From positions 434,001 through 498,000 of the forward strand of contig NZ_MASU01000005.1 of NCBI RefSeq assembly GCF_003202235.1: 64,000 bases of DNA, given 5' to 3'. This document shows positions 1 through 64,000 of the stretch, piece by piece. Made by a program: the position numbers and the translations under genes. The notes beneath the pieces were generated by a model, which saw only the letters and a program-made list of their open reading frames with translations, was not told the origin of the DNA and searched no databases. This DNA comes from Prauserella flavalba (GTDB lineage Bacteria; Actinomycetota; Actinomycetes; Mycobacteriales; Pseudonocardiaceae). Each line of letters starts with the position of its first letter. The first letter of the stretch is position 1.

Positions 1-876
1 GTTGTCGTTGGCGGCCCTGGTGTCCGACAGCTCGGCGATGAAGTCCTCGAACACGAACTCCTGCTCGGCCACCGGCGGCGCCGGCGCCGCCGGTGCGGTC
101 ATGGTGTCGAGCACGGTGGCGATCTGCCGGAACGCCACCGCCTGGATGGTCTCCGGCGCGAACGTCGTCACCGGCACGCCCCGCGCCGCGGCCTCGTTCA
201 TCACCACGCCGAGCGGCACGTGGGGCAGGATCGGGATGCCGAACGTGTGCAGCTCGCTCAGTGCCGCCGCCGCGTACGCCGAGATCGGCCGCCGGTACAG
301 CCCGGGAACGAGCCCGTAGTAGGCCACCGGCTGACGGTCCACGGCGGACTCGACGTAGCGGATCTGCTCCTGCATCAGGCGCAGCGCGCGGATGCTCGTG
401 CGGTCGGGCTGCACCGGCACGAGGATGCCGTGCGTGGCGGCGAGCGCGTTGTTGGTGAGCACGTCCAGCGCGGGCGGGCAGTCGATGATCACGTGGTCGT
501 AGTTGGCGAACTGGATCACCCTGGCCAGCTGCCAGCCGGGCACGCGGAACTGGTCGAGTCTGCGCACCAGGTCGAACATCCCCGGCGACGTGGGGATCAC
601 GTCGAACGCGCCGCCCGCGCCGATGTTGCTGCGGGGGTGGGGGACCACCAGCTCCTCGATCGCGCCCCGCCACGTCTTGGTGAGCGCCTTGGCGAGGCTG
701 GGCGCCTCGGCGGGAACCTCGGGCAGCCCCAGGAGCTCCGTGGTCGCGTGACCCTGCGGGTCGAGGTCGATCAGCAGCACCCTGCGGCCGCGCTCGGCGA
801 GCGCGGCGGCGGCGCCGACACTGAGCGCGGTCTTGCCGACCCCGCCTTTCTGGTTGACCACCGAGGTGATCTGCAC
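1..876 (-). CDS. ParA/MinD-family ATPase, C-terminus cut by window edge
   Basis: The protein reads from a GTG at 876 leftward off the window, so at least 292 residues are present and the C-terminus is missing. The N-terminus carries the deviant Walker A motif KGGVGKT at residues 10-16, followed by a Walker A-prime/B-like segment with LIDLDPQG near residue 45 and IIDCPP further on. These mark the ParA/Soj/MinD family of membrane- or DNA-associated ATPases that position chromosomes, plasmids or protein complexes. A purine-rich AGGAG lies about 11 bases before the start. No ParB-like partner is visible in the window. The Ala/Pro-rich stretch near the cut end is probably a linker. It may equally be a non-partitioning cargo-positioning ATPase. 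Confidence 0.85.
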   Translation of the reverse strand, partial: MQITSVVNQKGGVGKTALSVGAAAALAERGRRVLLIDLDPQGHATTELLGLPEVPAEAPSLAKALTKTWRGAIEELVVPHPRSNIGAGGAFDVIPTSPGMFDLVRRLDQFRVPGWQLARVIQFANYDHVIIDCPPALDVLTNNALAATHGILVPVQPDRTSIRALRLMQEQIRYVESAVDRQPVAYYGLVPGLYRRPISAYAAAALSELHTFGIPILPHVPLGVVMNEAAARGVPVTTFAPETIQAVAFRQIATVLDTMTAPAAPAPPVAEQEFVFEDFIAELSDTRAANDN

Positions 877-922
877 TGTGCGCCAGCTCCTGGATCTCGT
901 GGTTTGGGAGCAGGTTAGTGGA

Positions 923-1735
923 TCAGGACCGGTCCTGCCCCGCGGCCGGTCGCCTGTCCGGGCGGGCCCGCACCAGCAGCGCCTGCGCACCGGTCCCGAC
1001 CTGCCCGCTCGTGTCGTGCAGCCTGCTGGTCGCCGTGCCGACGCCCTGCGGGCCGAGCACCGTGTCGGCGTCGAGCCCGATCCACTCGCCGACCGGCTCG
1101 CGGTGCACGTGGACGGTGAGCTCCGCGTTGATGAACAGCCACTCGCGCATGTCGAGGCGGTTGGACGTGCCGTTGCCGGAGTCGGCGACCGTGAACAGCC
1201 GCTGCAGCGGGCTCGGCTTCTCGCCGTCGACGAGCGGCACGCGCTGCCGCGCCCACACGGCCGCGGGCCCCGGCTCGGTGATCCGGCCGCTGATCTTGCG
1301 CCACTCCATCGCCTTGAGGTAGCCGTCGTTCCACGTCGCCGGCCAGTCGGCGGGCGGGCAGTCCTCGACCGGGGTGAGCGGCGCGGCGAAGCCTTCGGCG
1401 ACCTCCGTGGTGTCCGAGGTCGCGAACCGCCAGCCGGAGGCCTTCGCCACCACCCGGCCGCCCGCCGACAGCTCCGCCGACAGCAGCTCCACCGAGCGGC
1501 CCGGCCGCTCCAGCCCGGCCCGCACCGTGAGCTCGGTCAGCGGGGCGGGGCCGAGGATCTCCACGGTCACCCGGCCCAGCAGCATCTCGCGCTCGGCGGG
1601 AATGCCCTCCAGCTCGCGCACCAGCAGCGCCGACGGCGGGCCGAAGTGCTGCGAGTCCGGTGACCACGGGCCGGCCGTGTGCTCGGTGGGCCGGTACCGC
1701 CCGTCTCCCCGGGGCAGGTAGAACGCTTCGGACAC
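923..1735 (-). CDS. TesB-like acyl-CoA thioesterase (double hotdog)
   Basis: A 270-residue protein starting at GTG 1735, chosen because GGAG sits just upstream and the N-terminus then begins SEAFYLPRG, as in related actinobacterial proteins. An upstream extension to 1891 would overlap the neighbouring gene and has low-complexity composition. The sequence has the two-lobed pattern of thioesterase families: an N-terminal half with GRYRPTEHTAGPW and a C-terminal half ending in a GTGAQALLVRAR strand. Such enzymes hydrolyse acyl-CoA in the cytosol; the substrate cannot be told. It lies 10 bases after the nuclease gene on the same strand, so co-transcription is likely. Confidence 0.75.
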   Translation of the reverse strand: MSEAFYLPRGDGRYRPTEHTAGPWSPDSQHFGPPSALLVRELEGIPAEREMLLGRVTVEILGPAPLTELTVRAGLERPGRSVELLSAELSAGGRVVAKASGWRFATSDTTEVAEGFAAPLTPVEDCPPADWPATWNDGYLKAMEWRKISGRITEPGPAAVWARQRVPLVDGEKPSPLQRLFTVADSGNGTSNRLDMREWLFINAELTVHVHREPVGEWIGLDADTVLGPQGVGTATSRLHDTSGQVGTGAQALLVRARPDRRPAAGQDRS

Positions 1736-1745
1736 GGGAGGCTCC

Positions 1746-2660
1746 TCAGTCGGCGCGGTCGAGGACGGACTCCTCGCCGGGATCGGGCTCAGGCCAGCCA
1801 GGATATTCCGGGGGAGTGCCGCCGAACGACGGGCACAGCGCCTGGTGCGAGCACCAGCCGCACAGCTTGCTCGGATTGGGCCGGAAGTCACCGGTCTTTC
1901 CCGCCCGCAGGATCGCCTGCCAGATCGCCTCCAGGGTGCGTTCGAAGCGGACCAGCTCGCCCTCGTCTGGCGTGTAGGCCAGTGCCTGCCCGTCGCTGAG
2001 GTACATGAGCTTGAGCTGCCGGGGGACGATGCCGCGCAGCCGCCACAGCACGACCGCGTAGAACTTCATCTGGAACATCGCCTTCGCCTCGCCGATCTCG
2101 CGGGGCGCGGCGCCGGTCTTGTAGTCGACGACCCGGATCTCGCCGGTGGGCGCGACGTCGAGCCGGTCGATGTAGCCGCGCAGCACGACGCCGGAGCTCA
2201 GCTCCGTCTCGACGTGCAGCTCGCACGCCTCGGGGTCGAGCCGGTTGGGGTCCTCGAGTCCGAAGTAGCCGTCGAGCAGTTTCGCCGCGCCACCGAGCCA
2301 GGTGCTCATGGCCTGTTCGGCGTCACCGTCCTCATCGGAGAACAGCTCCGTCCACTCCGGACATTCCGCGAGCAGCTCCCGCCACGTGGGCTCCAGCATC
2401 GCCACGGCCCGCTCGGGCACCCGCTCGCCCTGCGGCAGCGCGAACAACCGCTCCAGCACGGAGTGCACGAGCGTGCCCCGCACCTGTGCCTTGGTCGGCA
2501 CCTCGGGCAGCCGGTCGACGGCGCGGAACCGGTAGAGCAGGGGGCATTGCTTGAAGTCGCTCGCCCTGGACGGGGACAGCGCGGGTCGGCGGACCGCGCC
2601 GGAACGCGGCGGGTCCTCGGTCGCGGTGACGGTGGCCGTGGTGGTGGTGCCCTCTGCCAT
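1746..2660 (-). CDS. PD-(D/E)XK nuclease of the RecB/Cas4/AddB type with Fe-S cysteines
   Basis: A 304-residue protein. The nuclease core shows GTLVHSVLERLF (motif with the metal-binding His), then YIDRLDV and VVDYKTG, which supply the catalytic Asp and Lys of the PD-(D/E)XK fold. One cysteine at residue 39 (FKQC) and three at 267, 270 and 276 (LCGWC...LC) match the 4Fe-4S arrangement known from AddB and Cas4. No CRISPR array or cas gene is nearby, so a role in DNA repair is more likely than spacer acquisition. A gene of this type also lies next to trmI in mycobacteria. A TACGCT hexamer at 2668-2673 predicts a leaderless mRNA. Confidence 0.85.
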   Translation of the reverse strand: MAEGTTTTATVTATEDPPRSGAVRRPALSPSRASDFKQCPLLYRFRAVDRLPEVPTKAQVRGTLVHSVLERLFALPQGERVPERAVAMLEPTWRELLAECPEWTELFSDEDGDAEQAMSTWLGGAAKLLDGYFGLEDPNRLDPEACELHVETELSSGVVLRGYIDRLDVAPTGEIRVVDYKTGAAPREIGEAKAMFQMKFYAVVLWRLRGIVPRQLKLMYLSDGQALAYTPDEGELVRFERTLEAIWQAILRAGKTGDFRPNPSKLCGWCSHQALCPSFGGTPPEYPGWPEPDPGEESVLDRAD

Positions 2661-2785
2661 GCCCCGGAGCGTAGCGGCACGGTACGACAACTCCCGGTAG
2701 CGCGAGCGGGCGTGGGCCGAATCGCACGTGGGACGCGCGCCACGCGCGGGGCGAGGAGGTAACGAACACCCCACACCCGACGTTC

Positions 2786-2791
2786 TACCCT
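2786..2791 (+). promoter_or_regulatory. Putative -10 box, leaderless promoter of the M50 protease gene
   Basis: TACCCT lies exactly six bases before the GTG at 2798. The spacing would place the transcript start at the start codon; no Shine-Dalgarno sequence is seen. The same layout recurs before dop, pafA and other genes in the window. Confidence 0.5.
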
Positions 2792-2797
2792 CGCCTG

Positions 2798-3967
2798 GTG
2801 GACGCGACGAGCCAGTACAGCCGGGGCGGGCCCCGGCGCGCGCCCTCGGCGTCCCCGCCGGAAGGTGGCCTGCTGCTCTTCCGCGTCGACGGTGTGCCCG
2901 TGCTGCTCGCGCCGTCCTGGTGGATCGGCTCCCTCATCATCGTCGTGCTCTACACGCCGCTGGTCAGCAGGCTGCTGCCGGGCGCGAGCACACTGACGTC
3001 CTGGCTGCTCGCCGCCGCGTTCGCCGTGCTGCTCGGCCTCTCGGTGCTGGCGCACGAGCTCGGCCACTGTGTCGTGGCGCTGCGGCTCGGCATCCCCGTG
3101 CGCAGGCTGCGGCTGTTCCTGCTCGGCGGCCTGTCCGAGGTCGCCCGCACCCCGAGACGGCCGGGCCAGGAGGGACTCGTCGCCGCCGCGGGCCCCGTCG
3201 TGTCGATCCTGCTCGCGGCCCTGTGCGGGCTGCTGCTGCTCGCGGTGCCGCCGGGCGGCCCGATCTGGCTGCTCGTGGCCCAGTGCGCCGTCGCGAACCT
3301 GGCCGTCGGGCTGTTCAACCTCCTTCCAGGGCTGCCGCTCGACGGCGGCAGGCTGCTGCGGGCAGGCGTCTGGGCGCTCACCGGTGCCCGCGCGAAGGGC
3401 ACCAGGGCCGCGGTGTTCGGCGGCGGGCTGGTGTCGGTCGGGCTGCTGGTGTGGGCGTTGTGGGGCCTCGCCGTCGGCAGTGACGACCGCTGGCTGCGGC
3501 TCGGCGTCTGCGTGGTGACCGCGTGGTTCGTGGCGCTTGGGGCGTCGAGTGAGTTCGCGGCCGAGGGCAGGCGCGGCTGGCCCGACGGCCTCGAGGTCGG
3601 CGACCTGATGCGCCCCGTGCTGCAGCTGCCCGCGGAGAGCCCGGTGTCCGCCGCGCTGTCCGCCTCGGCAGGCCGCGGCGTGGTGCTCGTGCGGGCCGAC
3701 GGGGTCGCGGCCGGACTGCTCGACGAGGCGACGGCGGAACGGCTCGCCGCGGAGTCCCCGCAGGCGCCTGCCGAACTCGCGGCCGAGCCGATCAGGGCGG
3801 AGACCGTGCTGCTGCTCTCCGAGCCCGGCGACGACATCGCGGAACGGGTCCGCGAGGTGGCGACGTGGCAGTTCCTCGTCGTCGACGACGACGGCAGGCC
3901 CGCCGGGGTGCTGCACCGCGACGACGTGCGCGCGGCCCTGTCCGGGCACCGGAAGCCGACCCGCTGA
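2798..3967 (+). CDS. Site-2 protease family (M50) membrane metalloprotease
   Basis: A 389-residue integral membrane protease. HELGH at residues 86-90 is the zinc-binding motif in a membrane helix, and FNLLPGLPLDGG at 173-184 supplies the third ligand Asp182, as in site-2 proteases and the actinobacterial Rip3-like group. Several hydrophobic helices flank these motifs. The C-terminal 130 residues are soluble and resemble a weak pair of CBS-like units, which in this family sense nucleotides or energy state. Such enzymes cleave membrane-bound anti-sigma factors or other single-pass proteins. It is divergent from the nuclease gene. The partner substrate is not evident nearby. Confidence 0.85.
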   Translation: MDATSQYSRGGPRRAPSASPPEGGLLLFRVDGVPVLLAPSWWIGSLIIVVLYTPLVSRLLPGASTLTSWLLAAAFAVLLGLSVLAHELGHCVVALRLGIPVRRLRLFLLGGLSEVARTPRRPGQEGLVAAAGPVVSILLAALCGLLLLAVPPGGPIWLLVAQCAVANLAVGLFNLLPGLPLDGGRLLRAGVWALTGARAKGTRAAVFGGGLVSVGLLVWALWGLAVGSDDRWLRLGVCVVTAWFVALGASSEFAAEGRRGWPDGLEVGDLMRPVLQLPAESPVSAALSASAGRGVVLVRADGVAAGLLDEATAERLAAESPQAPAELAAEPIRAETVLLLSEPGDDIAERVREVATWQFLVVDDDGRPAGVLHRDDVRAALSGHRKPTR

Positions 3968-4032
3968 CGCGGCTACCGGCGTGCCCTGCGACGATCAACC
4001 GCTGTCTCGATGAGCAGGGTGATCACGTCTGA

Positions 4033-4866
<834 letters not shown>

Positions 4867-4874
4867 GACGCGAA

Positions 4875-4916
4875 CGGGGCGTGCCCCGCGGAAGGTGTTC
4901 CGCCGGGCACGCCCCG
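4875..4916. terminator. Bidirectional hairpin terminator
   Basis: Twelve bases at 4875-4886 pair perfectly with 4905-4916, and an inner GCGGAA/TTCCGC stem closes the loop, separated from the outer stem only by a C-C mismatch. It sits between the convergent trmI gene and the gene ending at 4942 and can serve both. There is no long U-run. Confidence 0.75.
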
Positions 4917-4941
4917 TGCCGTCACGTCCGGTGTGTGCGGG

Positions 4942-5691
4942 TCAGCCCGCCATGCACCAGGTGCCGTCCTCCTTGGAGGCGGGCAGGGTCTCGTCCTGGC
5001 TCTGGCCCTGGAACGAGATGGTCACCGGGATGTCGGCCGAGTCGCCGGTGATCTCCGGGTCGCCGTTCAGCGAGTACTCGACACCGTCGGGCAGCTGGTC
5101 GAAGTCGTCCGTGCTGACCGCGTCGGGGTTGCAGGAGATCTCCTTGGCGAGCGCGCCGTCCTTGTTGTTCAGCGCCTCGAGCGCCTGGTCGGCGAGCTCC
5201 TGGACCGCGGCCGTGTCGTCGCTGGAGGAACCGGAGTCGCCGTCGTCAGACGACTCCGACGTCTCGCTGGAGTCGCCGCCGCTGTCGCCGCCTGCGCCGG
5301 GAACCTGCGGGGCGTTGGACTGCTGGTTGCCCCCGTTGTTGTTGCCGCCCTCGGCGTTCTGCTCGTCGTCACCTCCGGAGAGGACGAGGATCAGCGCGAC
5401 GACGCCGCCGATCACGGCGACCGCGGCGATGGAGAGACCGACGATCAGGCCGGTCTTCTTCTTGGGCGGTTCACCGCCGGGGCCGCCCGGGAAGCCGGGC
5501 GGTTGCTGGCCGTACGGCCCGGGTTGGCCAAATTGTTGTGTTCCCCCAGGGCCACCGAACCCGCCCTGCTGGGGCACGGGTCCACTGGGTGGGAACGGCC
5601 CGCCCTGCGGGGGCTGCTGCCCCCACGGACCCGGCTGCCCGTAAGGCCCGGGTTGTCCCGGTCCCCCGGGCGGTTGCGGCGGATAGGTCAT
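4942..5691 (-). CDS. Gly/Pro/Gln-rich single-pass membrane protein with extracytoplasmic domain
   Basis: A 249-residue protein in three parts. Residues 1-75 are a cytoplasmic low-complexity tail built of PYGQPGPWG-like units. A KKKT stop precedes one membrane helix (about 79-105, GLIVGLSIAAVAVIGGVVALILVL). A Ser/Asp-rich linker then leads to a folded domain of about 100 residues with two cysteines (EISCNP and TWCMAG) likely to form a disulphide outside the cell. The C-terminal domain resembles small DUF4878-like domains found in many actinobacterial envelope proteins; no catalytic motif is seen. The function is unknown. The start ATG has a G-rich ribosome site, and the gene is divergent from mpa. 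Confidence 0.75.
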   Translation of the reverse strand: MTYPPQPPGGPGQPGPYGQPGPWGQQPPQGGPFPPSGPVPQQGGFGGPGGTQQFGQPGPYGQQPPGFPGGPGGEPPKKKTGLIVGLSIAAVAVIGGVVALILVLSGGDDEQNAEGGNNNGGNQQSNAPQVPGAGGDSGGDSSETSESSDDGDSGSSSDDTAAVQELADQALEALNNKDGALAKEISCNPDAVSTDDFDQLPDGVEYSLNGDPEITGDSADIPVTISFQGQSQDETLPASKEDGTWCMAG

Positions 5692-6012
5692 GTGGCCCCC
5701 TTAGTGGTCACTTGCTGCGGAAATCCCTGGTCCACGCCGTGGATGTGGGTTAGATCGTAGCCACGGCCCGCGCGGTTCCATCCGAGTCCGGCGAGACGGT
5801 CTCATTTGTCCGGTTCATGGTCATCTCACGCTGTGCGACCGGGTGAGGCCGGCGGCGGAAATCGGGCTGCTGAGCGGATCGGAGTCGGTTCGGGCGTCAG
5901 TGGGTAGCCCGTCGCAGCCGCGCGACGCGCCGATCCTGTGATGCGGTTAGGGCTTTTCATGTCGGTGATCGCCGGTACCGTGGGAAGAAATGCATTCCGA
6001 GGAGGTGCCGAA
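5692..6012. other. Divergent intergenic region before mpa
   Basis: This is the longest gap without a gene (321 bases). It holds a palindrome TCCACG-C-CGTGGA at 5731-5743 and, on the minus strand, a TACGATCTA stretch that could be the -10 region of the gene at 5691. For mpa, a strong GAGGAGG site at 5999-6005 precedes the ATG. No additional reading frame with convincing codon usage is seen. Confidence 0.4.
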
Positions 6013-7830
6013 ATGCAACACGACCTTCCCGGAGGTCGGCATGAGGAGGCCGACCCTTCAGAAACACATGGAGCTGGAGCCGCGGGCAACCCGACCAGCG
6101 AGCAGATGCGGCAGATCCGCTTCCTGGAGGAGGAAGTAGCCCTGCTTCGCCGGAAGCTCACGGACTCGCCGAGGCAGAACCGCGTCCTCGAACAAAGGCT
6201 CGCCGAGGCGACCGAGCGAGTGAGCCAGCTCACGGAGCGGAACAACAAGCTCGTTGAGACGCTGCGTGAGGCGCGGAGCCAGCTCCTGGCTTTGCGGGAG
6301 GAGGTCGACCGGCTCGCCCAGCCACCGAGCGGGTACGGCGTCTTCGTGGAGGCCTTCGAGGACAACACGGTGGACGTCTACACGGCGGGCAGGCGGATGC
6401 GGGTGTCCGTGTCGCCCGCGGTGGAGGTCGAGTCCTTGCAGCGCGGGCAGAGTGTCCGCCTCAACGAGGCGCTCACCGTGGTCGAGGGCGGCAGCTTCGA
6501 GCGCACGGGCGAGGTCTGCGCCCTGCGCGAGGTGCTGCTTCCGGAGACCGAGGGCGGCAGCTCGCGGGCACTGGTCGTCGGGCACGCCGACGAGGAGCGG
6601 GTGGTCTGGCTGGCGGACCCGCTGGCCGAGCAGACGCTCAAGCCCGGTGACTCGCTGCTCGTCGACTCCAAGGCGGGCTACGCGTACGAGCGCGTGCCGA
6701 AGGCCGAGGTCGAGGACCTGGTGCTCGAAGAGGTTCCCGACGTCCGCTACGAGGACATCGGCGGGCTCTTCCGGCAGATCGAGCAGATCCGCGACGCGGT
6801 GGAACTGCCGTTCCTGCACTCGGACCTCTACCTCGAGTACCAGCTGCGGCCGCCGAAGGGCGTGCTGCTCTACGGCCCTCCTGGCTGCGGGAAGACGCTC
6901 ATCGCCAAGGCGGTGGCCAACTCGCTGGCGAAGAAGGTGGCCGAGGCGCGCGGCGGCGGCGACGCGGACGACGCCAAGTCCTACTTCCTCAACATCAAGG
7001 GCCCCGAGCTGCTCAACAAGTTCGTCGGGGAGACCGAGCGGCACATCCGCATGATCTTCCAGCGGGCCAGGGAGAAGGCTTCCGACGGCACCCCCGTGAT
7101 CGTGTTCTTCGACGAGATGGAGTCGATCTTCCGCACCCGTGGCAGCGGAGTGTCCTCCGACGTGGAGACCACCATCGTTCCGCAGCTGCTGTCGGAGATC
7201 GACGGCGTCGAGGGACTCGAGAACGTCATCGTGATCGGCGCCTCCAACCGCGAGGACATGATCGACCCGGCGATCCTGCGTCCCGGCAGGCTCGACGTGA
7301 AGATCAAGATCGAGCGGCCGGACGCGGAGGGCGCGAAGGACATCTTCTCGAAGTACCTCACCGCGGAGCTGCCGATCCACGCCGACGATCTCCTGGAGTT
7401 CGGCGGCGACCGGCAGGCCACGATCGACGCGATGATCCAGCACACCGTCGAGCGGATGTACGAGGAGACCGACGAGAACCGGTTCCTGGAGGTCACCTAC
7501 GCCAACGGGGACAAGGAAGTGCTCTACTTCCGCGACTTCAACTCCGGCGCCATGATCCAGAACATCGTGGACCGGGCGAAGAAGTCGGCGATCAAGTCGG
7601 TGCTGGAGACGCAGCAGCCCGGCCTGCGCGTGCAGCATCTGCTGGACGCGATCGTCGACGAGTTCGCGGAGAACGAGGACCTCCCGAACACCACGAACCC
7701 GGACGACTGGGCCAGGATCTCCGGCAAGAAGGGCGAGCGGATCGTCTACATCCGCACGCTCGTCACCGGCAAGAACCAGGAGTCCGGCCGGGTGATCGAC
7801 ACCGCGACCAACACCGGCCAGTACCTCTAA
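6013..7830 (+). CDS. mpa: Proteasome-associated ATPase Mpa/ARC
   Basis: A 605-residue AAA ATPase that forms the hexameric cap of the 20S proteasome, recruits pupylated substrates and unfolds them. The N-terminal coiled coil (about residues 30-102), which binds Pup, is followed by OB-type domains (about 108-240). Walker A GPPGCGKT is at 288-295 and Walker [10 protein letters not shown] follows. The C-terminus ends in GQYL, the penultimate-Tyr motif that docks into the PrcA ring. ATG 6013 was chosen over an upstream in-frame ATG at 5938 because GAGGAGG lies just before it. The end is followed at once by a perfect palindromic repeat. Confidence 0.96.
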
Positions 7831-7846
7831 GGCCGCCGGCCACTGT

Positions 7847-7897
7847 CCCCCAAGGCCACCTTTGTTGCGTTCAACGCAACAAAGGTGGCCTTGGGGG
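7847..7897. repeat. GGCCACCTT palindrome, copy A (also likely mpa terminator)
   Basis: Twenty-five bases at 7847-7871 are the exact reverse complement of 7873-7897, with a single C between them. It begins 16 bases after the mpa stop. The same 51-bp element, reverse-complemented (central G), occurs at 46664-46714. It could form a very strong hairpin terminator, but the second copy lies upstream of a gene, so termination alone does not explain it. Confidence 0.9.
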
Positions 7898-7917
7898 CGT
7901 TTCGGTGCCCGGCGACT

Positions 7918-7935
7918 CGTATAACGGCCTATACG
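7918..7935. promoter_or_regulatory. Inverted-repeat operator CGTATA-N6-TATACG, upstream copy
   Basis: CGTATA and TATACG form a perfect inverted repeat around ACGGCC. The right half overlaps the TACGCT hexamer (7932-7937) placed six bases before the ATG at 7944, so a bound repressor would block the predicted leaderless promoter. A near-identical site occurs just after the gene. Confidence 0.7.
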
Positions 7936-7943
7936 CTGGCGGC

Positions 7944-8288
7944 ATGGACGAGCTTCGGGAGGGCCGGCTCCGCGCGCCGGTCACGGCGGCGGACCTGCTC
8001 GGCTGGCTGGAGGAGGCCGCCGCGGCCGTGCGCGCGGGCGAGGTCGACGCGGACGAGCTGATCGCGGTGCTGGGGGAGTTGCGGCAGGCCTCGACGGCGT
8101 GCGCCAACGCCTCCGACTGGGCCTTGCTCGCCGCCAGGGAGGCGGGGGCGAGCCTGCGGCAGATCGCGCCCGTGTTCGGCAAGGGCTATGTGCGGGCGCC
8201 GGCGGCGAGGCTGGAGAAGCTGCACCGCGAGGTCCTCTCGGCGGACCAGTTCCTCGAGCTGATGCGCCGCCGCCAGGCCGGGCAGTAG
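7944..8288 (+). CDS. Small helix-turn-helix protein, probable autoregulator
   Basis: A 114-residue protein of unknown family. Residues about 58-95 read as a helix-turn-helix: a first helix with WALLAAREAG, a turn (ASLRQIAPVFG) and a basic second helix (KGYVRAPAARLEKL). The N-terminal 50 residues are acidic and helical and may dimerise. The ATG at 7944 fits the TACGCT promoter hexamer and lies nine bases after an inverted repeat that recurs just downstream of the gene before the aldo/keto reductase. This layout suggests that the protein controls itself and its neighbour. DNA binding is inferred, not shown. Confidence 0.6.
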   Translation: MDELREGRLRAPVTAADLLGWLEEAAAAVRAGEVDADELIAVLGELRQASTACANASDWALLAAREAGASLRQIAPVFGKGYVRAPAARLEKLHREVLSADQFLELMRRRQAGQ

Positions 8289-8289
8289 T

Positions 8290-8307
8290 CGTATAACGAC
8301 CTATACG
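8290..8307. promoter_or_regulatory. Inverted-repeat operator CGTATA-N6-TATACG, downstream copy
   Basis: CGTATA-ACGACC-TATACG differs from the copy at 7918-7935 by one spacer base. It begins one base after the stop of the small HTH gene and lies 42 bases before the predicted -10 box (TACGGT, 8350-8355) of the next gene. Confidence 0.7.
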
Positions 8308-8362
8308 GCACGGCTTTGACGGGCCCGCTCGCGCCGTACCGCCGCAAACTACGGTGACACCC

Positions 8363-9301
8363 GTGAAGAACGACGCACGGATCGCCGTCGGCCTCGCCGC
8401 GCTGGGCAGGCCCGCCTACATCAACCTCGGCAGGGCGGAAGAACTGCCGGAAGAGCGCGACGTCGCCGTGATGCGCGCGGGAACCGGCGCCGTGCTCGAC
8501 CGCGCCTACGCCGCCGGTGTGCGCCGCGTGGACGTCGCGCGCTCGTACGGCCGCGCCGAGGAGTTCCTCGCCGCGTGGCTCGCCGAGCGGGGACACGACG
8601 ACGTCGTGGTGTCGAGCAAGTGGGGCTACGCCTACGTCGGCGGCTGGCGGCTCGACGCGGCCGTGCACGAGGAGAAAGAGCATTCGCTGGCCCGGTTCAC
8701 CGAGCAGTGGGCGCAGACGCGGGAGTTGCTGGACGGGCGGGTCTCGCTCTACCAGGTGCACTCGCTGACCGCGGACAGCCCGCTGTTCACCGACGAGCCG
8801 CTGCTCGGCGCACTGGCCGAACTGGCCGACTCCGGTGTGCGCGTGGGCTTCTCGACGTCGGGCCCCGCCCAGGCGGAGACGATCAGGCGGGCACTGGAGC
8901 TGCGCGTCGCGGGCCGGCCGGTGTTCACGGCCGTGCAGTCGACCTGGAACGTCCTGGAGACCTCGGCGGGCCTCGCACTCGCCGAAGCCCACGCCGACGG
9001 CGTGCTGGTGCAGCTCAAGGAGACGCTCGCCAACGGAAGGCTGGCCGTCTCGCCGCCGCCCGCGCTGGGGGCGCTCGCGGCCGCGCGGGACGTGCCCGCC
9101 GACGCCGTGGCGCTCGCGGCGGCGTTCGCGCAGCCGTGGGCCGACGTCGTGCTGGTGGGACCGGCCAGTGTGGGCCAGCTCGACGCCAACCTCGCGGGTG
9201 CGCGGCTGGACCTCGGCGACGACGAGCTCGCCGCACTCGCCGAGCTGCGGGAGGACCCCGTCGAGTACTGGGCCCACCGATCATCGCTGCCGTGGCGGTG
9301 A
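8363..9301 (+). CDS. Aldo/keto reductase family oxidoreductase
   Basis: A 312-residue TIM-barrel protein of the aldo/keto reductase superfamily, which reduces carbonyls with NADPH. The pattern includes GVRRVDVARSYGRAEEFLAAWL, where Asp and Tyr fit the catalytic tetrad, VVSSKWGY (Lys of the tetrad) and YQVHSLT (His). The GTG at 8363 is preferred over one at 8354 because TACGGT at 8350-8355 lies seven bases upstream, which fits a leaderless transcript; the earlier start would overlap that box. It is probably under the control of the upstream HTH protein. The substrate is unknown. Confidence 0.8.
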   Translation: MKNDARIAVGLAALGRPAYINLGRAEELPEERDVAVMRAGTGAVLDRAYAAGVRRVDVARSYGRAEEFLAAWLAERGHDDVVVSSKWGYAYVGGWRLDAAVHEEKEHSLARFTEQWAQTRELLDGRVSLYQVHSLTADSPLFTDEPLLGALAELADSGVRVGFSTSGPAQAETIRRALELRVAGRPVFTAVQSTWNVLETSAGLALAEAHADGVLVQLKETLANGRLAVSPPPALGALAAARDVPADAVALAAAFAQPWADVVLVGPASVGQLDANLAGARLDLGDDELAALAELREDPVEYWAHRSSLPWR

Positions 9302-9350
9302 CTACTGTCATGGCCCGGTTCGGGGGTCAGCCTGAGGGGACGAGGACAGG

Positions 9351-9977
9351 GTGCGACGAGCACGGGTAGCGGTCGCCGTAACGGCGCTCGCGGCTGCGGG
9401 CCTGGCCGGCTGCGCCGACCGGCCGAACGACCTGGACACCTACTACGACGAGCCCGAGACGGCCACCGGATCGCCGACGGCCTCATCGCCACCGCCGTCC
9501 GCGCCGCCGCCGGAGCCGGCCGCGGACCCGGCCGCGCTCGCCGCCGCAGTCGACGGTGCCGTGCTGACCGGCGAGGACGTGGTGGCGGAAGGAGTGGAAC
9601 CGGTCGCGCCGCCCGCCGTCGCGGAGGGCTGTCTCGCCGAGATCCCGCTCGGGCTCGTCGACATCGAGCGCAGGGACACCCGCTGGGCGTACCCGACCGG
9701 CTCGACGCTCGACCAGCTCGTCACCGCGTACGCGGACCGGCCCGCCGCCGAGATCCTGACCTCGCGGGTGCGGTGCGCCGGCGACGAGCTGGAGGTGCCG
9801 CTCGAGATCGCCGTCGACGCGCACGCGGCGTGGTGTGCCGAGGGCACGTGCACGGTGCTGCTGGCGGGCGGGAACGTGCTCTCCGGCGTGCAGGTCACGG
9901 CCGCCGACGGGGCACGGGCGGCCGCCGCGGTGCAACGGCTCGCGCCCGCCGCCGCGGCGAAGCTCGCTCAGCCGTAA
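9351..9977 (+). CDS. Secreted lipoprotein, unknown function
   Basis: A 208-residue protein. The signal peptide ends in LAGC at residues 18-21, a lipobox that predicts diacylglycerol attachment to Cys21 and anchoring to the outer face of the membrane. A Pro/Ala/Ser-rich linker is followed by a domain with several cysteines (EGCL, RVRCAG, AWCAEGTC) spaced to form disulphides. It resembles the DUF3558/sensor-type lipoproteins of mycobacteria only loosely. A lipoprotein gene also lies near mpa in mycobacteria. GTG 9351 follows GAGGACAGG. It overlaps the convergent NUDIX gene by 10 bases. Confidence 0.7.
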   Translation: MRRARVAVAVTALAAAGLAGCADRPNDLDTYYDEPETATGSPTASSPPPSAPPPEPAADPAALAAAVDGAVLTGEDVVAEGVEPVAPPAVAEGCLAEIPLGLVDIERRDTRWAYPTGSTLDQLVTAYADRPAAEILTSRVRCAGDELEVPLEIAVDAHAAWCAEGTCTVLLAGGNVLSGVQVTAADGARAAAAVQRLAPAAAAKLAQP

Positions 9978-10477
9978 CGGCGAAACCACTCGAGCACGCC
10001 GAGCCTGCCGTCCGGGATGAGCGGGCCGTCGGGGTCCTCGGCCCACTTCCGCAGTTCCGGCAACGGCAGCCACCGGCCGCCGACGATCTCCTCCGGCTGG
10101 TGGACGATCGGCCCGCCCCAGCGGACCTCGAACGCGAAGTTGTGGCACCGGATCGGCGGCTGCTCGAACACGTGCGTGAACAGGGGGACCGGCGACACGC
10201 CCGAGATGCCGAGCTCCTCGGCCAGCTCCCGGACGGCGCATTCCGCAGGAGTCTCGCCGTGCGCGACCACGCCGCCTGCCCAGCAGTCGTGGTAGGAGGG
10301 GAAGACGTCCTTGTCGGGGGAGCGCTGGTGCACGTACACGTCCTCGCCGTTCGGTGAGCGCACGAGCACCACGCCGGCCGCGTGCCAGAGCCCGCGCGCC
10401 CGCATCTCGGCCCTCGTCGCGCTGCCCGCCGGCCTGCCGCGTGCGTCGTAGATCGCAACCAGCTCGTCACCGCCCAC
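9968..10477 (-). CDS. NUDIX hydrolase, isopentenyl-diphosphate isomerase-like type
   Basis: A 169-residue protein with the NUDIX signature GX5EX7REUXEEXGU: it reads GGVVAHGETPAECAVRELAEEL followed by GI, about residues 76-99. The N-terminal YDARGRPAG and YVHQRSPDKDVFPSYHD stretches resemble the YfcD/Idi-like group. It probably hydrolyses a nucleoside diphosphate derivative; the substrate is unknown. The start is uncertain: GTG 10477 is the first in-frame start compatible with the promoter, because longer versions would run into the dop start. It is divergent from dop, with a shared promoter segment at 10499-10508. Confidence 0.8.
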   Translation of the reverse strand: MGGDELVAIYDARGRPAGSATRAEMRARGLWHAAGVVLVRSPNGEDVYVHQRSPDKDVFPSYHDCWAGGVVAHGETPAECAVRELAEELGISGVSPVPLFTHVFEQPPIRCHNFAFEVRWGGPIVHQPEEIVGGRWLPLPELRKWAEDPDGPLIPDGRLGVLEWFRRYG

Positions 10478-10498
10478 CGGGGGATCGTCGCATGGAGC

Positions 10499-10508
10499 AC
10501 CGTAGGCT
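10499..10508. promoter_or_regulatory. Overlapping divergent -10 boxes for NUDIX gene and dop
   Basis: The ten bases ACCGTAGGCT read TAGGCT on the plus strand (10503-10508, six bases before the dop ATG) and TACGGT on the minus strand (10504-10499) toward the NUDIX gene. The two boxes share the central TA, so the two promoters could not be occupied together. Confidence 0.5.
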
Positions 10509-10514
10509 GGACGC

Positions 10515-12017
10515 ATGCGCCGGATCATGGGAACCGAGGTGGAGTACGGGATCGCGGTGCCGGGTGACGCGACCGCGAATCCGGTGCTGACCTCCACCCA
10601 AGTCGTACTGGCCTACGCCGCCGCCGCGGACATCCCGAGGGCGCGCCGCGCCCGCTGGGACTACGAGGTGGAGTCTCCGCTGCGCGACGCGCGCGGCTTC
10701 GATCTCGCCGGGCCCGGTCAGCAGGGGCATGACCCCGACGTCGAGGACCTCGGGGCCGCCAACGTCATCCTGACCAACGGCGCGCGGCTGTATGTGGACC
10801 ACGCCCACCCCGAGTACTCCGCGCCCGAGGTGACCAACGCCCGCGACGCCGTGATCTGGGACAAGGCGGGGGAGCGGGTGATGGAGGAGGCGGCGATGCG
10901 CGCCGCGACCGTCCCCGGCCAGCCGCAGCTGCAGCTCTACAAGAACAACGTCGACGGCAAGGGCGCGAGCTACGGCACGCACGAGAACTACCTGATGGCG
11001 CGCTCGACGCCGTTCACGGCCGTGATCGCGGGCCTGACGCCGTTCTTCGTGTCCCGGCAGGTGGTCACCGGTTCCGGGCGCGTCGGCATCGGGCCGCAGG
11101 GCGAGGAGGCCGGTTTCCAGCTCTCGCAGCGCGCCGACTACATCGAGGTCGAGGTCGGCCTGGAGACCACGCTCAAGCGCGGCATCATCAACACCCGCGA
11201 CGAGCCGCACGCCGACGCGGACAAGTACCGCAGGCTGCACGTCATCATCGGTGACGCCAACCTGGCCGAGTACTCGACGTTCCTCAAGCTGGGCACCGCG
11301 GCGCTGGTGATCGACATGATCGAGTCGGGCATCCGGTTCGACGACCTCAAGCTCGATGAGCCGGTGCGCGCGGTACACCAGATCAGCCACGACCCGACGC
11401 TGAAGACCAAGGTCGAGCTGGCCAACGGGCGCAAGTACACCGGCCTCGACATCCAGTTCGCCTACCACGAGATGGTGGCGGAGCACCTGGAGCGCGAGGG
11501 CGCCGACGAGCAGTCGAAGGAGGTCCTGCGCGTCTGGGGCGAGGTGCTCGACGCGCTGGCCCGCGACCCCGCCGAGTGCGCCGACCGGCTGGACTGGCCT
11601 GCCAAGCTGCGCCTGCTGGAGGCCTACCGCGAGCGCGACCAGCTGGGCTGGGCGGCGCCGCGGCTGCACCTCGTGGACCTGCAGTACTCGGACGTGCGCC
11701 TCGACAAGGGCCTCTACAACCGGCTCGTCACGCGCGGCTCGATGAAACGCCTGGTCAGCGAGGACGAGGTGCAGGCGGCGATCACCACCCCGCCGTCCGA
11801 CACGCGGGCCTACTTCCGCGGCCGCACGCTCGAGAAGTACGCGACCTCGATCGCGGCCGCGTCGTGGGACTCGGTGATCTTCGACGTGGGCAAGGAGTCG
11901 CTGGTCAGGATCCCCACCCTGGAGCCGCTGCGGGGCACGAAGGCCCACGTCGGCAAGCTGCTCGACGAGGCCGCGACGGCCGAGGAACTGGTCGAGGCGC
12001 TGACCGCTTCCGACTGA
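10515..12017 (+). CDS. dop: Depupylase/Pup deamidase Dop
   Basis: A 500-residue enzyme of the carboxylate-amine ligase fold shared with PafA and glutamine synthetase. The start [13 protein letters not shown] carries the Glu-rich metal-binding strand. The [26 protein letters not shown] and [17 protein letters not shown] segments form the nucleotide and Pup-binding site. Dop deamidates the C-terminal Gln of Pup, needed here because Pup ends in GGQ, and removes Pup from substrates. The stretch near residues 39-80, absent from PafA, is the Dop-specific loop. It is about 45% similar by eye to PafA at 15658. Pup and the proteasome genes follow directly. Confidence 0.96.
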
Positions 12018-12082
12018 GTCCCCGGCCGGCGGTGAAGATCACCGGACGGTCAACGAACGCACCGAATGTCGGTGGCTCTGGG

Positions 12083-12088
12083 TAGGCT
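12083..12088 (+). promoter_or_regulatory. Candidate -10 box before pup
   Basis: TAGGCT followed by AAG lies 30 bases before the pup ATG, and a GGGAGG ribosome site (from 12108) follows. The -35 region is not convincing. It would allow pup-prcBA to be transcribed separately from dop. Confidence 0.4.
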
Positions 12089-12118
12089 AAGAGGCAACGG
12101 CCACACCGGGAGGCGAGT

Positions 12119-12313
12119 ATGGCTCAGGAAAAGGTTGAGAAGCACGGCGGCGGGGACTCCGACGACGACGTGGACGGCGGTGCCCCGGCCGGTCAGGAAC
12201 GCCGCGAGAAGCTCGGCGAGGACGTCGACACGATCCTGGACGAGATCGACGACGTGCTGGAGGAGAACGCCGAGGACTTCGTGCGTGCCTACGTGCAAAA
12301 GGGCGGGCAGTAG
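12119..12313 (+). CDS. pup: Prokaryotic ubiquitin-like protein Pup
   Basis: A 64-residue, highly acidic, intrinsically disordered protein ending GGQ. The C-terminal half (GEDVDTILDEIDDVLEENAE) is the helix that binds the Mpa coiled coil. The terminal Gln must be deamidated by Dop to Glu before PafA can join its side chain to a substrate lysine. The length is typical of the family. A GGGAGG site lies ahead of the ATG. It sits between dop and prcB. Confidence 0.97.
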   Translation: MAQEKVEKHGGGDSDDDVDGGAPAGQERREKLGEDVDTILDEIDDVLEENAEDFVRAYVQKGGQ

Positions 12314-12402
12314 GCGGCGCCGGTCGGCCGAGCGCCATCCCATAAGCTTGCTGATCGCATTTCAGTCCCCGCCCCCTTCGTCGATGGGAACTACGAGCAC
12401 GC

Positions 12403-13266
12403 ATGGAACACACTCCGCGCACCTCGGGCTTCGCCCTGCCCTCCGCCTACCTGTCGTCGACGACGTCGTCCTTCACCGACTTCCTCCGGGCCCAGGCTCC
12501 TGAGCTGCTGCCCAGCAAGCGACCTGAGGGTTCGTTCGCGCCCGGCAGCGCGCTCGAGCCGCCGCACGGCACGACGATCGTGGCCTCCACCTTCAACGGC
12601 GGCGTGCTGATCGCGGGCGACCGCAGGGCCACCAGCGGCAACATGATCGCCACGCGCGACCTCGAGAAGGTCCACATCACCGACGAGTACTCGGCCGTCG
12701 GTATCGCGGGCACCGCGGGCATCGCGCTGGAGCTGGTGCGGCTCTACACGGTGGAGCTCGCCCACTACGAAAAGATCGAGGGCGTCTCGCTGTCGCTGGA
12801 CGGCAAGACCAACAAGCTGGCCAACATGGTCAAGGGCAACCTCGACGTCGCGATGGCGGGCCTCGCGGTGCTCCCGCTGTTCGTCGGCTACGACATCGAG
12901 TCCACGGACCCCAAGCGCGCGGGCCGGATCGTGTCCTACGACGTCACGGGCGGCCGGTACGAGGAGAACGCCGGCTACCACGCGATCGGCTCCGGCTCGC
13001 TGTTCGCCAAGTCGGCGCTCAAGAAGCTGTACGACCCCGACGCCGACGCCGACACCGCCGTGCGTGCCGCCATCGAGGCGCTCTACGACGCCGCCGACGA
13101 CGACACGGCGACCGGCGGGCCGGACCTCGTGCGCAAGATCTACCCCACGGTCGTCACCATCACCGCCGAGCACGGTGCCGTCGCGGTGCCGAGCGAGGAG
13201 ACCTCGGCCATCGCGGCGTCCGTGGTCGAGGACCGCGCCGAGCAGCCCGGCCGGTACCGCAGCTAG
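12403..13266 (+). CDS. prcB: Proteasome beta subunit PrcB
   Basis: A 287-residue precursor. Cleavage between Gly56 and Thr57 (PHG/TTIVAS) would expose the catalytic Thr1. In mature numbering Asp17 and Lys33, the other active-site residues, are both present (GDRR and LEKVH). The propeptide segment [16 protein letters not shown] matches mycobacterial PrcB. Two stacked rings of seven subunits form the proteolytic core. The ATG has only a weak ribosome site, but the propeptide match supports it. prcA follows 56 bases later. Confidence 0.97.
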
Positions 13267-13322
13267 CGGCCGAGACCGGCGACCAACCACAGCAGGACCA
13301 CGAAGAGAGCGGAGCCAACGCA

Positions 13323-14087
13323 GTGACGATGCCGCTGTACGCCTCACCCGAGCAGTTGATGCGCGAGCGTTCCGAGCTGGCGCGCAAGGGCATCGCCCGG
13401 GGACGGAGCGTCGTCGTGCTCAAGTACCGGGGCGGTGTGCTGTTCGTGGCGGAGAACCCTTCGCCCACGCTGCACAAGGTGTCCGAGATCTACGACCGCA
13501 TCGGGTTCGCCGCCGTGGGGCGCTACAGCGAGTTCGAGAGCCTGCGCCGAGGCGGGATCCGGCACGTGGACCTGCAGGGCTACCAGTACGACCGGCGGGA
13601 CGTGAGCGCGAGGGCGCTGGCGAACGTGTACGCGCAGACGCTGAGCACGATCTTCACCGAGCAGCTCAAGCCGTTCGAGGTGGAGATCTGTGTGGCGCAG
13701 GTCGGTGCCGACACCGACGAGGACGAGCTGTACCGGCTGACCTACGACGGCTCGATCTTCGACGAGCCGAGGTTCGTGGTGATGGGCGGCCAGACCGACG
13801 CCATCAGCTCGAAACTGAAGGACACCTTCGAGGACGGGATGGACCTGAAGGCCGCGCTGCGGGTCGCGTCCGAGGCGTTCCGGTCCAACGCCACCAACGG
13901 CAACGGCGAGGGTGAGCCGAGCAAGCTCGAGGTCGCCGTGCTCGACCGCGAGCGGCCCGGCCGCAAGTTCCGTCGGTTCACCGGTGCCGCGCTCGACGCG
14001 CTGCTGCCGGGCAAGACCGAACCGGCCGGTGCGGCGGAGCCGAAGCCGGAGGAGTCCTCGAACGGCTCCGAGGGTTCGGCCGAGTAG
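13323..14087 (+). CDS. prcA: Proteasome alpha subunit PrcA
   Basis: A 254-residue Ntn-fold subunit without a catalytic threonine. It begins with the gate-forming N-terminus ([26 protein letters not shown]), here split: the gate is [10 protein letters not shown] and the body starts at [10 protein letters not shown]. Seven-membered alpha rings cap the PrcB rings and receive the C-terminal GQYL of Mpa. The GTG at 13323 is used; ATG 13329 is possible. The C-terminal 30 residues are Glu/Ser/Pro-rich and probably disordered, longer than in mycobacteria. It ends seven bases before a convergent gene. Confidence 0.95.
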
Positions 14088-14094
14088 CGGCGGG

Positions 14095-15624
14095 CTACAG
14101 CCGGTAGATCGTCAGTGCGCTCGGCCGCGAACGGAAGCGGAACACGCGGCCGAGCGGGCCGACCTCGCCGTCGGTGGCGACTCGCCGGTTGCCGTCGAGG
14201 ATCTCGACGTCCAATGACGGCAGGTCGTACTGCCGGTACACGTGGCTCGCGTTGAGCGTGTTGGTCACGGCCGCGAGCACGAACCGTGCGCGTGAGTAGG
14301 GCACGTCCGCGCGCAGGTAGCGCACGTCGAGCAGGCCGGTGTCGAGCGCGGGCCTGCGGGACGGCCAGAATCCCTTGGGCGCGTAGGTCCCGTTGCCCAC
14401 GAAGACCATCCACACGAGCGCGGGCTTGCCGTTGAGCCGGACCCGCAGTGGTCTGGCCGTGCGCAGCGTGCGGATCATCGCGATCACCGCGGACGGCCAT
14501 TTCGGGTGCCGCTGCTGGATCTTCTCGCGCAGCCGCACCATCTCCGGGTAGCCGCCGAGGCTCGCGGTGTTGACGAACCAGCGCCGGTGCGCTCCGGAGC
14601 CGCCGTCGATCTCCACTTCGCCGAGGTCGACACCGACCGCGGCGCCCGCCTCCGTGGCGGCGTCGGCGTCGGGCATCGAGCGGACGCCGACGTCGCGGGC
14701 GAAGTGGTTGAGCGTGCCCGCGGGGATCAGGGCCAGCGGCAGGCCGGTGTCGGCGGCGATCGAGGCCACCGCCGCCACGGTGCCGTCCCCGCCCGCGACC
14801 CCGAGCGCCCGCACCGTCCCGTTCCGCCGTGCGATCTCGGTGGTCAGCTGCATGCGGATGTCGACGCCGGGGTCCGGGTAGAGCAGGGTCGCCTTGGGCC
14901 ACGCGAACCGGACCTCGTCGGTCGGGTCCTCCTCGGCGTTGCCGGAGCCGGGGTTGACCACGGCGAGCATGTCCTCGCCGTCGCGCATCACGGGCGCGTC
15001 GGCGCGGTGGGCGGTGTGGCCGGGCGTGTCGGGATGCACGGGCCACCAGTGCTGGGTGCCGATCGCGGAGGCCACGCCGATGAGCGCGCCGACCCCGACG
15101 TCGGTGGGCCAGTGCACGCCCGTGTGGACGCGGGAGTAGGCCACGGCGGCGCCGAGCGGGGCGAGCGCGAGCCCGGCGGCGGGGGACTCCATCGCGACGG
15201 CGGTGACGAACGCCGTCGCGGACGCGGCGTGCCCGGACGGGAAGGACGACGACGTCGGGCGTTTCTCCAGGCGGCGGTGTTCGGGCACGGCCTCGGCGGC
15301 GGGGCGCCTGCGGGGGAACAGGGGCTTGCCGATGAGGTTGGCGCTCGCGCTGGCGCCCGCGATCGCGGCGACGCCACGCAGGGCGCCGCGGCGGGTCGCG
15401 CCCTTACGCGCGGTGAGGACGAGCGCGACGGCCCACCACAGCCTGCCCTTGTTCGCCGAGCGGGACAGCGACGTCAGCAGGCCGTCCGCGGGCGTGCGGG
15501 GCAGCGCGGCGCTGCGCGCCATGAGGCGGCGGTCGGTGGCGCTGACCTGGCGCAGCCGCGATTTGAGTGCGTCCAACACGGTGTCCCAAGGTACCGACAC
15601 CGTCTCGGCGGCCGATTCGTTCAC
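14095..15624 (-). CDS. PAP2 phosphatase fused to diacylglycerol/sphingosine-type lipid kinase
   Basis: A 509-residue fusion. Residues 60-195 carry the PAP2 phosphatase signature: KPLFPRRRP (100-108), SFPSGHAAS (128-136) and SRVHTGVHWPTD (164-175), set in hydrophobic helices. Residues 215-509 are a DAGK_cat/YegS-type kinase with VNPGSGNAEE, GVAGGDGTVAA near 275-285 and LIPAGTLNHFARD. One polypeptide therefore holds opposing activities, removal and addition of a phosphate on lipid substrates. GTG 15624 was chosen because it is the first start after the pafA promoter; GTG codons further in are possible. It is convergent with prcA and divergent from pafA. Confidence 0.85.
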   Translation of the reverse strand: MNESAAETVSVPWDTVLDALKSRLRQVSATDRRLMARSAALPRTPADGLLTSLSRSANKGRLWWAVALVLTARKGATRRGALRGVAAIAGASASANLIGKPLFPRRRPAAEAVPEHRRLEKRPTSSSFPSGHAASATAFVTAVAMESPAAGLALAPLGAAVAYSRVHTGVHWPTDVGVGALIGVASAIGTQHWWPVHPDTPGHTAHRADAPVMRDGEDMLAVVNPGSGNAEEDPTDEVRFAWPKATLLYPDPGVDIRMQLTTEIARRNGTVRALGVAGGDGTVAAVASIAADTGLPLALIPAGTLNHFARDVGVRSMPDADAATEAGAAVGVDLGEVEIDGGSGAHRRWFVNTASLGGYPEMVRLREKIQQRHPKWPSAVIAMIRTLRTARPLRVRLNGKPALVWMVFVGNGTYAPKGFWPSRRPALDTGLLDVRYLRADVPYSRARFVLAAVTNTLNASHVYRQYDLPSLDVEILDGNRRVATDGEVGPLGRVFRFRSRPSALTIYRL

Positions 15625-15645
15625 CGTCCCGCGGCCGTTAGCGCC

Positions 15646-15651
15646 TACCCT
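15646..15651 (+). promoter_or_regulatory. Putative -10 box of leaderless pafA
   Basis: TACCCT lies six bases before the pafA ATG, the same geometry as for dop and the M50 gene. An AAGG just before the ATG is too close to act as a normal ribosome site. Confidence 0.5.
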
Positions 15652-15657
15652 TGAAGG

Positions 15658-17016
15658 ATGCAGCGGCGGATCTTTGGGATCGAAACCGAGTTCGGGGTCA
15701 CCTGCACGTTCCACGGGCAGCGCAGGCTCTCCCCCGACGAAGTGGCGCGGTACCTCTTCCGGCGGGTCGTGTCGTGGGGACGGTCCTCGAACGTCTTCCT
15801 GTCCAACGGCTCCCGGCTCTACCTCGACGTGGGCTCCCACCCCGAGTACGCGACCGCGGAATGCGACGACCTGACCCAGCTGGTCACGCACGACAAGGCG
15901 GGCGAGCGAATCCTGGAGGACCTGCTCGTCGACGCCGAGCGGCGGCTCGCCGACGAGGGCATCGGTGGCGACATCTTCCTGTTCAAGAACAACACCGACT
16001 CGGCGGGCAATTCCTACGGCTGCCACGAGAACTACCTGGTGACACGCGCGGGCGAGTTCTCCCGGATCGCCGACGTGCTGCTGCCGTTCCTCGTGACCCG
16101 TCAGCTGATCTGCGGGGCCGGGAAGGTGCTGCAGACGCCCAGGGGCGCCGTGTACTGCCTGTCGCAGCGCGCGGAGCACATCTGGGAGGGCGTCTCCAGC
16201 GCGACGACGCGGTCCCGGCCGATCATCAACACCCGCGACGAGCCGCACGCCGACGCGGAGCGCTACCGCAGGCTGCACGTGATCGTGGGCGACTCGAACA
16301 TGGCCGAGCCGACGACGCTTTTGAAGGTCGGCTCCGCGAACCTGGTGCTGGAGATGATCGAACACGGCGTGCAGTTCCGGGACTTCACGCTCGACAACCC
16401 GATCCGCGCGATCCGCGAGATCAGCCACGACCTGAGCGGGCGGCGCCAGGTGCGGCTGGCCGGCGGGCGCGAGGCATCCGCGCTGGAGATCCAGCGCGAG
16501 TACCACGCGCGGGCGGCCCAGCACGTGGAGGCCAACGGGTCGGGTCCGACGGCGCAGCGCGTGGTCGAGCTGTGGGGCCGCGCGCTGGACGCGGTGGAGC
16601 AGCAGGACTTCTCCAAGATCGACACCGAGATCGACTGGGCGATCAAGCACCGGCTGGTGGAGCGCTACCGCGCTAAGCACAACCTCGACCTCTCCGACCC
16701 GAGGGTGGCGCAGCTGGACCTCGCCTACCACGACATCCGGCGCGGCCGGGGTGTGTTCGATCTGTTGCAGCGCAAGGGCCTCGTGCGTCGGGTGACCGAC
16801 GACGGCGAGATCGAGCTCGCCAAGGACACGCCGCCGCAGACCACGCGGGCGAAGCTGCGGGGCGACTTCATCGCCGCCGCCCAGCAGGCTGGCCGCGACT
16901 TCACGGTCGACTGGGTGCACCTGAAGCTCAACGACCAGGCGCAGCGGACCGTGCTGTGCAAGGACCCGTTCCGCTCGGTCGACGAGCGCGTGGAGCGGCT
17001 GATCAACTCGCTGTAG
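15658..17016 (+). CDS. pafA: Pup-protein ligase PafA
   Basis: A 452-residue carboxylate-amine ligase. It phosphorylates the C-terminal Glu of deamidated Pup with ATP and joins it to a lysine of the target protein. [16 protein letters not shown] starts the metal-binding strand, and [30 protein letters not shown] and [18 protein letters not shown] align closely with Dop. It lacks the Dop-specific insert. The C-terminal domain ([26 protein letters not shown]) binds Pup. It is separated from prcA only by the convergent lipid-enzyme gene and ends before a bidirectional terminator. Confidence 0.97.
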
Positions 17017-17017
17017 C

Positions 17018-17052
17018 GGCGGGGGTGAGCCGGTACCGGCTCTACCCCCGCC
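17018..17052. terminator. Bidirectional hairpin terminator after pafA
   Basis: GGCGGGGGT at 17018-17026 pairs with ACCCCCGCC at 17044-17052, and the 16 bases between (17027-17042) are themselves a perfect palindrome, leaving only one unpaired T. It lies between the convergent pafA and MMPL genes. Confidence 0.8.
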
Positions 17053-17061
17053 TACCGGTGA

Positions 17062-19185
17062 TCAGGCGCTGACGCGCGTCCGTCCGTGCCGTGCCGCCGG
17101 TGCCTCGCTGACGCCGAGGCGCTCGTGGAGCCTGCGCAGCGGCGCGGGCGCCCACCACGCCTTGTCGCCGAGCAGGCGCAGCCCCACCGGGACGAGCAGG
17201 CCCCGGATGATCGTCGCGTCGATGAGGATGGCCAGCCCGCTGCCGAGTCCGAACATCTGGATGAAGCTGACACCGCTGGTGCCGAAGGCGAAGAAGCTCA
17301 CCGCCAGCAGCACGGCGGCCATCGACACGATGCGGCCGGTGCGCGACAGCCCGTCGACCACGGCCTCGCGGTTGCCCAGCCCGCGGTCGTGGGCCTCCTT
17401 GATGCGGCTGAGGACGAACACCTCGTAGTCCATCGAGAGCCCGAACGCGATGCAGAAGAGCAGCATCAGCATGCTCGTGTCCAGCGGCAGCGGGGTGAAG
17501 CCCAGCAGCCAGGACAGCGCGCCGTCCTGGAAGATCAGCACCATCACGCCCAGCGTCGCCGACAGCCCGAGGACGTTGAACACGAGCGCGCGCAGCGGCT
17601 GCAGGACGCTGCCGGTGAACAGGAACAGCAGCACGAACGTGGTGAGCGCGATCAGGCCGAGCGCGAGCGGGAGCCGGTCGGTGATCGAGCCGGTGGAGTC
17701 GAGCAGCACGGCCGCGTCGCCGCCGACGAGGGCCTGCACGCCTGGCGGTGCCGGCAGGGCACGGACGTCCTCGACCACGCGCTGGGCGGACTCGGAGCGG
17801 GACTCCTCCTCGGTGACCACGGCGTAGCGCTGGCCCTGAGCGCTGGGGACGACGTCGGCGACGCCCGGCACGGCGGCGAGGCGCTGCGTGTACGCGGCGG
17901 TGTCGGCCTCGCCGACGGGTCCCGTGGTGACGATCTGGATGGCGCGGCTGGCGTCGCCGGGGAACTCGTCGCGCAGCGCGTCGCCGGCGATCCGGCTGGA
18001 TGCCGTGGTGGGCAGCACGCGGTCGTCCGGGGTCCCGAAGTCGACGCGGAGCAGGGGAGCGGCGGCGAGCACGAGCACCAGCACGGCGGGTGCGCCCACG
18101 AGCCACGGCCTGCGCCCCGCGGTCCGCGCGACGCGGCCCCAGAACGAGGACACGGTGGTGGGAGCGGACTTGCGCCACGGCAGCCTGCCGGCGTTGACGC
18201 GCGGGCCGAGCACGGCGAGCAGCGCCGGCAGCACGAACAGCGCCGCGAGCATGGCGATCAGCACCACGCCGATGCCCGCGTAGGCGAAGGAGCGCAGGAA
18301 GTACTGCGGGAACAGCAGCAGGGCCGACAGGGCGACGGCGACGGTGACGGCGCCGAAGGTGATGGTCCGGCCCGCGGTCTCGACGGTCCGGATCACGGCG
18401 TCGCGCGTGCCGGCGCCGGTGGCGAGCTGCTCGCGGAACCGGCTGACCATGAGCAGCGCGTAGTCGATCGCGAGGCCGAGCCCGAGGCCGGTGGTGAGGT
18501 TGACGGCGAAGACCGACACGTCGGTGAGCGACCCGAGGACGGACAGTTCGGCGAAGGTGCCGAGGATCGCGATGCCGCCGATCGCCAGCGGCAGCAGCGC
18601 GGCCACGACGCTGCCGAACACGAGTACGAGCAGCACCAGGATCACGGGCACGGCGATGGACTCGGCCACGAGCAGGTCCCGGCCCACCTGTTCGTTGACG
18701 TCCTGGCCGACGGCGGCGCGGCCGCCGAGGTCGACGGTGATCGCCCCGGTGCCGCCGGTGTAGGAGGCGGCGATCTCGTCGACGGGGGCGTCCTCGTCGG
18801 CGAGGTGGGCTGCGATGAGGGCCTGCGTGCCGTCGTCCGAGCGCAGCGCGGGCACGCCGGTCTGGAAGTAGGACGTGACGCCGGTGAAGGTCGGGTCGGC
18901 GGCGAGGCGGGTGGTCAGGTCCGTGCCTGCCCGGTGCGCGGCGGGGTCGTCGACGGTTCCGGTGCCGGCCGTGACGAGGAAGACGAGGTCGGCGGAGCCG
19001 CCGTGGCGGGTGTCGATGAGGTCGGCGGCCCTCGTGGACTCGGCCGCGGGGTCGGTGAAGCCCTCCGCCTGCAGCTTGCCGAACGCCGTGAAGCCCAGCG
19101 CTCCGGCTCCCGCGAGCACGAGCAGGGTCACGGCGAGTACCGCACGTGCGTGATCGGCGGCGAACCGTCCGATGCGAGCGAACAT
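17062..19185 (-). CDS. MMPL/RND-family membrane transporter
   Basis: A 707-residue protein with two repeats, each one membrane helix, a large extracytoplasmic domain and a group of five helices, as in MMPL transporters that export lipids or drugs by proton exchange. GLGLAIDYALLMVSRFREQ in repeat 1 and AFGLSMDYEVFVLSRIKEA in repeat 2 carry the Asp-Tyr pairs that relay protons. The start MFARIGRFAADHARAV at 19185 has GGAG eight bases upstream; a longer frame to 19275 would cross the operators. It is divergent from a TetR regulator and probably its target. Confidence 0.9.
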   Translation of the reverse strand: MFARIGRFAADHARAVLAVTLLVLAGAGALGFTAFGKLQAEGFTDPAAESTRAADLIDTRHGGSADLVFLVTAGTGTVDDPAAHRAGTDLTTRLAADPTFTGVTSYFQTGVPALRSDDGTQALIAAHLADEDAPVDEIAASYTGGTGAITVDLGGRAAVGQDVNEQVGRDLLVAESIAVPVILVLLVLVFGSVVAALLPLAIGGIAILGTFAELSVLGSLTDVSVFAVNLTTGLGLGLAIDYALLMVSRFREQLATGAGTRDAVIRTVETAGRTITFGAVTVAVALSALLLFPQYFLRSFAYAGIGVVLIAMLAALFVLPALLAVLGPRVNAGRLPWRKSAPTTVSSFWGRVARTAGRRPWLVGAPAVLVLVLAAAPLLRVDFGTPDDRVLPTTASSRIAGDALRDEFPGDASRAIQIVTTGPVGEADTAAYTQRLAAVPGVADVVPSAQGQRYAVVTEEESRSESAQRVVEDVRALPAPPGVQALVGGDAAVLLDSTGSITDRLPLALGLIALTTFVLLFLFTGSVLQPLRALVFNVLGLSATLGVMVLIFQDGALSWLLGFTPLPLDTSMLMLLFCIAFGLSMDYEVFVLSRIKEAHDRGLGNREAVVDGLSRTGRIVSMAAVLLAVSFFAFGTSGVSFIQMFGLGSGLAILIDATIIRGLLVPVGLRLLGDKAWWAPAPLRRLHERLGVSEAPAARHGRTRVSA

Positions 19186-19210
19186 GGTGAGCTCCGAGGA
19201 AGGAGAGTGA

Positions 19211-19278
19211 TCAATGTTGACGGCAGTAAACTTTGTGGGCGTTAACTTGCCACGGATGTGTACGGGTGTCAACATTGA
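19211..19278. promoter_or_regulatory. Paired TCAA-N2-TTGA operators between MMPL and TetR genes
   Basis: TCAATGTTGAC at 19211-19221 is the exact reverse complement of GTCAACATTGA at 19268-19278. Each is itself palindromic (TCAA-TG-TTGA, TCAA-CA-TTGA). Between them lie AGTAAAC and GTTAACTT (GTTAAC at 19241-19246), a weaker palindrome. The right site ends three bases before the TetR start. The symmetry suggests repression of both genes by the TetR protein. Confidence 0.7.
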
Positions 19279-19281
19279 GCT

Positions 19282-19962
19282 GTGAGTTCCTCAGCGCCCG
19301 TTCGAGCCGCCTATCACCACGGAGATCTCCGCAACGCGCTCATCGAGGCCGCGGCTAGGCTGGCGGCCGAGGGAGGCCCCGGGGCGGTGACCATCAGGGC
19401 CGCCGCGCGTGCGGTGGGCGTGACCCCGACCGCGGCCTACCGGCACTTCGCCGGGCACGAGCAACTGCTGGACGCGGCCAAGGACGAGGCGATGGTCCGC
19501 ATGAACGACTCGATGCTCACGGAGCTCGCGCAGCGCACCCCCTCGCCGGACCGGATCGCCGCCGCGCTCGGCAACCTCGCCGCGATCGCGCGCGGCTACC
19601 TCAACTTCGCGCTCGCCCAGCCCGGGCTCTTCCGCACGGCGTTCTGCGCCGTAGGGCACGTGCTGCCGCCGCCGGATCAGCAGGCCGAGTACAGCCCGTT
19701 CCGCACGCTCGTCGCGGCGCTCGACGACCTCGTCGCCGCCGGGTACCTGCCACCGGAGCGCAGGCCGATGGCGGAGTTCGGGGCGTGGTCGATGGCCCAC
19801 GGCCTCGCGATGCTCCTGCTCGACGGGCCGCTACGCGAGCTGGACGCGCAGGCCAGGGAGGAGATCGTGGTGCGCTCCCTGGTCATCTTCGCGGAGGGCC
19901 TCGGCGGCGGAGGGCTCTCCGGCGAGCTGCGGGCCGTCGTCGTGGCCGCCGCGCGGGAGTGA
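19282..19962 (+). CDS. TetR/AcrR-family regulator
   Basis: A 226-residue protein. The N-terminal HTH is typical: ALIEAAARLAAEGGPGAVTIRAAARAVGVTPTAAYRHFAGHEQLL, about residues 18-62, read here in its two halves as the first helix pair (to VTIRAAARAVG) and the recognition helix (TPTAAYRHF). The C-terminal ligand domain has the WHG-like pattern GAWSMAHGLAMLLLDG. GTG 19282 lies three bases after an operator palindrome. It very likely represses the divergent MMPL transporter and itself in response to a lipophilic ligand. Confidence 0.88.
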   Translation: MSSSAPVRAAYHHGDLRNALIEAAARLAAEGGPGAVTIRAAARAVGVTPTAAYRHFAGHEQLLDAAKDEAMVRMNDSMLTELAQRTPSPDRIAAALGNLAAIARGYLNFALAQPGLFRTAFCAVGHVLPPPDQQAEYSPFRTLVAALDDLVAAGYLPPERRPMAEFGAWSMAHGLAMLLLDGPLRELDAQAREEIVVRSLVIFAEGLGGGGLSGELRAVVVAAARE

Positions 19963-20028
19963 AAGTTCCGTTCGCGCGACATGCCCGGCACACGGCCGGA
20001 CCTCACGATCGGCGCGAACGACGCGAGC

Positions 20029-20034
20029 TAGGGT
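20029..20034 (+). promoter_or_regulatory. Putative -10 box of leaderless pafB
   Basis: TAGGGT lies seven bases before the pafB GTG. No ribosome site is present. The RecA-NDp element known from PafBC targets is not seen upstream. Confidence 0.5.
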
Positions 20035-20041
20035 TGTCAAG

Positions 20042-21022
20042 GTGTCCACCGCCCGCGCCGAGCGCCTGGTCAACCTGGTGCTCGCTCTGCTGTCCACCCG
20101 GCAGTTCCTGACCGCCGAGCGGATTCGCGGGATCGTGCCCGGATACGCCGACGCGGCGACCGACGAGGCGTTCTCGCGGATGTTCGAGCGGGACAAGACC
20201 GAGCTGCGCGAGCTGGGCATCCCGCTGGAGACCGGCCGCAACTCCGTCTTCGACCCCATCGAGGGCTACCGCATCGCGCGCAGGGACTACGAACTGGGGG
20301 AGATCGAGCTGGCCCCCGACGAGGCCACGGCCGTCGCGCTCGCCGCGCGCCTCTGGGACTCCCCTGAGCTGACCGGGCAGGCCCACGGCGCGCTGGTGAA
20401 ACTGCGTGCCGCCGGGGTCGAGGTCGACGAGCATGCCGCTCCGGTCGTGGAGCCGCGCGTGCACACCGAGCCCGCGTTCGCGCCGCTGCTCGCGGCCGTG
20501 CAGCGTGGCCAGGTGGTGCGCTTCGACTACCGGCGCTCCGACTCGCCGGAACGCCGCGTGCGCACCCTCGAACCGTGGGGCGTCGTCTCGTGGCGGGCCC
20601 GCTGGTACGTCGTCGGCCACGACCGCGACCGCGACGCGCCCCGCTGCTTCCGGCTCTCCCGCATCACCGGCGAGGTGCGCACCGTCGGCAAGCCCGGCGT
20701 CGTCAGTCGCCCTCCCGACGTCAACCTGCTCGAGTTCGTGGCCGGCACGTCCACCAGGCAGGACCCGGCGCCCACGACGAGCGCGCGGCTGTGGCTGGCC
20801 AAGGGCAGGGCCGCGGGCATCCGGCGGCACGCACGGGTCGTCGGCTCCCTCACCGTCGGCGACGCCGAGGGTGACGTCGCGGAGGTCGACCTGCACTACC
20901 CGGAGAGCGCGGCGGACTGGATCGCCGGGCACGGCCCCGACGTGCTCGTGCTGGAGCCCGACGTACTGGCCAAGGCGGTGCGCCACCGCCTGGAGCGCGT
21001 GCTGCTGGGGGCGGACGCATGA
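20042..21022 (+). CDS. pafB: WYL-domain transcription regulator PafB
   Basis: A 326-residue regulator. The N-terminal winged helix (residues 1-70, RLVNLVLALLSTRQFLTAERI) is followed by a WYL domain (EPWGVVSWRARWYVVGHDRDR, read as EPWGVVSWRARWYV with the RW-YV core) and a C-terminal WCX extension. In mycobacteria PafB and PafC form a complex that activates DNA-damage genes through a RecA-independent promoter. The last four bases overlap pafC (ATGA), so translation is coupled. Confidence 0.93.
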   Translation: MSTARAERLVNLVLALLSTRQFLTAERIRGIVPGYADAATDEAFSRMFERDKTELRELGIPLETGRNSVFDPIEGYRIARRDYELGEIELAPDEATAVALAARLWDSPELTGQAHGALVKLRAAGVEVDEHAAPVVEPRVHTEPAFAPLLAAVQRGQVVRFDYRRSDSPERRVRTLEPWGVVSWRARWYVVGHDRDRDAPRCFRLSRITGEVRTVGKPGVVSRPPDVNLLEFVAGTSTRQDPAPTTSARLWLAKGRAAGIRRHARVVGSLTVGDAEGDVAEVDLHYPESAADWIAGHGPDVLVLEPDVLAKAVRHRLERVLLGADA

Positions 21023-21999
21023 GCGGCTCCACCGAGCGGATGCCGAGGCTGCTCGCGCTCGTGCCCTACCTGCTGGCGCGGCCGGGCATCAAGATCGAGC
21101 AGGCCGCGCAGGACTTCGATGTCAGCGCCAAGCAGCTGCGCAAGGATCTCGAACTGCTGTGGATGTGCGGGCTGCCCGGCTACGGACCCGGCGACCTGAT
21201 CGACCTCTCCTTCGACGGCGACACGGTGTCGGTCACCTTCGACGCGGGCATGCGCAGGCCGCTGCGCCTCACCGGTGGTGAGGCGAGCGCGCTGGTGATC
21301 GCGCTGCGCGCGCTCGGCGAGACCCCCGGGGTGGTCGACACCGACGCCGTGCGCAGGGCGATCGCCAAGATCGAGGCGGCGGCAGGTGACGCGCAACCCG
21401 CCGGCGTCGTGGTGGGCATGGGCGTGCGGGAGCGGGAGGCGACCGCGCGCACCCGCGAGGTCGTGCGCGAGGCGCTGCAGGCTGGCCGCGCGCTGCGGAT
21501 GCGCTACTACACGGCATCCAAGGACGAGGTGAGCGACCGCACCGTCGACCCGATGCGGCTGCTCATCGTGCAGGCCAACAGCTACCTGGAGGCGTGGTGC
21601 CGCAGGGCGGGCGCCGTGCGGCTGTTCCGGCTGGACCGCGTGGACGAGCTGGAGGTCCTCGAGGAGCCTGCCGACCCGCCAGCCGAGGCCGAGCCGCGCG
21701 AGGTGTCCGCCGGCGTGTTCGCGCCGCACGACGACTACCCCGAGGCCGTGCTGGTGCTGGAGCCCGACGCGCGCTGGATCGCCGAGTACTACCCGTGCGA
21801 GGAGCTCGCGGAGCTCGCCGGCGGCCGGCTGCGGGTGCGGATGCGCTATGGCGACGAGTCCTGGATGGTGCGGCTCGTGCTGGGCAGGGGAGAGGGCGTC
21901 CACGTCGAGGGGCCGGAGTCGCTGGCGCAAGCTGTTCGACAGCGGGCCGCCGACGCGCTGGCCCGGGCGCGTCACCTTCCGGTTACCTACGGCCAGTAG
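21019..21999 (+). CDS. pafC: WYL-domain transcription regulator PafC
   Basis: A 326-residue paralogue of PafB with the same plan: winged helix (PRLLALVPYLLARPGIKIEQAA), WYL core near VDPMRLLIVQANSYLEAWC and a WCX-like C-terminus (DESWMVRLVLGRG). Partner of PafB in the mycobacterial DNA-damage response. The pafC TAG stop forms part of a TAGGGT hexamer that appears to be the promoter of the next genes. Equal length of PafB and PafC reflects an old duplication; in some actinobacteria they are one fused protein. Confidence 0.93.
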   Translation: MSGSTERMPRLLALVPYLLARPGIKIEQAAQDFDVSAKQLRKDLELLWMCGLPGYGPGDLIDLSFDGDTVSVTFDAGMRRPLRLTGGEASALVIALRALGETPGVVDTDAVRRAIAKIEAAAGDAQPAGVVVGMGVREREATARTREVVREALQAGRALRMRYYTASKDEVSDRTVDPMRLLIVQANSYLEAWCRRAGAVRLFRLDRVDELEVLEEPADPPAEAEPREVSAGVFAPHDDYPEAVLVLEPDARWIAEYYPCEELAELAGGRLRVRMRYGDESWMVRLVLGRGEGVHVEGPESLAQAVRQRAADALARARHLPVTYGQ

Positions 22000-22002
22000 G
22001 GT
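21997..22002 (+). promoter_or_regulatory. -10 box built on the pafC stop codon, leaderless promoter for the tat operon
   Basis: TAGGGT starts with the pafC stop TAG and ends six bases before GTG 22009. The geometry matches the other leaderless promoters in the window and suggests that tatAC expression does not depend only on read-through from pafBC. Confidence 0.5.
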
Positions 22003-22008
22003 GACGGC

Positions 22009-22269
22009 GTGTTCTACGTGCTGAGCGGCGCCCTGGTCGCGCTCGGAATCCTGGTGCTCGGCATCGTCGCCGTCCGGCTGATCGGAGCCTTGCGCCGCTA
22101 CAGCCGGACCGCGAGCATGGTTACGGCGAGTACCCAGGACCAGGCCGGCCTCGTGCGGGCGCGGGCGGCCGCCGTCCGCGTCGCGCTCGCGCAGCGGCGC
22201 GAATCCTCGCTCACACACAACGAAAAAGCCAGTACGATCGATCCTGAACGAGTTAAGGGAGGCCACTGA
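22009..22269 (+). CDS. Small single-pass membrane protein upstream of tatA
   Basis: An 86-residue protein. Residues 2-28 form one membrane helix ([19 protein letters not shown]), followed by a basic, helical cytoplasmic tail ([11 protein letters not shown] and [15 protein letters not shown]). The family is unknown; similar small genes precede tatA in other Pseudonocardiaceae by my recollection. The stop overlaps the tatA start by one base (TGATG), which implies translational coupling to tatA. The size, topology and position suggest a role near the Tat translocase or simply at the membrane. Confidence 0.7.
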
Positions 22270-22598
22270 TGGGTGCACTGCAGCCGTGGCACTTGATCAT
22301 TTTGGTCCTTGTGGTGGTTTTGCTGTTCGGCGCCAAGCGGCTCCCGGACGCGGCCAGGTCGATCGGCAAGTCCATGAAGATCTTCAAGGCCGAGACCAAG
22401 GACATGCGCGAGTCCGGCGACTCGGACACCACCACCGCCACCGCCGAGGTCGAGACCAGGCAGCTGCCCTCCTCCTCGGCTACCGCCGCCGCCCAGGAAA
22501 AGGACCAGCAGCTCGCTGACCTGCAGCGGCAGCTCGACGAGCTGAAGAAGCAGCAGCCCAACGCCACCGCCGATCAGGCGCCGAAGAACGCCGGCTGA
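22269..22598 (+). CDS. tatA: Sec-independent translocase subunit TatA
   Basis: A 109-residue protein with an N-terminal membrane helix (about 6-21, [16 protein letters not shown]), the conserved [18 protein letters not shown] hinge and amphipathic helix, and an acidic, Gln-rich cytoplasmic tail. TatA oligomers form the passage for folded proteins carrying twin-arginine signals. The start overlaps the stop of the preceding gene. tatC follows after 31 bases. No tatB is in the window; it is usually elsewhere in actinobacteria. Confidence 0.96.
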
Positions 22599-22629
22599 AC
22601 TGATCGACTGACGAGAACGGAAGCTCTCC

Positions 22630-23586
22630 GTGGCGGACTCCTCCGACAAGCGCGAAGGCCGCCAGAGCAGGCGGCGGACCCGGAGCCGTCGGCACAACCC
22701 CGACGGCACGATGACGCTCATCGAGCACATCTACGAGTTCCGCCGCCGCCTCGGCTACGCGTTGCTGGCCATCGTGGCCGGCGGCATCCTCGGGTTCCTC
22801 TGGTTCAGCAACAAGATCGGACCCATTCCGTCGCTCGGCGACATCGTCACGGGCCCCTACTGCGCCATCCCGCCCGAACAGCGCTACCCGAGAACCGGCG
22901 AGTGCCAGCTGCTCCAGACCGTGCCCTTCGAGGCGTTCATGATCCAGCTGCGGGTCGGCCTCACGGCGGGTGCGGTCCTGTTCTCGCCGGTGTGGCTGTA
23001 CCAGCTGTGGGCGTTCATCGCGCCGGGCCTGTACTCGAAGGAGCGCAAGTACGCGCTGACCTTCGTGGGCTTCGCGAGCGTGCTGTTCGCGGGCGGCGCG
23101 GTGCTGGCCTACCTGATGGTGCCGCACGCGCTCGAGCTGCTGACCACCTTCGGCGGCGGCGAGTTCGCCACCTGGTTCACCGGTGACCGCTACATCTCGT
23201 TCGTGCTGTCGCTGCTGCTCATCTTCGGCGTGAGCTTCGAGCTGCCACTGCTGATCGTGATGCTCAACCGGGTCGGCGTGGCGCGCTACGAACTGCTCAA
23301 GAAGTGGCGGCGCGGGATCATCTTCCTGCTGTTCGTGTTCGCCGCGTTCGTGACGCCTGCCGACCCGTTCTCGATGATCGCGCTCGCCGGTGCGCTGACC
23401 CTGCTCTTCGAGTTCGCGCTGCAGCTGACCCGCCTGCACGACCGCAAGCTGGAGCGCCAGCGTGGTGAGGAGGGCTGGGACAAGCTCGCCGACGACGAGG
23501 CCGCGCCGTTCGACTACACCCCGAGCACGATCGACGACGAGCCCGCGAAGCCGACCAAGGCGGCCAGCACGGACGACGTCACCTAG
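22630..23586 (+). CDS. tatC: Sec-independent translocase subunit TatC
   Basis: A 318-residue, six-helix membrane protein that recognises twin-arginine signal peptides. MTLIEHIYEFRRRLGYAL contains the conserved cytoplasmic N-terminal motif (EH.YEFRRRL), and TVPFEAFMIQLRVGL matches the first-loop motif with the essential Glu. The GTG follows GGAAG. The C-terminal 60 residues are charged and probably disordered. It is co-transcribed with tatA, as in mycobacteria downstream of pafBC. Confidence 0.96.
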   Translation: MADSSDKREGRQSRRRTRSRRHNPDGTMTLIEHIYEFRRRLGYALLAIVAGGILGFLWFSNKIGPIPSLGDIVTGPYCAIPPEQRYPRTGECQLLQTVPFEAFMIQLRVGLTAGAVLFSPVWLYQLWAFIAPGLYSKERKYALTFVGFASVLFAGGAVLAYLMVPHALELLTTFGGGEFATWFTGDRYISFVLSLLLIFGVSFELPLLIVMLNRVGVARYELLKKWRRGIIFLLFVFAAFVTPADPFSMIALAGALTLLFEFALQLTRLHDRKLERQRGEEGWDKLADDEAAPFDYTPSTIDDEPAKPTKAASTDDVT

Positions 23587-23593
23587 CGGCGCG

Positions 23594-24475
23594 ATGGGAC
23601 TGCATGCGGCGCTGGCCGTGCATCCCGGCTCCGGACAGGGCGCGGCGGCCCGCATCGCGGGTACCGTCGCCGCCCGGCTGAGGGACCACGTCGACCGGCT
23701 CGACCTCCTCGCGGCCGATACGCCTGCGCAGTCGCGGGCGCTGCTGGACCGCTCCCACGCCGACGGGCTCGACGCGCTCGTCGTGCTCGGCGGAGACGGT
23801 GCCGCCCACCAGGCCGTCCAGTTCTGCGCGGGCACCGGTGTCGCGCTCGGGCTCGTGCCGTCCGGAACCGGCAACGATCTGGCCCGCGCACTGGGCGTGC
23901 CGTCCGACGTGCCCGCCGCCGTGGACGCCGTGATCGCGGCGCTGCGCCAGCGGCGGCGCCGCCGCATCGACCTCGGCAGGGTGGGCGACACGTGGTTCGG
24001 CACCGTGCTGTGCGCCGGGTTCGACGCGGCCGTCAACGAGCGGGCCAACCGGATGCGCTGGCCGCGCGGCCCTCGCCGCTACGACCTGGCGATCCTCGCC
24101 GAGCTCGCGGCGTTCCGCAGCAGCCGTGTCGTGGTGCGCACCGACCGCGACGAGCTCGAGCTGCCCGCCGTGCTGGCCGCGATCGGCAACACCGGCTTCT
24201 ACGGCGGCGGGGTGCCGATCTGCCCTGACGCCGACCCCGGCGACGGGCTGTTCGACGTCACCGTCGTGGGCAACGCGGGCCGTCGCGAGCTGGTGCACAT
24301 GCTGCCGGGGCTGCGCACCGGCAGGCACGTCACGCATCCCGCCGTCACCACCCTGCGGGCACGCGAGGTGACGCTGTCGGGCAACGACTGGCCCGTCTAC
24401 GCCGACGGCGAGCCGCTCGGCCGCGTGCCGGTGTCCGTCACGTGCGTTCCCGGGGCACTCGCTGTTCTCGGCTGA
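23594..24475 (+). CDS. Diacylglycerol kinase-family lipid kinase
   Basis: A 293-residue DAGK_cat/YegS-type kinase. VHPGSGQGAAARI is the N-terminal motif, LGGDGAAHQAV (near residue 72) replaces the usual GGDGT with GGDGA, and LVPSGTGNDLARAL follows. FYGGGVPICPDADPGDGLFDV and VYADGEPLG complete the C-terminal beta-sandwich. It would phosphorylate a membrane lipid at the cytosolic face. It begins seven bases after tatC and is the second lipid kinase in the window. Its last 38 bases overlap the convergent MmcQ-like gene. Confidence 0.88.
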   Translation: MGLHAALAVHPGSGQGAAARIAGTVAARLRDHVDRLDLLAADTPAQSRALLDRSHADGLDALVVLGGDGAAHQAVQFCAGTGVALGLVPSGTGNDLARALGVPSDVPAAVDAVIAALRQRRRRRIDLGRVGDTWFGTVLCAGFDAAVNERANRMRWPRGPRRYDLAILAELAAFRSSRVVVRTDRDELELPAVLAAIGNTGFYGGGVPICPDADPGDGLFDVTVVGNAGRRELVHMLPGLRTGRHVTHPAVTTLRAREVTLSGNDWPVYADGEPLGRVPVSVTCVPGALAVLG

Positions 24476-24833
24476 GCGCCGACCACCTCAGCCGCTCCCG
24501 CTGCGCCTTCGGCATCCCCGCGACCACCAGGTCGTAGGAGTCCTCGATGAGGTCGCGCACGAGCTCGTCCGGCACCGATCCGTCCAGCACCACGGTGTTC
24601 CAGTGCCGCTTGTTGAGGTGGTAACCGGGCGTGATCGCGGGGTGCGTCGCGCGCAGCTGCAGCGCAAGCTCCGGCTCGCACTTGAGGCTCACCCGCAGCG
24701 GCGCCGCGTCCAGCCTGCTGATCGCGAAAATCTTGCCGGCCACCTTGAAGACGCTGTTCGACTCGTCGAACGGGAACTCCTCGCGCGCGCCGGTGAACGC
24801 CAGACACGTCGCCTTCAGCTCCTGCGGAGTCAC
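24438..24833 (-). CDS. MmcQ/YjbR-family small protein
   Basis: A 131-residue protein of the CyaY-like fold. It starts MTPQELKATCLAF, the usual N-terminus of the family, and contains EEFPFDESNSVFKVAGKIFA, read as EEFPF and VFKVAGKIFAI blocks, GYHLNKRHWNTVVLDGSV and the C-terminal SYDLVVAGMPK. The role is not settled: some members are proposed DNA-binding or resistance-associated proteins. GTG 24833 is chosen to match the family start; a GTG at 24866 in the same frame is possible. It overlaps the lipid kinase gene at the 3' end. Confidence 0.82.
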   Translation of the reverse strand: MTPQELKATCLAFTGAREEFPFDESNSVFKVAGKIFAISRLDAAPLRVSLKCEPELALQLRATHPAITPGYHLNKRHWNTVVLDGSVPDELVRDLIEDSYDLVVAGMPKAQRERLRWSALSREQRVPRERT

Positions 24834-24905
24834 GCCACCCAGCGTAGATGCGGCGAGATCGCCCACCGCATGCGAGCCCCCTCGGCCATATGGAACCCTG
24901 GCGCC

Positions 24906-27665
24906 GTGGACTCATCCACTTCTCCCAGCCCGGCCGACGCCTACGTGGCGGCCCGCCGGCGCGGCAAGTACCCCAGGCTGGCCGACTTCGCCGCGCAGCT
25001 GTCCTTCGAGTTCGACGACTTCCAGCTACGCGGCTGCGAGGCGCTCGAGGACGGCCACGGCGTGCTCGTCTGCGCGCCGACCGGCGCGGGCAAGACCGTC
25101 GTCGGCGAGTTCGCGGTGCACCTCGCGCTGGCCGAGGGCAGGAAGTGCTTCTACACCACGCCCATCAAGGCGCTGTCGAACCAGAAGTACGCCGACCTCA
25201 CCGCGCGCTACGGCCCCGAGCAGGTCGGCTTGCTCACCGGCGACACCGCGATCAACGGCAACGCCCAGGTCGTGGTGATGACCACCGAGGTCCTGCGCAA
25301 CATGCTCTACGCGGGCTCGTCCACGGTGAACGACCTCGGCTACGTGGTGATGGACGAGATCCACTACCTCGCCGACCGGTTCCGCGGCGCCGTGTGGGAA
25401 GAGGTGATCCTGCACCTGCCCGAGTACGTGCGGGTGGTGGGCCTGTCCGCGACGGTGAGCAACGCCGAGGAGTTCGGCGAATGGCTCGTCGCCGTGCGCG
25501 GCGACACCACGGTGGTCGTCGACGAGCACCGGCCCGTGCCGCTCTGGCAGCACATGCTCGTCGGCAACCGGATGCTGGACCTGTTCGCCGGCGAGGAGCC
25601 CGGCGGGGGCGAGGCGAAGATCAACCCGCAGCTGCTGCGCCGGGTCGAGGACGTCGCCAGGATGCATGCCCCGGCCGGCCTGCGCGGGCCGCGGGGCAGG
25701 CGCGGCCAGCCGCCGCGCGCGCCGCGCTACCGTCCGCCGTCGCGCGTCGACGTGATCGACCGGCTCGACCGTGCCGGGCTGCTGCCCGCGATCGTGTTCA
25801 TCTTCTCCCGCGCCGGGTGCGACGCCGCCGTCGGCCAGTGCCTGCACTCCGGGCTGCGGCTCAACACGCCGGAGGAGGTCGCCGAGGTCCGCCGCATCGT
25901 CGACGAGCGCACCGCCGACCTGCCCGAGTCCGACCTCGGCGTGCTCGGCTACTGGGAGTGGCGCGAGGGCCTCGAACAGGGTGTCGCCGCGCACCACGCC
26001 GGGCTGCTGCCCGCGTTCAAGGAGACCGTGGAGGAGCTGTTCGTGCGCGGCCTGGTCAAGGTCGTCTTCGCCACCGAGACGCTCGCGCTGGGCATCAACA
26101 TGCCCGCGCGCACGGTGATGCTGGAGCGGCTGGTCAAGTACAACGGTGAGGCCCACGTCGACCTCACGCCCGGCGAGTACACCCAGCTCACCGGCAGGGC
26201 GGGCAGGCGCGGCATCGACATCGAGGGCCACGCCGTCGTGCTGTGGCAGCCCGGGGTCGACCCACGCCAGGTCGCCGGGCTCGCCTCGACGCGCACCTAC
26301 CCGCTGCGCTCGTCGTTCCGGCCCGGCTACAACATGGCGATCAACCTCGTCGGCCAGTTCGGGGCCGAGGAGGCGCGGGAGCTGCTGGAGCAGTCCTTCG
26401 CGCAGTTCCAGGCCGACCGGTCCGTGGTCGGCACGGCGCGGCGCATCGAGCGCAACAAGGAGGCGCTCGAGGGCTACGCCGAGGCCGTGAGCGGCGACTT
26501 CGACGAGATGCTCGCCTACGTCGAGCTGCGCAAGCAGATCTCCGAGCGGGAGAAGCTGCTCGCCAAGCAGAACTCGGCCACCCGCCGCGCCGAGACCGCG
26601 CGGTCGCTGGAGAAGCTGCGCAAGGGCGACGTGATCTCCGTGCCCCAGGGCCGGCGCGCGGGGCTGGCCGTGGTGGTGGATCCCGGCCTCGACCCGCTGC
26701 ACGAGCCCAGGCCCGTCGTGGTCACCGAGGACCGCTGGTCGGGGCCCCTGTCGGTGTCGGACTTCCCGGCCCCCGTGGAGTCGCTCGGCCGCGTCAAGCT
26801 GCCCAAGCACGTGGAGCTGCGCTCGCCGAAGACGCGCCGCGACATCGCCTCCTCGCTGCGTAGCACCGGCATCACGCGGCCACCGCGAGAGCGGCGCCGT
26901 TCGGGCGCCAACGAGGACGGTGAGCTGGCCGCCCTGCGCAGGGCGCTGCGCGCGCACCCCGCGCACGGGCTCGCCGACCGCGAGGCGAGCCTGCGCTGGG
27001 TGGAGCGGTACCAGCGGCTCTCCGCCGAGACGACGCAGCTGGAACGCAAGGTGGCCGCCACGACCCACTCGCTCGCGAGGGCGTTCGACCGCATCCGCGC
27101 GCTGCTGGCCGAGCGCGGCTACCTCGGCGAGAACGGCGACGAGGTGACCGACCACGGCCGCCTGCTCGGCAGGCTCTACAGCGAGTCGGACCTGCTCGCC
27201 GCGGAGTGCCTGCGCCACGGCGTCTGGAACGGCCTGACCCCGCCCGAGCTCGCCGCCGTGGTCTCCGCGCTCGTGTACGAGGCGCGCCGCGACGCGGCCG
27301 CCGAGCCGCGGCTGCCGACGGGCGGCGGGGTGCCCACGGCGTGGCAGGAGACCGTGCGCATCTGGACCGACCTGGTCGAGGACGAACGGCGGCACCGGCT
27401 CGACCGCACCAGGGAGCCCGACGCCGGGTTCGCGTGGCCGGTGTACCGGTGGGCCCGTGGCGAGTCCCTGGAGAAGGTGCTCACGGCGGCCGAGGCCAAC
27501 GGCCAGGAGCTGTCCGCCGGCGACTTCGTGCGCTGGTCGAGGCAGGTCATCGACCTGCTCGACCAGCTGCGGACCGTCCTCGGCAGGGACCATCACGTGG
27601 GCGCCGCCGCGGCCAAGGCGGTGCGCTCGCTGCGCCGCGGCGTCGTCGCGGCGGGCGAGGTCTGA
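24906..27665 (+). CDS. helY: Ski2-like DEAD/DEAH-box helicase HelY
   Basis: A 919-residue superfamily 2 helicase related to yeast Ski2/Mtr4, with Walker A APTGAGKT at 57-64, DEIHYL in motif II, GLSATVSN in motif III and TGRAGRRG in motif VI. The C-terminal third contains the helical DSHCT domain (GLTPPELAAVVSALVYEARRD). It probably unwinds structured RNA or DNA with ATP. The GTG at 24906 is the usual start region; an upstream in-frame ATG near 24870 cannot be excluded. A helY gene also follows tatC in mycobacteria. Confidence 0.92.
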   Translation: MDSSTSPSPADAYVAARRRGKYPRLADFAAQLSFEFDDFQLRGCEALEDGHGVLVCAPTGAGKTVVGEFAVHLALAEGRKCFYTTPIKALSNQKYADLTARYGPEQVGLLTGDTAINGNAQVVVMTTEVLRNMLYAGSSTVNDLGYVVMDEIHYLADRFRGAVWEEVILHLPEYVRVVGLSATVSNAEEFGEWLVAVRGDTTVVVDEHRPVPLWQHMLVGNRMLDLFAGEEPGGGEAKINPQLLRRVEDVARMHAPAGLRGPRGRRGQPPRAPRYRPPSRVDVIDRLDRAGLLPAIVFIFSRAGCDAAVGQCLHSGLRLNTPEEVAEVRRIVDERTADLPESDLGVLGYWEWREGLEQGVAAHHAGLLPAFKETVEELFVRGLVKVVFATETLALGINMPARTVMLERLVKYNGEAHVDLTPGEYTQLTGRAGRRGIDIEGHAVVLWQPGVDPRQVAGLASTRTYPLRSSFRPGYNMAINLVGQFGAEEARELLEQSFAQFQADRSVVGTARRIERNKEALEGYAEAVSGDFDEMLAYVELRKQISEREKLLAKQNSATRRAETARSLEKLRKGDVISVPQGRRAGLAVVVDPGLDPLHEPRPVVVTEDRWSGPLSVSDFPAPVESLGRVKLPKHVELRSPKTRRDIASSLRSTGITRPPRERRRSGANEDGELAALRRALRAHPAHGLADREASLRWVERYQRLSAETTQLERKVAATTHSLARAFDRIRALLAERGYLGENGDEVTDHGRLLGRLYSESDLLAAECLRHGVWNGLTPPELAAVVSALVYEARRDAAAEPRLPTGGGVPTAWQETVRIWTDLVEDERRHRLDRTREPDAGFAWPVYRWARGESLEKVLTAAEANGQELSAGDFVRWSRQVIDLLDQLRTVLGRDHHVGAAAAKAVRSLRRGVVAAGEV

Positions 27666-27780
27666 TCCCGGTCAGGTCTCTCCGGCGCGCCCTTCACGTG
27701 TGCACGACGGTGCTCTGTGGTTGGATCGCGCACGACGTGGTGGCAGGAAAGTTTCAAGGCGGAATGGCGGAGGCGACACG

Positions 27781-28476
27781 ATGAGCACCCCGTACGGAGG
27801 CAACGACCCTCAGCAGTGGGGGCAGCAACCGCCATCGGGCACCCCCTCCGGCGGCTTTCCGAGCCAGGGCGGCTACGGCCAGCAGCCGCAGTACGGGCAG
27901 CAGCCCGGCTACGGGCAGCAGCCCCAGTACCCGCAGCAGCCGGGCTACGGTCAGCAACCCCAGTACGGGCAGGCGCCCGGTTACGGCCAGCCGCAGCAGC
28001 CGCAGTACGGCCAGCAGCCCGGGTACGATCCGGCGCAGTACGGTCAGCAGCAGAACCCCTACGGTCAGCAGCCCCAGTACGGGCAGCCGCAGCAGCCGGG
28101 GCAGTTCGACTACGGCCAGCAGGCGCCGTTCGGCGCGCCGCCGGAGAAGAAGTCCGGCAAGGGCCTGTGGATCGGGCTCGGCGCGCTCGTGGTCGTGGTG
28201 GCCGCGGCCGCGGTGGTGCTGTTCTGGATCCCGGGCATCCTGGTGTCGAAGGTGTTCGACAACCAGACGATGCAGAACGACATCCAGCGTGTGCTCACCG
28301 ACTCCTACGGCGTCGAGGACGTGGAGAGCGTGAGCTGCCCGTCCGACCAGCCCGTCGAGGTGGACAGCACCTTCCAGTGCGACGTGACCGTCGGCGGTGA
28401 GCAGCAGGCCGTGACGATCAAGGTCAAGAGCGAGGACGGCCACTACGAGGTCGGAGCCCTCGAACCCAAGAACTAG
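27781..28476 (+). CDS. DUF4333 membrane protein with Tyr/Gly/Gln/Pro repeat tail
   Basis: A 231-residue protein. Residues 1-120 are low complexity, built from hexapeptide-like units such as YGQQPQ and YGQQPG repeated more than ten times. A basic stretch (EKKSGKG) precedes one membrane helix (GLWIGLGALVVVVAAAAVVL). The outer 80 residues form a DUF4333 domain with two cysteines (VSCPSDQ and FQCDV). It is a paralogue of the lipoprotein at 29918. The tail is cytoplasmic and prone to self-association by composition. The function is unknown. The ATG is preceded by GGAGGCG. Confidence 0.8.
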   Translation: MSTPYGGNDPQQWGQQPPSGTPSGGFPSQGGYGQQPQYGQQPGYGQQPQYPQQPGYGQQPQYGQAPGYGQPQQPQYGQQPGYDPAQYGQQQNPYGQQPQYGQPQQPGQFDYGQQAPFGAPPEKKSGKGLWIGLGALVVVVAAAAVVLFWIPGILVSKVFDNQTMQNDIQRVLTDSYGVEDVESVSCPSDQPVEVDSTFQCDVTVGGEQQAVTIKVKSEDGHYEVGALEPKN

Positions 28477-28481
28477 GCCCG

Positions 28482-28600
28482 CCAACCGCAGTGAGGGCCA
28501 CCATGCCTGCGCCCACCCGTCTCCCGCCACCACCCAAACGGAGGCGCTCCGCGCCGCTGTGTTCGACCAACGCAGTGAAGGTGGCCTTCACTGCGGTTGG
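28482..28600. repeat. GGCCACCTT repeat family, long copy C (about 119 bp)
   Basis: The terminal 21 bases, 28482-28502 and 28580-28600, are inverted repeats with one mismatch. The interior matches copy D at 34004-34115 over its whole length with about 85% identity and one single-base length difference. A perfect 11-bp hairpin lies at 28571-28595 within the right end. It fills most of the gap between the DUF4333 and GNAT genes and has no reading frame of its own. Confidence 0.88.
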
Positions 28601-28688
28601 GCTGCCTGGCGGGGCGTGGGCAAGGGCAAGGCGGGGCCGGCGCTAATCCGGTGGCGGCCGTGGGCGCAGGTGGACGAGCATCGGACCC

Positions 28689-29882
28689 ATGACCGATCAC
28701 CGCACGCGCGTGCTGCGCGAGGACGAGGTGCGCGCAGCCAACACGCTGTTCCGCGCCGCCCTACACATGAAGCCGGCCCCCGACGAGGACTGGGACCGCA
28801 CGCGGCACGCCTACCAGCCCGGCCGCACGCTGGGAGTCTTCGACGACGCCCTCATCGGCACCGCCCGCTCCACGGATTCCGACCTGACGGTGCCCGGCGG
28901 GGCCGCGGTGAGCTCCGCGGCGGTCACGGGCGTCGGCGTGCGGGCCGACCGCACCCGGCGCGGGGTGCTGACCGAGCTGATGCGCGCCCAGTTCGCCGAC
29001 TTCGCCGAGCGTGGGGTGGTCGTCGCGAACCTGTGGGCCTCCGAGGGCCCGATCTACGGCCGCTTCGGCTACGGCGTCGCCACGCATGGGCGCTCTTCCA
29101 CGGTGCGCCGGCGGCAGGCCGTCCTGCGGCCTGACGTGCCGCCGGGCGGCGAGGTCGAGCTGGTCGACGTCGACGCCGCACGCGCGGTGCTCGCCGAGGG
29201 CTACGCGCGGATCGGCAGGCGCGCGGGCATGATGGCCAGGCCGGATCACTGGTGGAACTACTACGACGGTGCCCTGCGCAGGGGCGACGACCCGGTCGCG
29301 ATCGCCGTGCACCACGGCGGGCGGGGCGTGGACGGGTTCGTCGTCTACCGGGTGGGCCGCGCCCCGGGTGGTTCCGGCGTGCTCACCGTCGAGGACATGC
29401 ACTACGACGACGCCGCCGCGTTCGCGGGGCTCTGGCGCTACCTGCTCTCGGTCGACCTCGTCGACGAGATCTCCCTGGTGTACCGGCCCCTCGACGAGCC
29501 CGTCGACCTGCTGTTCACCGACCCGCGCGCGGTCACGGTGACCGGCGGCGGCGACGAGACGTGGCTGCGGCTGCTCGACGTTCCCGCCGCGCTCGCGGCC
29601 CGGCGCTGGGCCGGGGAACCACTGGTGGTCGAGGTGGTGGACCCGGTGCTCGAGCACAACGCCGGCCGCTACCTGCTGAGCGAGGACGGGGCGGAGCGCA
29701 CCGGCGAGCCCGCGGCCGTGCGGCTGGGCGTGGACGCGCTGGCGATGGCGTACCTCGGCGGCTGGCGGCCGTCGGCGCTGGCCAGGGCAGGCCGACTGTG
29801 GCTCGCGGAGCCCGGGATCGTGCACGCGGCGGATCGGCTGTTCGCTGCGCACGGGGCGCCGTGGTGCGGTACGTTCTTCTGA
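28689..29882 (+). CDS. Eis-type GNAT N-acetyltransferase
   Basis: A 397-residue protein with the three-part Eis plan: an N-terminal GNAT domain with the acetyl-CoA loop VGVRADRTRRGVLTELM (near residues 78-95), a second GNAT-like domain, and a C-terminal sterol-carrier-like domain (EWPTDR-type region around ADRLFAAHGAPWCGTFF). It ends in Phe, as Eis proteins do, where the carboxylate acts as the general base. Such enzymes acetylate amines on aminoglycosides, peptides or polyamines. The natural substrate is unknown. It sits between two DUF4333 genes. Confidence 0.88.
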   Translation: MTDHRTRVLREDEVRAANTLFRAALHMKPAPDEDWDRTRHAYQPGRTLGVFDDALIGTARSTDSDLTVPGGAAVSSAAVTGVGVRADRTRRGVLTELMRAQFADFAERGVVVANLWASEGPIYGRFGYGVATHGRSSTVRRRQAVLRPDVPPGGEVELVDVDAARAVLAEGYARIGRRAGMMARPDHWWNYYDGALRRGDDPVAIAVHHGGRGVDGFVVYRVGRAPGGSGVLTVEDMHYDDAAAFAGLWRYLLSVDLVDEISLVYRPLDEPVDLLFTDPRAVTVTGGGDETWLRLLDVPAALAARRWAGEPLVVEVVDPVLEHNAGRYLLSEDGAERTGEPAAVRLGVDALAMAYLGGWRPSALARAGRLWLAEPGIVHAADRLFAAHGAPWCGTFF

Positions 29883-29917
29883 CCTGTGAACGATCAACTT
29901 CTCCGGGGTGTCCGACT

Positions 29918-30331
29918 GTGCGGGTTCGCGCTGTCCTGTTGGTGATGATGGCGGGCGCCGCCCTGCTGCTCGGCGCGTGCGACAGTGGCGGCGAGGAGCC
30001 CGCCACGCCGGCGGAGTCGTCCGAGACGTCGGCGACCTCCGAGGCGGCCTCGTCGAGCGAGGCGGCCACGTCCACCGCGGTGAGCACCACGACCAGCCTC
30101 GCGCCGGTGACGAAGGTGTTCGACGCGGAGGCCATGCAGGCTTCGGTGCAGCAGATCCTCACCCAGAGCTACCGCGTCGAGGGCGTGGAGCGCGTCACCT
30201 GCCCGCCGGACCAGCCGGTGGAGGTCGGGCTCACGTTCGACTGCACCGCCGTGATCGCGGGCGAGCCGAAGCGCGTGCAGATCACCGTCAAGAGCGAGGA
30301 CGACGAGTACGAGGTCGGTTATCCGCGGTGA
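29918..30331 (+). CDS. DUF4333 lipoprotein
   Basis: A 137-residue precursor. The signal peptide ends LLLGAC, a lipobox with Cys near residue 21. A Ser/Thr/Glu-rich linker leads to a DUF4333 domain (QILTQSYRVEGVERVTCP ... FDCTAVIAG ... KSEDDEYEVG) with two cysteines. The domain lines up closely with the outer domain of the protein at 27781: both carry SY-VE-VE-V-CP-DQPVEV. It replaces the membrane helix with a lipid anchor. GTG 29918 is the only start in frame after the GNAT stop. The stop overlaps the next gene (GTGA). Confidence 0.82.
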   Translation: MRVRAVLLVMMAGAALLLGACDSGGEEPATPAESSETSATSEAASSSEAATSTAVSTTTSLAPVTKVFDAEAMQASVQQILTQSYRVEGVERVTCPPDQPVEVGLTFDCTAVIAGEPKRVQITVKSEDDEYEVGYPR

Positions 30332-31083
30332 GCCCCGCCACCGCTCGGACGGTCGTGGCGTTCCACGCCCATGCCGACGACGAGGTGCTGCTCACCGGCG
30401 GGACCCTCGCCCGGCTCGCCGCCGAGGGGCACCGCGTGGTGATCGTCGTGGCCTCCGACAGCGCCGACGAGGACACGGCGCGGGTGCGCGCGGCTGAGCT
30501 GCGTGCGAGCGCGCGGATCCTGGGCGCGGCGAGGGTCGCGCACCTCGGGTACGCCGACAGCGGGCACGGCCCGCTGCTGTTCGCCGACCCGCCGGGCCGC
30601 ACGCGGTTCGTCCGCGCCGCTGTCGGCGAGGCCGCGGCGGGGCTCGCCACGCTGCTGCGGGAGGAACGGGCCGACCTGCTGCTGAGCTACGACCCGCGCG
30701 GCGGGTACGGGCACCGGGACCACGTGCACGTCCACCACGTCGGCCTGCACGCGGCGGCGTTCACCGGCGTGCGGGTGCTGGAGGCGACGATGCCCCGCGA
30801 GCCGGTGGCGAGGGCCTACGACGCGCTCACGGCGCTGCGGGTGCCGCTGCGCTACGACCGCGAGATCTTCCACGGCGCCTACAGCCCGCGGGCGGAGATC
30901 ACGCACCGCGTGGACGTGCGGGCGTTCGCGGCCAGGAAACGCGCCGCGCTCGCGGCCCACGAGTCGCAGGTCGGCGGTGGCGGCCGGGCAGGCCCGCTGT
31001 TCCGTGGGCTGCTGCGCCTGTCGCTGCCCGTGTTCGCCCTGCTGTTCGGCCGCGAGTGGTACGTCGAGGCGCGCCCGGTCTAA
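30328..31083 (+). CDS. PIG-L family N-acetylglucosaminyl deacetylase-like hydrolase
   Basis: A 251-residue zinc hydrolase of the LmbE/PIG-L family. AHADDEVLLTGGTL near residue 14 supplies the metal-binding His and Asp residues, and GHRDHVHVHHVG near 130 supplies the third ligand. Relatives deacetylate GlcNAc conjugates such as the mycothiol precursor and its S-conjugates. The C-terminal RLSLPVFALLFGREWYVE is hydrophobic. The start GTG overlaps the stop of the lipoprotein gene, so the two are coupled. It overlaps the convergent crtU gene by four bases. It is not obviously MshB or Mca. Confidence 0.85.
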   Translation: MSPATARTVVAFHAHADDEVLLTGGTLARLAAEGHRVVIVVASDSADEDTARVRAAELRASARILGAARVAHLGYADSGHGPLLFADPPGRTRFVRAAVGEAAAGLATLLREERADLLLSYDPRGGYGHRDHVHVHHVGLHAAAFTGVRVLEATMPREPVARAYDALTALRVPLRYDREIFHGAYSPRAEITHRVDVRAFAARKRAALAAHESQVGGGGRAGPLFRGLLRLSLPVFALLFGREWYVEARPV

Positions 31084-32579
31084 CGTCGCAGCGCGGCCAG
31101 CAGACGCAGGGGTGGGACGCGGCCCCGGACGGGGACGCTCAGCAGGTCGTGGCCGGTGACGCCCCATCCGGCCAGCAGCCGGTTCGCCGCGGCCAGGCCG
31201 GTGGTGGCCGCCCGCTCCATGAGCGCCACGGGCAGGTCCACGCGGATGCCGTCGCCGGCCAGTACGAGACCCTCCACCGGGGTCTCGATGCCGGGCCTGC
31301 GCGCGAAGCCGCCCGGCGGGAACAGCGGGCAGTCGGCCCGCCATTCGGAGCGGTCCGCCACGGTCGTCGCCGCGCGCGTCTCCGGGTACAGCTCGTGCAG
31401 CCGCGCGAGCAGCGCCCGGCCCGTCTCCTCGGCGGAGCCCGTCGCCGCGTAGGCGTGCAGCTCCACCACGGACCCGCCCGAGCGCCGCGCCCAGCCCGCC
31501 GCGTCGTGGTCGAACCGGTTGAGCACGCTGATGTTGTCCAGCGGCGGCAGCCCGCCCGTGGCGAGGAACGCGGGCCGCGTCGCCTCCACCGGCCGGTCCA
31601 GCCACAGGCGGCGCACCAGGAACGGTGGCGCCGTCGCCAGCCTCGCGATCCGGGCACGCCAGTCGCGGTTGCCCAGGCCGGGTGAGGCGGCCACGACCTC
31701 TCGCAGGCCCCGCACGTCGAGCGCGAGCACCACGGCATCGGCCTCGGCCACGTGCGACCCGGTGTGGACCCGGAACCGGGTGCCCGGCTCGATCGCCTCG
31801 ACGGCCGTTCCCGTGTGGACGGTCCCGCCGTGGCGCGTGAGATGGTCCTCGAGCGGCCGCCACAGGCGGTGGAAGGGCTCGTTCGCCACGTCGAAGAGCA
31901 GTCCCTCGGCGGAGCCGAGGAAGTAGAGGTGGAACATCACCGCCAGCTCGGCGGCCGAGAGCTGCCGGGGGTCGGCGAAGAAGCTGCGGGAGAACACGTC
32001 GAAGGCGAGGTGCCGCGCCGCGGGCGGGAAACGGACGCGGTCGAGGAACGCCTGCGCGTCGAGGTGGTCGAGTTCCTCGTAGGTGCCCGGCACGCGGACG
32101 TTCAGCAGCGCGAGCGCCATCCCGCGGTCGACGCGGAGCAGGTCCCTCGCGGTGAACGTGGGACTGCGCAGGGCGAAGGCGAGCGCGCTCCACGGCGGCG
32201 TGCGGGGCAGGCCCTCGAAGCTGTCGGTGCGGCCGTGCGCGTCCACCAGCGGGTAGTCCGGCACGGGGGACAGCACGCCGAGGTCCGGGTCGGCGCGCCG
32301 CAGCAGGGCCCGCAGGTTGTAGTACTGGCGGAAGAAGGCGTGGAAACCGCGGCTCATGCCGGTGCTCGTGCCGTCGGGCAGCGTCGTGGTCCATCCGCCG
32401 ACGCGCCCGCCGAGAAACGGTTCGCGCTCGAACAGCTCCACCGCCGCACCGCGCTCGGCCAGTGCGGTCGCCGCCGCCAGTCCCGCGATGCCGCCGCCTG
32501 CCACGACCACGCGCCGTCCGGTCGCGGAGCGCCTGCCCTGGGGTGCGGGATGCCGCACCCGCTTGCGATCGCGGTTCAT
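31080..32579 (-). CDS. crtU: CrtU-type carotene desaturase/methyltransferase (isorenieratene synthase)
   Basis: A 499-residue FAD enzyme. VVVAGGGIAGLAAATAL (residues about 24-40) is the dinucleotide-binding motif and GLVLAGDGIRVDLPVALMERAA is the C-terminal FAD motif of the phytoene-desaturase superfamily, read as LAGDGI and ALMERA. The segment GFHAFFRQYYNLRALL is characteristic of actinobacterial CrtU. CrtU turns the beta-ionone rings of beta-carotene into aromatic rings by desaturation and methyl shift. ATG 32579 overlaps the stop of the methyltransferase gene. It completes crtYc-crtYd-crtT-crtU; crtE, crtI and crtB are not in the window. Confidence 0.85.
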   Translation of the reverse strand: MNRDRKRVRHPAPQGRRSATGRRVVVAGGGIAGLAAATALAERGAAVELFEREPFLGGRVGGWTTTLPDGTSTGMSRGFHAFFRQYYNLRALLRRADPDLGVLSPVPDYPLVDAHGRTDSFEGLPRTPPWSALAFALRSPTFTARDLLRVDRGMALALLNVRVPGTYEELDHLDAQAFLDRVRFPPAARHLAFDVFSRSFFADPRQLSAAELAVMFHLYFLGSAEGLLFDVANEPFHRLWRPLEDHLTRHGGTVHTGTAVEAIEPGTRFRVHTGSHVAEADAVVLALDVRGLREVVAASPGLGNRDWRARIARLATAPPFLVRRLWLDRPVEATRPAFLATGGLPPLDNISVLNRFDHDAAGWARRSGGSVVELHAYAATGSAEETGRALLARLHELYPETRAATTVADRSEWRADCPLFPPGGFARRPGIETPVEGLVLAGDGIRVDLPVALMERAATTGLAAANRLLAGWGVTGHDLLSVPVRGRVPPLRLLAALRR

Positions 32580-33262
32580 GCCACCGCCCGGAACGTGTGC
32601 ACGATGCCACGTTGCCAGCCGCGCACCGTGCCGCAGCGGAGGTCGCCGAACCCGGCGCGCCGCAGCCTGGCGAGCACGCCGGCGGGGTCGTCGAAGTTCC
32701 GCACGCTGCGCCACAGGTAGCGGTACAGGCTCGCGTCACCGGCGACGAGCCTGCCCGACGGGATGATCACCGACCAGCACACGGCGGTCCAGACCCACCG
32801 CGGCACGGGGTGGTCGCCGAGGCTGTAGTCGTGCACCACGAGCACGCCGCCGGGCCGCAGCAGGCCGCGCAGGGCGGTCAGTGTGCGGTCCGGGTCGGGC
32901 AGATTGCGCACCAGGTACGCGGCGAAGACGCCGTCGAAGGGGCCGGTGACGCCGGCGGTGGCGAGGTCCTCGACGCGGCTGTGGACGAACTCGACGGGCC
33001 GGTGCCACGCCTTGTCCTTGGCGACGGCGAGCATGCCGGCGGAGCCGTCGACCGCGACCACGTCGGCGTCGGGCACGGCGGCCAGCACCGCCGCCGTCGA
33101 GGCGCCCGTGCCGCAGCCGGCGTCGAGCACGCGCGGGCCCGCTCCGGCGAGCCCGCGGGCGGCGGCGCGCAGGTGCGCGTGGTAGCCGGGGTTGAGCCCG
33201 ACGAGCCGGTCGTACGCCGTGGCGGCGCGGTCGAAGGCGGCGGGCACGTCCCGGCGGGTCAT
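32576..33262 (-). CDS. crtT: Class I SAM methyltransferase of the carotenoid cluster (CrtT-like)
   Basis: A 228-residue AdoMet-dependent methyltransferase. Motif I reads VLDAGCGTGAST near residue 50, the acidic residue of motif II follows in VVAVDGS, and FDGVFAAYLVRNLPD and LLRPGGVLVVHDYS are motifs III and IV, close to the UbiE/COQ5 group. It corresponds in position to crtT of the Streptomyces crtYTU operon, whose exact step is unclear. The overlaps at both ends are four bases (ATGA), so it is coupled to crtYd and crtU. Confidence 0.85.
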   Translation of the reverse strand: MTRRDVPAAFDRAATAYDRLVGLNPGYHAHLRAAARGLAGAGPRVLDAGCGTGASTAAVLAAVPDADVVAVDGSAGMLAVAKDKAWHRPVEFVHSRVEDLATAGVTGPFDGVFAAYLVRNLPDPDRTLTALRGLLRPGGVLVVHDYSLGDHPVPRWVWTAVCWSVIIPSGRLVAGDASLYRYLWRSVRNFDDPAGVLARLRRAGFGDLRCGTVRGWQRGIVHTFRAVA

Positions 33263-33579
33263 GCGCTGGACCGTTCGCGCCCGGGGCGTACCCAGCAGAG
33301 CAGGGTCAGCGTGACGAGGCTGAAGCCGAACAGGAAGTCCTCGACGGGGATGTCGAACGGGAAGCGCAGCCCGCTGAGGTGCGCGGGGTCGTAGACGATG
33401 ATGGGTGCGCTCAGCTTGGTCAGCCACCAGTCCACGGGCACCTGGAACGCGAACACGATCGCGAGCGTGATCCAGTAGGCGCGGCGGCGGAACAGCCCCG
33501 TGCGCAGCCACGCCAGCTCGGCCACGACGACGGCGGGGACCGACAGCAGCGCGGGCAGGGTGTAGCCGAGGCCGGTCAT
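33259..33579 (-). CDS. crtYd: Lycopene beta-cyclase subunit CrtYd
   Basis: A 106-residue membrane protein with three predicted helices. The pattern includes PVDWWLTKLSAPIIVYDP and FDIPVEDFLFGFSLVTL, which match the CrtYd half of the heterodimeric actinobacterial lycopene cyclase (PxE(E/D)xxF motif). Together with CrtYc it cyclises both ends of lycopene to beta-carotene. It overlaps crtYc and the methyltransferase gene by four bases each. Gram-positive CrtYc/CrtYd are unrelated to the single-chain CrtY of proteobacteria. Confidence 0.92.
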   Translation of the reverse strand: MTGLGYTLPALLSVPAVVVAELAWLRTGLFRRRAYWITLAIVFAFQVPVDWWLTKLSAPIIVYDPAHLSGLRFPFDIPVEDFLFGFSLVTLTLLCWVRPGRERSSA

Positions 33580-33911
33580 GCGCGCACCTCGGTCCGGCCG
33601 CCGAGCGTCGCGCGCACCGCCTCGAAGGTCAGCAGGCCGCACAGCGGGATCACGACGAAGAAGAGCAGCTCCTCCAGCGGCATCCCGGGCAGGACGTACA
33701 CGCCGAGGGTGTAGCGCGGGTCGATGTGCCACACGCCGCCCGCGATCGCGGCGAGGTCCCAGCCGGCGAACAACGCGGCGGCGGGAAGGACCGCGCGGAC
33801 GAGCCTGCGCGGCCTCCGGTATACCCCGGCGCCGAGGAACTCCAGCGGCAGCGTGACGGCCAGGCAGGCGGCGAGCACGAGCAGGTAGTGGAGGTGGTCG
33901 GTGGGCTCCAT
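33576..33911 (-). CDS. crtYc: Lycopene beta-cyclase subunit CrtYc
   Basis: A 111-residue protein with three membrane helices: HLHYLLVLAACLAVTLPLEF (here the helix within it), AVLPAAALFAGWDLAAIAGG and FFVVIPLCGLLTFEAV. MPLEELLFFVVIPL is the hallmark motif with the essential Glu residues, and WHIDPRYTLGVYVLPG precedes it, as in CrtYc of Brevibacterium and Streptomyces. ATG 33911 follows AAGGAT. The gene is first of the four-gene carotenoid group and has a perfect CGTGATCACG palindrome 12 bases upstream. Confidence 0.92.
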   Translation of the reverse strand: MEPTDHLHYLLVLAACLAVTLPLEFLGAGVYRRPRRLVRAVLPAAALFAGWDLAAIAGGVWHIDPRYTLGVYVLPGMPLEELLFFVVIPLCGLLTFEAVRATLGGRTEVRA

Positions 33912-33923
33912 GCGGCAATCCTT

Positions 33924-33933
33924 CGTGATCACG
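33924..33933. promoter_or_regulatory. Palindrome CGTGATCACG before crtYc
   Basis: A perfect 10-bp palindrome ends 12 bases upstream of the crtYc ATG, and a second GATCACG half-site occurs about 35 bases further up (33959-33965). It could be an operator; the regulator is unknown. Confidence 0.35.
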
Positions 33934-34003
33934 GCGTCAGGTGCGACTGGGATGCCCACGATCACGGGAGGCGAACCGGCGGGGCCGTGGCCGCGGGGCC
34001 GTG

Positions 34004-34115
34004 ACCGCAGTGAAGGCCACCTTTACTGCGCCCGCCCGTCTCCCGCACCGCCCAAACGGTGGCGCTTCGCGTCGCTGTGCTCGATCAACGCAGGCATGGT
34101 GGCCTTCACCGCGAT
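34004..34115. repeat. GGCCACCTT repeat family, long copy D (about 112 bp)
   Basis: The left end 34006-34021 and right end 34098-34113 are inverted repeats with one mismatch. The interior matches copy C at 28485-28598, including CCCGTCTCCCGC, CCCAAACGG and CGCTGTG blocks. The right end shares AACGCAGGCATGGTGGCCTT with the tandem units at 38087-38146. It lies between the microprotein gene and crtYc. Confidence 0.88.
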
Positions 34116-34120
34116 TGCGC

Positions 34121-34285
34121 TTACAGGTCCGCCTGTCCCTTGCGGGGGAGGAGCTTGACCAGCGCGACGCCCGCCATGATGAGCATCAGGCCGGCGAGCA
34201 CGAGCCACGCGGTGCTGAGCCCGGTGTAGGCGAGCGTGCCGGCGGTTCCGGTGCCCGCGGCGGTGGCGATGCCTTTGCCGTACAT
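34121..34285 (-). CDS. Microprotein with class E sortase-type sorting signal (LAYTG)
   Basis: A 54-residue protein. LAYTG at residues 24-28 fits the LAXTG signal read by class E sortases of high-GC Gram-positives. It is followed by one membrane helix (AWLVLAGLMLIMAGVALV) and a basic tail (KLLPRKG), as in cell-wall anchoring signals. Only a short Gly/Ala/Thr stretch precedes it and there is no signal peptide, so it may stay in the membrane. A GGGAGGTGA ribosome site overlaps the stop of the glycosyltransferase gene five bases upstream, tying the two together. The function is unknown. Confidence 0.65.
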   Translation of the reverse strand: MYGKGIATAAGTGTAGTLAYTGLSTAWLVLAGLMLIMAGVALVKLLPRKGQADL

Positions 34286-34290
34286 GTGTT

Positions 34291-35403
34291 TCACCTCCCC
34301 TCGGTGAGTGCGGCCGACGGCCGGGCGACGTGGTGCCAGCGGGCGGTGCGGCGAAGCACCGCGTCCCGCCACCCGGCGACGTACACCGCGAGCCGGAAGA
34401 AGTCGTAGATCATCTCGGGGACGAACAGCAGCGTGAGTCCCATGCCGCGCCAGCCCGCCTTGCGGACGGTGACGAGCCGGTCCACCAGGCACAGTGCCCC
34501 GAGGCCGAGCCAGAACGGGTGCAGCACGATCGGCTGTCCCATCGCGACGGTGGTGCCGAACAGCAGCGGATAGCCGACGATGACGGCGAAGCCGCAGAGC
34601 GCCCACAACTGCTGCGACAGGTAGGGCAGCGTCGTCCGGTTGACCCCGTGGGCGCGGAGGTTGTCGATCGCTCCGCGCTGCCAGCGCACCCGCTGCCGCC
34701 ACAGGTCCCGCCACGTGGGCATGAGCTCGGTCGTCGTCGCGCAGCGGCCCGGCGACACGCAGCGGTAGCCGAGCCGCAGGCAGGCCAGGGTGATCTCCAT
34801 GTCCTCGGTCAGCGCGGCGCGATCGTAGAACTCGCCTCGGCGGCCTGGCAGCGACCGCCCGCGCTCCTCGGCGATCCTGCGCAGTACCGAGACCCGCAGC
34901 ATGGTCGAGGTTCCCGTCAGTACCCAGACGCCGCGGCCCCGGCGCAGGACGTCCCTGGCATAGCGGACGTACTCGTTGCGCTGCAGCTGCGCGAGCATGC
35001 CGGCGCCGCCCTCGCCGTAGAAGATGCCGCCGACGGCGCCGATCGCCGGGTCGCGGTGCAGCGCCCGCAATGCGGTCGCGATCCAGTCGTCGCCGAGCAG
35101 CGAGTCGGCGTCCATGACGAGCACGAGGTCGTCGTCGTCGAGCTGGGGCAGCAGCCGGCCGAGCGCCTGGTTGAGGGCACCGGCCTTCTTGTCCACGTTG
35201 GCCTCGGTGGTGAGCACGGTGGCGCCGTGGGCGGTCGCGATGTCCGCCGTGCCGTCCGTGCAGTTGTCGGCCACCACGTACACCGCATCCGGCGGCACCG
35301 ACTGCCCGGCCAGTGAGCCGAGCGCGAGTGCGATGCTCGCCTCTTCGTCGTGTGCCGGGAGCACCGCGACAACGCGGTTACCCCCTGTCGCATGTGCTCC
35401 CAC
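34291..35403 (-). CDS. Family 2 glycosyltransferase, membrane-bound
   Basis: A 370-residue processive-type GT2 enzyme. VVAVLPAHDEEASIALAL is the N-terminal nucleotide-sugar motif, DADSLLGDDW the DXD motif, LTEDMEITL the general-base ED motif and QRVRWQRGA the QxxRW motif of polymer-forming synthases. Three to four hydrophobic helices follow (ALCGFAVIVGYPLLFG, FWLGLGALCLVDRL). It could make or decorate a surface polysaccharide or glycosylate a carotenoid. GTG 35403 is preferred for the GGAGG upstream; GTG 35442 is also possible. Confidence 0.85.
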   Translation of the reverse strand: MGAHATGGNRVVAVLPAHDEEASIALALGSLAGQSVPPDAVYVVADNCTDGTADIATAHGATVLTTEANVDKKAGALNQALGRLLPQLDDDDLVLVMDADSLLGDDWIATALRALHRDPAIGAVGGIFYGEGGAGMLAQLQRNEYVRYARDVLRRGRGVWVLTGTSTMLRVSVLRRIAEERGRSLPGRRGEFYDRAALTEDMEITLACLRLGYRCVSPGRCATTTELMPTWRDLWRQRVRWQRGAIDNLRAHGVNRTTLPYLSQQLWALCGFAVIVGYPLLFGTTVAMGQPIVLHPFWLGLGALCLVDRLVTVRKAGWRGMGLTLLFVPEMIYDFFRLAVYVAGWRDAVLRRTARWHHVARPSAALTEGR

Positions 35404-35532
35404 GGGCGACCCTGCCCTCCAGTTTCCGGGACGCGTTGTCACGCACGGTGACAATGGTCGCCGTGGAGAGGACTGTGGCGTTGTGGGAAGTTCTCCTTCG
35501 AAACCCCAGTTCCGCGCGTCGCTTTCCCCGCA

Positions 35533-35594
35533 TATAGGAAGGTGAGAGCAATTCATTAGCACGTTCGGAGTATGACGTACGTCACATTCCTATA
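35533..35594. promoter_or_regulatory. Nested palindromes upstream of the glycosyltransferase gene
   Basis: TATAGGAA at 35533-35540 and TTCCTATA at 35587-35594 are exact inverted repeats. Between them lies the perfect 12-bp palindrome TGACGTACGTCA at 35573-35584. The region (35404-35634) is AT-rich for this genome and probably holds the promoter of the glycosyltransferase gene, and perhaps more of the carotenoid group. No gene is seen in it. Confidence 0.5.
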
Positions 35595-35634
35595 CGAAGC
35601 GTGATCGACTACGGACTGTGATCCGGCCCGCGGA

Positions 35635-36465
35635 CTAGGACCAGGGTGTGACCGGGCGGGACCGTGCCACGCCATCGAGCACGACGTCGACGCGCTCGTC
35701 GAAGAAGCAGATGTGGCCGGCGATCTCGGGGAGCCCGTCCAGCGGCCGAGGGTAGGTCCACGCGATGTCGGGGTGCGTCCGCCCGCCCGCCTCGGCCGAG
35801 AAGTACGTGGCCTGGCCCTTGTAGGCGCACACGCTCGTGCTCTCCGATGGGCGCAGCAGATCCATCCGCACATCGGCCCTCGGCAGGTAGAACCGCGGCG
35901 TGAGATGTGTTTCGAAGAGCAGCAACGGCGCCGTGCTCTCGGCCAGCGGCACGCCGTCCACCTCGATGCGCACCCGGCTGGAGCTGCGCCGCACGTCGAT
36001 ACGCGAGTACGGGTCGCGGGGATGGCCGACGATCGGTTCCGCCTCTTCGAGCCACTGGTCGAACGCGTCGAAGTCGAGCACCACGTAGCCGGCCAGGTCC
36101 GGGTCGGCCGGCCGGAATCCCGCGCCCTCGAGTGACAACGCGCCCGTGCGCAGGGACACCGGATCGCCCGCGCAGGTGTGCGCGGCGAAAGCGGTGCGGG
36201 GGTCCAGGACGGGCGGGCTCTCCTCGTCGAGCGGCACCGGATGCTCGGCCGCCCCGGTCCGCTGGGCGGGCGCGATCGTCGCTCGCAGGTCCTCCTCCGG
36301 CATCGCGTAGGACGGCACTACGCGCTTCGGCTCCCACGCCAGCACGGCGCGGCGGGAGTCGGCGACCGTCTCGTCCCCGGCGATCGCCCGCACGCGCTTC
36401 CGGGTCGGCTCGAACCGGAGCTCATCGAGCTGCCGGGCGAACTGCTCGCTCAACCGCAGCGCCAT
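35635..36465 (-). CDS. DUF427 (NTP-transferase-like) tandem-domain protein
   Basis: A 276-residue protein with two DUF427 domains. The first is near residues 20-140 (RVRAIAGDETVADSRRAVL) and the second near 155-265 (RVRIEVDGVPLAESTAPLLLFE, with TSVCAYKGQATYFS and IAWTYPRPLDG). Each has the RFY-L and K-ATY blocks typical of the family, a small beta fold with no settled function. The ATG 36465 has no strong ribosome site. It is divergent from the aldehyde dehydrogenase gene. Confidence 0.85.
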   Translation of the reverse strand: MALRLSEQFARQLDELRFEPTRKRVRAIAGDETVADSRRAVLAWEPKRVVPSYAMPEEDLRATIAPAQRTGAAEHPVPLDEESPPVLDPRTAFAAHTCAGDPVSLRTGALSLEGAGFRPADPDLAGYVVLDFDAFDQWLEEAEPIVGHPRDPYSRIDVRRSSSRVRIEVDGVPLAESTAPLLLFETHLTPRFYLPRADVRMDLLRPSESTSVCAYKGQATYFSAEAGGRTHPDIAWTYPRPLDGLPEIAGHICFFDERVDVVLDGVARSRPVTPWS

Positions 36466-36572
36466 GCTGCCACTGTCCGCCCCCGGCGCCCGCCGGTCAA
36501 CGGCCTGGCGCGCCCGGCCCGCGCGTGGTCGGATGGCCGGAGACGCCCGTGACGGTGCGGAGGAGGTCGGGC

Positions 36573-38057
36573 ATGACGGCGACGACGCGGGAGCAGCGGT
36601 TCCGGATGCTGATCGGCGGCGAGGCCGTCGACGCGGCTTCCGGATCGACGTTCCCCTCGCACAACCCGTACACCGGCAGGCCGTGGGCGGTGGTGCCCGA
36701 CGCCGGCGCGGAGGATGTCGACGCCGCCGTGGCCGCGGCCCGCGCCGCGCTCGACGGGGAGTGGGCGGGTCTCACCGGTTTCGCCCGCGCCGCGCTGCTG
36801 CGCAGGCTCGGGGACCTGATCGGCGAGCACGCCGAACGGCTCGCGCGGCTGGAAGTGAACGACTCGGGCAAGCTGTACCGCGAGATGCTCGGGCAGCTCT
36901 CCGGGCTCGGTGGCTGGTACCACTACTACGCCGGGCTCGCCGACAAGCTCGAGGGCCGCCAGATCCCCACACCCAACCCTGGCTATCTCGTCTACACGCG
37001 ACAGGAGCCGGTCGGCGTGGTCGCGGCGATCACGCCGTGGAACTCGCCGTTGCTGCTGCTGACGTGGAAGCTCGCGCCCGCGCTCGCCGCCGGATGCACC
37101 GCGGTGGTGAAGCCGTCCGAGCACGCGCCGGTGTCCACGCTCGCGTTCGCGGAGCTGTTCGCCGAGGCGGGTTTCCCGCCGGGGGTGGTCAACGTCGTCA
37201 CCGGGCTCTCGCGCGAGGTCGGCGCCGCGCTGGCCGGGCATCCCGGCGTCGACAAGGTCGCCTTCACCGGATCCACGGCCACGGGCCGCGCGGTGGCCCA
37301 CGCGGCGGCGGACAACCTCAACCCCGTCACGCTGGAGCTGGGTGGCAAGTCGCCGCAGATCGTGTTCCCCGACGCCGACCTCACCGCGGCGGCGAACGGT
37401 GTCGTGGCCGGGGTCTTCGCCGCGACGGGCCAGACGTGCATGGCGGGCTCGCGCCTGATCGTCCACGAGAGCGTGCACGACGAGCTGGTGCACCTCGTGG
37501 CCGAACGGGCCGCGCGGATCCGGCTCGGCGACCCCAACGATCCCGGCACCGAGATGGGGCCCGTCGCGAACAAACCCCAGTACGACAAGGTTCTCGGCTA
37601 CCTGCGTACCGCGCGTGAGGAGGGCGCGACCATCGCCTACGGCGGTGCGGCCGACGCCGGACTCGGCGGCTACTTCGTCAAGCCCACCGTGCTCACCGGG
37701 GTCGGGCCGGAGTCCACGATCGTCCGGGAGGAGGTCTTCGGCCCCGTTCTGTCCGCCTACACCTTCGGCGACGAGGACGAGGCGCTGAAACTCGCCAACG
37801 ACACGCCCTACGGCCTCGCGGGCGCGGTGTGGACGAAGGACGTCCACCGCGCGCACCGGGTGGCGGCGCGGCTGCGAGCGGGCACGGTGTGGGTCAACGC
37901 CTACCGCGTGGTCGCCCCCAGTGTGCCGTTCGGCGGCTACGGCCTCTCCGGCGTCGGCAGGGAGAACGGCGTGGCGGCGATCGAGCAGTACACGCAGACC
38001 AAGTCCGTCTGGGTCGAGCTCACCGGCGGCACCCGCGACCCGTTCACCCTGGGCTGA
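36573..38057 (+). CDS. NAD(P)-dependent aldehyde dehydrogenase
   Basis: A 494-residue enzyme that oxidises an aldehyde to its acid. TPWNSPLLLLTWKLAPAL binds cofactor, FTGSTATGRAVA is the glycine motif, LELGGKSPQIV holds the general-base Glu and GQTCMAGSRL holds the nucleophilic Cys. The start was set at ATG 36573 because GGAGGAGG lies six bases before it; a much longer open frame upstream has no support. The substrate is unknown. A tandem palindromic repeat follows the stop within five bases. Confidence 0.92.
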   Translation: MTATTREQRFRMLIGGEAVDAASGSTFPSHNPYTGRPWAVVPDAGAEDVDAAVAAARAALDGEWAGLTGFARAALLRRLGDLIGEHAERLARLEVNDSGKLYREMLGQLSGLGGWYHYYAGLADKLEGRQIPTPNPGYLVYTRQEPVGVVAAITPWNSPLLLLTWKLAPALAAGCTAVVKPSEHAPVSTLAFAELFAEAGFPPGVVNVVTGLSREVGAALAGHPGVDKVAFTGSTATGRAVAHAAADNLNPVTLELGGKSPQIVFPDADLTAAANGVVAGVFAATGQTCMAGSRLIVHESVHDELVHLVAERAARIRLGDPNDPGTEMGPVANKPQYDKVLGYLRTAREEGATIAYGGAADAGLGGYFVKPTVLTGVGPESTIVREEVFGPVLSAYTFGDEDEALKLANDTPYGLAGAVWTKDVHRAHRVAARLRAGTVWVNAYRVVAPSVPFGGYGLSGVGRENGVAAIEQYTQTKSVWVELTGGTRDPFTLG

Positions 38058-38061
38058 CCAC

Positions 38062-38146
38062 CGCAGTGAAGGCCACCTTCACTGCGCTGAACGCAGGTAT
38101 GGTGGCCTTCACTGCGGTGAACGCAGGCATGGTGGCCTTCACTGCG
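38062..38146. repeat. GGCCACCTT repeat family, tandem copy E (terminator-like)
   Basis: A perfect hairpin CGCAGTGAAGG...CCTTCACTGCG occupies 38062-38086. It is followed by two tandem 30-bp units, 38087-38116 and 38117-38146, which differ at only two or three positions and each end in GGTGGCCTTCACTGCG. The array fills the gap between two convergent genes and could terminate both. Confidence 0.9.
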
Positions 38147-38167
38147 GGCGGCGGGGCGGGGTGAGGG

Positions 38168-39328
38168 TCAGGACATCGCGTTGATGCCCGTGAGGTCCCT
38201 GCCGATGATCAGCTTCTGGATCTGGCTCGTGCCCTCGTAGAGGGTCAGCACGCGGGCGTCCCGGACGTACTTGCCCGCCGGGTACTCGTCGATGAAGCCG
38301 TAGCCGCCGAACACCTGGAGGCAGTTGTTGCTCACCCGCACGGCGGTCTCGCTCGCGTGATACTTCGCGGCCGAGGCGTCGGTCGCGTAGTCCTTCGGCT
38401 TCACGCCCGCGTCAGCCATGCGCGCGACGTGGTGGGTCAGCAGCCGCGACGCCTGCACGTCCACCGCCGCGTCGGCGAGCAGCTCCTGCACCAGCTGGAA
38501 GGACGCGATCGGCTTGCCGAACTGGTCGCGTTCCCCGGCGTAGCGGGTCGCGGCGTCGAGCGCCGCCTGCGCGACGCCCACCGCGCCGGCCGCGACGGAG
38601 ATCCGGCCCCGCGACAGCGCGCCGAGCGCGATGCCGAGCCCGCGGTCCACCTCGCCGAGCCGCGCCGAATCGGGCACCCGCACGTCGTCGAACGTGAGCT
38701 CCGCGGTGGCCTGCCCGCGCAGGCCGAGCTTGCCCTTGATCTCGGTGGCCGTGAAGCCGGGAGAGTCCGTGGGCACCAGGAAGGCCGTGATGCCCGACTC
38801 GCTCGTCCGCGCGAAGGTGAGCGCGACCTTCGCCTGGGTTCCGTTGGTGATGAACAGCTTGCTGCCGCGCAACACCCAGTCGCTCCCGTCGCGGACCGCG
38901 CGCGTGCGCAGCGAGCCGGCGTCGGAACCCGTGCCTGGTTCCGTGAGCCCGAAGCAGCCGAGCGCCTCGCCGCTCACCAGGCGCGGCAGCCATTCCCGCC
39001 GCTGCTCCTCGGTGCCGTGGCCGGCGATGGTCTTGGTGACCAGGCCGAGCGACACCGACACGATGCCGCGTACGGCGGAGTCGCCGCGCCCCAGCTCCTC
39101 GGTCACCAGCACGTAGGAGAGCGTGTCGGCGTCGACCCCGCCGTAGCGCTCGTCGACCATCAGCCCGAGGAAACCCAGCTCTCCCAAGCGTTTCACGATG
39201 GCCGGATCGACGCGCTCGGCGCGGTCCCAGTCCCGTGCGTGCGGGACGATCTCGGCGTCCACGAACCCGGCGGCCAGGTCGCGGATGTCGCGCTGGGTCT
39301 CCGTGAGCCCGAAGTCGCGGGAGAGCAT
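38168..39328 (-). CDS. Acyl-CoA dehydrogenase
   Basis: A 386-residue flavoenzyme that introduces the alpha-beta double bond of acyl-CoA. CFGLTEPGTGSDAGSL and FITNGTQAKVALTFA bind FAD and substrate, and LYEGTSQIQKLIIGR near the C-terminus includes the catalytic Glu region of short-chain and glutaryl-type members. The start overlaps the stop of the hydroxyacyl-CoA dehydrogenase gene by one base. It is the last gene of the minus-strand operon. The acyl chain length cannot be told from sequence. Confidence 0.92.
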   Translation of the reverse strand: MLSRDFGLTETQRDIRDLAAGFVDAEIVPHARDWDRAERVDPAIVKRLGELGFLGLMVDERYGGVDADTLSYVLVTEELGRGDSAVRGIVSVSLGLVTKTIAGHGTEEQRREWLPRLVSGEALGCFGLTEPGTGSDAGSLRTRAVRDGSDWVLRGSKLFITNGTQAKVALTFARTSESGITAFLVPTDSPGFTATEIKGKLGLRGQATAELTFDDVRVPDSARLGEVDRGLGIALGALSRGRISVAAGAVGVAQAALDAATRYAGERDQFGKPIASFQLVQELLADAAVDVQASRLLTHHVARMADAGVKPKDYATDASAAKYHASETAVRVSNNCLQVFGGYGFIDEYPAGKYVRDARVLTLYEGTSQIQKLIIGRDLTGINAMS

Positions 39329-40848
39329 CAGTGGATGTCCTTTCCGGACTCGGTGACGTCGGAGGGCGACGTTCCCCGCTCGGTCAGCGGGAGACCGAGC
39401 TGCGCGCGCTCGGTGAGCCAGCGCGTGGGCCGGTAGCGGGGGTCGCCGGTGCTCGTGTGCAGGTTCCGTTGCAGCTCGAGGAGTTTCGTGCCGCCGATCC
39501 GCTCGCCCCAGGCGAGCGGGCCGACCGGATAGCCGAGGCCGGTGGTGACCGCGACGTCGATGTCGCCGGGGCTCGCGATGCCGCGCTCGGCGATCGACGC
39601 GGCGACGGAGACGATCGACGACACCAGCCGCTGGGCGGGGGAGCCCGCGCTGTCGCGCACCACCGACACGGTGTGCTCGCCGAGCGCGAGCACCGCCCGC
39701 GCGTCGCGCGCGAACGCGGGGTCGGTCGCCGGGGTCACCGCGAGCACGCGCCGCGACGACGGCAGCGACAGGGGATCGACGCCGACGGTGCGGGCCGCGG
39801 GGAGCCCGTCCCCGGCGATGCTGGCCGACACCGTGGTTCCCCACGTCGCCACCAGCACCACGGCGCCGGGCGACGGTGCGTCGCCGTCCTCCACCGTGGC
39901 GCCCGCCCCCGCCAGCGCCTCCCGGATGTCCGCATCGGACGTCCACACGGGACGCCGCGCGTCGCCCGTGACCGGTGCCTCCCCGGGCGCGATCGCGCCC
40001 TCGGTGTGGTCGAACCAGCCGCGACCGGTCTTGCGGCCGTGCAGGCCCGCGGCGACCCGGTTCGGCGTGAGGAACGAGGGGCGCAGCCGGTCGGAGTAGC
40101 GGAAGCCGTGCCAGATCGAGTCGATCACCGCGGCCGTGACGTCGAGGCCGGTGAGGTCCATCAGCTCGAACGGGCCCATCTTCAGGCCGAGCACGTCCCT
40201 CGCGATGCGGTCCAGCTCCGCCGGCTCGGCGACCTGCTCCTCCAACAGCGCCAGCGCCTCGGTGACCAGGCCCCGGCCGGCGTGGTTGATGAGGAAGCCC
40301 GGGGTGTCGGCGACGACCACGGCGCGGTGTCCGGTGTCGCGGACCAGCGTGGTGAGCGAGTCCACGATGTCCGGCCGCGTCCGCGCGCCGGGGATCACCT
40401 CGACGATCTTCATCAGCGGCACGGGGTTGAAGAAGTGCAGCCCGCACAGCCGTGACGGCTCGCCGAGCCTCGCGGCGATCTGCGTGATCGGCAGCGACGA
40501 GGTGTTGGTGGCGAACACGGTGTGGGCGGGCAGCACCGCCTCCAGTTCGGTGAACAGGGCGGCCTTGGTGTCGAGGTCTTCCCTGATCGCCTCCACCACC
40601 AGGTCGACGTCGTCGCCCGGCTTGCCGGGGGAGTCCACGGGCACGAGCCGCGCCGCGATGGCCGCGGCCTCCTCGGCGCTGGTCCTGCCTTTGGCGACGG
40701 CGCGGTCGAGCAGGCCGCGGACGAACGTGATCGCCTCATCCACCGACTCCTGCCGGGCGTCGGCCAGCTCCACGGTGTGCCCTGCGGTGGCGGCCCACTG
40801 GGCGATGCCCCGGCCCATCACTCCGGTGCCGATGATCCTGATGCGCAT
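39328..40848 (-). CDS. 3-hydroxyacyl-CoA dehydrogenase with two C-terminal domains
   Basis: A 506-residue NAD-dependent dehydrogenase. IIGTGVMGRGIAQWAA (near residue 4) is the Rossmann motif, TNTSSLPITQIA and GLHFFNPVPLMKIVEVI hold the catalytic Ser/His region. Two 3HCDH C-terminal domains follow, the second (FVNAGL-like GLGYPVGPLAWGERIG) near residue 430. The two-domain form is about 200 residues longer than the usual enzyme and is common in actinobacteria, PaaH-type. It oxidises a 3-hydroxyacyl-CoA. A GAGGAGAG site precedes ATG 40848. Confidence 0.9.
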   Translation of the reverse strand: MRIRIIGTGVMGRGIAQWAATAGHTVELADARQESVDEAITFVRGLLDRAVAKGRTSAEEAAAIAARLVPVDSPGKPGDDVDLVVEAIREDLDTKAALFTELEAVLPAHTVFATNTSSLPITQIAARLGEPSRLCGLHFFNPVPLMKIVEVIPGARTRPDIVDSLTTLVRDTGHRAVVVADTPGFLINHAGRGLVTEALALLEEQVAEPAELDRIARDVLGLKMGPFELMDLTGLDVTAAVIDSIWHGFRYSDRLRPSFLTPNRVAAGLHGRKTGRGWFDHTEGAIAPGEAPVTGDARRPVWTSDADIREALAGAGATVEDGDAPSPGAVVLVATWGTTVSASIAGDGLPAARTVGVDPLSLPSSRRVLAVTPATDPAFARDARAVLALGEHTVSVVRDSAGSPAQRLVSSIVSVAASIAERGIASPGDIDVAVTTGLGYPVGPLAWGERIGGTKLLELQRNLHTSTGDPRYRPTRWLTERAQLGLPLTERGTSPSDVTESGKDIH

Positions 40849-40878
40849 GTTCCGATCTCTCCTCGATGTGGCGTGCAC

Positions 40879-41652
40879 TCAGCGTAGGTAGACCCGGCCG
40901 GGGTCGACGTCCTCGCGCAGCAGCCGCAGCTCGGCGGCCGTGGGCGGTTCGACGGTGACGAGGTCGTCGGCGACGGCGAGGTCCCAGCCGGTGGACTCGC
41001 GCACCCGCCCCGGTGTGACGCCCGGGTGCACCGCCACGAGCCGCAGCTGTTCGCCGGGTCCGCTCCTGGCGAGGATGCCGAGCTCGGTGACCACCCTCGT
41101 GACACCGGCGCCCAGCGGGCGGACGCCCTCGGCCAGCGCCCGGTCGGGCCCGGGTGAGGTGCAGAAGTCGAGCTCGTCCACAAAGGACCTCCGGTCGTGG
41201 CGGCGCATCACCACGAACACCTCGCGCGAGTTGGCCATCACCTCCATCGCACCACCAGGGCCGGGCAGGCGCACCTTCGGCGCGTGCCAGTCGCCGATGA
41301 CCGAGGAGTTGAGGTTGCCGAAGCGGTCGATCTGGGCCGCGCCGAGGAAACCGACGTCGATGTGCCCGCCCTGCAGCACGTAGCCGAACAGCACGGGCAT
41401 CGGCAGCACCGCCTCCGCGCCCGTGATCAGGACGGCGTCGGCGATGGTCTCCGGCAGGTGCGAGGGATGCGCGCCGCACACGCCGGATTCGTAGACGATC
41501 TCCAGCTCGGGCGCGACCGTCAGGTGCGCGAGCGAGGCCGCCAGCGTCGGCAGGCCGATGCCGGCGAAGACGGTGCGCCGTGCCCGCAGCTCGCGCGAGG
41601 CGACGACGGCCAGCAGCTCGGAGGAGGTGTACTCGCGGGTCCGAAGGGTCAC
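40879..41652 (-). CDS. CoA-transferase family I, beta subunit
   Basis: A 257-residue subunit. YESGVCGAH near residue 54 includes Glu55, which matches the catalytic Glu position of glutaconate-type CoA-transferase beta subunits (typical motif with E in the -ESG- or -ENG- turn). GGHIDVGFLGAAQIDRFGNLNSS is a conserved block. Members transfer CoA between acids or, in IpdAB, hydrolyse a steroid-derived ring. GTG 41652 overlaps the alpha-subunit stop. Together with the two dehydrogenases it suggests catabolism of a dicarboxylic or ring-derived acid. Confidence 0.85.
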   Translation of the reverse strand: MTLRTREYTSSELLAVVASRELRARRTVFAGIGLPTLAASLAHLTVAPELEIVYESGVCGAHPSHLPETIADAVLITGAEAVLPMPVLFGYVLQGGHIDVGFLGAAQIDRFGNLNSSVIGDWHAPKVRLPGPGGAMEVMANSREVFVVMRRHDRRSFVDELDFCTSPGPDRALAEGVRPLGAGVTRVVTELGILARSGPGEQLRLVAVHPGVTPGRVRESTGWDLAVADDLVTVEPPTAAELRLLREDVDPGRVYLR

Positions 41653-42587
41653 AGCCGCCTCCCGTAGTTCACCGGCAGGCTCAGGGCCTCGCCGACCTCG
41701 AGTCCGGCCCAGAACTCCGTGCCGAGCTTCGCGACGTACGCGGCGTGGTCGGCCGTGCTGTGCACCCATTCCGCGAGCCACGCCTGGAGGCGGTCCGGGT
41801 CCCTGCTGATCGCCGACCACGATCGGTAGAAGGCGTTGTCGCGGTCGTAGTAGCCCTGGGCGAAGGAGGGGTGCGCGCCGCGCGGGCATTCCACGACGGC
41901 GTCCACCACGTGCGCGGGGATCACGGTGCGGTTGGGGTCGGAGCGCACCACCTCGTCGGCCACGATCTCCTCCACCACCACGACGGCCCTGCGCGCGGCG
42001 AACACCGCCTCGGCCTGCACGCCCGTGAGGCCCCAGACCTGCGTGTTGCCGGCCCGGTCGGCGCGCTGCGCGTGCACAATCGTCACGTCCGGGTTCACCG
42101 GCGGCACGACGTACACGCGCTCGCCGGCGTAGGGCGAGGTCACCGTCCGGATGGCCGTGTTGACCGACGGCAGGTCGCTGCCTGCGTAGGAACGCAGCGG
42201 GTAGAAGGGCAGACGCTGGGCGCCGGCGAGGTACCGGCAGATCATGCCGTAGTGGCTGTACTCCTCGAACTCCAGCGGCTCCGGCTCGGCGCTCTCGACA
42301 CGCCTGCGCAGCTCGCCCAGCGAGCCCGCCGAGGAGTTGCCCACGAACGACGAGACGAGCTTGCTCACGCAGCCCGCGGCGAGCAGCTGGTCCACCACGA
42401 TGTCCGCGGTCATCCGCACGATCGTCAGCCCCCGGCGGCCCTGCCGGATGATCTCGTGCCCCGCCGCGGTCGGGATCAGGTGCGTGAACCCCTCCAGCGA
42501 CACGGTGTCGCCGTCGTGCACGTGCGCCGCGATGGCCTCGCGCATGGTCATCGTCTTGTCCGGCGGGGCCGGTACTGACCGGGGCAT
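41649..42587 (-). CDS. CoA-transferase family I, alpha subunit
   Basis: A 312-residue subunit partner of the beta subunit downstream. It has the N-terminal VHDGDTVSLEGFTHLIPTAA block, GNSSAGSLGELRR and NPDVTIVHAQRADRAGNTQVWG, read in the IpdA/GctA style. An N-terminal ATG at 42587 with GGAGC upstream is used; ATG codons at 42551 and 42545 are alternatives. It is divergent from the LysR regulator and heads the operon. It most resembles glutaconate- or steroid-ring-type CoA-transferases; no steroid genes are close. Confidence 0.85.
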   Translation of the reverse strand: MPRSVPAPPDKTMTMREAIAAHVHDGDTVSLEGFTHLIPTAAGHEIIRQGRRGLTIVRMTADIVVDQLLAAGCVSKLVSSFVGNSSAGSLGELRRRVESAEPEPLEFEEYSHYGMICRYLAGAQRLPFYPLRSYAGSDLPSVNTAIRTVTSPYAGERVYVVPPVNPDVTIVHAQRADRAGNTQVWGLTGVQAEAVFAARRAVVVVEEIVADEVVRSDPNRTVIPAHVVDAVVECPRGAHPSFAQGYYDRDNAFYRSWSAISRDPDRLQAWLAEWVHSTADHAAYVAKLGTEFWAGLEVGEALSLPVNYGRRL

Positions 42588-42646
42588 CGTCGGGCTCCAG
42601 TGCTCGGGTGCGGCGGTGACGGGTGGCTCTCACCTTGCCAGCCCGC

Positions 42647-42663
42647 ATTGTTTCCCGTCCAAT
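42647..42663. promoter_or_regulatory. LysR-type binding site candidate
   Basis: ATTG-N9-CAAT forms a perfect inverted repeat and contains a T-N11-A core (T at 42649, A at 42661), the usual layout of LysR-family sites. It lies in the divergent space between the CoA-transferase operon and the LysR gene. Confidence 0.55.
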
Positions 42664-42715
42664 ACCGAATTAAGGTCAGATTGATACGGATGTCGTTTCA
42701 GTCTGGGAGTGACCG

Positions 42716-43618
42716 GTGGAGCTGCGCTACCTGACGTCGTTCGTGGCCGTGGCGGAGGAACTGCACTTCGGCCGCGCCGCCAAGCGGCTGCGCATGGCCC
42801 AGCCACCGCTGAGCCAGCAGATCCGTCAGCTGGAGAAGGAACTGGGCGTGCAGCTCTTCGAGCGCAACACCCGCTCGGTGCGGCTGACGAGCGCGGGGGA
42901 GTCGTTCCTGGAGCCGGTGCGCCGCGTGCTCGACGACCTCGACCTCGCGACGCGGGCCGCGAAGGCCGCGGGCCGCGGCGAGTACGGGCGGGTGAGCGTC
43001 GGCTTCGCCGGCGCGTCGAGCCACGAGAGCCTGCCGCTGCTGACCAGGGCCGTCCGGGCGGCGCATCCGGGGCTGGAGCTGGTGATGAAAGGGCAGACCT
43101 ACGCCAACGTCGCGCTCGCGCGGGTCGCCGACGGCTCGCTCGACCTCGGGTTCGTCCGGTTGCCGGTGACACTGCCGGGTGTGGCGGCGCGGGTGATCGA
43201 CGAGGAGGAGGTGGTGTGCGCGCTGCCGTCCGACCACCCGCTGGCGCGGCGCGACGACATCGCGGTCGGCGACCTGGCGCGGGAGCCGTTCGTGAGCTTC
43301 CCGGCCAACGCGGGCTCGACGGTGCGGGAGGCGACCGTCCGCATCTGCGGCGAGGCCGGGTTCAACCCACGCGTGGTGCAGGAGGCCCCCGATTCCTGGA
43401 CGATACTGGCGCTCGTCGCCGCCGGGGTCGGTGTGACGCTCACGCTCAGCTCGTGTCAGCACATCCAGCAGACCGGGCTCGTCTACCGCCCGCTCGCGGG
43501 GCCCCGCGAGCGGCTGCAGGCCGCGCTCGCGTGGCGGCCGGACAACCCGTCGGCGGCGCTGCGCACGGTGCTCGCGATCGCCGAGCAGGCGCTGCCGACG
43601 CCCGCGCCGGCCCACTGA
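42716..43618 (+). CDS. LysR-family transcriptional regulator
   Basis: A 300-residue regulator. The N-terminal winged HTH (residues 1-60) reads LRYLTSFVAVAEELHFGRAA and LRMAQPPLSQQIRQLEKELG, typical of the BenM/CatR group of LysR proteins. The C-terminal domain (from about 90) has the periplasmic-binding-protein fold and would sense a pathway intermediate. GTG 42716 follows GGGAG. It is divergent from the CoA-transferase/dehydrogenase operon and probably activates it. Confidence 0.92.
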   Translation: MELRYLTSFVAVAEELHFGRAAKRLRMAQPPLSQQIRQLEKELGVQLFERNTRSVRLTSAGESFLEPVRRVLDDLDLATRAAKAAGRGEYGRVSVGFAGASSHESLPLLTRAVRAAHPGLELVMKGQTYANVALARVADGSLDLGFVRLPVTLPGVAARVIDEEEVVCALPSDHPLARRDDIAVGDLAREPFVSFPANAGSTVREATVRICGEAGFNPRVVQEAPDSWTILALVAAGVGVTLTLSSCQHIQQTGLVYRPLAGPRERLQAALAWRPDNPSAALRTVLAIAEQALPTPAPAH

Positions 43619-43736
43619 GCCGCTGCCGCGCCGGGCACCTCCCCGGCGCCGGTGCTTGCCGAGTTCGTCCCCCGCGAGCGGACGGTTCCCGAATCCCGCT
43701 GGTTGCGGCGTCACCCGAACGGGTATCCGAGCTCCC

Positions 43737-43841
43737 ATGCGAAGGATCAGCGAAGTTCTGCAGATGATCGGAAGCACCATCGCGAACGTGGTCACGTTGC
43801 CGTTCCGGGCCCTCGCGCGCGTCCTGCGGCCGCGCCGCTGA
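43737..43841 (+). CDS. LPFR-motif microprotein
   Basis: A 34-residue basic peptide: one amphipathic or membrane-surface helix (ISEVLQMIGSTIANVVTLPF) followed by RALARVLRPRR. The LPFRAL block matches a group of small actinobacterial proteins known to me as LPFR-motif proteins, of unknown function. The ATG 43737 has only a weak ribosome site. It lies 35 bases before the STAS-kinase gene. It is short enough that chance cannot be excluded, but the motif is specific. Confidence 0.6.
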   Translation: MRRISEVLQMIGSTIANVVTLPFRALARVLRPRR

Positions 43842-43875
43842 GCCGAGGGCCAAGGTCGGCACGAGGAGCGGTGGG

Positions 43876-44607
43876 ATGACTTCTCCCAGCAGCCTGCTGA
43901 CGATCCACGTGGCTGACGTCGCCGGCTGCCTCGTGGTCCGGCCGGAAGGCGAACTGACCGCGGGAACGTATTCCGGGCTGCGGGACACGCTCGTCAGATG
44001 CGCCGTCGAGGAGCCGGACGCCGTGGTGGTCGAACTCGACCGGCTCTGGTTCGCCTCGGACGCGTCGGCGACCGCGCTCACCAGCGCGTACGCGTGCATC
44101 GCCGAATGGCCGGCCGTGCCGTTGTCCGTGGTGGTGCGCGACCAGGCGCGCCACCGCTGGATCCGGTCGACCTCGATCGACCGGTTCCTCGCGGTGTTCC
44201 CCGACCTGGAGTCGGCGCTCGCCGCCGTCGGGACCCCACCGCCCCGGCGCCGGGCCGTCGCCGCGGTTTCCTCCGGAGCCCTTGCCAGGCGGTTCGCCGA
44301 GGGGGTCCTGCGTCGCTGGAACGCCGCGGGCCTGGCCTACGACGCGAAGCTCGTCGTGACTGAACTGGTGGAGAACACGATGCGGCACACCGTGTCGGAT
44401 CCCGTGGTGCGGCTCGAGTCGTGGCAGGACAGGGTGACCGTCGCCGTGGCCGACGACGACCCGGCGCCGGCGGTCCTGCACGAGCGGGCCGATGGTGCCT
44501 CCCGCTGCTCCGGCCTGCGGCTCGTCGCGCGGGTCGCACGGGCGTGGGGGAGCGCACCGGCTTCGGGCGGAGGCAAGGTCGTCTGGGCGACGTTGCGCGT
44601 ACCGTAG
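43876..44607 (+). CDS. STAS domain fused to GHKL-type kinase (anti-anti-sigma plus anti-sigma)
   Basis: A 243-residue fusion. Residues 1-115 are a STAS domain (GCLVVRPEGELTAGTYS ... VVVELDRLWFASDASATAL); the phosphorylated Ser position of the usual D-S-S-G is here in SDASA. Residues 130-243 are an HATPase_c domain of the SpoIIAB/RsbW type: ELVENTMRHT is the N box with its Asn, VAVADDDPAP the G1 box and GLRLVARVARAWG the G2-like region. In Bacillus the two parts are separate proteins of a partner switch. The target sigma factor is unknown. A GAGGAGCGG site precedes the ATG. Confidence 0.85.
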   Translation: MTSPSSLLTIHVADVAGCLVVRPEGELTAGTYSGLRDTLVRCAVEEPDAVVVELDRLWFASDASATALTSAYACIAEWPAVPLSVVVRDQARHRWIRSTSIDRFLAVFPDLESALAAVGTPPPRRRAVAAVSSGALARRFAEGVLRRWNAAGLAYDAKLVVTELVENTMRHTVSDPVVRLESWQDRVTVAVADDDPAPAVLHERADGASRCSGLRLVARVARAWGSAPASGGGKVVWATLRVP

Positions 44608-44704
44608 TGCGCGTGGGAGACGGCCGCTCGGCGTGACGGAACGGCTCTCGTGCGCTCGCATCGGGCAATAGCATGGCCTTCTCCGCTCGGGAGGAGGCGC
44701 GACC

Positions 44705-45082
44705 ATGATGGAACAGCCGTTGCCGCCAGACAGCGACCTGCTCTTGCACTCCGATGTGTGCTGGCCCGCCGTCGATGTCGCCCTCGTCGTCGTCAGCGGG
44801 GAGATCGACCTCGGCACCGCCCCGCAGCTCGTCGCCGCGATCACCGGGCCGCTGCGGAGCCTCCCTCGTGTGCTGGTCGTGGACCTGCGGCCGGTGCGGT
44901 TCCTCGGCGTGGCCGGGCTGAACGCGCTCACCGAGTCCCGTGCCACGGCGGCGGCCCACGGTGTCACGGTCCGCATCGTCACCGGCGGGCAGGGATGGCT
45001 GGAGCGGCCCATCCAGCTGTGCGGCCTCTCCGACGTGCTGCCGGGCTACCAGACCGTCGACCACGCGCTGGAGACTGACTAG
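44705..45082 (+). CDS. STAS-domain protein lacking the usual phosphoserine
   Basis: A 125-residue anti-anti-sigma-like protein. VVVSGEIDLGTAPQL is the STAS opening and VLVVDLRPVRFLGVAGLNAL corresponds to the strand and helix that normally read F-D-S-S-G-L; here Ser is replaced by Val and Ala. If the alignment is right, the protein cannot be inactivated by the standard phosphorylation. GGGAGGAGG lies six bases before ATG 44705; ATG 44708 is also possible. The stop overlaps the convergent sugar porter gene. Confidence 0.8.
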   Translation: MMEQPLPPDSDLLLHSDVCWPAVDVALVVVSGEIDLGTAPQLVAAITGPLRSLPRVLVVDLRPVRFLGVAGLNALTESRATAAAHGVTVRIVTGGQGWLERPIQLCGLSDVLPGYQTVDHALETD

Positions 45083-46500
45083 CGGACGTCCTCGATCGCC
45101 GTCCCCTTCGTCTCCTTGATGAACCTCAGGACGAAGGGGATCGAGAGCACGGCGAACCCGGCGTAGATCCAATAGGTCACACCGAGGTTCCAGGTGCCCA
45201 TGCTCGGGAACGACACCGTCACCAGCCAGTTGGCGATCCAGTTCGCGGCGGTGCCCACCGCGAGGGCGGCCTCGCGGATGCGCAGGGGGAACATCTCGCC
45301 GAGCAGCACCCACAGGATCACGCCCCACGACAGCGCGAACGAGAGCACGAAGACGTTGGCGAACACCAGTGCGACCGGACCCCACGCGCCGGGCAGGTGG
45401 AGCGAGCCGTCGACCGTCACCGCGTTGCCGAACGCCACGGCCGCGACGCCGAGGCCGATGGCCATGCCGACGGAACCGATGAGCAGCAACGGTTTCCGGC
45501 CGATCCGGTCGATGAAGGCGATGGCGATGAACGTGCCGAGGATGTTGATCGTCGGACTGACCATCGAGATGAGCAGCGAGTCGGTGTTCTGGCCGACCGA
45601 GTGCCACAGGGTGTCCGAGTAGTAGAAGATCACGTTGATGCCGACGAACTGCTGGAACGCGGCGAGCGCGATGCCGATCCAGACGATCGGCAGCAGGCCG
45701 AAGCGCCCGCCGATGATGTCGCGCACGGCGGGCCTGCGCTCGCTGCGCAGCTCCCGCCGGATGTCGGCGAGCTTGGCCTCCGCGGCGTCGCCCTCCACCT
45801 GGGCGAGCACGGCGCGGGCCTTGTCGATCTTGCCGATCGAGACGAGGTAGTGCGGAGACTCGGGGATCACGGAGGCGAGTACGAAGTAGACGATGGCGGG
45901 GACGGCGGCGGCGCCCAGCATCCACTGCCACGCCTCGATCCCGCCGAGGGTGCCGTTGATGTCGTGCGTGCCGTCCGCGCCGATGGGCGAGGAGTCCTTG
46001 ATGACCCAGTTCACGAGCGCGGACATGCCGATGCCGAGCACGATGGCGAGCTGTTGCAGCGACGCCAGCCTGCCGCGGTAGGCGGGCGGCGCGACCTCGG
46101 CGATGTAGGCGGGCCCGATCACGGAAGCGACACCGATGGCGACGCCGCCGACGACGCGCCAGATCGCGAGGTCCCATACGGCGAAGGGGAACATCGCACC
46201 GATCGCGCTGACGAAGAACAGCACCGCGGCCAGCTGCATCGTGCGGATGCGGCCGACGCGCCGGGACAGCACCCCGCCGAACCAGGCACCCACCGCGGAG
46301 CCGATCAGCGCGGAGGACACGGTGAGCCCGGTGACGCCCTCGCCCACGTCGAAATGTCGCTGGATGCCGAGCACGGCGCCGTTGATGTTCGAACTGTCGT
46401 AGCCGAACAGGAAGCCGCCGACAGCGGCCGCTCCGGCGATGAAGACGACGTGCGCGAGGTGTTGCTGGCCGGTGCGCTCACCGGCCGATGCCGTGCTCAC
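45079..46500 (-). CDS. MFS sugar porter
   Basis: A 473-residue transporter with twelve membrane helices. The sugar-porter signatures are present: GVLSRRVGRIR after helix 2, GRLASLQQLAIVLG, PESPHYLVSIGK in the central loop and FIDRIGRKPLLLIG after helix 8. It is expected to import a hexose or pentose with protons, similar to XylE/GlcP. GTG 46500 follows GGAG. An inverted repeat (46530-46564) lies just upstream. No sugar kinase or regulator is adjacent, so the substrate is unknown. Confidence 0.9.
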   Translation of the reverse strand: MSTASAGERTGQQHLAHVVFIAGAAAVGGFLFGYDSSNINGAVLGIQRHFDVGEGVTGLTVSSALIGSAVGAWFGGVLSRRVGRIRTMQLAAVLFFVSAIGAMFPFAVWDLAIWRVVGGVAIGVASVIGPAYIAEVAPPAYRGRLASLQQLAIVLGIGMSALVNWVIKDSSPIGADGTHDINGTLGGIEAWQWMLGAAAVPAIVYFVLASVIPESPHYLVSIGKIDKARAVLAQVEGDAAEAKLADIRRELRSERRPAVRDIIGGRFGLLPIVWIGIALAAFQQFVGINVIFYYSDTLWHSVGQNTDSLLISMVSPTINILGTFIAIAFIDRIGRKPLLLIGSVGMAIGLGVAAVAFGNAVTVDGSLHLPGAWGPVALVFANVFVLSFALSWGVILWVLLGEMFPLRIREAALAVGTAANWIANWLVTVSFPSMGTWNLGVTYWIYAGFAVLSIPFVLRFIKETKGTAIEDVR

Positions 46501-46529
46501 AACCCACTCCTAGCTCCGGCTCTCGTTCG

Positions 46530-46564
46530 CTGGACCATCCGGAGTAACGGTAGGAGTGGTCCAG
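46530..46564. promoter_or_regulatory. Inverted repeat upstream of the sugar porter gene
   Basis: CTGGACCA (46530-46537) and TGGTCCAG (46557-46564) are exact inverted repeats with a 19-base gap that contains a minus-strand TACCGT hexamer (46546-46551). A second pair, CCACTCCT (46504-46511) and AGGAGTGG (46552-46559), overlaps it. A repressor site is plausible. Confidence 0.45.
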
Positions 46565-46662
46565 ACAATGTCGGGTACGGCGGTGACCTTTCCCACGCTC
46601 CGGTTTCCGTCGCTGACGGCTACCCGGCTGGCTCCCATCCGACACGACGCGTGACCCGATGG

Positions 46663-46715
46663 GCCCCCAAGGCCACCTTTGTTGCGTTGAACGCAACAAA
46701 GGTGGCCTTGGGGGC
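46663..46715. repeat. GGCCACCTT palindrome, copy B
   Basis: The 25-base arms 46664-46688 and 46690-46714 are perfect inverted repeats around a G, extended by one outer G-C pair. The 51-bp core is identical to copy A at 7847-7897 in the opposite orientation. It lies in a divergent intergenic region 31 bases before a start codon, where a terminator is not expected. Confidence 0.9.
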
Positions 46716-46733
46716 TGGCGGCCGTGCAGGCGC

Positions 46734-46739
46734 TTAGAT
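46734..46739 (+). promoter_or_regulatory. Putative -10 box of the antiporter gene
   Basis: TTAGAT lies six bases before ATG 46746. The palindromic repeat copy B ends 19 bases upstream and so covers the expected -35 region. Confidence 0.45.
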
Positions 46740-46745
46740 GGGCAC

Positions 46746-48605
46746 ATGGAGGTCGCGGCTGAACTCGCTGGACTGGTCGTCGCCGTGCTCGTGGTCACCG
46801 CGGTGGCCGGCAGGCTCAACTGGTCCGCGCCCCTGTGCCTGATCGTGGTCGGCGTCGGGGCGTCCTTCGTGCCCGGAATGCCCGAGTACGAGCTGCATCC
46901 CGAGGTCGTGCTGCTCGGACTGCTGCCGCCGTTGCTCTACGCCACGGCGATCCGCTCGTCCCTCGTCGACTTCCGCGCCAACCGGGGCCCGATCGCGCTG
47001 CTCTCGGTGGGGCTCGTGGTGTTCACGGCCGTCGGCGTCGGCGTGCTCGCGTGGCTGCTCGTGCCCGGCCTGCCGCTCGCGGCCGGGATCGCGCTGGGCG
47101 CCGTGGTGGCCCCACCCGACGCCGTGGCGGCGACCGCGGTCGCGCGCCGCGTCGGAATGCCCCGCAAGATCGTCCGCCTGCTCGAGGGCGAGAGCCTGTT
47201 CAACGACGCCGCGGCACTGGTGGCGCTGCGCACCGCGATCGCGGCCATCGGCGGTTCGGTGACGATCCTGGAGACGGCGGAGAACTTCCTGCTCGCCGCC
47301 GTCGGTGGCCTGGCCGCCGGCCTCGTGGTCGGCTTCGGCGCCGCGCGGCTGCGCACGCGCATGGAGGACCCGGTGCTGGACACGGCCTTCTCGTTCGTGC
47401 TGCCCTTCCTCGCCTACCTGCCCGCCGAGCTCATCCACGGCTCCGGTGTGCTGGCCGTGGTGACCGCGGGTCTCATCGTCGGCCACCGCACCCCGACGAT
47501 GCTCTCGGGCCCTTCGCGGCTGGCGAGCAGGCTGAACTGGCAGACGATCCAGTTTCTGCTGGAGAACATGGTCTTCCTGCTCATCGGCCTGCAGCTGCGC
47601 AGGATCCTCGTCGAGGTCGGCGAGAGCGAGCTGAGCGCGGGCACTCTCGTGCTCAGCTGCGCCGCGGTGCTGGCGGCCACCATCGCGCTGCGGTTCGTCT
47701 GGATGTTCGCCATCGGCCTGCTGCGCAGGCTCACCGGCTCGCACGCGTGGCCGTGGCGGTACTCGACGGTGATCGCGTGGGCGGGGATGCGCGGCGTGGT
47801 CACGCTCGCGGCGGCGTTCGCGCTGCCGACCGACACCCCGCACCGGGCGGTGCTGGTGCTGGCCGCGTTCGTCGTGGTGGCGGGCACGCTGCTGCTGCAG
47901 GGCACCACGCTGCCGGTGCTCGTGCGGCGGCTGCGGTTGCCCGCGCCGGACCCGGGCGTGGACGCCCTGCAGGAGGCGGCGCTGCTCGACGACATGACCA
48001 GGGCCGGTGTCGCCCGGCTCGACGAGGTGCGCGGCCCAGAGGACCCGGAGGAGGTGCTGCAACGCCTGCGCGACCGCGTCCGCTACCGCTCGGACGACGC
48101 GTGGGAGCAGCTCGGCAGGCGCGGGGCCGGCGGGGAGACCCCGAGCGAGGCCTACCGCAGGCTGCGGCTGGAGATGCTGGAGGCCGAGCGCGCGGAGTTC
48201 CTCGCCGCCCGCGCGGACCGAAGGGTCGACGACGTCGTGCTGCGCCGGATTCTGGACCGCCTGGACATCGAGGAGTCTATGCTCGACTCCGTGTCCGGTG
48301 ATGCCGACGAGAACGACCGGGAGCTGACCACGCCCCCGGCCACCGTGCGGTCGTGCGAGCACCTGGAGCGGGACTTCGCCGAGGTGCGGCCCAGCTCGCC
48401 CGACTCGTGCCTGGAGTGCGTCGCCGAGGGCGGCACCTGGGTGCACCTGCGGCTGTGCCTCGCCTGCGGCCAGGTCGCCTGCTGCGACTCCTCGCCCGCC
48501 CGGCACGCCACCCGGCATTTCGAGACGACGGGTCACCCGGTGATGCGCAGCTTCGAGCCGGGGGAGAGCTGGCGCTGGTGCTTCGTCGACCGGCAGCTCG
48601 GCTGA
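46746..48605 (+). CDS. CPA1 Na+/H+ antiporter with C-terminal UBP-type zinc finger
   Basis: A 619-residue protein. Residues 1-415 hold about twelve membrane helices of the CPA1/NhaP type; GAVVAPPDAVAATAVAR and EGESLFNDAAALV include the ion-binding Asp residues. A charged helical cytoplasmic region follows. Residues 535-619 are a UBP-type zinc finger with Cys537, His539, Cys555, Cys558, Cys571, Cys574, His587, His591 and His597 arranged as in ubiquitin-binding ZnF-UBP domains (CLEC ... CLACG). It exchanges Na+ or K+ for protons; the finger may regulate it. Confidence 0.9.
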   Translation: MEVAAELAGLVVAVLVVTAVAGRLNWSAPLCLIVVGVGASFVPGMPEYELHPEVVLLGLLPPLLYATAIRSSLVDFRANRGPIALLSVGLVVFTAVGVGVLAWLLVPGLPLAAGIALGAVVAPPDAVAATAVARRVGMPRKIVRLLEGESLFNDAAALVALRTAIAAIGGSVTILETAENFLLAAVGGLAAGLVVGFGAARLRTRMEDPVLDTAFSFVLPFLAYLPAELIHGSGVLAVVTAGLIVGHRTPTMLSGPSRLASRLNWQTIQFLLENMVFLLIGLQLRRILVEVGESELSAGTLVLSCAAVLAATIALRFVWMFAIGLLRRLTGSHAWPWRYSTVIAWAGMRGVVTLAAAFALPTDTPHRAVLVLAAFVVVAGTLLLQGTTLPVLVRRLRLPAPDPGVDALQEAALLDDMTRAGVARLDEVRGPEDPEEVLQRLRDRVRYRSDDAWEQLGRRGAGGETPSEAYRRLRLEMLEAERAEFLAARADRRVDDVVLRRILDRLDIEESMLDSVSGDADENDRELTTPPATVRSCEHLERDFAEVRPSSPDSCLECVAEGGTWVHLRLCLACGQVACCDSSPARHATRHFETTGHPVMRSFEPGESWRWCFVDRQLG

Positions 48606-48621
48606 GGCGCGGGGAGGGCCG

Positions 48622-49581
48622 ATGGCGCAGGGCGAGGAGCGGGCCGGGGTCGCGCTGACCAACCTCGACCAGCCGCTGTTCGACGGCGCCGAGGCCAGCA
48701 AGCGCGACCTCGTCGACTACCTCGACGCCGTGCGCGACCGGATCCTGCCCGGGCTGCGCGATCGCCCGCTCTCCGTGATGCGCGTGCTGCGCGGCCAGCG
48801 GCCGTTCATGCAGAAGAACGTGCCGAAGTACACGCCGGAGTGGGTGCGCACGGTGCCGCTGTGGGCGGAGTCCTCACAACGGCAGGTGTCCTACGCGCTG
48901 TGCGACGACCGCCGCACGCTGCTCTGGTTCGCCAACCAGCGGGCCGTGGAGTACCACCCGACGCTCGTGACGGCGCGGCGCTGGGACCGCGCCACCCACC
49001 TCGTGCTCGACATCGACCCGCCGGGCGACGCGGACTCCGCCGGCTTCGGGCTCGCGGTCCGCGCCGCGCACCTCGTCCGGCAGGCACTCGCCGACGCCCG
49101 GCTCTCCGGCGTCGTGAAGACCAGCGGCGCGAAGGGCGTGCACGTGTTCGTGCCCGTGTCGGAGGAGGAGGCCATCGAGGACGTCGCCGCCGCGACCCGC
49201 GCGCTCGCCGCGAGGGCGGAGCGGCTCGACCCCGTGCTCGCCACCACCGCGTACATCCGGGAGGACCGGGGCGGCAAGGTGTTCCTCGACTCGACCCGCG
49301 CGGGCGGTGCGACGGTGGTCGCCGCCTACAGCCCCCGGCTGCGCCCCGGCGCCACCGTGTCCTTCCCCGTCGACTGGGCCGAGCTGGACGACGTGACGCC
49401 ACGCGACTTCACCGTGCACACGGTGCCGGGCCTGCTCGGTGACGGCGACCCGTGGGCCGAGCGGATGCCGCCGCCGCAGCGGCTCGGCGAGCAGCTGATC
49501 GAGGAGGGCAGGGCGATCCCGGTCGCCAGGGTCGCCGCGATGCACGAGGGCAAGCGGCGCGCCCGTGCCCGCCGCGGCTGA
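48622..49581 (+). CDS. LigD-type polymerase domain protein (non-homologous end joining primase-polymerase)
   Basis: A 319-residue stand-alone polymerase domain of bacterial LigD. Asp130 and Asp132 in LVLDIDPP are the metal ligands of the archaeo-eukaryotic primase fold, VVKTSGAKGVHVFVP carries the conserved His, and KVFLDSTRA supplies the third Asp. It would add nucleotides, preferably ribonucleotides, at DNA ends during repair. The ligase and nuclease parts of LigD are absent, and no ku gene is in the window. A GGGAGGGCCG site precedes ATG 48622. Confidence 0.92.
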   Translation: MAQGEERAGVALTNLDQPLFDGAEASKRDLVDYLDAVRDRILPGLRDRPLSVMRVLRGQRPFMQKNVPKYTPEWVRTVPLWAESSQRQVSYALCDDRRTLLWFANQRAVEYHPTLVTARRWDRATHLVLDIDPPGDADSAGFGLAVRAAHLVRQALADARLSGVVKTSGAKGVHVFVPVSEEEAIEDVAAATRALAARAERLDPVLATTAYIREDRGGKVFLDSTRAGGATVVAAYSPRLRPGATVSFPVDWAELDDVTPRDFTVHTVPGLLGDGDPWAERMPPPQRLGEQLIEEGRAIPVARVAAMHEGKRRARARRG

Positions 49582-49617
49582 ACCGGTGAGGGGCAGGGCG
49601 CCGGACTCGCGGCGGGG

Positions 49618-50055
49618 TCACTCGCCGAACCGCCGGTGCCGTTCCGTGTCGACGAGCCAGAGCTGTCCGTGTTCGTCGGTCACGGTCCGGCGGCGGTGGT
49701 GTTCCGGCTCCCCGGGGTGTTCCTGCTCGCCGGAACCCCGGTCCTCGTGCGAGCGCAGCAGCTGCCCGCGCAGCTCGCTGATCTCCCTGCGCGCGCGGGC
49801 CAGCTCGCGCTCCAGGTCCAGGATCCGGTGCGCCGCCGCGAGGTTGTGACCCTCGTCGAACAACTCCCGGAGCCTGCCCGCCTGGCCGAGCTGGTGCCGC
49901 GAGTAGCGGCGATGGCCACCGCGCGAGCGCTCCGGCGAGAGCACGCCCGCATTGTCCAGGCTGCGCAGAAACGGTTGCTCCACACCGAGGATGTCCGCGG
50001 CCTGGCCGGTGGTGTAGGTGGGGCGGTGCTCGTCGTCGAGGTGATGCAGGTCCAT
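49618..50055 (-). CDS. MerR-like HTH regulator
   Basis: A 145-residue protein. Residues 14-85 match the MerR winged helix: TYTTGQAADILGVEQPFLRSL, read as TGQAADILGV plus FLRSLDNAGVLSPERS, then GGHRRYSRHQLGQAGRL. A coiled coil follows (LERELARARREISELRGQLL), and the Glu/His-rich tail lacks a clear ligand or metal site. It is similar to the small MerR/HspR-like regulators common in actinobacteria. The target is unknown. It lies 16 bases after the DUF6292 gene on the same strand. Confidence 0.82.
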   Translation of the reverse strand: MDLHHLDDEHRPTYTTGQAADILGVEQPFLRSLDNAGVLSPERSRGGHRRYSRHQLGQAGRLRELFDEGHNLAAAHRILDLERELARARREISELRGQLLRSHEDRGSGEQEHPGEPEHHRRRTVTDEHGQLWLVDTERHRRFGE

Positions 50056-50071
50056 CGGTGAGCACCCCGTC

Positions 50072-50476
50072 CTAGGCGTAGGCGGCCAGCTGCCGCGGCA
50101 GGTCGTCGGCGCTGCCCGCGGACCGGAACCGGGGCGGCTCAGGGTGCTGGTGCAGCGTGCCCTCGAGCATGCCGGCCGCGAAGCGCGCGACGGTGCGCGG
50201 CGGTGGCAGCACGCCGGAGTCGAGATAGGACAGCACGAGAAGGTCGTCACAGCACCGTGCCTCGACGGCGAGCGCCCAGCCGTTCTCCTCGTCCCACGTC
50301 AGCGCCACGTCGAGCGCGGGGAACGAGCTGAGTCTGCCTTCGAGTGCGAGATAGGCGTTGACCGGTGGCTCCAGCTGGACACACGAGGAGTCGCCGCTGA
50401 GCCCCATGGCTTCGCGGACGAGTTGGACGTAGTGGCGCAGTCCGCGCGCCGACGGTCCATGCTGTTCGAGTTCCAT
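50072..50476 (-). CDS. DUF6292-like protein
   Basis: A 134-residue protein. It contains GLRHYVQLVREAMGLSG, SSCVQLEPPVNAYLALEG, FPALDVALTWDEENGWALAVE and DLLVLSYLDSGVLPPPRTVARF, a pattern I recall from DUF6292 proteins of actinobacteria, of unknown function. It has an alpha/beta composition and no signal peptide, so it is probably cytosolic. A minus-strand promoter with TTGCGG, 16 bases and TAGGAT lies upstream at 50540-50567. The MerR gene follows closely, so the two probably form an operon. Confidence 0.7.
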   Translation of the reverse strand: MELEQHGPSARGLRHYVQLVREAMGLSGDSSCVQLEPPVNAYLALEGRLSSFPALDVALTWDEENGWALAVEARCCDDLLVLSYLDSGVLPPPRTVARFAAGMLEGTLHQHPEPPRFRSAGSADDLPRQLAAYA

Positions 50477-50539
50477 GTGACGTCTCACCGCAGCAGCATC
50501 GTTGGGGGAGGGGGTCGCCGACTGCTTGACGTAATTCGG

Positions 50540-50567
50540 ATCCTACGTGGCGAAGGAAGAACCGCAA
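50540..50567 (-). promoter_or_regulatory. Promoter of the DUF6292-MerR gene pair
   Basis: On the minus strand TTGCGG (50567-50562) and TAGGAT (50545-50540) are separated by 16 bases. The -10 box lies about 63 bases before ATG 50476. Confidence 0.5.
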
Positions 50568-50591
50568 GTGGTCATTCCGGTGACGAATGAT

Positions 50592-50625
50592 CGCGCTGGG
50601 TGTCCATAGTGGATCACCCAGCGCG
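50592..50625 (-). terminator. Hairpin terminator after the LLM-type gene
   Basis: CGCGCTGGGTG (50592-50602) pairs perfectly with CACCCAGCGCG (50615-50625); the inner TCCA/TGGA can extend the stem. It lies 25 bases after the stop of the minus-strand gene at 50650. Confidence 0.7.
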
Positions 50626-50649
50626 AAGCGATTTCGCAGCGGTTACGCG

Positions 50650-51535
50650 TCAGTTCTGAAGGGGCAGCAGCTCGGTGGTGAACTCGTCGGTGAACCGCGC
50701 CAGGTCGGTGCCGGGCGAACCCGGACGAATGACGAACTTCGTGAGCCCGGCGTCGAGATATCGCTCGACGAGGCCGCGTGCGTGGGACCAGCCGGTGGCG
50801 ATCAGGTCCGCCGGGTCGGCGTCCGGACGCCGCCGCGTCGCCGCCGCGAGCAGGGAGTCCGGCACGCCGTCGGTGGCGACCGCGAGCGTGATCCCGTAGT
50901 GGTCGGCCTCGATCTCGCGTCCCGCCTCGGCGGCCGCCGCCTCGATGGCCTCACGCCCACGCCTGGTGTCCTCCGGGGTGAGGAAGCTGGCGAGCCAGCC
51001 GTCGGCCAGCCTGCCGACCCGCCGCAGCGCGGCCGGCGCCGCACCGCCGAGCCACAGGTCGAGGGGCTTCGCGGGCCGGGCGCCGATGCCGAGCCCGTGA
51101 AGCCGGAAGAACTCGCCGTGGAACGTGACCTCGTCCTCGGTCAGCAGCAGCCGCACCACCCGCAGCGTCTCGTCGAACACCGCGGCCCTGCGTCCCTCCG
51201 GCACCGGGAACGCCGCCACCTCGTGCGCCCTCGCCGGGCGGAGCCCGAACACCGGCAGCACCCTGGCCGGGGCGAGCCCCGCGAGCGAGGCCAGCTGCTT
51301 GGCGAGCCGCACCGGATGCCTGCCGGGCAGCACGGCGACCCCGGTGCCGACCTTGAGCCGCTCGGTCCTGGCGAGTGCGTGGGCCATGCCGATGAACGGG
51401 TCGACCTGGTGGGAGGACACGACCTCGGACAGCCCACACCGAGTCGATGCCACGCCGTTCGAGATCGTCGATCGCGGCCGCGAACTCCGCCGGTCCGGTC
51501 TGCTGCCCGAGGCCGATGCCGATGCGAATCTTCAT
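50650..51535 (-). pseudogene. LLM-class F420-dependent oxidoreductase, interrupted by a single-base frameshift
   Basis: The N-terminus (from ATG 51535, KIRIGIGLGQQTGPAEFAAA, ending GIDSVW) is in one frame; the rest (LSEVVSSHQVDPFIGMAHAL to ELLPLQN at 50650) is in another. The two join cleanly if one G is removed from the GGG at 51433-51435 (CCC on the plus strand). The repaired protein of about 294 residues has the luciferase-like TIM-barrel pattern of F420-dependent flavin-type reductases: VGTGVAVLPGRHPVRLAKQL and GIGARPAKPLDLWLGG. Codon usage is normal on both sides, so the break is recent or a sequencing error. Confidence 0.85.
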
Positions 51536-51580
51536 GCCTCTCACCAAACCAACCCGCCGGTCCGGTGTCCACGGCCCTCG

Positions 51581-52036
51581 TCAGCTGGTGAGAAGCTGCG
51601 GGGAGAGCACCTTGAGCATCGCGTTGCTCCAGCGCAGCTGCCGCAGCGTCCGAGGGTGGCAGCGGCTCGCGAACTGGAGCAGCTCGGAGTCCCTCGCGGC
51701 CTGCGCGCCCTGGGCGAGCAGCTCCCAGTCCACCGACACACCCGCGATCTCGCGGTGGAGCTCTCGCAGGTCGGTCAGCAGACCGTCGCCGGGCAGCTGG
51801 TCATCCCGGGCGACCAGCGGATGTGGCCCGGTGGGCGCGGCCTCGCCGAGGCGCAGGCCGCGCCGTTCCCCGGTGGCGGCCAGCTCGGCGAGGTGTTCCT
51901 CGGACCAGCGCGCGAGGTCGCGCGCGACGTGATGCACCTCGTGCTCGGCGGCGTGCCGCCGCGCCAGCGTCCGCAGTGCCGCGGCGAGCGAGGACTCGGA
52001 CCGGTACAGCTGCCGCAGGACCGGCCGCAGCGTCAT
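51581..52036 (-). CDS. Helical ferritin-like or hemerythrin-like partner of the molybdopterin enzyme
   Basis: A 151-residue all-helical protein with several His/Glu-containing helices: LRTLARRHAAEHEVHHVARDL and SEEHLAEL in the first half, ELHREIAG in the second. The spacing of HxxE-type residues resembles ferritin-like four-helix bundles, but no exact metal motif can be proven. It overlaps the molybdopterin oxidoreductase gene by four bases (ATGA), which implies coupled translation and a shared role. It could be a subunit, chaperone or metal-storage partner. I do not recognise the family. Confidence 0.6.
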   Translation of the reverse strand: MTLRPVLRQLYRSESSLAAALRTLARRHAAEHEVHHVARDLARWSEEHLAELAATGERRGLRLGEAAPTGPHPLVARDDQLPGDGLLTDLRELHREIAGVSVDWELLAQGAQAARDSELLQFASRCHPRTLRQLRWSNAMLKVLSPQLLTS

Positions 52037-54360
52037 GGTGCGCCCTCCTCTGGCCGGAGGGCCGCCGCGCCGGTCTTGAACAGCGGCTGCTTGGAGGCCG
52101 GGTCCCAGTCCGTGATGGTGAGCTCGTTGGCGGCCCGGTCGTGCTCGCCGTCCGCGTCGTCCCAGTAGCCGTAGTGGAACGGGACGAACAGCACGCCGTC
52201 GCGGATACCGCTGACGCGTGCCCGCGCGCGGATCCGGCCCCGGGGCGAGGTGAGCACCGTGGGCGTGCCGTCGGTGATGCCGTGTGCGGCGGCGTCCGCG
52301 CGCGAGATCTCCACCCACACCTCGGGCTCGGCGTCGCGCAGCTCGGGGGTGCGCCCGGTCTTGGTCCTGGTGTGGAAGTGCACGAGCGTCCTGCCGGTGA
52401 TGAGGAAGAACGGGAACTCGGCGTCCGGAGTCTCGTGGGCGGGCAGGTACTCGGCGGCTTTGATCATCGCCTTGCCGTGCGGGTTGAGGGCGGCGTAGTC
52501 GGACCGCTCCAGCGGCGCGCCCGTGACGAGGTCCTTGCCGTAGTCCTCGCAGTAGTCCGGGGCGGCGAAGAACCGGCCGTCGGCGTAGAGCCGCTCCGTG
52601 CCATCGGGGTGCTCGTCGTCGCACGGCCACTGGATGCCGCCGAGCTCGCGCAGCTTGTCGTAGCCGAGCGCCGAGTAGTCGCACGGCCGTCCCTTGCTCG
52701 CGCGCTGCCACGCCGCGTAGGCGGACTCGGCGTCGTGCCACGGCGGGAACGGCTCGCCGTCGTTGTCGCGGAAGTCCATGCGGCGGGCGTAGTCGAGGAA
52801 GATGCCGAGATCGGCGACCGCGTCGCCGGGCGGGTCCACGGCGCGCTCGGACAGGTGCACGGTGCGGTCGGCGTTGGTGAACGTGCCCGTCTTCTCGCCC
52901 CACGTCGCCGCGGGCAGCACGACGTCGGCGAACTCGGCCGTCTCGGTGCGGAAGATGTCCTGCACCACCACGAACAGCCGCCGCTGCCGCAGGATCTCGC
53001 GCACGCGGCTCAGCTCGGGCAGCGACACCGCTGGGTTGGTGCCGCTGATCCACAGCAGCCGGATCGAGCCCTGCTCGGCGTAGCGCAGCAACTGCATCAG
53101 GTGGGTCGGTGGGCCGTAGTGCGGGATCCGCTCCTCCGGCACGTTCCAGAGGCGGGCGAGGTCGCGGACGTGCGCGTCGTTGGCCCAGTTGCGGAAGCCC
53201 GTGAGGTCCCCGTTCGCTCCGCACTCCCGGGTGTTCTGTGCCGTCGGCTGCCCGTTCATCTGCAGCACGCCCGCGCCCGGCCTGCCGAGCATGCCGCGCA
53301 CGAGGTGCACGTTGTTCACCTGGACGGCGGCGGCGCTCGCCTGGTGTGACTGGTAGAAGCCCTGCAGCACGGTGGACAGCAGCCGTTCGGCGCCGCCGAG
53401 CAGCGCCGCCGCCTCCCTCAGGTCGCGCTCCGGGACGCCGCAGATGCGGGCCACCCGCTCCGGCGGGTACTGCCGCACCCGCTCGGCGAGCTCGGCGAAG
53501 CCGACGGTGTGCTCGCGCACGTAGTCGTGGTCGACCCAGTCGTGCTCGAGGATCTCGTGCAGCAGCCCGTTCAGGAGCGCGAGGTTGGTACCGGGCAGCG
53601 GTGCGAGGTGCAGGGTCGCCGCGCGGGCCACCGGTGTGCGCCGGGGGTCGACGCACAGGATCGCCGGCGGGTCGGCGCCCGCCGCGCGGTCGAGCATCCG
53701 CTGCCACAGCACCCCTTGCGTCTCGGCGACGTTGTGCCCGTACAGCGCGAGCACGTCGGCGTGGTCGACGTCGGTGTAAGAGCCGGGCTGGCCGTCGCAG
53801 CCGAAGGACTCCTTGAGCGCCTCGGCGGCCGTCGCGGTGCACAGCCGCGTGTTGCCGTCGAGGTGGTTGGTGCCGATGCCGCCCCTGGCGATGGCGGTGA
53901 GGGTGTAGTACTCCTCGAGAAACAGCTGCCCGGTCGTGTAGAAGCCGATCGAGCCCGGGCCGCGCTGGGCGAGCAACTCCTTGCTGTGCTCCACGATCCG
54001 TCCCATCGCGGTGTCCCAATCGGACTCGACGAGCCGGTCGCCGTCGCGCACCAGCGGCCGGGTGAGCCGGTCGGCCGCGTCGTTCGCCTGCCAGGCGTAG
54101 AGGTCCTTCGGGTCGAGCCTGCCGCGGTTGACGCGGTCGTCCTCCCTGCCGCGCACGCCGGCGATCCGGCCGTCCTTGACCGCGATGTCCAGCGCGTCGC
54201 CATTGGAGTGGAGCAGCGACGCCGACCGGACCCAGCGGTCGACCGACTCCGCGGTGACGCCGTCCGCGAGCGAGGCGTCCACGCGCGCGGGCCACTGTTC
54301 GCCCTGACCGTACGGGGTACGCGCGCCCCAGGGGTCGCTGATCGCGTCCCTCGTCGGCAT
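52033..54360 (-). CDS. Molybdopterin oxidoreductase without the N-terminal Fe-S motif
   Basis: A 775-residue enzyme of the DMSO reductase/nitrate reductase family. DGNTRLCTATAAEALKESFG places Cys174 as the molybdenum ligand, and QMNGQPTAQNTRECGANGDL, WISGTNPAVSLPEL and the C-terminal dinucleotide domain (FFLITGRTLVHFHTRTKTGR) bind the two pterins. The N-terminal region where relatives have the CxxCxxxC 4Fe-4S motif reads RSASLLHSNGDALDIAVKDG (46-65) with no cysteine. Electrons must therefore enter another way. Substrate is unknown; nitrate or formate dehydrogenase-like. Confidence 0.85.
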   Translation of the reverse strand: MPTRDAISDPWGARTPYGQGEQWPARVDASLADGVTAESVDRWVRSASLLHSNGDALDIAVKDGRIAGVRGREDDRVNRGRLDPKDLYAWQANDAADRLTRPLVRDGDRLVESDWDTAMGRIVEHSKELLAQRGPGSIGFYTTGQLFLEEYYTLTAIARGGIGTNHLDGNTRLCTATAAEALKESFGCDGQPGSYTDVDHADVLALYGHNVAETQGVLWQRMLDRAAGADPPAILCVDPRRTPVARAATLHLAPLPGTNLALLNGLLHEILEHDWVDHDYVREHTVGFAELAERVRQYPPERVARICGVPERDLREAAALLGGAERLLSTVLQGFYQSHQASAAAVQVNNVHLVRGMLGRPGAGVLQMNGQPTAQNTRECGANGDLTGFRNWANDAHVRDLARLWNVPEERIPHYGPPTHLMQLLRYAEQGSIRLLWISGTNPAVSLPELSRVREILRQRRLFVVVQDIFRTETAEFADVVLPAATWGEKTGTFTNADRTVHLSERAVDPPGDAVADLGIFLDYARRMDFRDNDGEPFPPWHDAESAYAAWQRASKGRPCDYSALGYDKLRELGGIQWPCDDEHPDGTERLYADGRFFAAPDYCEDYGKDLVTGAPLERSDYAALNPHGKAMIKAAEYLPAHETPDAEFPFFLITGRTLVHFHTRTKTGRTPELRDAEPEVWVEISRADAAAHGITDGTPTVLTSPRGRIRARARVSGIRDGVLFVPFHYGYWDDADGEHDRAANELTITDWDPASKQPLFKTGAAALRPEEGAP

Positions 54361-54395
54361 GGGCGACGGCTACCCCGTGCGGGCACGGCGGAAAC

Positions 54396-55157
54396 TCAGT
54401 CGGAGACGCCCCCGCACGTGATGTTGAGCGACGCCGACGTCATCGACGAGGCGAGGTCGGAGGCGGCGAACGCGGCCACGTTGCCGACCTCGGCGAACGT
54501 CGCGGCCCGCTTGAGCATCGTCTTGCTCACGATCATGTCCACGATCGTGTCGCGGCCCTCGAAGTCCTCCGGCAGCGTCTCGGTGATGCCTCCGGTGTGC
54601 AGGGTCAGCACGCGGATGCCGTACTCGCCGAGCTCGGCGGCCAGCTGGCGGCGCAGGATGTCGAGCGAGCCGAGCGCGACCTGGAAGCCGCCGATGTAGT
54701 AGTCACGGATGGGTTCGCGGCCGCCGTCGCCGCCAAAGGTGAGGATCACGCCGGAGCGCTGCCGGATCATGTGCCGCGCCGCGGCCCTGGTGGTGAGGAA
54801 TGTCGAGCGGGTGGCGTTGCGGATCGGGCGGTCGAAGTCCTCCAGCGACATCTCCGCGAGCGGCGTGCCGTGCACGTCCTCGTAGCCGATCACGTTGAGC
54901 GACACGTCGATGCTCCCCGCTGTGGCGGCGACAGCGTCCGCGTGGGCGTCCACCGCGTTCTCGTCCAGCGCGTCGAGCACGGCGGTCTCGGCCCGGCCGC
55001 CGTCCGCGCGGAGGCGGTCGGCGACCTCGTCGAGCGTCTTCCGGGTCCGCCCGGCCAGGTGGACGGTGGCGCCCTCGCGGGCGAAGGCCGTGGCGACGGC
55101 ACTGCCGACCGCGCCTGCGCCGCCGTAGATGATCGCGTTCTTGCCTTCGAGCAACAT
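54396..55157 (-). CDS. SDR-family protein with atypical active site
   Basis: A 253-residue short-chain dehydrogenase fold. YGGAGAVGSAVATAFAREGA (residues 11-30) is the Rossmann motif and NVIGYEDVHG the NAG-like strand. At the active site TFGGDGG (140-146) replaces the usual Ser strand, and DYYIGGFQVALGS (152-164) has Tyr but no Lys at the YxxxK position. The C-terminus TSASLNITCGGVSD is normal. It may bind cofactor without standard catalysis or use another base. A GGAGTG site precedes ATG 55157. It lies 35 bases upstream of the molybdopterin gene in the opposite sense of reading order; same strand. Confidence 0.8.
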   Translation of the reverse strand: MLLEGKNAIIYGGAGAVGSAVATAFAREGATVHLAGRTRKTLDEVADRLRADGGRAETAVLDALDENAVDAHADAVAATAGSIDVSLNVIGYEDVHGTPLAEMSLEDFDRPIRNATRSTFLTTRAAARHMIRQRSGVILTFGGDGGREPIRDYYIGGFQVALGSLDILRRQLAAELGEYGIRVLTLHTGGITETLPEDFEGRDTIVDMIVSKTMLKRAATFAEVGNVAAFAASDLASSMTSASLNITCGGVSD

Positions 55158-55185
55158 GCGTGCACTCCTTTGTCGGTTGTGACGG

Positions 55186-55971
55186 TCAGCGGGACGTGAG
55201 CCAGTCCCGCCAGCGGGGCAGTTCCCGCTCGGCGACGGCGGTGGCGCCGGAGCCGTAGACCCGGCCCGTGACGTTCACGGAGAGCCGCACACCGTCCATC
55301 GGGAAGCTCGAGATGGCGAACAGGGCCGGGGCCGGAGCCGTGGCGCGCAGCAGCAGGAAGTAGGGGCCGAGATGCTCGACCGTGCCCTTGAGCGCGGGAG
55401 CGCCCTCGGGGGTGCGGAACTCGTCGCCCTCGGAGAGCCCGGTGAGGCCGAGCGCGTCCTTGAGTGCCGTGGTGACCCGCACGCGTTCCTCGTTGGGTGC
55501 GCTGACGGGCACGCTGAGGTCGACGCGCGCGGACGGGAGCCCCGCGAACCGGGTGACGTACGCGCGCAGCAGCCGCAATGACATCAGCCAGCCCGCGCCT
55601 GCCTCCTCGGCGAGGTGGTCCCAGCCTTCGCCGTCGGCGTGGATGCCGCTGACGACGCGGACCACGCAGGTGCCCCGTTCGCGCGCCTCGACGAGGAACT
55701 CGGTGGCGATCGTGGGAGCGGGAGCCTCGCCGCGCTCCTCGTAGGCGAGCCGATGCGGCGGTTCCCACGCGGTGACCACGGCGGAGGCGTCGGGCGCGAA
55801 CGGGCCCCGGTGCAGGCGCACGGTCCCGCCCTCGCCGGGTTCGATGTCGGCGGGGAAGAACCAGGCCGCGACGCCCGATTCCGTCGCGATCGCCTGCCAC
55901 ACCTCGGCCGGGTCGGCGGCGATCTCGACCTCGGACTCGCTGACGTGGGCCTCGCGCTCGTCGCCGGTCAT
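55186..55971 (-). CDS. SRPBCC/AHSA1-domain protein
   Basis: A 261-residue protein with an N-terminal START-like ligand-binding domain: VSESEVEIAADPAEVWQAI, GEGGTVRLHRGPF and AYEERGE..., then GWDHLAEEAGAGWLMSLRLLRAYVTRF, the usual C-terminal helix. A second, smaller alpha/beta unit of about 95 residues follows (VDLSVPVSAPNEERVRV). The function is unknown; such proteins bind hydrophobic ligands. The ATG 55971 overlaps the ArsR-type gene by four bases. The pairing with a small ArsR regulator is common and suggests co-regulation. Confidence 0.82.
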   Translation of the reverse strand: MTGDEREAHVSESEVEIAADPAEVWQAIATESGVAAWFFPADIEPGEGGTVRLHRGPFAPDASAVVTAWEPPHRLAYEERGEAPAPTIATEFLVEARERGTCVVRVVSGIHADGEGWDHLAEEAGAGWLMSLRLLRAYVTRFAGLPSARVDLSVPVSAPNEERVRVTTALKDALGLTGLSEGDEFRTPEGAPALKGTVEHLGPYFLLLRATAPAPALFAISSFPMDGVRLSVNVTGRVYGSGATAVAERELPRWRDWLTSR

Positions 55972-56558
55972 CCCTCGTCCTCCGGCGCGGCGGGCCGGGG
56001 ATGCAGGGCGAGCATGAGCCGCTGCCACCGGCCGTCGGCGGCCTGCTCGTCGTGGTACTTCTGCGCGAGCCGGGTGACGGCGGTGGTGAGCTCGTCGGCG
56101 AAGGCGGCGCGGTCGGCGGGCGTCGCGAACCGGATCTCGGTGTCCAGGCCGTACACCGGAAGCCGCTTGTGCTGTCCCGCGGCCCGGCGGGCCAGCGCGC
56201 CGACCTCGCGGACGACCCGCGCGGCGAGGGAGATGAGGTAGGCGGCCGAGAGCCGGTTGTCGTCCCGCACCGGGTCGCGTCTGCCGAGCGGCTCCGGCGC
56301 GACGACGTAGCCCGCGGCCGTGGCGACGAGCAGCCGTTCGGTGAGCCCGCCCCACGTCCGTGTCTCGGCCACCTCCACCAGGCCGTGCGCCTCCAGCTGG
56401 CGCAGGTGGTAGTTGACCTTCTGGCGCGTCAGCCCCACGCGCGCCGCGAGGGTCGCGGCGGAGGCGGGCTCGTGCAGCTCGGCGAGCAGCCGGGCGCGCA
56501 TGGGATCCAGTGCCACCACGGCGGCGGCCGGGTCGGCGATCACCTCGATGTCCTGCAT
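55968..56558 (-). CDS. ArsR-like winged-helix regulator
   Basis: A 196-residue regulator. Residues about 25-95 form a winged HTH: ALDPMRARLLAELHEPASAATLAARVGLTRQKVNYHLRQLE, read as LLAELHEPASAATLAARVG plus TRQKVNYHLRQLEAHGLVEV, the recognition and wing region. The C-terminal 90 residues are helical with no metal-binding cysteines. ATG 56558 lies three bases after a perfect 46-bp palindrome that is probably its own operator. The SRPBCC gene overlaps its end, so the pair is probably autoregulated. Confidence 0.85.
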   Translation of the reverse strand: MQDIEVIADPAAAVVALDPMRARLLAELHEPASAATLAARVGLTRQKVNYHLRQLEAHGLVEVAETRTWGGLTERLLVATAAGYVVAPEPLGRRDPVRDDNRLSAAYLISLAARVVREVGALARRAAGQHKRLPVYGLDTEIRFATPADRAAFADELTTAVTRLAQKYHDEQAADGRWQRLMLALHPRPAAPEDEG

Positions 56559-56561
56559 GGG

Positions 56562-56607
56562 CCAAGGGAACCCCTTGACAAATCCATTTGTCAAGGGGTT
56601 CCCTTGG
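56562..56607. promoter_or_regulatory. Perfect 46-bp palindrome before the ArsR-like gene
   Basis: The 22 bases at 56562-56583 are the exact reverse complement of 56586-56607, with CC between. The centre reads TTGACAAAT-CC-ATTTGTCAA. It fills nearly the whole gap between the DHA2 transporter stop (56616) and the regulator ATG (56558). It may act as operator, as terminator of the transporter mRNA, or both. Confidence 0.85.
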
Positions 56608-56615
56608 TGCCGTGA

Positions 56616-58157
56616 CTACGGCTCGATGTCGAGGCTCTGGCGCAGCGGCGCCGGCTTCAGCGCGGCCGCGGCGAGTACGCCGATCACGGCGATCGCCGCA
56701 GAGATGAGGAAGATGTGGCCGGTCGCGTCCCCGTACGCGCCCTGCACGATGTCGCGTACCGGCTCCGGCAGCGCGGCCAGGTTCAGGCTGCTCGTGTCAT
56801 CGCCGCCCGAGGCCGGCAGGCCGGCCGCGGTCAGGCCGCGGTCGATGCTGTCGTCGACCCGGTGGGCGAGCAGCGCGCCGAGCACCGAGACGCCGATCGT
56901 TCCGCCGAGCGAGCGGAAGAACGTGATCGACGCGCTCGCGGCCCCGATGTCGCGCAGCGACACCGTGTTCTGCACGGCCAGCACCAGGTTCTGCATCGAC
57001 ATGCCCACGCCGACGCCGACGAGCAGCATCCCGGCCGAGACGATGAGCATCGACGTCTCGTGGTCGATGGTCGCCAGCACGCCGAACCCGGCGACGAGCA
57101 CCACGGTGCCCGCGAGAATGTAGGGCTTGATCCGGCCGGTGCGCGTGATCAGCTGGCCGACGACCGTGGAGGAGACCAGCACGCCCGCCATCATCGGGAT
57201 GGTGAGCAGTCCGGCCTCGGTGGCCGAGTAGCCGCGCCCGATCTGGAAGTACTGGCCGAGGAACACCGCGCCGCCGAACATCGCCATGCCGACCGCGAGG
57301 CTCGCGAGGATGGCGAGGGCCGGTGTGCGCTGCCGGATGATGTCGAGTGGCACCACCGGCTCGACCGTGCGCCGTTCCCACCACACGGCCACACCCAGCA
57401 GCACGACCGAGACGCCGACCATCGCGGCCGTCTGCCACGACAACCACGCGAAGGAGCCGTCGACGAACGAGATCCAGATCAGCAGGACGCTGACGCCCGC
57501 GGCGATGAGCGCGGAACCCACGTAGTCGATGTGCACGTTCTCCCTGCGCTCCGTGGGCAGGTGCAGGGTGCGCTGCAGCACCACGAGCGCGACGAGCGCG
57601 ATCGGGACGCCGACGAAGAAGCACCAGCGCCAGCCGAGCCAGTCGGTGTCGGCGATGACGCCTCCGAGCAGCGGGCCGCTCACGGTCGCGAGCGCCATCA
57701 CGCCGCCGAGCAGACCGTTGTACCTGCCGCGCTCGCGTGGCGGGATCATCGCGGCGATCACCACCTGGACCAGCGCCTGCAGGCCGCCGACGCCGAGCCC
57801 CTGGAACGCACGGGCGGCGATGAGCTGGCCGGCGTCCTGCGCGAAACCACTGATCACGGAGCCCAGTACGAAGATCACGATGGTGCACTGGACGAGGAGC
57901 TTCTTGCTGTAGAGGTCGGCCAGCTTGCCCCAGATCGGCGTGGACGCCGTCGCGGTGAGCAGGGTGGCCGTGACGACCCAGGTGTACTGGGTCTGGCTGC
58001 CGTTGAGCGCCCCGATGATCTGGGGCAGGGCGGTGGAGACGATCGTCGAGCTGATCATCGCGACGAACAGGACGAGGAGCAGTCCGCTCAGGGCTCTCAG
58101 CACCTGGCGGTGACCCATCGCCGTGCCGGCGGCGGGTGCGGTAACCGGTGCGCTCAC
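56616..58157 (-). CDS. DHA2-family multidrug efflux MFS transporter
   Basis: A 513-residue transporter with fourteen membrane helices of the EmrB/QacA (DHA2) group. It has ALPQIIGALNGSQTQYTWVV in helix 1, WGKLADLYSKKLL as motif A and GLLGGVMALATVSGPLLGG as motif C (the antiporter signature G-P-L-L-G-G). It exports drugs or lipophilic cations with protons. GTG 58157 follows GGAGG. It is divergent from a TetR repressor with an operator between them. The C-terminal 20 residues are polar and extend beyond the last helix. Confidence 0.92.
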   Translation of the reverse strand: MSAPVTAPAAGTAMGHRQVLRALSGLLLVLFVAMISSTIVSTALPQIIGALNGSQTQYTWVVTATLLTATASTPIWGKLADLYSKKLLVQCTIVIFVLGSVISGFAQDAGQLIAARAFQGLGVGGLQALVQVVIAAMIPPRERGRYNGLLGGVMALATVSGPLLGGVIADTDWLGWRWCFFVGVPIALVALVVLQRTLHLPTERRENVHIDYVGSALIAAGVSVLLIWISFVDGSFAWLSWQTAAMVGVSVVLLGVAVWWERRTVEPVVPLDIIRQRTPALAILASLAVGMAMFGGAVFLGQYFQIGRGYSATEAGLLTIPMMAGVLVSSTVVGQLITRTGRIKPYILAGTVVLVAGFGVLATIDHETSMLIVSAGMLLVGVGVGMSMQNLVLAVQNTVSLRDIGAASASITFFRSLGGTIGVSVLGALLAHRVDDSIDRGLTAAGLPASGGDDTSSLNLAALPEPVRDIVQGAYGDATGHIFLISAAIAVIGVLAAAALKPAPLRQSLDIEP

Positions 58158-58215
58158 GCGCAGCCTCCAAGGCGGTTCCGAAGAAATTGGTTGCTGCAGC
58201 CAACTATCCTCCTAA

Positions 58216-58232
58216 GTTGCGCAAGGCGCAAC
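58216..58232. promoter_or_regulatory. TetR operator GTTGCGC-N3-GCGCAAC
   Basis: A perfect 7-bp inverted repeat with a 3-base centre lies between the divergent efflux and TetR genes, 31 bases upstream of the TetR -10 box (TAGGAT, 58264-58269), so both promoters could be repressed from it. Confidence 0.6.
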
Positions 58233-58263
58233 CTTTCTCCTTGGGAAAATTTGCCCAGAAGGG

Positions 58264-58269
58264 TAGGAT
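58264..58269 (+). promoter_or_regulatory. Putative -10 box of the TetR gene
   Basis: TAGGAT lies six bases before ATG 58276, predicting a leaderless transcript as for dop and pafA. Confidence 0.5.
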
Positions 58270-58275
58270 CGCCGC

Positions 58276-58872
58276 ATGGAGACGGCTGAGCTGGGGCTAC
58301 GGGAGCGGAAGAAGGTGGCCACCCGGCGGGCGCTGCACGAGGCGGCCGTGCGGCTGGCGATGGAGGAGGGCCTCGACAAACTCACCGTCGAGGCGATCGC
58401 CGACGCCGCCACCGTCTCGCGCCGCACCTTCTCCAACTACTTCGCCTCCAAGGAGGAGGCCCTGCTCTACGGCGATCGCGAGCGGGTGGCGGCGCTGCTC
58501 GGCGCCGTGCGGGCCCGGCCGAGGTCCGAACCGCCGTGGACCGCGCTCACCGCCGCCACGCGCGACCGGTTCGCCGAGCACGGCGGCCCGGATCCGGAGT
58601 GGGTGGCCAAGGCCCGGTTCATCCGCTCGCACGACGGCCTGCTCACCCAGCAGATCGCCGCGTTCGCCTCGTTCGAGCGTGACCTGGTCGCCGAGATCCT
58701 GAACCGGATGCCGCAGCGGGAGCGCTCCGCCACGCGGGCCCGGCTCATGGCCGCCTGCTACCTGGCCTCCTTGCGCGTGGCCATGCAGTCCTGGCTCGAC
58801 CAGCCCGACGGCCCGCCCGCCGCCGACGTGGTCGGCGAGGTGCTCGACCAGGCGGGTGCCGGTTTCTCGTGA
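58276..58872 (+). CDS. TetR-family repressor of the efflux pump
   Basis: A 198-residue regulator. The N-terminal HTH reads RERKKVATRRALHEAAVRLA, then LDKLTVEAIADAATVSRRTF and NYFASKEEALL, a clear TetR match. The C-terminal domain is typical of the MftR/AcrR-like group with RFIRSHDGLLTQQIAAF. It is divergent from the DHA2 efflux gene and probably represses it through the inverted repeat at 58216-58232. It would release DNA when a drug-like ligand binds. Confidence 0.9.
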   Translation: METAELGLRERKKVATRRALHEAAVRLAMEEGLDKLTVEAIADAATVSRRTFSNYFASKEEALLYGDRERVAALLGAVRARPRSEPPWTALTAATRDRFAEHGGPDPEWVAKARFIRSHDGLLTQQIAAFASFERDLVAEILNRMPQRERSATRARLMAACYLASLRVAMQSWLDQPDGPPAADVVGEVLDQAGAGFS

Positions 58873-58946
58873 GGGCGCGGACGACCGCGGGCGGCTGGTA
58901 GCGTCGTCGGAAGGTGTTGTCACGCCGCCAAGGACGGGGGAAGGCC

Positions 58947-60418
<1,472 letters not shown>

Positions 60419-60422
<4 letters not shown>

Positions 60423-61294
60423 CCGACGAACCGCTCCTCGGCGACCTGCCTGGCATGGAGCACGTCGCCGATGAAGAAGTCGTACAGCAGCGCGCCGAGC
60501 ACGGCACCGATCAGCGGGCCGACGATGGGGACCCACAGGTAGCCGTTCATCGCCGTGTCGCCCCAGCCGGCGAGGAACGTGAACAGGCGCGGTCCGAAGT
60601 CGCGCGCCGGGTTGATCGCGTACCCCGCGTTGGCGCCGAAGGAGAGGCCGATCGCCGCCACGGTGAACCCGATCAGCAGCGGGCCCATCTTCGGCGACAC
60701 CGCCTTGTTGCGCGCGTCGATCAGGGCGAGCACCACCACCAGCAGCACACCGGTGCCGACCACCTGGTCGAGCAGCGGCCCGAACCAGCCGGAGAAGTAG
60801 GGTGCCGGGGCGGTCGCGAAGATCGAGAACGTCGCGTCCGCCTCGCCCCGGGGTGTCCCTGCCGCGGCCTCGAACGCCCGGATGGCCGGGTGGTAGACCG
60901 CGTACACCAGCGCGGCGCCCGCGAACGCGCCGACGACCTGCGCGGCGCAGTAGGACGGCACCTTGCGCCACGGGAACCTGCGGCGTACGGCCATCGCGAG
61001 CGTCACCGCCGGGTTCAGGTGAGCACCGCTCACGCCGCCGGCGACGTACACCGCGAACGCGACGGCGAACGCCCAGCCCCACACGATGAGCAGCCAGTCG
61101 CCCGTGCCCTGGAAGAACGTGGTCGCGTCGGCGGTCCGCCCGGAGCCGGGAAGGCCCACCACGGCCATCGCGACGCAGCCGTTGCCGAGCGCGATCAGCA
61201 GGAACGTTCCGAAGAACTCGGCGAGCAGGTCGCCGTAGCCGCCGGTGAGGCGGTTCAGCCTGCGCGCGTCGCGCAGGGGCACCACATCGGTCAC
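60419..61294 (-). CDS. MIP-family aquaglyceroporin (glycerol facilitator)
   Basis: A 291-residue channel with six membrane helices and two NPA half-helices: HLNPAV (NPA 94-96) and YAINPARD (NPA 228-230). The Asp two residues after the second NPA (Asp232) is the aquaglyceroporin signature, so glycerol or diol passage is more likely than water alone. GTG 61294 follows GGAGGACCA. It is divergent from the glycerol/diol dehydratase operon and shares its control region. This fits import of the dehydratase substrate. Confidence 0.9.
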
Positions 61295-61348
61295 TGGTCC
61301 TCCTTGACAGCAGGTGACGGGTGTGGAACAGACGATGAGCGCGCGGGG

Positions 61349-61391
61349 GTTGCACGGACGTTGCCGAGGCGAGATGCAACGTCGGTGCAAC
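61349..61391. promoter_or_regulatory. Shared divergent operator of the glycerol/diol genes
   Basis: The 16 bases at 61349-61364 and 61376-61391 are inverted repeats with one mismatch (GTTGCAC-GG-ACGTTGC / GCAACGT-CG-GTGCAAC), 11 bases apart. It lies between the aquaglyceroporin start (61294) and the dehydratase start (61416), whose TACGGT hexamer is at 61403-61408. A repressor would act on both. Confidence 0.65.
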
Positions 61392-61415
61392 GTGACGCCG
61401 CTTACGGTCCCCGGC

Positions 61416-61847
61416 GTGACTACTCCGAGCCAGGTGGACCTCGACCCGGGCCGGGACTACCCGCTCGCGGCGCGGCGCCCCGAACTGCTGAAGACTCCGA
61501 CCGGCAAACGGATCGACGAGCTCACCATGGAGGCCGTGCTGGCCGGTGAGGTCGCCCCCGAGGACCTGCGGATCGCACCCGAGACCCTGCGGCTGCAGGC
61601 CCGGATCGCCGAACAGTCGGGCCGCCCGCAGCTCGCGCAGAACTTCCGCAGGGCGGCCGAGCTGACCGCGCTGCCCGACGAGCTGGTGCTCTCGATCTAC
61701 AACTCGCTGCGGCCCCGTGCCTCCACCAAGCAGCAGCTGACCGACATCGCCGACGAGCTGGAGTCGGCGTACTCGGCGACGCTGTGCGCCGCGCTGGTGC
61801 GCGAGGCCGCCGACGTCTACGAGCGCCGGAACATCCTGGCGAGCTGA
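61416..61847 (+). CDS. pduE: Glycerol/diol dehydratase small subunit
   Basis: A 143-residue subunit of coenzyme B12-dependent diol or glycerol dehydratase. YPLAARRPELLKTPTGKRIDEL, read as YPLAARRPELLKTPTGK, is the family start; LAGEVAPEDLRIAPETLRLQA and ENFRRAAELTALPDE-like blocks follow. GTG 61416 is chosen because it leaves this start intact and lies seven bases after TACGGT. Here the small subunit gene comes first, then large, then medium; in Klebsiella the order is large, medium, small. The large subunit follows 14 bases later. Confidence 0.9.
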   Translation: MTTPSQVDLDPGRDYPLAARRPELLKTPTGKRIDELTMEAVLAGEVAPEDLRIAPETLRLQARIAEQSGRPQLAQNFRRAAELTALPDELVLSIYNSLRPRASTKQQLTDIADELESAYSATLCAALVREAADVYERRNILAS

Positions 61848-61861
61848 AAGGGCCGGACACC

Positions 61862-63553
61862 ATGACAACGAGCGCACGGCGATCGAAGCGGACCGAGGCC
61901 CTCGAACAGCGGCCGGTCAACCTCGACGGTTTCGTGGAGGAATGGCCCGAGGTCGGCATGGTCGCGATGGACAGCCCCTACGACCCGGAGCCGGGCGTAC
62001 GGGTGGAGGACGGCGTGATCGTCGAGCTGGACGGCAAGCCGAGGGCCGAGTTCGACTTCCTCGACCAGTTCATCGCCGACCACGCGATCGACGTCGACGC
62101 GACCGAGCAGGCGATGGCGATCCCGGCGGTCGACATCGCACACCTGCTCATCGACCCGCGCGCCACCCGCAGGGACGTGCTCGCCGTGACCCGCGGGCTC
62201 ACCCCGGCCAAGCTGCTCGAGGTCGTCAAGACCATGAACGTGGTCGAGATGATGATGGCGCTGCAGAAGATGCGCGCCCGGCGGACCCCGGCCAACCAGG
62301 CACACGCGACCAGCGCCCGCGACAACCCGGTGCAGGTCGCGGCCGACGCCGCGGAGGCGTCGCTGCGCGGGTTCCGCGAGCTGGAGACCACGCTCGGCGT
62401 CGTGCGGTACGCGCCGCTGGTGGCGATCGCCCTGCAGGTCGGCGCCCAGGCGGGCACCCCGGGTGTGCTGACCCAGTGCGCCCTGGAGGAGGCCACCGAA
62501 CTGGAGCTCGGCATGCGCGGCATCACCGCGTACGCGGAGACGATCTCGGTGTACGGCACCGAGCCGGTGTTCTGCGACGGCGACGACACCCCGTGGTCCA
62601 AGGCGTTCCTCGCCTCGGCCTACGCCTCGCGCGGCATCAAGATGCGGTTCACCTCGGGCACCGGCTCCGAGGTGCAGATGGGCAACGCCGAGGGCAAGTC
62701 CATGCTGTACCTGGAGATCCGCTGCATCCTGGTGACCAAGGGCGCCGGGGTGCAGGGCCTGCAGAACGGGTCGATCAGCTGCATCGGCGTGCCCGGCGCC
62801 GTGCCCGCCGGAATCCGCGCGGTGCTGGCGGAGAACCTCATCGCGAGCATGGTGGATCTGGAGTGCGCCTCGGGCAACGACCAGTCGTTCTCGCACTCCG
62901 ACATGCGCCGCGTCGCCCGGCTGCTGCCACAGCTGCTGCCCGGAACCGACTTCGTCTGCTCGGGCTATTCCTCGACGCCCAACTACGACAACATGTTCGC
63001 CGGATCCAACGTGGACGCCGAGGACTACGACGACTGGAACGTGCTGCAGCGCGACCTCCAGGTCGACGGCGGGCTGCGGCACGTCCCCGAGGCGGAGCTG
63101 CTCGCCGTGCGCAACCGGGCCGCTCGCGCGCTGCAGGGCGTGTTCGCCCACCTCGGCCTGCCGCCGATCACCGGCAGGGAGATCGAGGCCGTCACCTACG
63201 CGCACGGCAGCAAGGACCTGCCGCCGAGGGACGTGCTGGAGGACCTCAAGGCGGCCCAGTCGGTGCTGGACCGCGGCGTCACCGGTCTCGACATCGTCAA
63301 GGGCCTCGACGCGGCCGGGTTCACCGACATGGCGCACAGCCTGCTGGCCGTGCTGCGCCAGCGCGTGTCCGGCGACCTGCTGCACACGTCCGCGATCCTG
63401 ACGCCGGAGCTGGAGACGCTCTCGGCGGTCAACGACACCAACGACTACGCCGGGCCTGGCACCGGTTACCGGCCGAGCGGCGCGCGGTGGGAAGAGATGA
63501 AACGGCTGCGGCACGTGGTCAGTGCCCAGAACCCCGAGCGGGAAGTCGGCTGA
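61862..63553 (+). CDS. pduC: Glycerol/diol dehydratase large (catalytic) subunit
   Basis: A 563-residue radical enzyme subunit with a TIM barrel that holds coenzyme B12. VDIAHLLIDPRATRRDVL, VVEMMMALQKMRARRTP, QCALEEATELELGMRG and LYLEIRCILVTKGAGVQGLQNG, with Glu residues at the substrate and metal sites, match the large subunit closely; the length equals PduC/DhaB1 (about 555). It dehydrates glycerol to 3-hydroxypropionaldehyde or propane-1,2-diol to propanal. No reactivase genes are visible before the window ends. Confidence 0.94.
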   Translation: MTTSARRSKRTEALEQRPVNLDGFVEEWPEVGMVAMDSPYDPEPGVRVEDGVIVELDGKPRAEFDFLDQFIADHAIDVDATEQAMAIPAVDIAHLLIDPRATRRDVLAVTRGLTPAKLLEVVKTMNVVEMMMALQKMRARRTPANQAHATSARDNPVQVAADAAEASLRGFRELETTLGVVRYAPLVAIALQVGAQAGTPGVLTQCALEEATELELGMRGITAYAETISVYGTEPVFCDGDDTPWSKAFLASAYASRGIKMRFTSGTGSEVQMGNAEGKSMLYLEIRCILVTKGAGVQGLQNGSISCIGVPGAVPAGIRAVLAENLIASMVDLECASGNDQSFSHSDMRRVARLLPQLLPGTDFVCSGYSSTPNYDNMFAGSNVDAEDYDDWNVLQRDLQVDGGLRHVPEAELLAVRNRAARALQGVFAHLGLPPITGREIEAVTYAHGSKDLPPRDVLEDLKAAQSVLDRGVTGLDIVKGLDAAGFTDMAHSLLAVLRQRVSGDLLHTSAILTPELETLSAVNDTNDYAGPGTGYRPSGARWEEMKRLRHVVSAQNPEREVG

Positions 63554-63564
63554 GGAGGAGCGAC

Positions 63565-64000
63565 ATGGCGGACACCGGCGTGAGCACACGACGGACGCTC
63601 CGGCTCGACGAGCGGGGCACGGCGGGACCGGGCAGCAGGACCGACGAGGTGGTGATCGGTCTCTCGCCCGCGTTCGGCGACTTCTTCACCAAGACCATCG
63701 TGGACATTCCGCACGCCGAGGTGCTGCGCGAGCTGCTCGCCGGTATCGAGGAGCAGGGCGTGCACGCCCGGGTGATCCGCTTCCGTGGCGGCTCCGACCT
63801 CGCGGTGATCGCACACGCGGCGGCGAAGCTGTCCGGTTCGGGCATCGCCGTCGGGGTGCTTTCGCGCGGCACCACGATGATCCACCAGAAGGACCTGGTG
63901 CGACTGTCCAACCTGGAGCTGTTCCCGCAGGCTCCGCTGATGGACCTGGACGCGTTCCGCAAGGTGGGCCGCAACGCCGCCCGCTACGCCAAGGGCGAGT
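63565..64000 (+). CDS. pduD: Glycerol/diol dehydratase medium subunit, cut by window edge
   Basis: The first 145 residues of the medium subunit are present; the rest lies beyond the window. DEVVIGLSPAFGDFFTKTIVD and PHAEVLRELLAGIEEQGVHARV are the typical alpha/beta fold start, and RGGSDLAVIAHAAAKLSGSGI and MIHQKDLVRLSNLELFPQAP follow, read in the PduD/DhaB2 manner. GAGGAGG lies eight bases before ATG 63565. It completes the three-subunit enzyme with the two upstream genes. Reactivation factors are expected downstream. Confidence 0.92.
   Translation, partial: MADTGVSTRRTLRLDERGTAGPGSRTDEVVIGLSPAFGDFFTKTIVDIPHAEVLRELLAGIEEQGVHARVIRFRGGSDLAVIAHAAAKLSGSGIAVGVLSRGTTMIHQKDLVRLSNLELFPQAPLMDLDAFRKVGRNAARYAKGE

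Follow-up and report, generated by a model that had tools for sequence, protein, structure and literature searches.

What are five related palindromes doing between the genes of one stretch of an actinobacterial genome, and by what means do such sequences multiply? The stretch analyzed here, referred to below as the window, comprises 64,000 nt of Prauserella flavalba (GCF_003202235.1, contig NZ_MASU01000005.1, positions 434,001–498,000 of the forward strand). On the whole, we lean toward regarding these elements as hairpin-forming signals of 3′ ends, most likely two-way terminators of the intrinsic type devoid of a U-tract, that multiply as a repeat family.

Palindromic elements of the window

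The original prediction, made from the letters alone, had proposed a family of five palindromic elements built on the arms AAGGCCACCTT...AAGGTGGCCTT, and all five were found where it had placed them, together with the following associated features:

7847–7897: type A element, perfect 51-bp palindrome CCCCC-AAGGCCACCTT-TGTTGCG-TTCAA-..., 41-bp core at 7852–7892
28482–28600: type B long-form element, arms 28494–28588, outer stem CCAACCGCAGTG/CACTGCGGTTGG, loop occupied by repeat X
28512–28566 (+): repeat X, CCCACCCGTCTCCC...CAAACGGAGGCGC...TGTTCGA, in the loop of 28482–28600, ends approximate
34004–34115: type B long-form element, core 34013–34106, loop occupied by repeat X
34031–34084 (+): repeat X, in the loop of 34004–34115, ends approximate
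34121–34285 (−): 54-codon ORF with a GGGGAGG ribosome-binding site, its stop adjoining 34004–34115
38062–38146: type B array of three arms spaced 30 bp apart, core 38069–38139
46664–46714: type A element, palindrome of 7847–7897 with a central G, in a divergent gap

The word GGCCACCTT was counted 12 times in the window, where shuffling predicts 0.19, and none of 100 shuffles attained that count; seven of these occurrences lie in the five elements and the other five within called genes. On folding, each element beats all 200 of its own shuffles (z from −3.8 to −10.2). The two 51-bp palindromes, predicted to be alike, are one perfect palindrome whose central base is either C or G, and 38062–38146 proved to be the tandem array that had been described. 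The two copies of 112–119 bp (28482–28600 and approximately 34004–34115) do have an interior in common, as predicted, but they are not longer members of the family: this form is a composite, in which an independent repeat of ~54 bp, repeat X, is nested within the hairpin loop.

Elements behind genes had already been seen in the original prediction, which drew no terminator reading from them. The element at 7847–7897 starts 17 bp after the final base of a proteasomal ATPase gene (6106–7830), the array lies between the convergent genes 36573–38057 (+) and 38168–39328 (−), and 6 bp separate the end of 34004–34115 from the stop (34121) of the 54-codon minus-strand ORF, which was left uncalled because gene calling used a 60-codon floor and which has no Pfam family at E 0.001. 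The predicted placement has to be corrected for 46664–46714, which lies upstream of a gene, not behind one, in the gap between the divergent genes 45079–46500 (−) and 46746–48605 (+).

Size and spread of the family

The 41-bp geometry is found at 289 places in the 8.09-Mb genome, exact 41-bp copies numbering 48, and the family is restricted to Pseudonocardiaceae within what was searched. Hundreds of copies, and counterparts in relatives at the same as well as at different positions, mark it as the replicating small palindromic repeat that had been proposed; the outcome named beforehand as damaging to that view (few copies, no counterparts elsewhere in relatives) was not what we found. The outward consensus is GGGGGC-GTT in type A and CACTGC-G-T-GG in type B. 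Single arms also occur, 11 having been seen in the 1.66 Mb read, each at least 7 kb from any other. The whole element is an inverted repeat, so that the terminal inverted repeats expected of a MITE are present.

An origin from plasmids or phages was considered and rejected, the 53-bp palindrome and repeat X being unmatched in plasmid and phage collections; the repeat X pattern had no exact match in viral contigs either. Rfam gave no match in the window at gathering score; below that score only, MIR1437 was matched at an element (E 0.74), MIR2600 on locus L199 (E 0.0007) and CRISPR-DR28 on locus L196 (E 0.54). No paper naming this palindrome family was found in the literature searched, from which subscription journals were mostly absent.

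Position relative to genes

Among gaps of 60–600 bp, an element is present in 58 of 134 convergent gaps but in only 39 of 505 tandem and 2 of 346 divergent ones (convergent versus divergent, Fisher P 1e-34). Called gaps hold 106 of 115 elements and called genes the remaining 9. The distance to the nearest stop codon in convergent gaps is mostly 8–48 bp, and in tandem gaps the element is nearer the upstream stop codon in 34 of 39 cases (P 2e-6). Similarly, the 16 elements excised from G020 and G009, two genomes of other genera, come from 10 convergent and 4 tandem gaps, 2 having no called right-hand gene. A strong GC-rich hairpin soon past the stop codon, the mark of a U-lacking (I-shaped) terminator, is what the elements provide. 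The U-runs of classical Rho-independent terminators are absent, which weighs against the terminator reading, with 1.95 T in the 10 nt past the stem against 1.69 in the background, and a scan for T-run terminators over 28000–47999, which covers four of the five elements, gave 4 sites where shuffles give 3.7, not one of them coinciding with an element.

The same distribution might be expected of tolerated MITE-like mobile elements without any job, which would insert behind genes or anywhere and survive where they are harmless, chiefly behind or between convergent genes. We hold this to be unlikely, albeit the strongest of the alternatives. It accommodates the 48 exact copies, and the convergent enrichment of pneumococcal repeats is read in this way in PMC3049150. 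Convergent gaps tolerate insertions best anyway, which counts against the terminator reading, as does the window copy in a divergent gap. However, once the element is removed, less than 40 bp is left over in 49 of 65 convergent gaps, where insertion uniform per base predicts 5.2 (maximum 17 in 5000 draws) and is rejected; tolerated insertion would therefore need, in addition, a strong aim at stop codons. With all gaps taken as equally likely, 35.5 such gaps are expected (maximum 49). The crowding of tandem-gap copies at the upstream stop also speaks against mere tolerance.

A second hairpin is present in 4 of 65 occupied convergent gaps, and an ordinary hairpin in 23 of 40 element-free convergent gaps of 40–80 bp. 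The argument that the element takes a hairpin's place, occupied gaps being without a second one, was abandoned, as the difference was not significant once length was matched: where at least 40 bp was left over, a further hairpin was found in 3 of 16 occupied gaps and a hairpin in 45 of 107 unoccupied ones (P 0.10); where less was left over, the counts were 1 of 49 and 5 of 100, respectively. This result weakens the terminator reading and strengthens tolerated insertion, since insertion into short hairpin-free gaps is compatible with that test.

Pairing in the stems

Pairing was tested on 93 elements from 14 genomes, using the inner seven pairs, which lie outside the search arms. Of the 651 cells, 505 hold a Watson-Crick pair, where shuffling of the right halves leaves 267 (maximum 320). 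Taken genome by genome, the excess reaches significance in 3 cases out of 14, which counts against the terminator reading; 10 of these genomes have only 1–6 listed elements. Across genera, the sequence of the stem changes while its pairing is kept, which argues against tolerated insertion. Locus-specific outward growth of the stem was too weak to be used as proof that stems are under selection (type B, 7.23 bp vs 6.79 shuffled, maximum 7.33 of 500; type A, 4.90 vs 4.82).

Palindromy could instead be kept by hairpin-templated copying, i.e., quasi-palindrome correction, and not by selection. Equal halves are found in 23 of 46 type B elements in G000 and G084 against 10.5 expected (reached in 0 of 5000 shuffles), which favors the terminator reading, and in 25 of 36 type A elements against 22.6 (P 0.05), which weighs against it. 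Such copying would fit an excess of equal halves together with the other 23 of the 46 type B elements, which are hybrids of two half-variants. The 13 elements of G270, in which spacing is fixed and interiors are poorly paired (53 of 91 inner pairs paired; excess P 0.16), also agree with such copying. Position at stop codons is left unexplained by it, and as a substitute for selection it seems improbable to us; beside the main explanation, it may be at work too.

A further alternative places the function in the DNA, where the elements would be cruciforms, or paired binding sites of gyrase or of a nucleoid protein, at which supercoiling between convergent genes is released, the recognized part being an 11-bp near-palindrome at fixed 30-bp spacing. 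Arms that lie 30 bp apart are common both in arrays and in other genera, and wobble pairs in tandem gaps show no strand bias (19 G-U vs 16 A-C mismatches), so that pairing gives no sign of action on RNA over DNA. Nonetheless, we judge DNA-level sites quite improbable: the conservation of the arms is partly a product of arm-based searching, and the arms vary jointly with their partners (AAGGGCACCTT in G053, GGCCCCCTT and GGCCTCCTT variants in G015 and G054); protein sites need no paired drift of a variable stem; and elements of tandem gaps lie close to the stop of the upstream gene.

Apparent exchange between relatives

Sites in the two species G000 and G084 were tabulated by hand. Of 31 comparable sites, 25 are occupied in both species, the type or form of the element differing at 10 of these 25, and 5 are one-sided. 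At C23:238872 of G084, a type A copy stands opposite a type C hairpin of G000. Among the window sites, that of 7847–7897 has its element in G084 as well, and in G053 a perfect but unrelated hairpin at the same place; that of 34004–34115 carries the short form in G084. G053 has no element at the 28482–28600 site, nor at that of 46664–46714, whose element is present in G084. By eye, no strong hairpin was seen at two window sites without an element in G053, or in the element-less species at 4 of 5 readable one-sided sites, a point against the terminator reading.

The one-sided sites and the absence of the divergent-gap copy from G053 are what tolerated insertion would produce, but the persistence of sites while their type changes is not. 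No mobilizing enzyme was found; in particular, no transposase with such ends came to light in the 1.66 Mb of the genome that was read. Inspection by eye of the 5 one-sided sites and of 46664 in G053 revealed none of the target-site duplications that the original prediction had suggested looking for, a negative that weighs little because the sites differ beyond the element.

Repeat X

Copies of repeat X also occur by themselves, within unrelated hairpins and as tandem repeats in other genera. It was considered as the parent of the family and rejected, because it is found without arms and also occurs in g33, a genus with no exact-arm pair in the genomes sampled. A broader picture, which we offer tentatively and with more doubt than belief, is that Pseudonocardiaceae possess exchangeable terminator cassettes, their sites behind genes staying occupied over long periods as whole hairpin types are swapped between dispersed copies. 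In several genera, the gene-less repeat X would target the loops of terminator hairpins, both those of this family and unrelated ones, with the help of an enzyme other than a Y1 transposase.

A proposed model of replicating terminators

According to the terminator reading, RNA from either strand would fold, directly past the stop codon, into a stem of ~23–26 bp (short form) with a UUCAA/UUGAA-like loop and would probably stop transcription, one element serving both genes of a convergent pair. Copies would spread and replace each other at gene ends, where occupancy would stay while the hairpin type is exchanged, and an element could come to occupy the position of a relative's ordinary hairpin. 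Mixed halves, in which a left and a right stem variant occur together, suggest that dispersed copies serve as templates for one another, by repair or by template switching; new sites would be added by low-rate insertion, and the long form would arise when the independent repeat X enters the loop. The numbers and positions of the copies, their hairpin potential and covariation, the type changes at conserved sites and the nesting of repeat X are observations, whereas the stopping of transcription and the manner of copying are inferred.

If this model is correct, a large share of the terminators of convergent genes has been ceded to one replicating repeat family, and terminators evolve via replacement, not by point change alone. 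It would also provide a testable model of U-tract-less termination in GC-rich actinobacteria, with sister species offering natural sets of different hairpin types at shared sites. Repeat X, for its part, would be a small repeat able to invade hairpin loops, which calls for a copying enzyme.

Relation to known systems

The REP kind moved by a RAYT (Y1) transposase, to which the original prediction had likened the family, resembles it in size, palindromy, copy number and intergenic position, but has next to no probability here, since PF01797 has 0 matches in the 8.09-Mb genome but is matched in 5 of 14 controls, and the element ends bear neither GTAG nor CGTC. REP/BIME and CGTC-tagged REPs are palindromes of 20–40 bp, the latter without a dedicated transposase (PMC3733652); the Prauserella elements differ from both in tag and in the lack of a Y1 enzyme in the genome. 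Insertion sequences such as IS1397, ISKpn1 and IS621 target REP palindromes (PMC1525189), and repeat X is likewise a second element that enters a repeated palindrome; unlike them, it is ~54 bp long, gene-less and found in loops of several unrelated hairpins.

The SPRITE repeats of Streptococcus pneumoniae are scattered hairpins resembling terminators, with an enrichment near 3′ ends and between convergent genes, and their co-option as terminators is proposed by the authors who describe them (PMC3049150). They have an 18-bp stem and a long uridine-rich tract, whereas the Prauserella elements have longer symmetric stems without U-tract, hundreds of copies, several exchangeable types, a genera-wide distribution in the family and a nested loop repeat. 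Pairs of DNA uptake sequences are short repeated words that form a terminator stem behind genes when inverted (Kingsford 2007, cited in PMC2267715). Uptake sequences number hundreds to thousands of copies, many of them coding, in contrast to the Prauserella word, which is rarely coding and far less dense. The U-lacking, highly structured, two-way 3′ ends of Streptomyces clavuligerus (PMC8269248), which speak for the terminator reading, have long stems and few uridines in common with the Prauserella elements, as well as two-way use, inferred for the latter; in the accessible part of that paper, they are not presented as a repeat family, as the Prauserella elements are here.

Palindromic repeats of this kind may also break genome assemblies. 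The contig of G084 that carries the copy matching 28482–28600 ends some tens of bases past it, and the next contig begins just beyond.

Palindromic elements of the window

The five palindromic elements claimed in the original prediction were all located by direct reading, the two 51-bp palindromes, two long copies and one array corresponding to members of two types, A and B:

7847-7897, type A, palindromic
28482-28600, type B, long form
about 34004-34115, type B, long form
38062-38146, type B, array
46664-46714, type A, palindromic

Each of the five is much more stably folded than its own shuffles. Type A reads CCCCC-AAGGCCACCTT-TGTTGCG-TTSAA-CGCAACA-AAGGTGGCCTT-GGGGG; in type B, GCAGTG/CACTGC forms the outer stem and CTGCG closes the inner stem. 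The sequence GGCCACCTT occurs 12 times in the window vs. 0.19 expected. Pfam families were assigned to eight of ten neighbouring proteins scanned (among them a proteasomal ATPase, a DUF4333 protein, an acetyltransferase, an aldehyde dehydrogenase, an acyl-CoA dehydrogenase, a sugar transporter and a Na/H exchanger), and no transposase was found among these ten. The Na/H exchanger (46746-48605, + strand) carries, at its C-terminus, a ubiquitin-hydrolase-type zinc finger (PF02148) and shares the window with the proteasomal ATPase gene (6106-7830).

Conserved pairing

Most of the 11 single members in the P. flavalba genome fold as stand-alone hairpins with a 3-base loop (e.g., contig C5:852411). 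The double type B form consists of two single units, inverted and 30 bp apart, and arrays add further units at 30-bp steps; type A has no self-paired units. For 93 elements hand-copied, with some left out, from the matches listed in 14 genomes, the inner seven pairs, positions left free by the arm search, were Watson-Crick in 505 of 651 cells vs. 267 with right halves shuffled, the excess within individual genomes being significant in 3 of the 14. Paired arm changes occur in the congeneric genome G053 (AAGGGCACCTT with AAGGTGCCCTT) and in another genus, g15 (GGCCCCCTT and GGCCTCCTT variants). In type B, different half-variants are combined within one element in 23 of 46 cases; these 46 include orthologous copies from P. 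flavalba and a second Prauserella genome, G084. Neither a U-tract after the stem nor an RNA-strand preference of mismatches was found. On contig C1 of G270, another Pseudonocardiaceae genome, arms and 19-bp spacing are retained and interiors are often non-complementary, as if halves of different variants had been joined. Quasi-palindrome correction, copying templated by a hairpin, is general background to such pairing.

Copy number and distribution

The original proposal of a replicating small repeat was borne out across the P. flavalba genome (8,093,541 bases), which holds 48 identical copies of a 41-bp core and 289 places where the arms keep the 41-bp geometry, allowing two mismatches at most over 18 arm positions (none with the reversed-pattern control). 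Among 84,980 species with one genome each, possibly not including the window's own, the exact core matched 24 stretches, all from Prauserella endophytica. Of 297 Pseudonocardiaceae genomes, 36, the own one among them, have exact arms with 8-30 bases between them; they represent 9 of 46 genera. A two-mismatch arm search of 60 genomes of this family gave 122 places in G053, 233 and 162 in two g15 genomes and none in G014, with at least one match in 47 of the 60, counts of 1-3 matching the background given by the reversed control. In a class-wide sample of 148 genomes, matches were confined to the own genome and one other, where the single place has an unpaired interior.

Position relative to genes

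A purpose-written gene caller, applied to 1.66 Mb from P. flavalba and 0.70 Mb from G084, placed 115 elements (86 and 29, respectively): 63 between convergent genes, 40 between tandem genes, 3 between divergent genes and the remaining 9 within called genes. Among gaps of 60-600 bp, occupancy was 58/134 for convergent, 39/505 for tandem and 2/346 for divergent ones. Of the 39 elements in tandem gaps, 34 are closer to the upstream stop codon than to the downstream start; one of the five exceptions, at 34004-34115, is resolved by counting a 54-codon ORF (34121-34285). Among sixteen elements cut from two genomes of other genera (G020 and G009), 10 are in convergent and 4 in tandem gaps, and for the other 2 no gene was called on the right.

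Taken together, the family may work like a set of two-way terminators devoid of U-tracts that multiply as repeats, where we infer both termination and route of spread. In the main rival reading, the repeat is tolerated and targets stop codons. The REP-like nature originally proposed was not upheld, a REP/RAYT system being rejected as the identity of the family. The closest described kind is the pneumococcal SPRITE, which shares convergent enrichment with this family and for which its authors suggested co-option (PMC3049150); uptake-sequence terminators offer a second parallel (cited in PMC2267715), and U-poor and two-way 3' ends are described for Streptomyces (PMC8269248).

Filling of convergent gaps

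Short convergent gaps are clearly filled by elements. With the element masked, the median remainder of occupied convergent gaps is 20 bp, and it is below 40 bp in 49 of 65, where per-base uniform insertion predicts 5.2 (maximum 17 in 5000 draws) and a model giving every gap the same chance predicts 35.5 (maximum 49). A second hairpin (score at least 10) remained in 4 of these 65. Element-free convergent gaps contained such a hairpin in 5/100 (<40 bp), 23/40 (40-80 bp), 2/16 (81-150 bp), 10/27 (151-300 bp) and 10/23 (301-2000 bp) cases; the length-matched deficit in occupied gaps was not significant, either at 40 bp and above (3/16 vs. 45/107 free, P 0.10) or below 40 bp (1/49 vs. 5/100).

An element was seen directly to stand in for another hairpin in two cases: behind the proteasomal ATPase gene, with type A in P. 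flavalba and G084 and a perfect hairpin of unrelated sequence in G053, and at G084 C23:238872, where a type A copy faces a type C hairpin (CCCCCAGTGCGCTGTGGTCGCGTT...) in the own genome. One-sided sites mostly show no strong hairpin in the species lacking the element, nor do the G053 counterparts of window elements 28482 and 46664. A third palindrome type, CCCCAAGGCACTGTGGTCGCG-TTSAA-..., with ends and loop in common with type A, lies near C5:737870 and in one more convergent gap on C1 of the own genome. A separate dispersed repeat, present as GCGAGTCGTGCGTTC and as the reverse complement, clusters in free convergent gaps of this genome and has no match in the window at up to three mismatches.

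Turnover at fixed sites

Among 31 hand-tabulated sites comparable between P. flavalba and G084 (flank identity about 85-99%), an element is present in both at 25 (5 of these, 410287, 462494, 480669, 605906 and 814634, based on one flank or a contig or stretch end), in one only at 5, and opposite a type C hairpin at 1. Left out were two sites lacking a flank (91887 and G084 C23:372547), one at which G084 has neither the neighbour gene nor the element (472069), one that differs on its other side (C56:168561) and one non-member (654281). Type and form are kept at 15 shared sites and differ at 10:

422828, 824522: type A vs. type B
253684, 331125, 468013, 551130, 577054: short vs. long, array or compound
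551529, 709980, 852411: single vs. double or long

In the window, 7847 and 46664 carry the same element in both genomes, 28482 has the long form in each, within the stretch retrieved, 34004 is long in P. flavalba and short in G084, and the 38062 element is absent from G084 along with its neighbour gene. G084 also lacks 43851-46664 (about 2.8 kb, three called genes), the break directly adjoining the element at 46664.

Repeat X in the long form

The long copies had been taken as family members with a conserved interior; the conservation stands, and the interior is a separate repeat of about 54 bases, X (CCCRCCCGTCTCCC-N-CC-N-CCACCCAAACGGAG-N-CGC...). The long form is a nest of X in the element loop, between stem halves of type A or B and in both orientations. 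At site 577054, the short form in P. flavalba and the X-bearing form in G084 share both flanks. When up to two mismatches are allowed, X turns up in 12 of the 297 genomes, the own one among them, and in 6 of the 46 genera. Twelve stretches outside the genus were read:

L196, L199 (G020): X in the loop of AAGGCC hairpins
L198 (G020): four tandem copies (starts 196, 249, 302, 355; 53-bp spacing) in the loop of an unrelated hairpin, GAGGGAGCTTTACTACCG
L205 (G041): X in the loop of an unrelated hairpin
L200-L202 (G163): X probably in loops of shorter hairpins
L197, L203, L204, L206, L207: no flanking palindrome visible; L197 inside a called ORF

Because X sits in the loops of family and unrelated hairpins and also occurs without a palindrome, it is an independent repeat with a preference for hairpin loops. 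A looser search of the P. flavalba and G084 stretches found 22 copies, 18 near family elements, 1 more inside an element at a stretch end and 3 apart. Armless copies lie near 14300, 71482 and 293822 on contig C2 of P. flavalba, the first two being degenerate.
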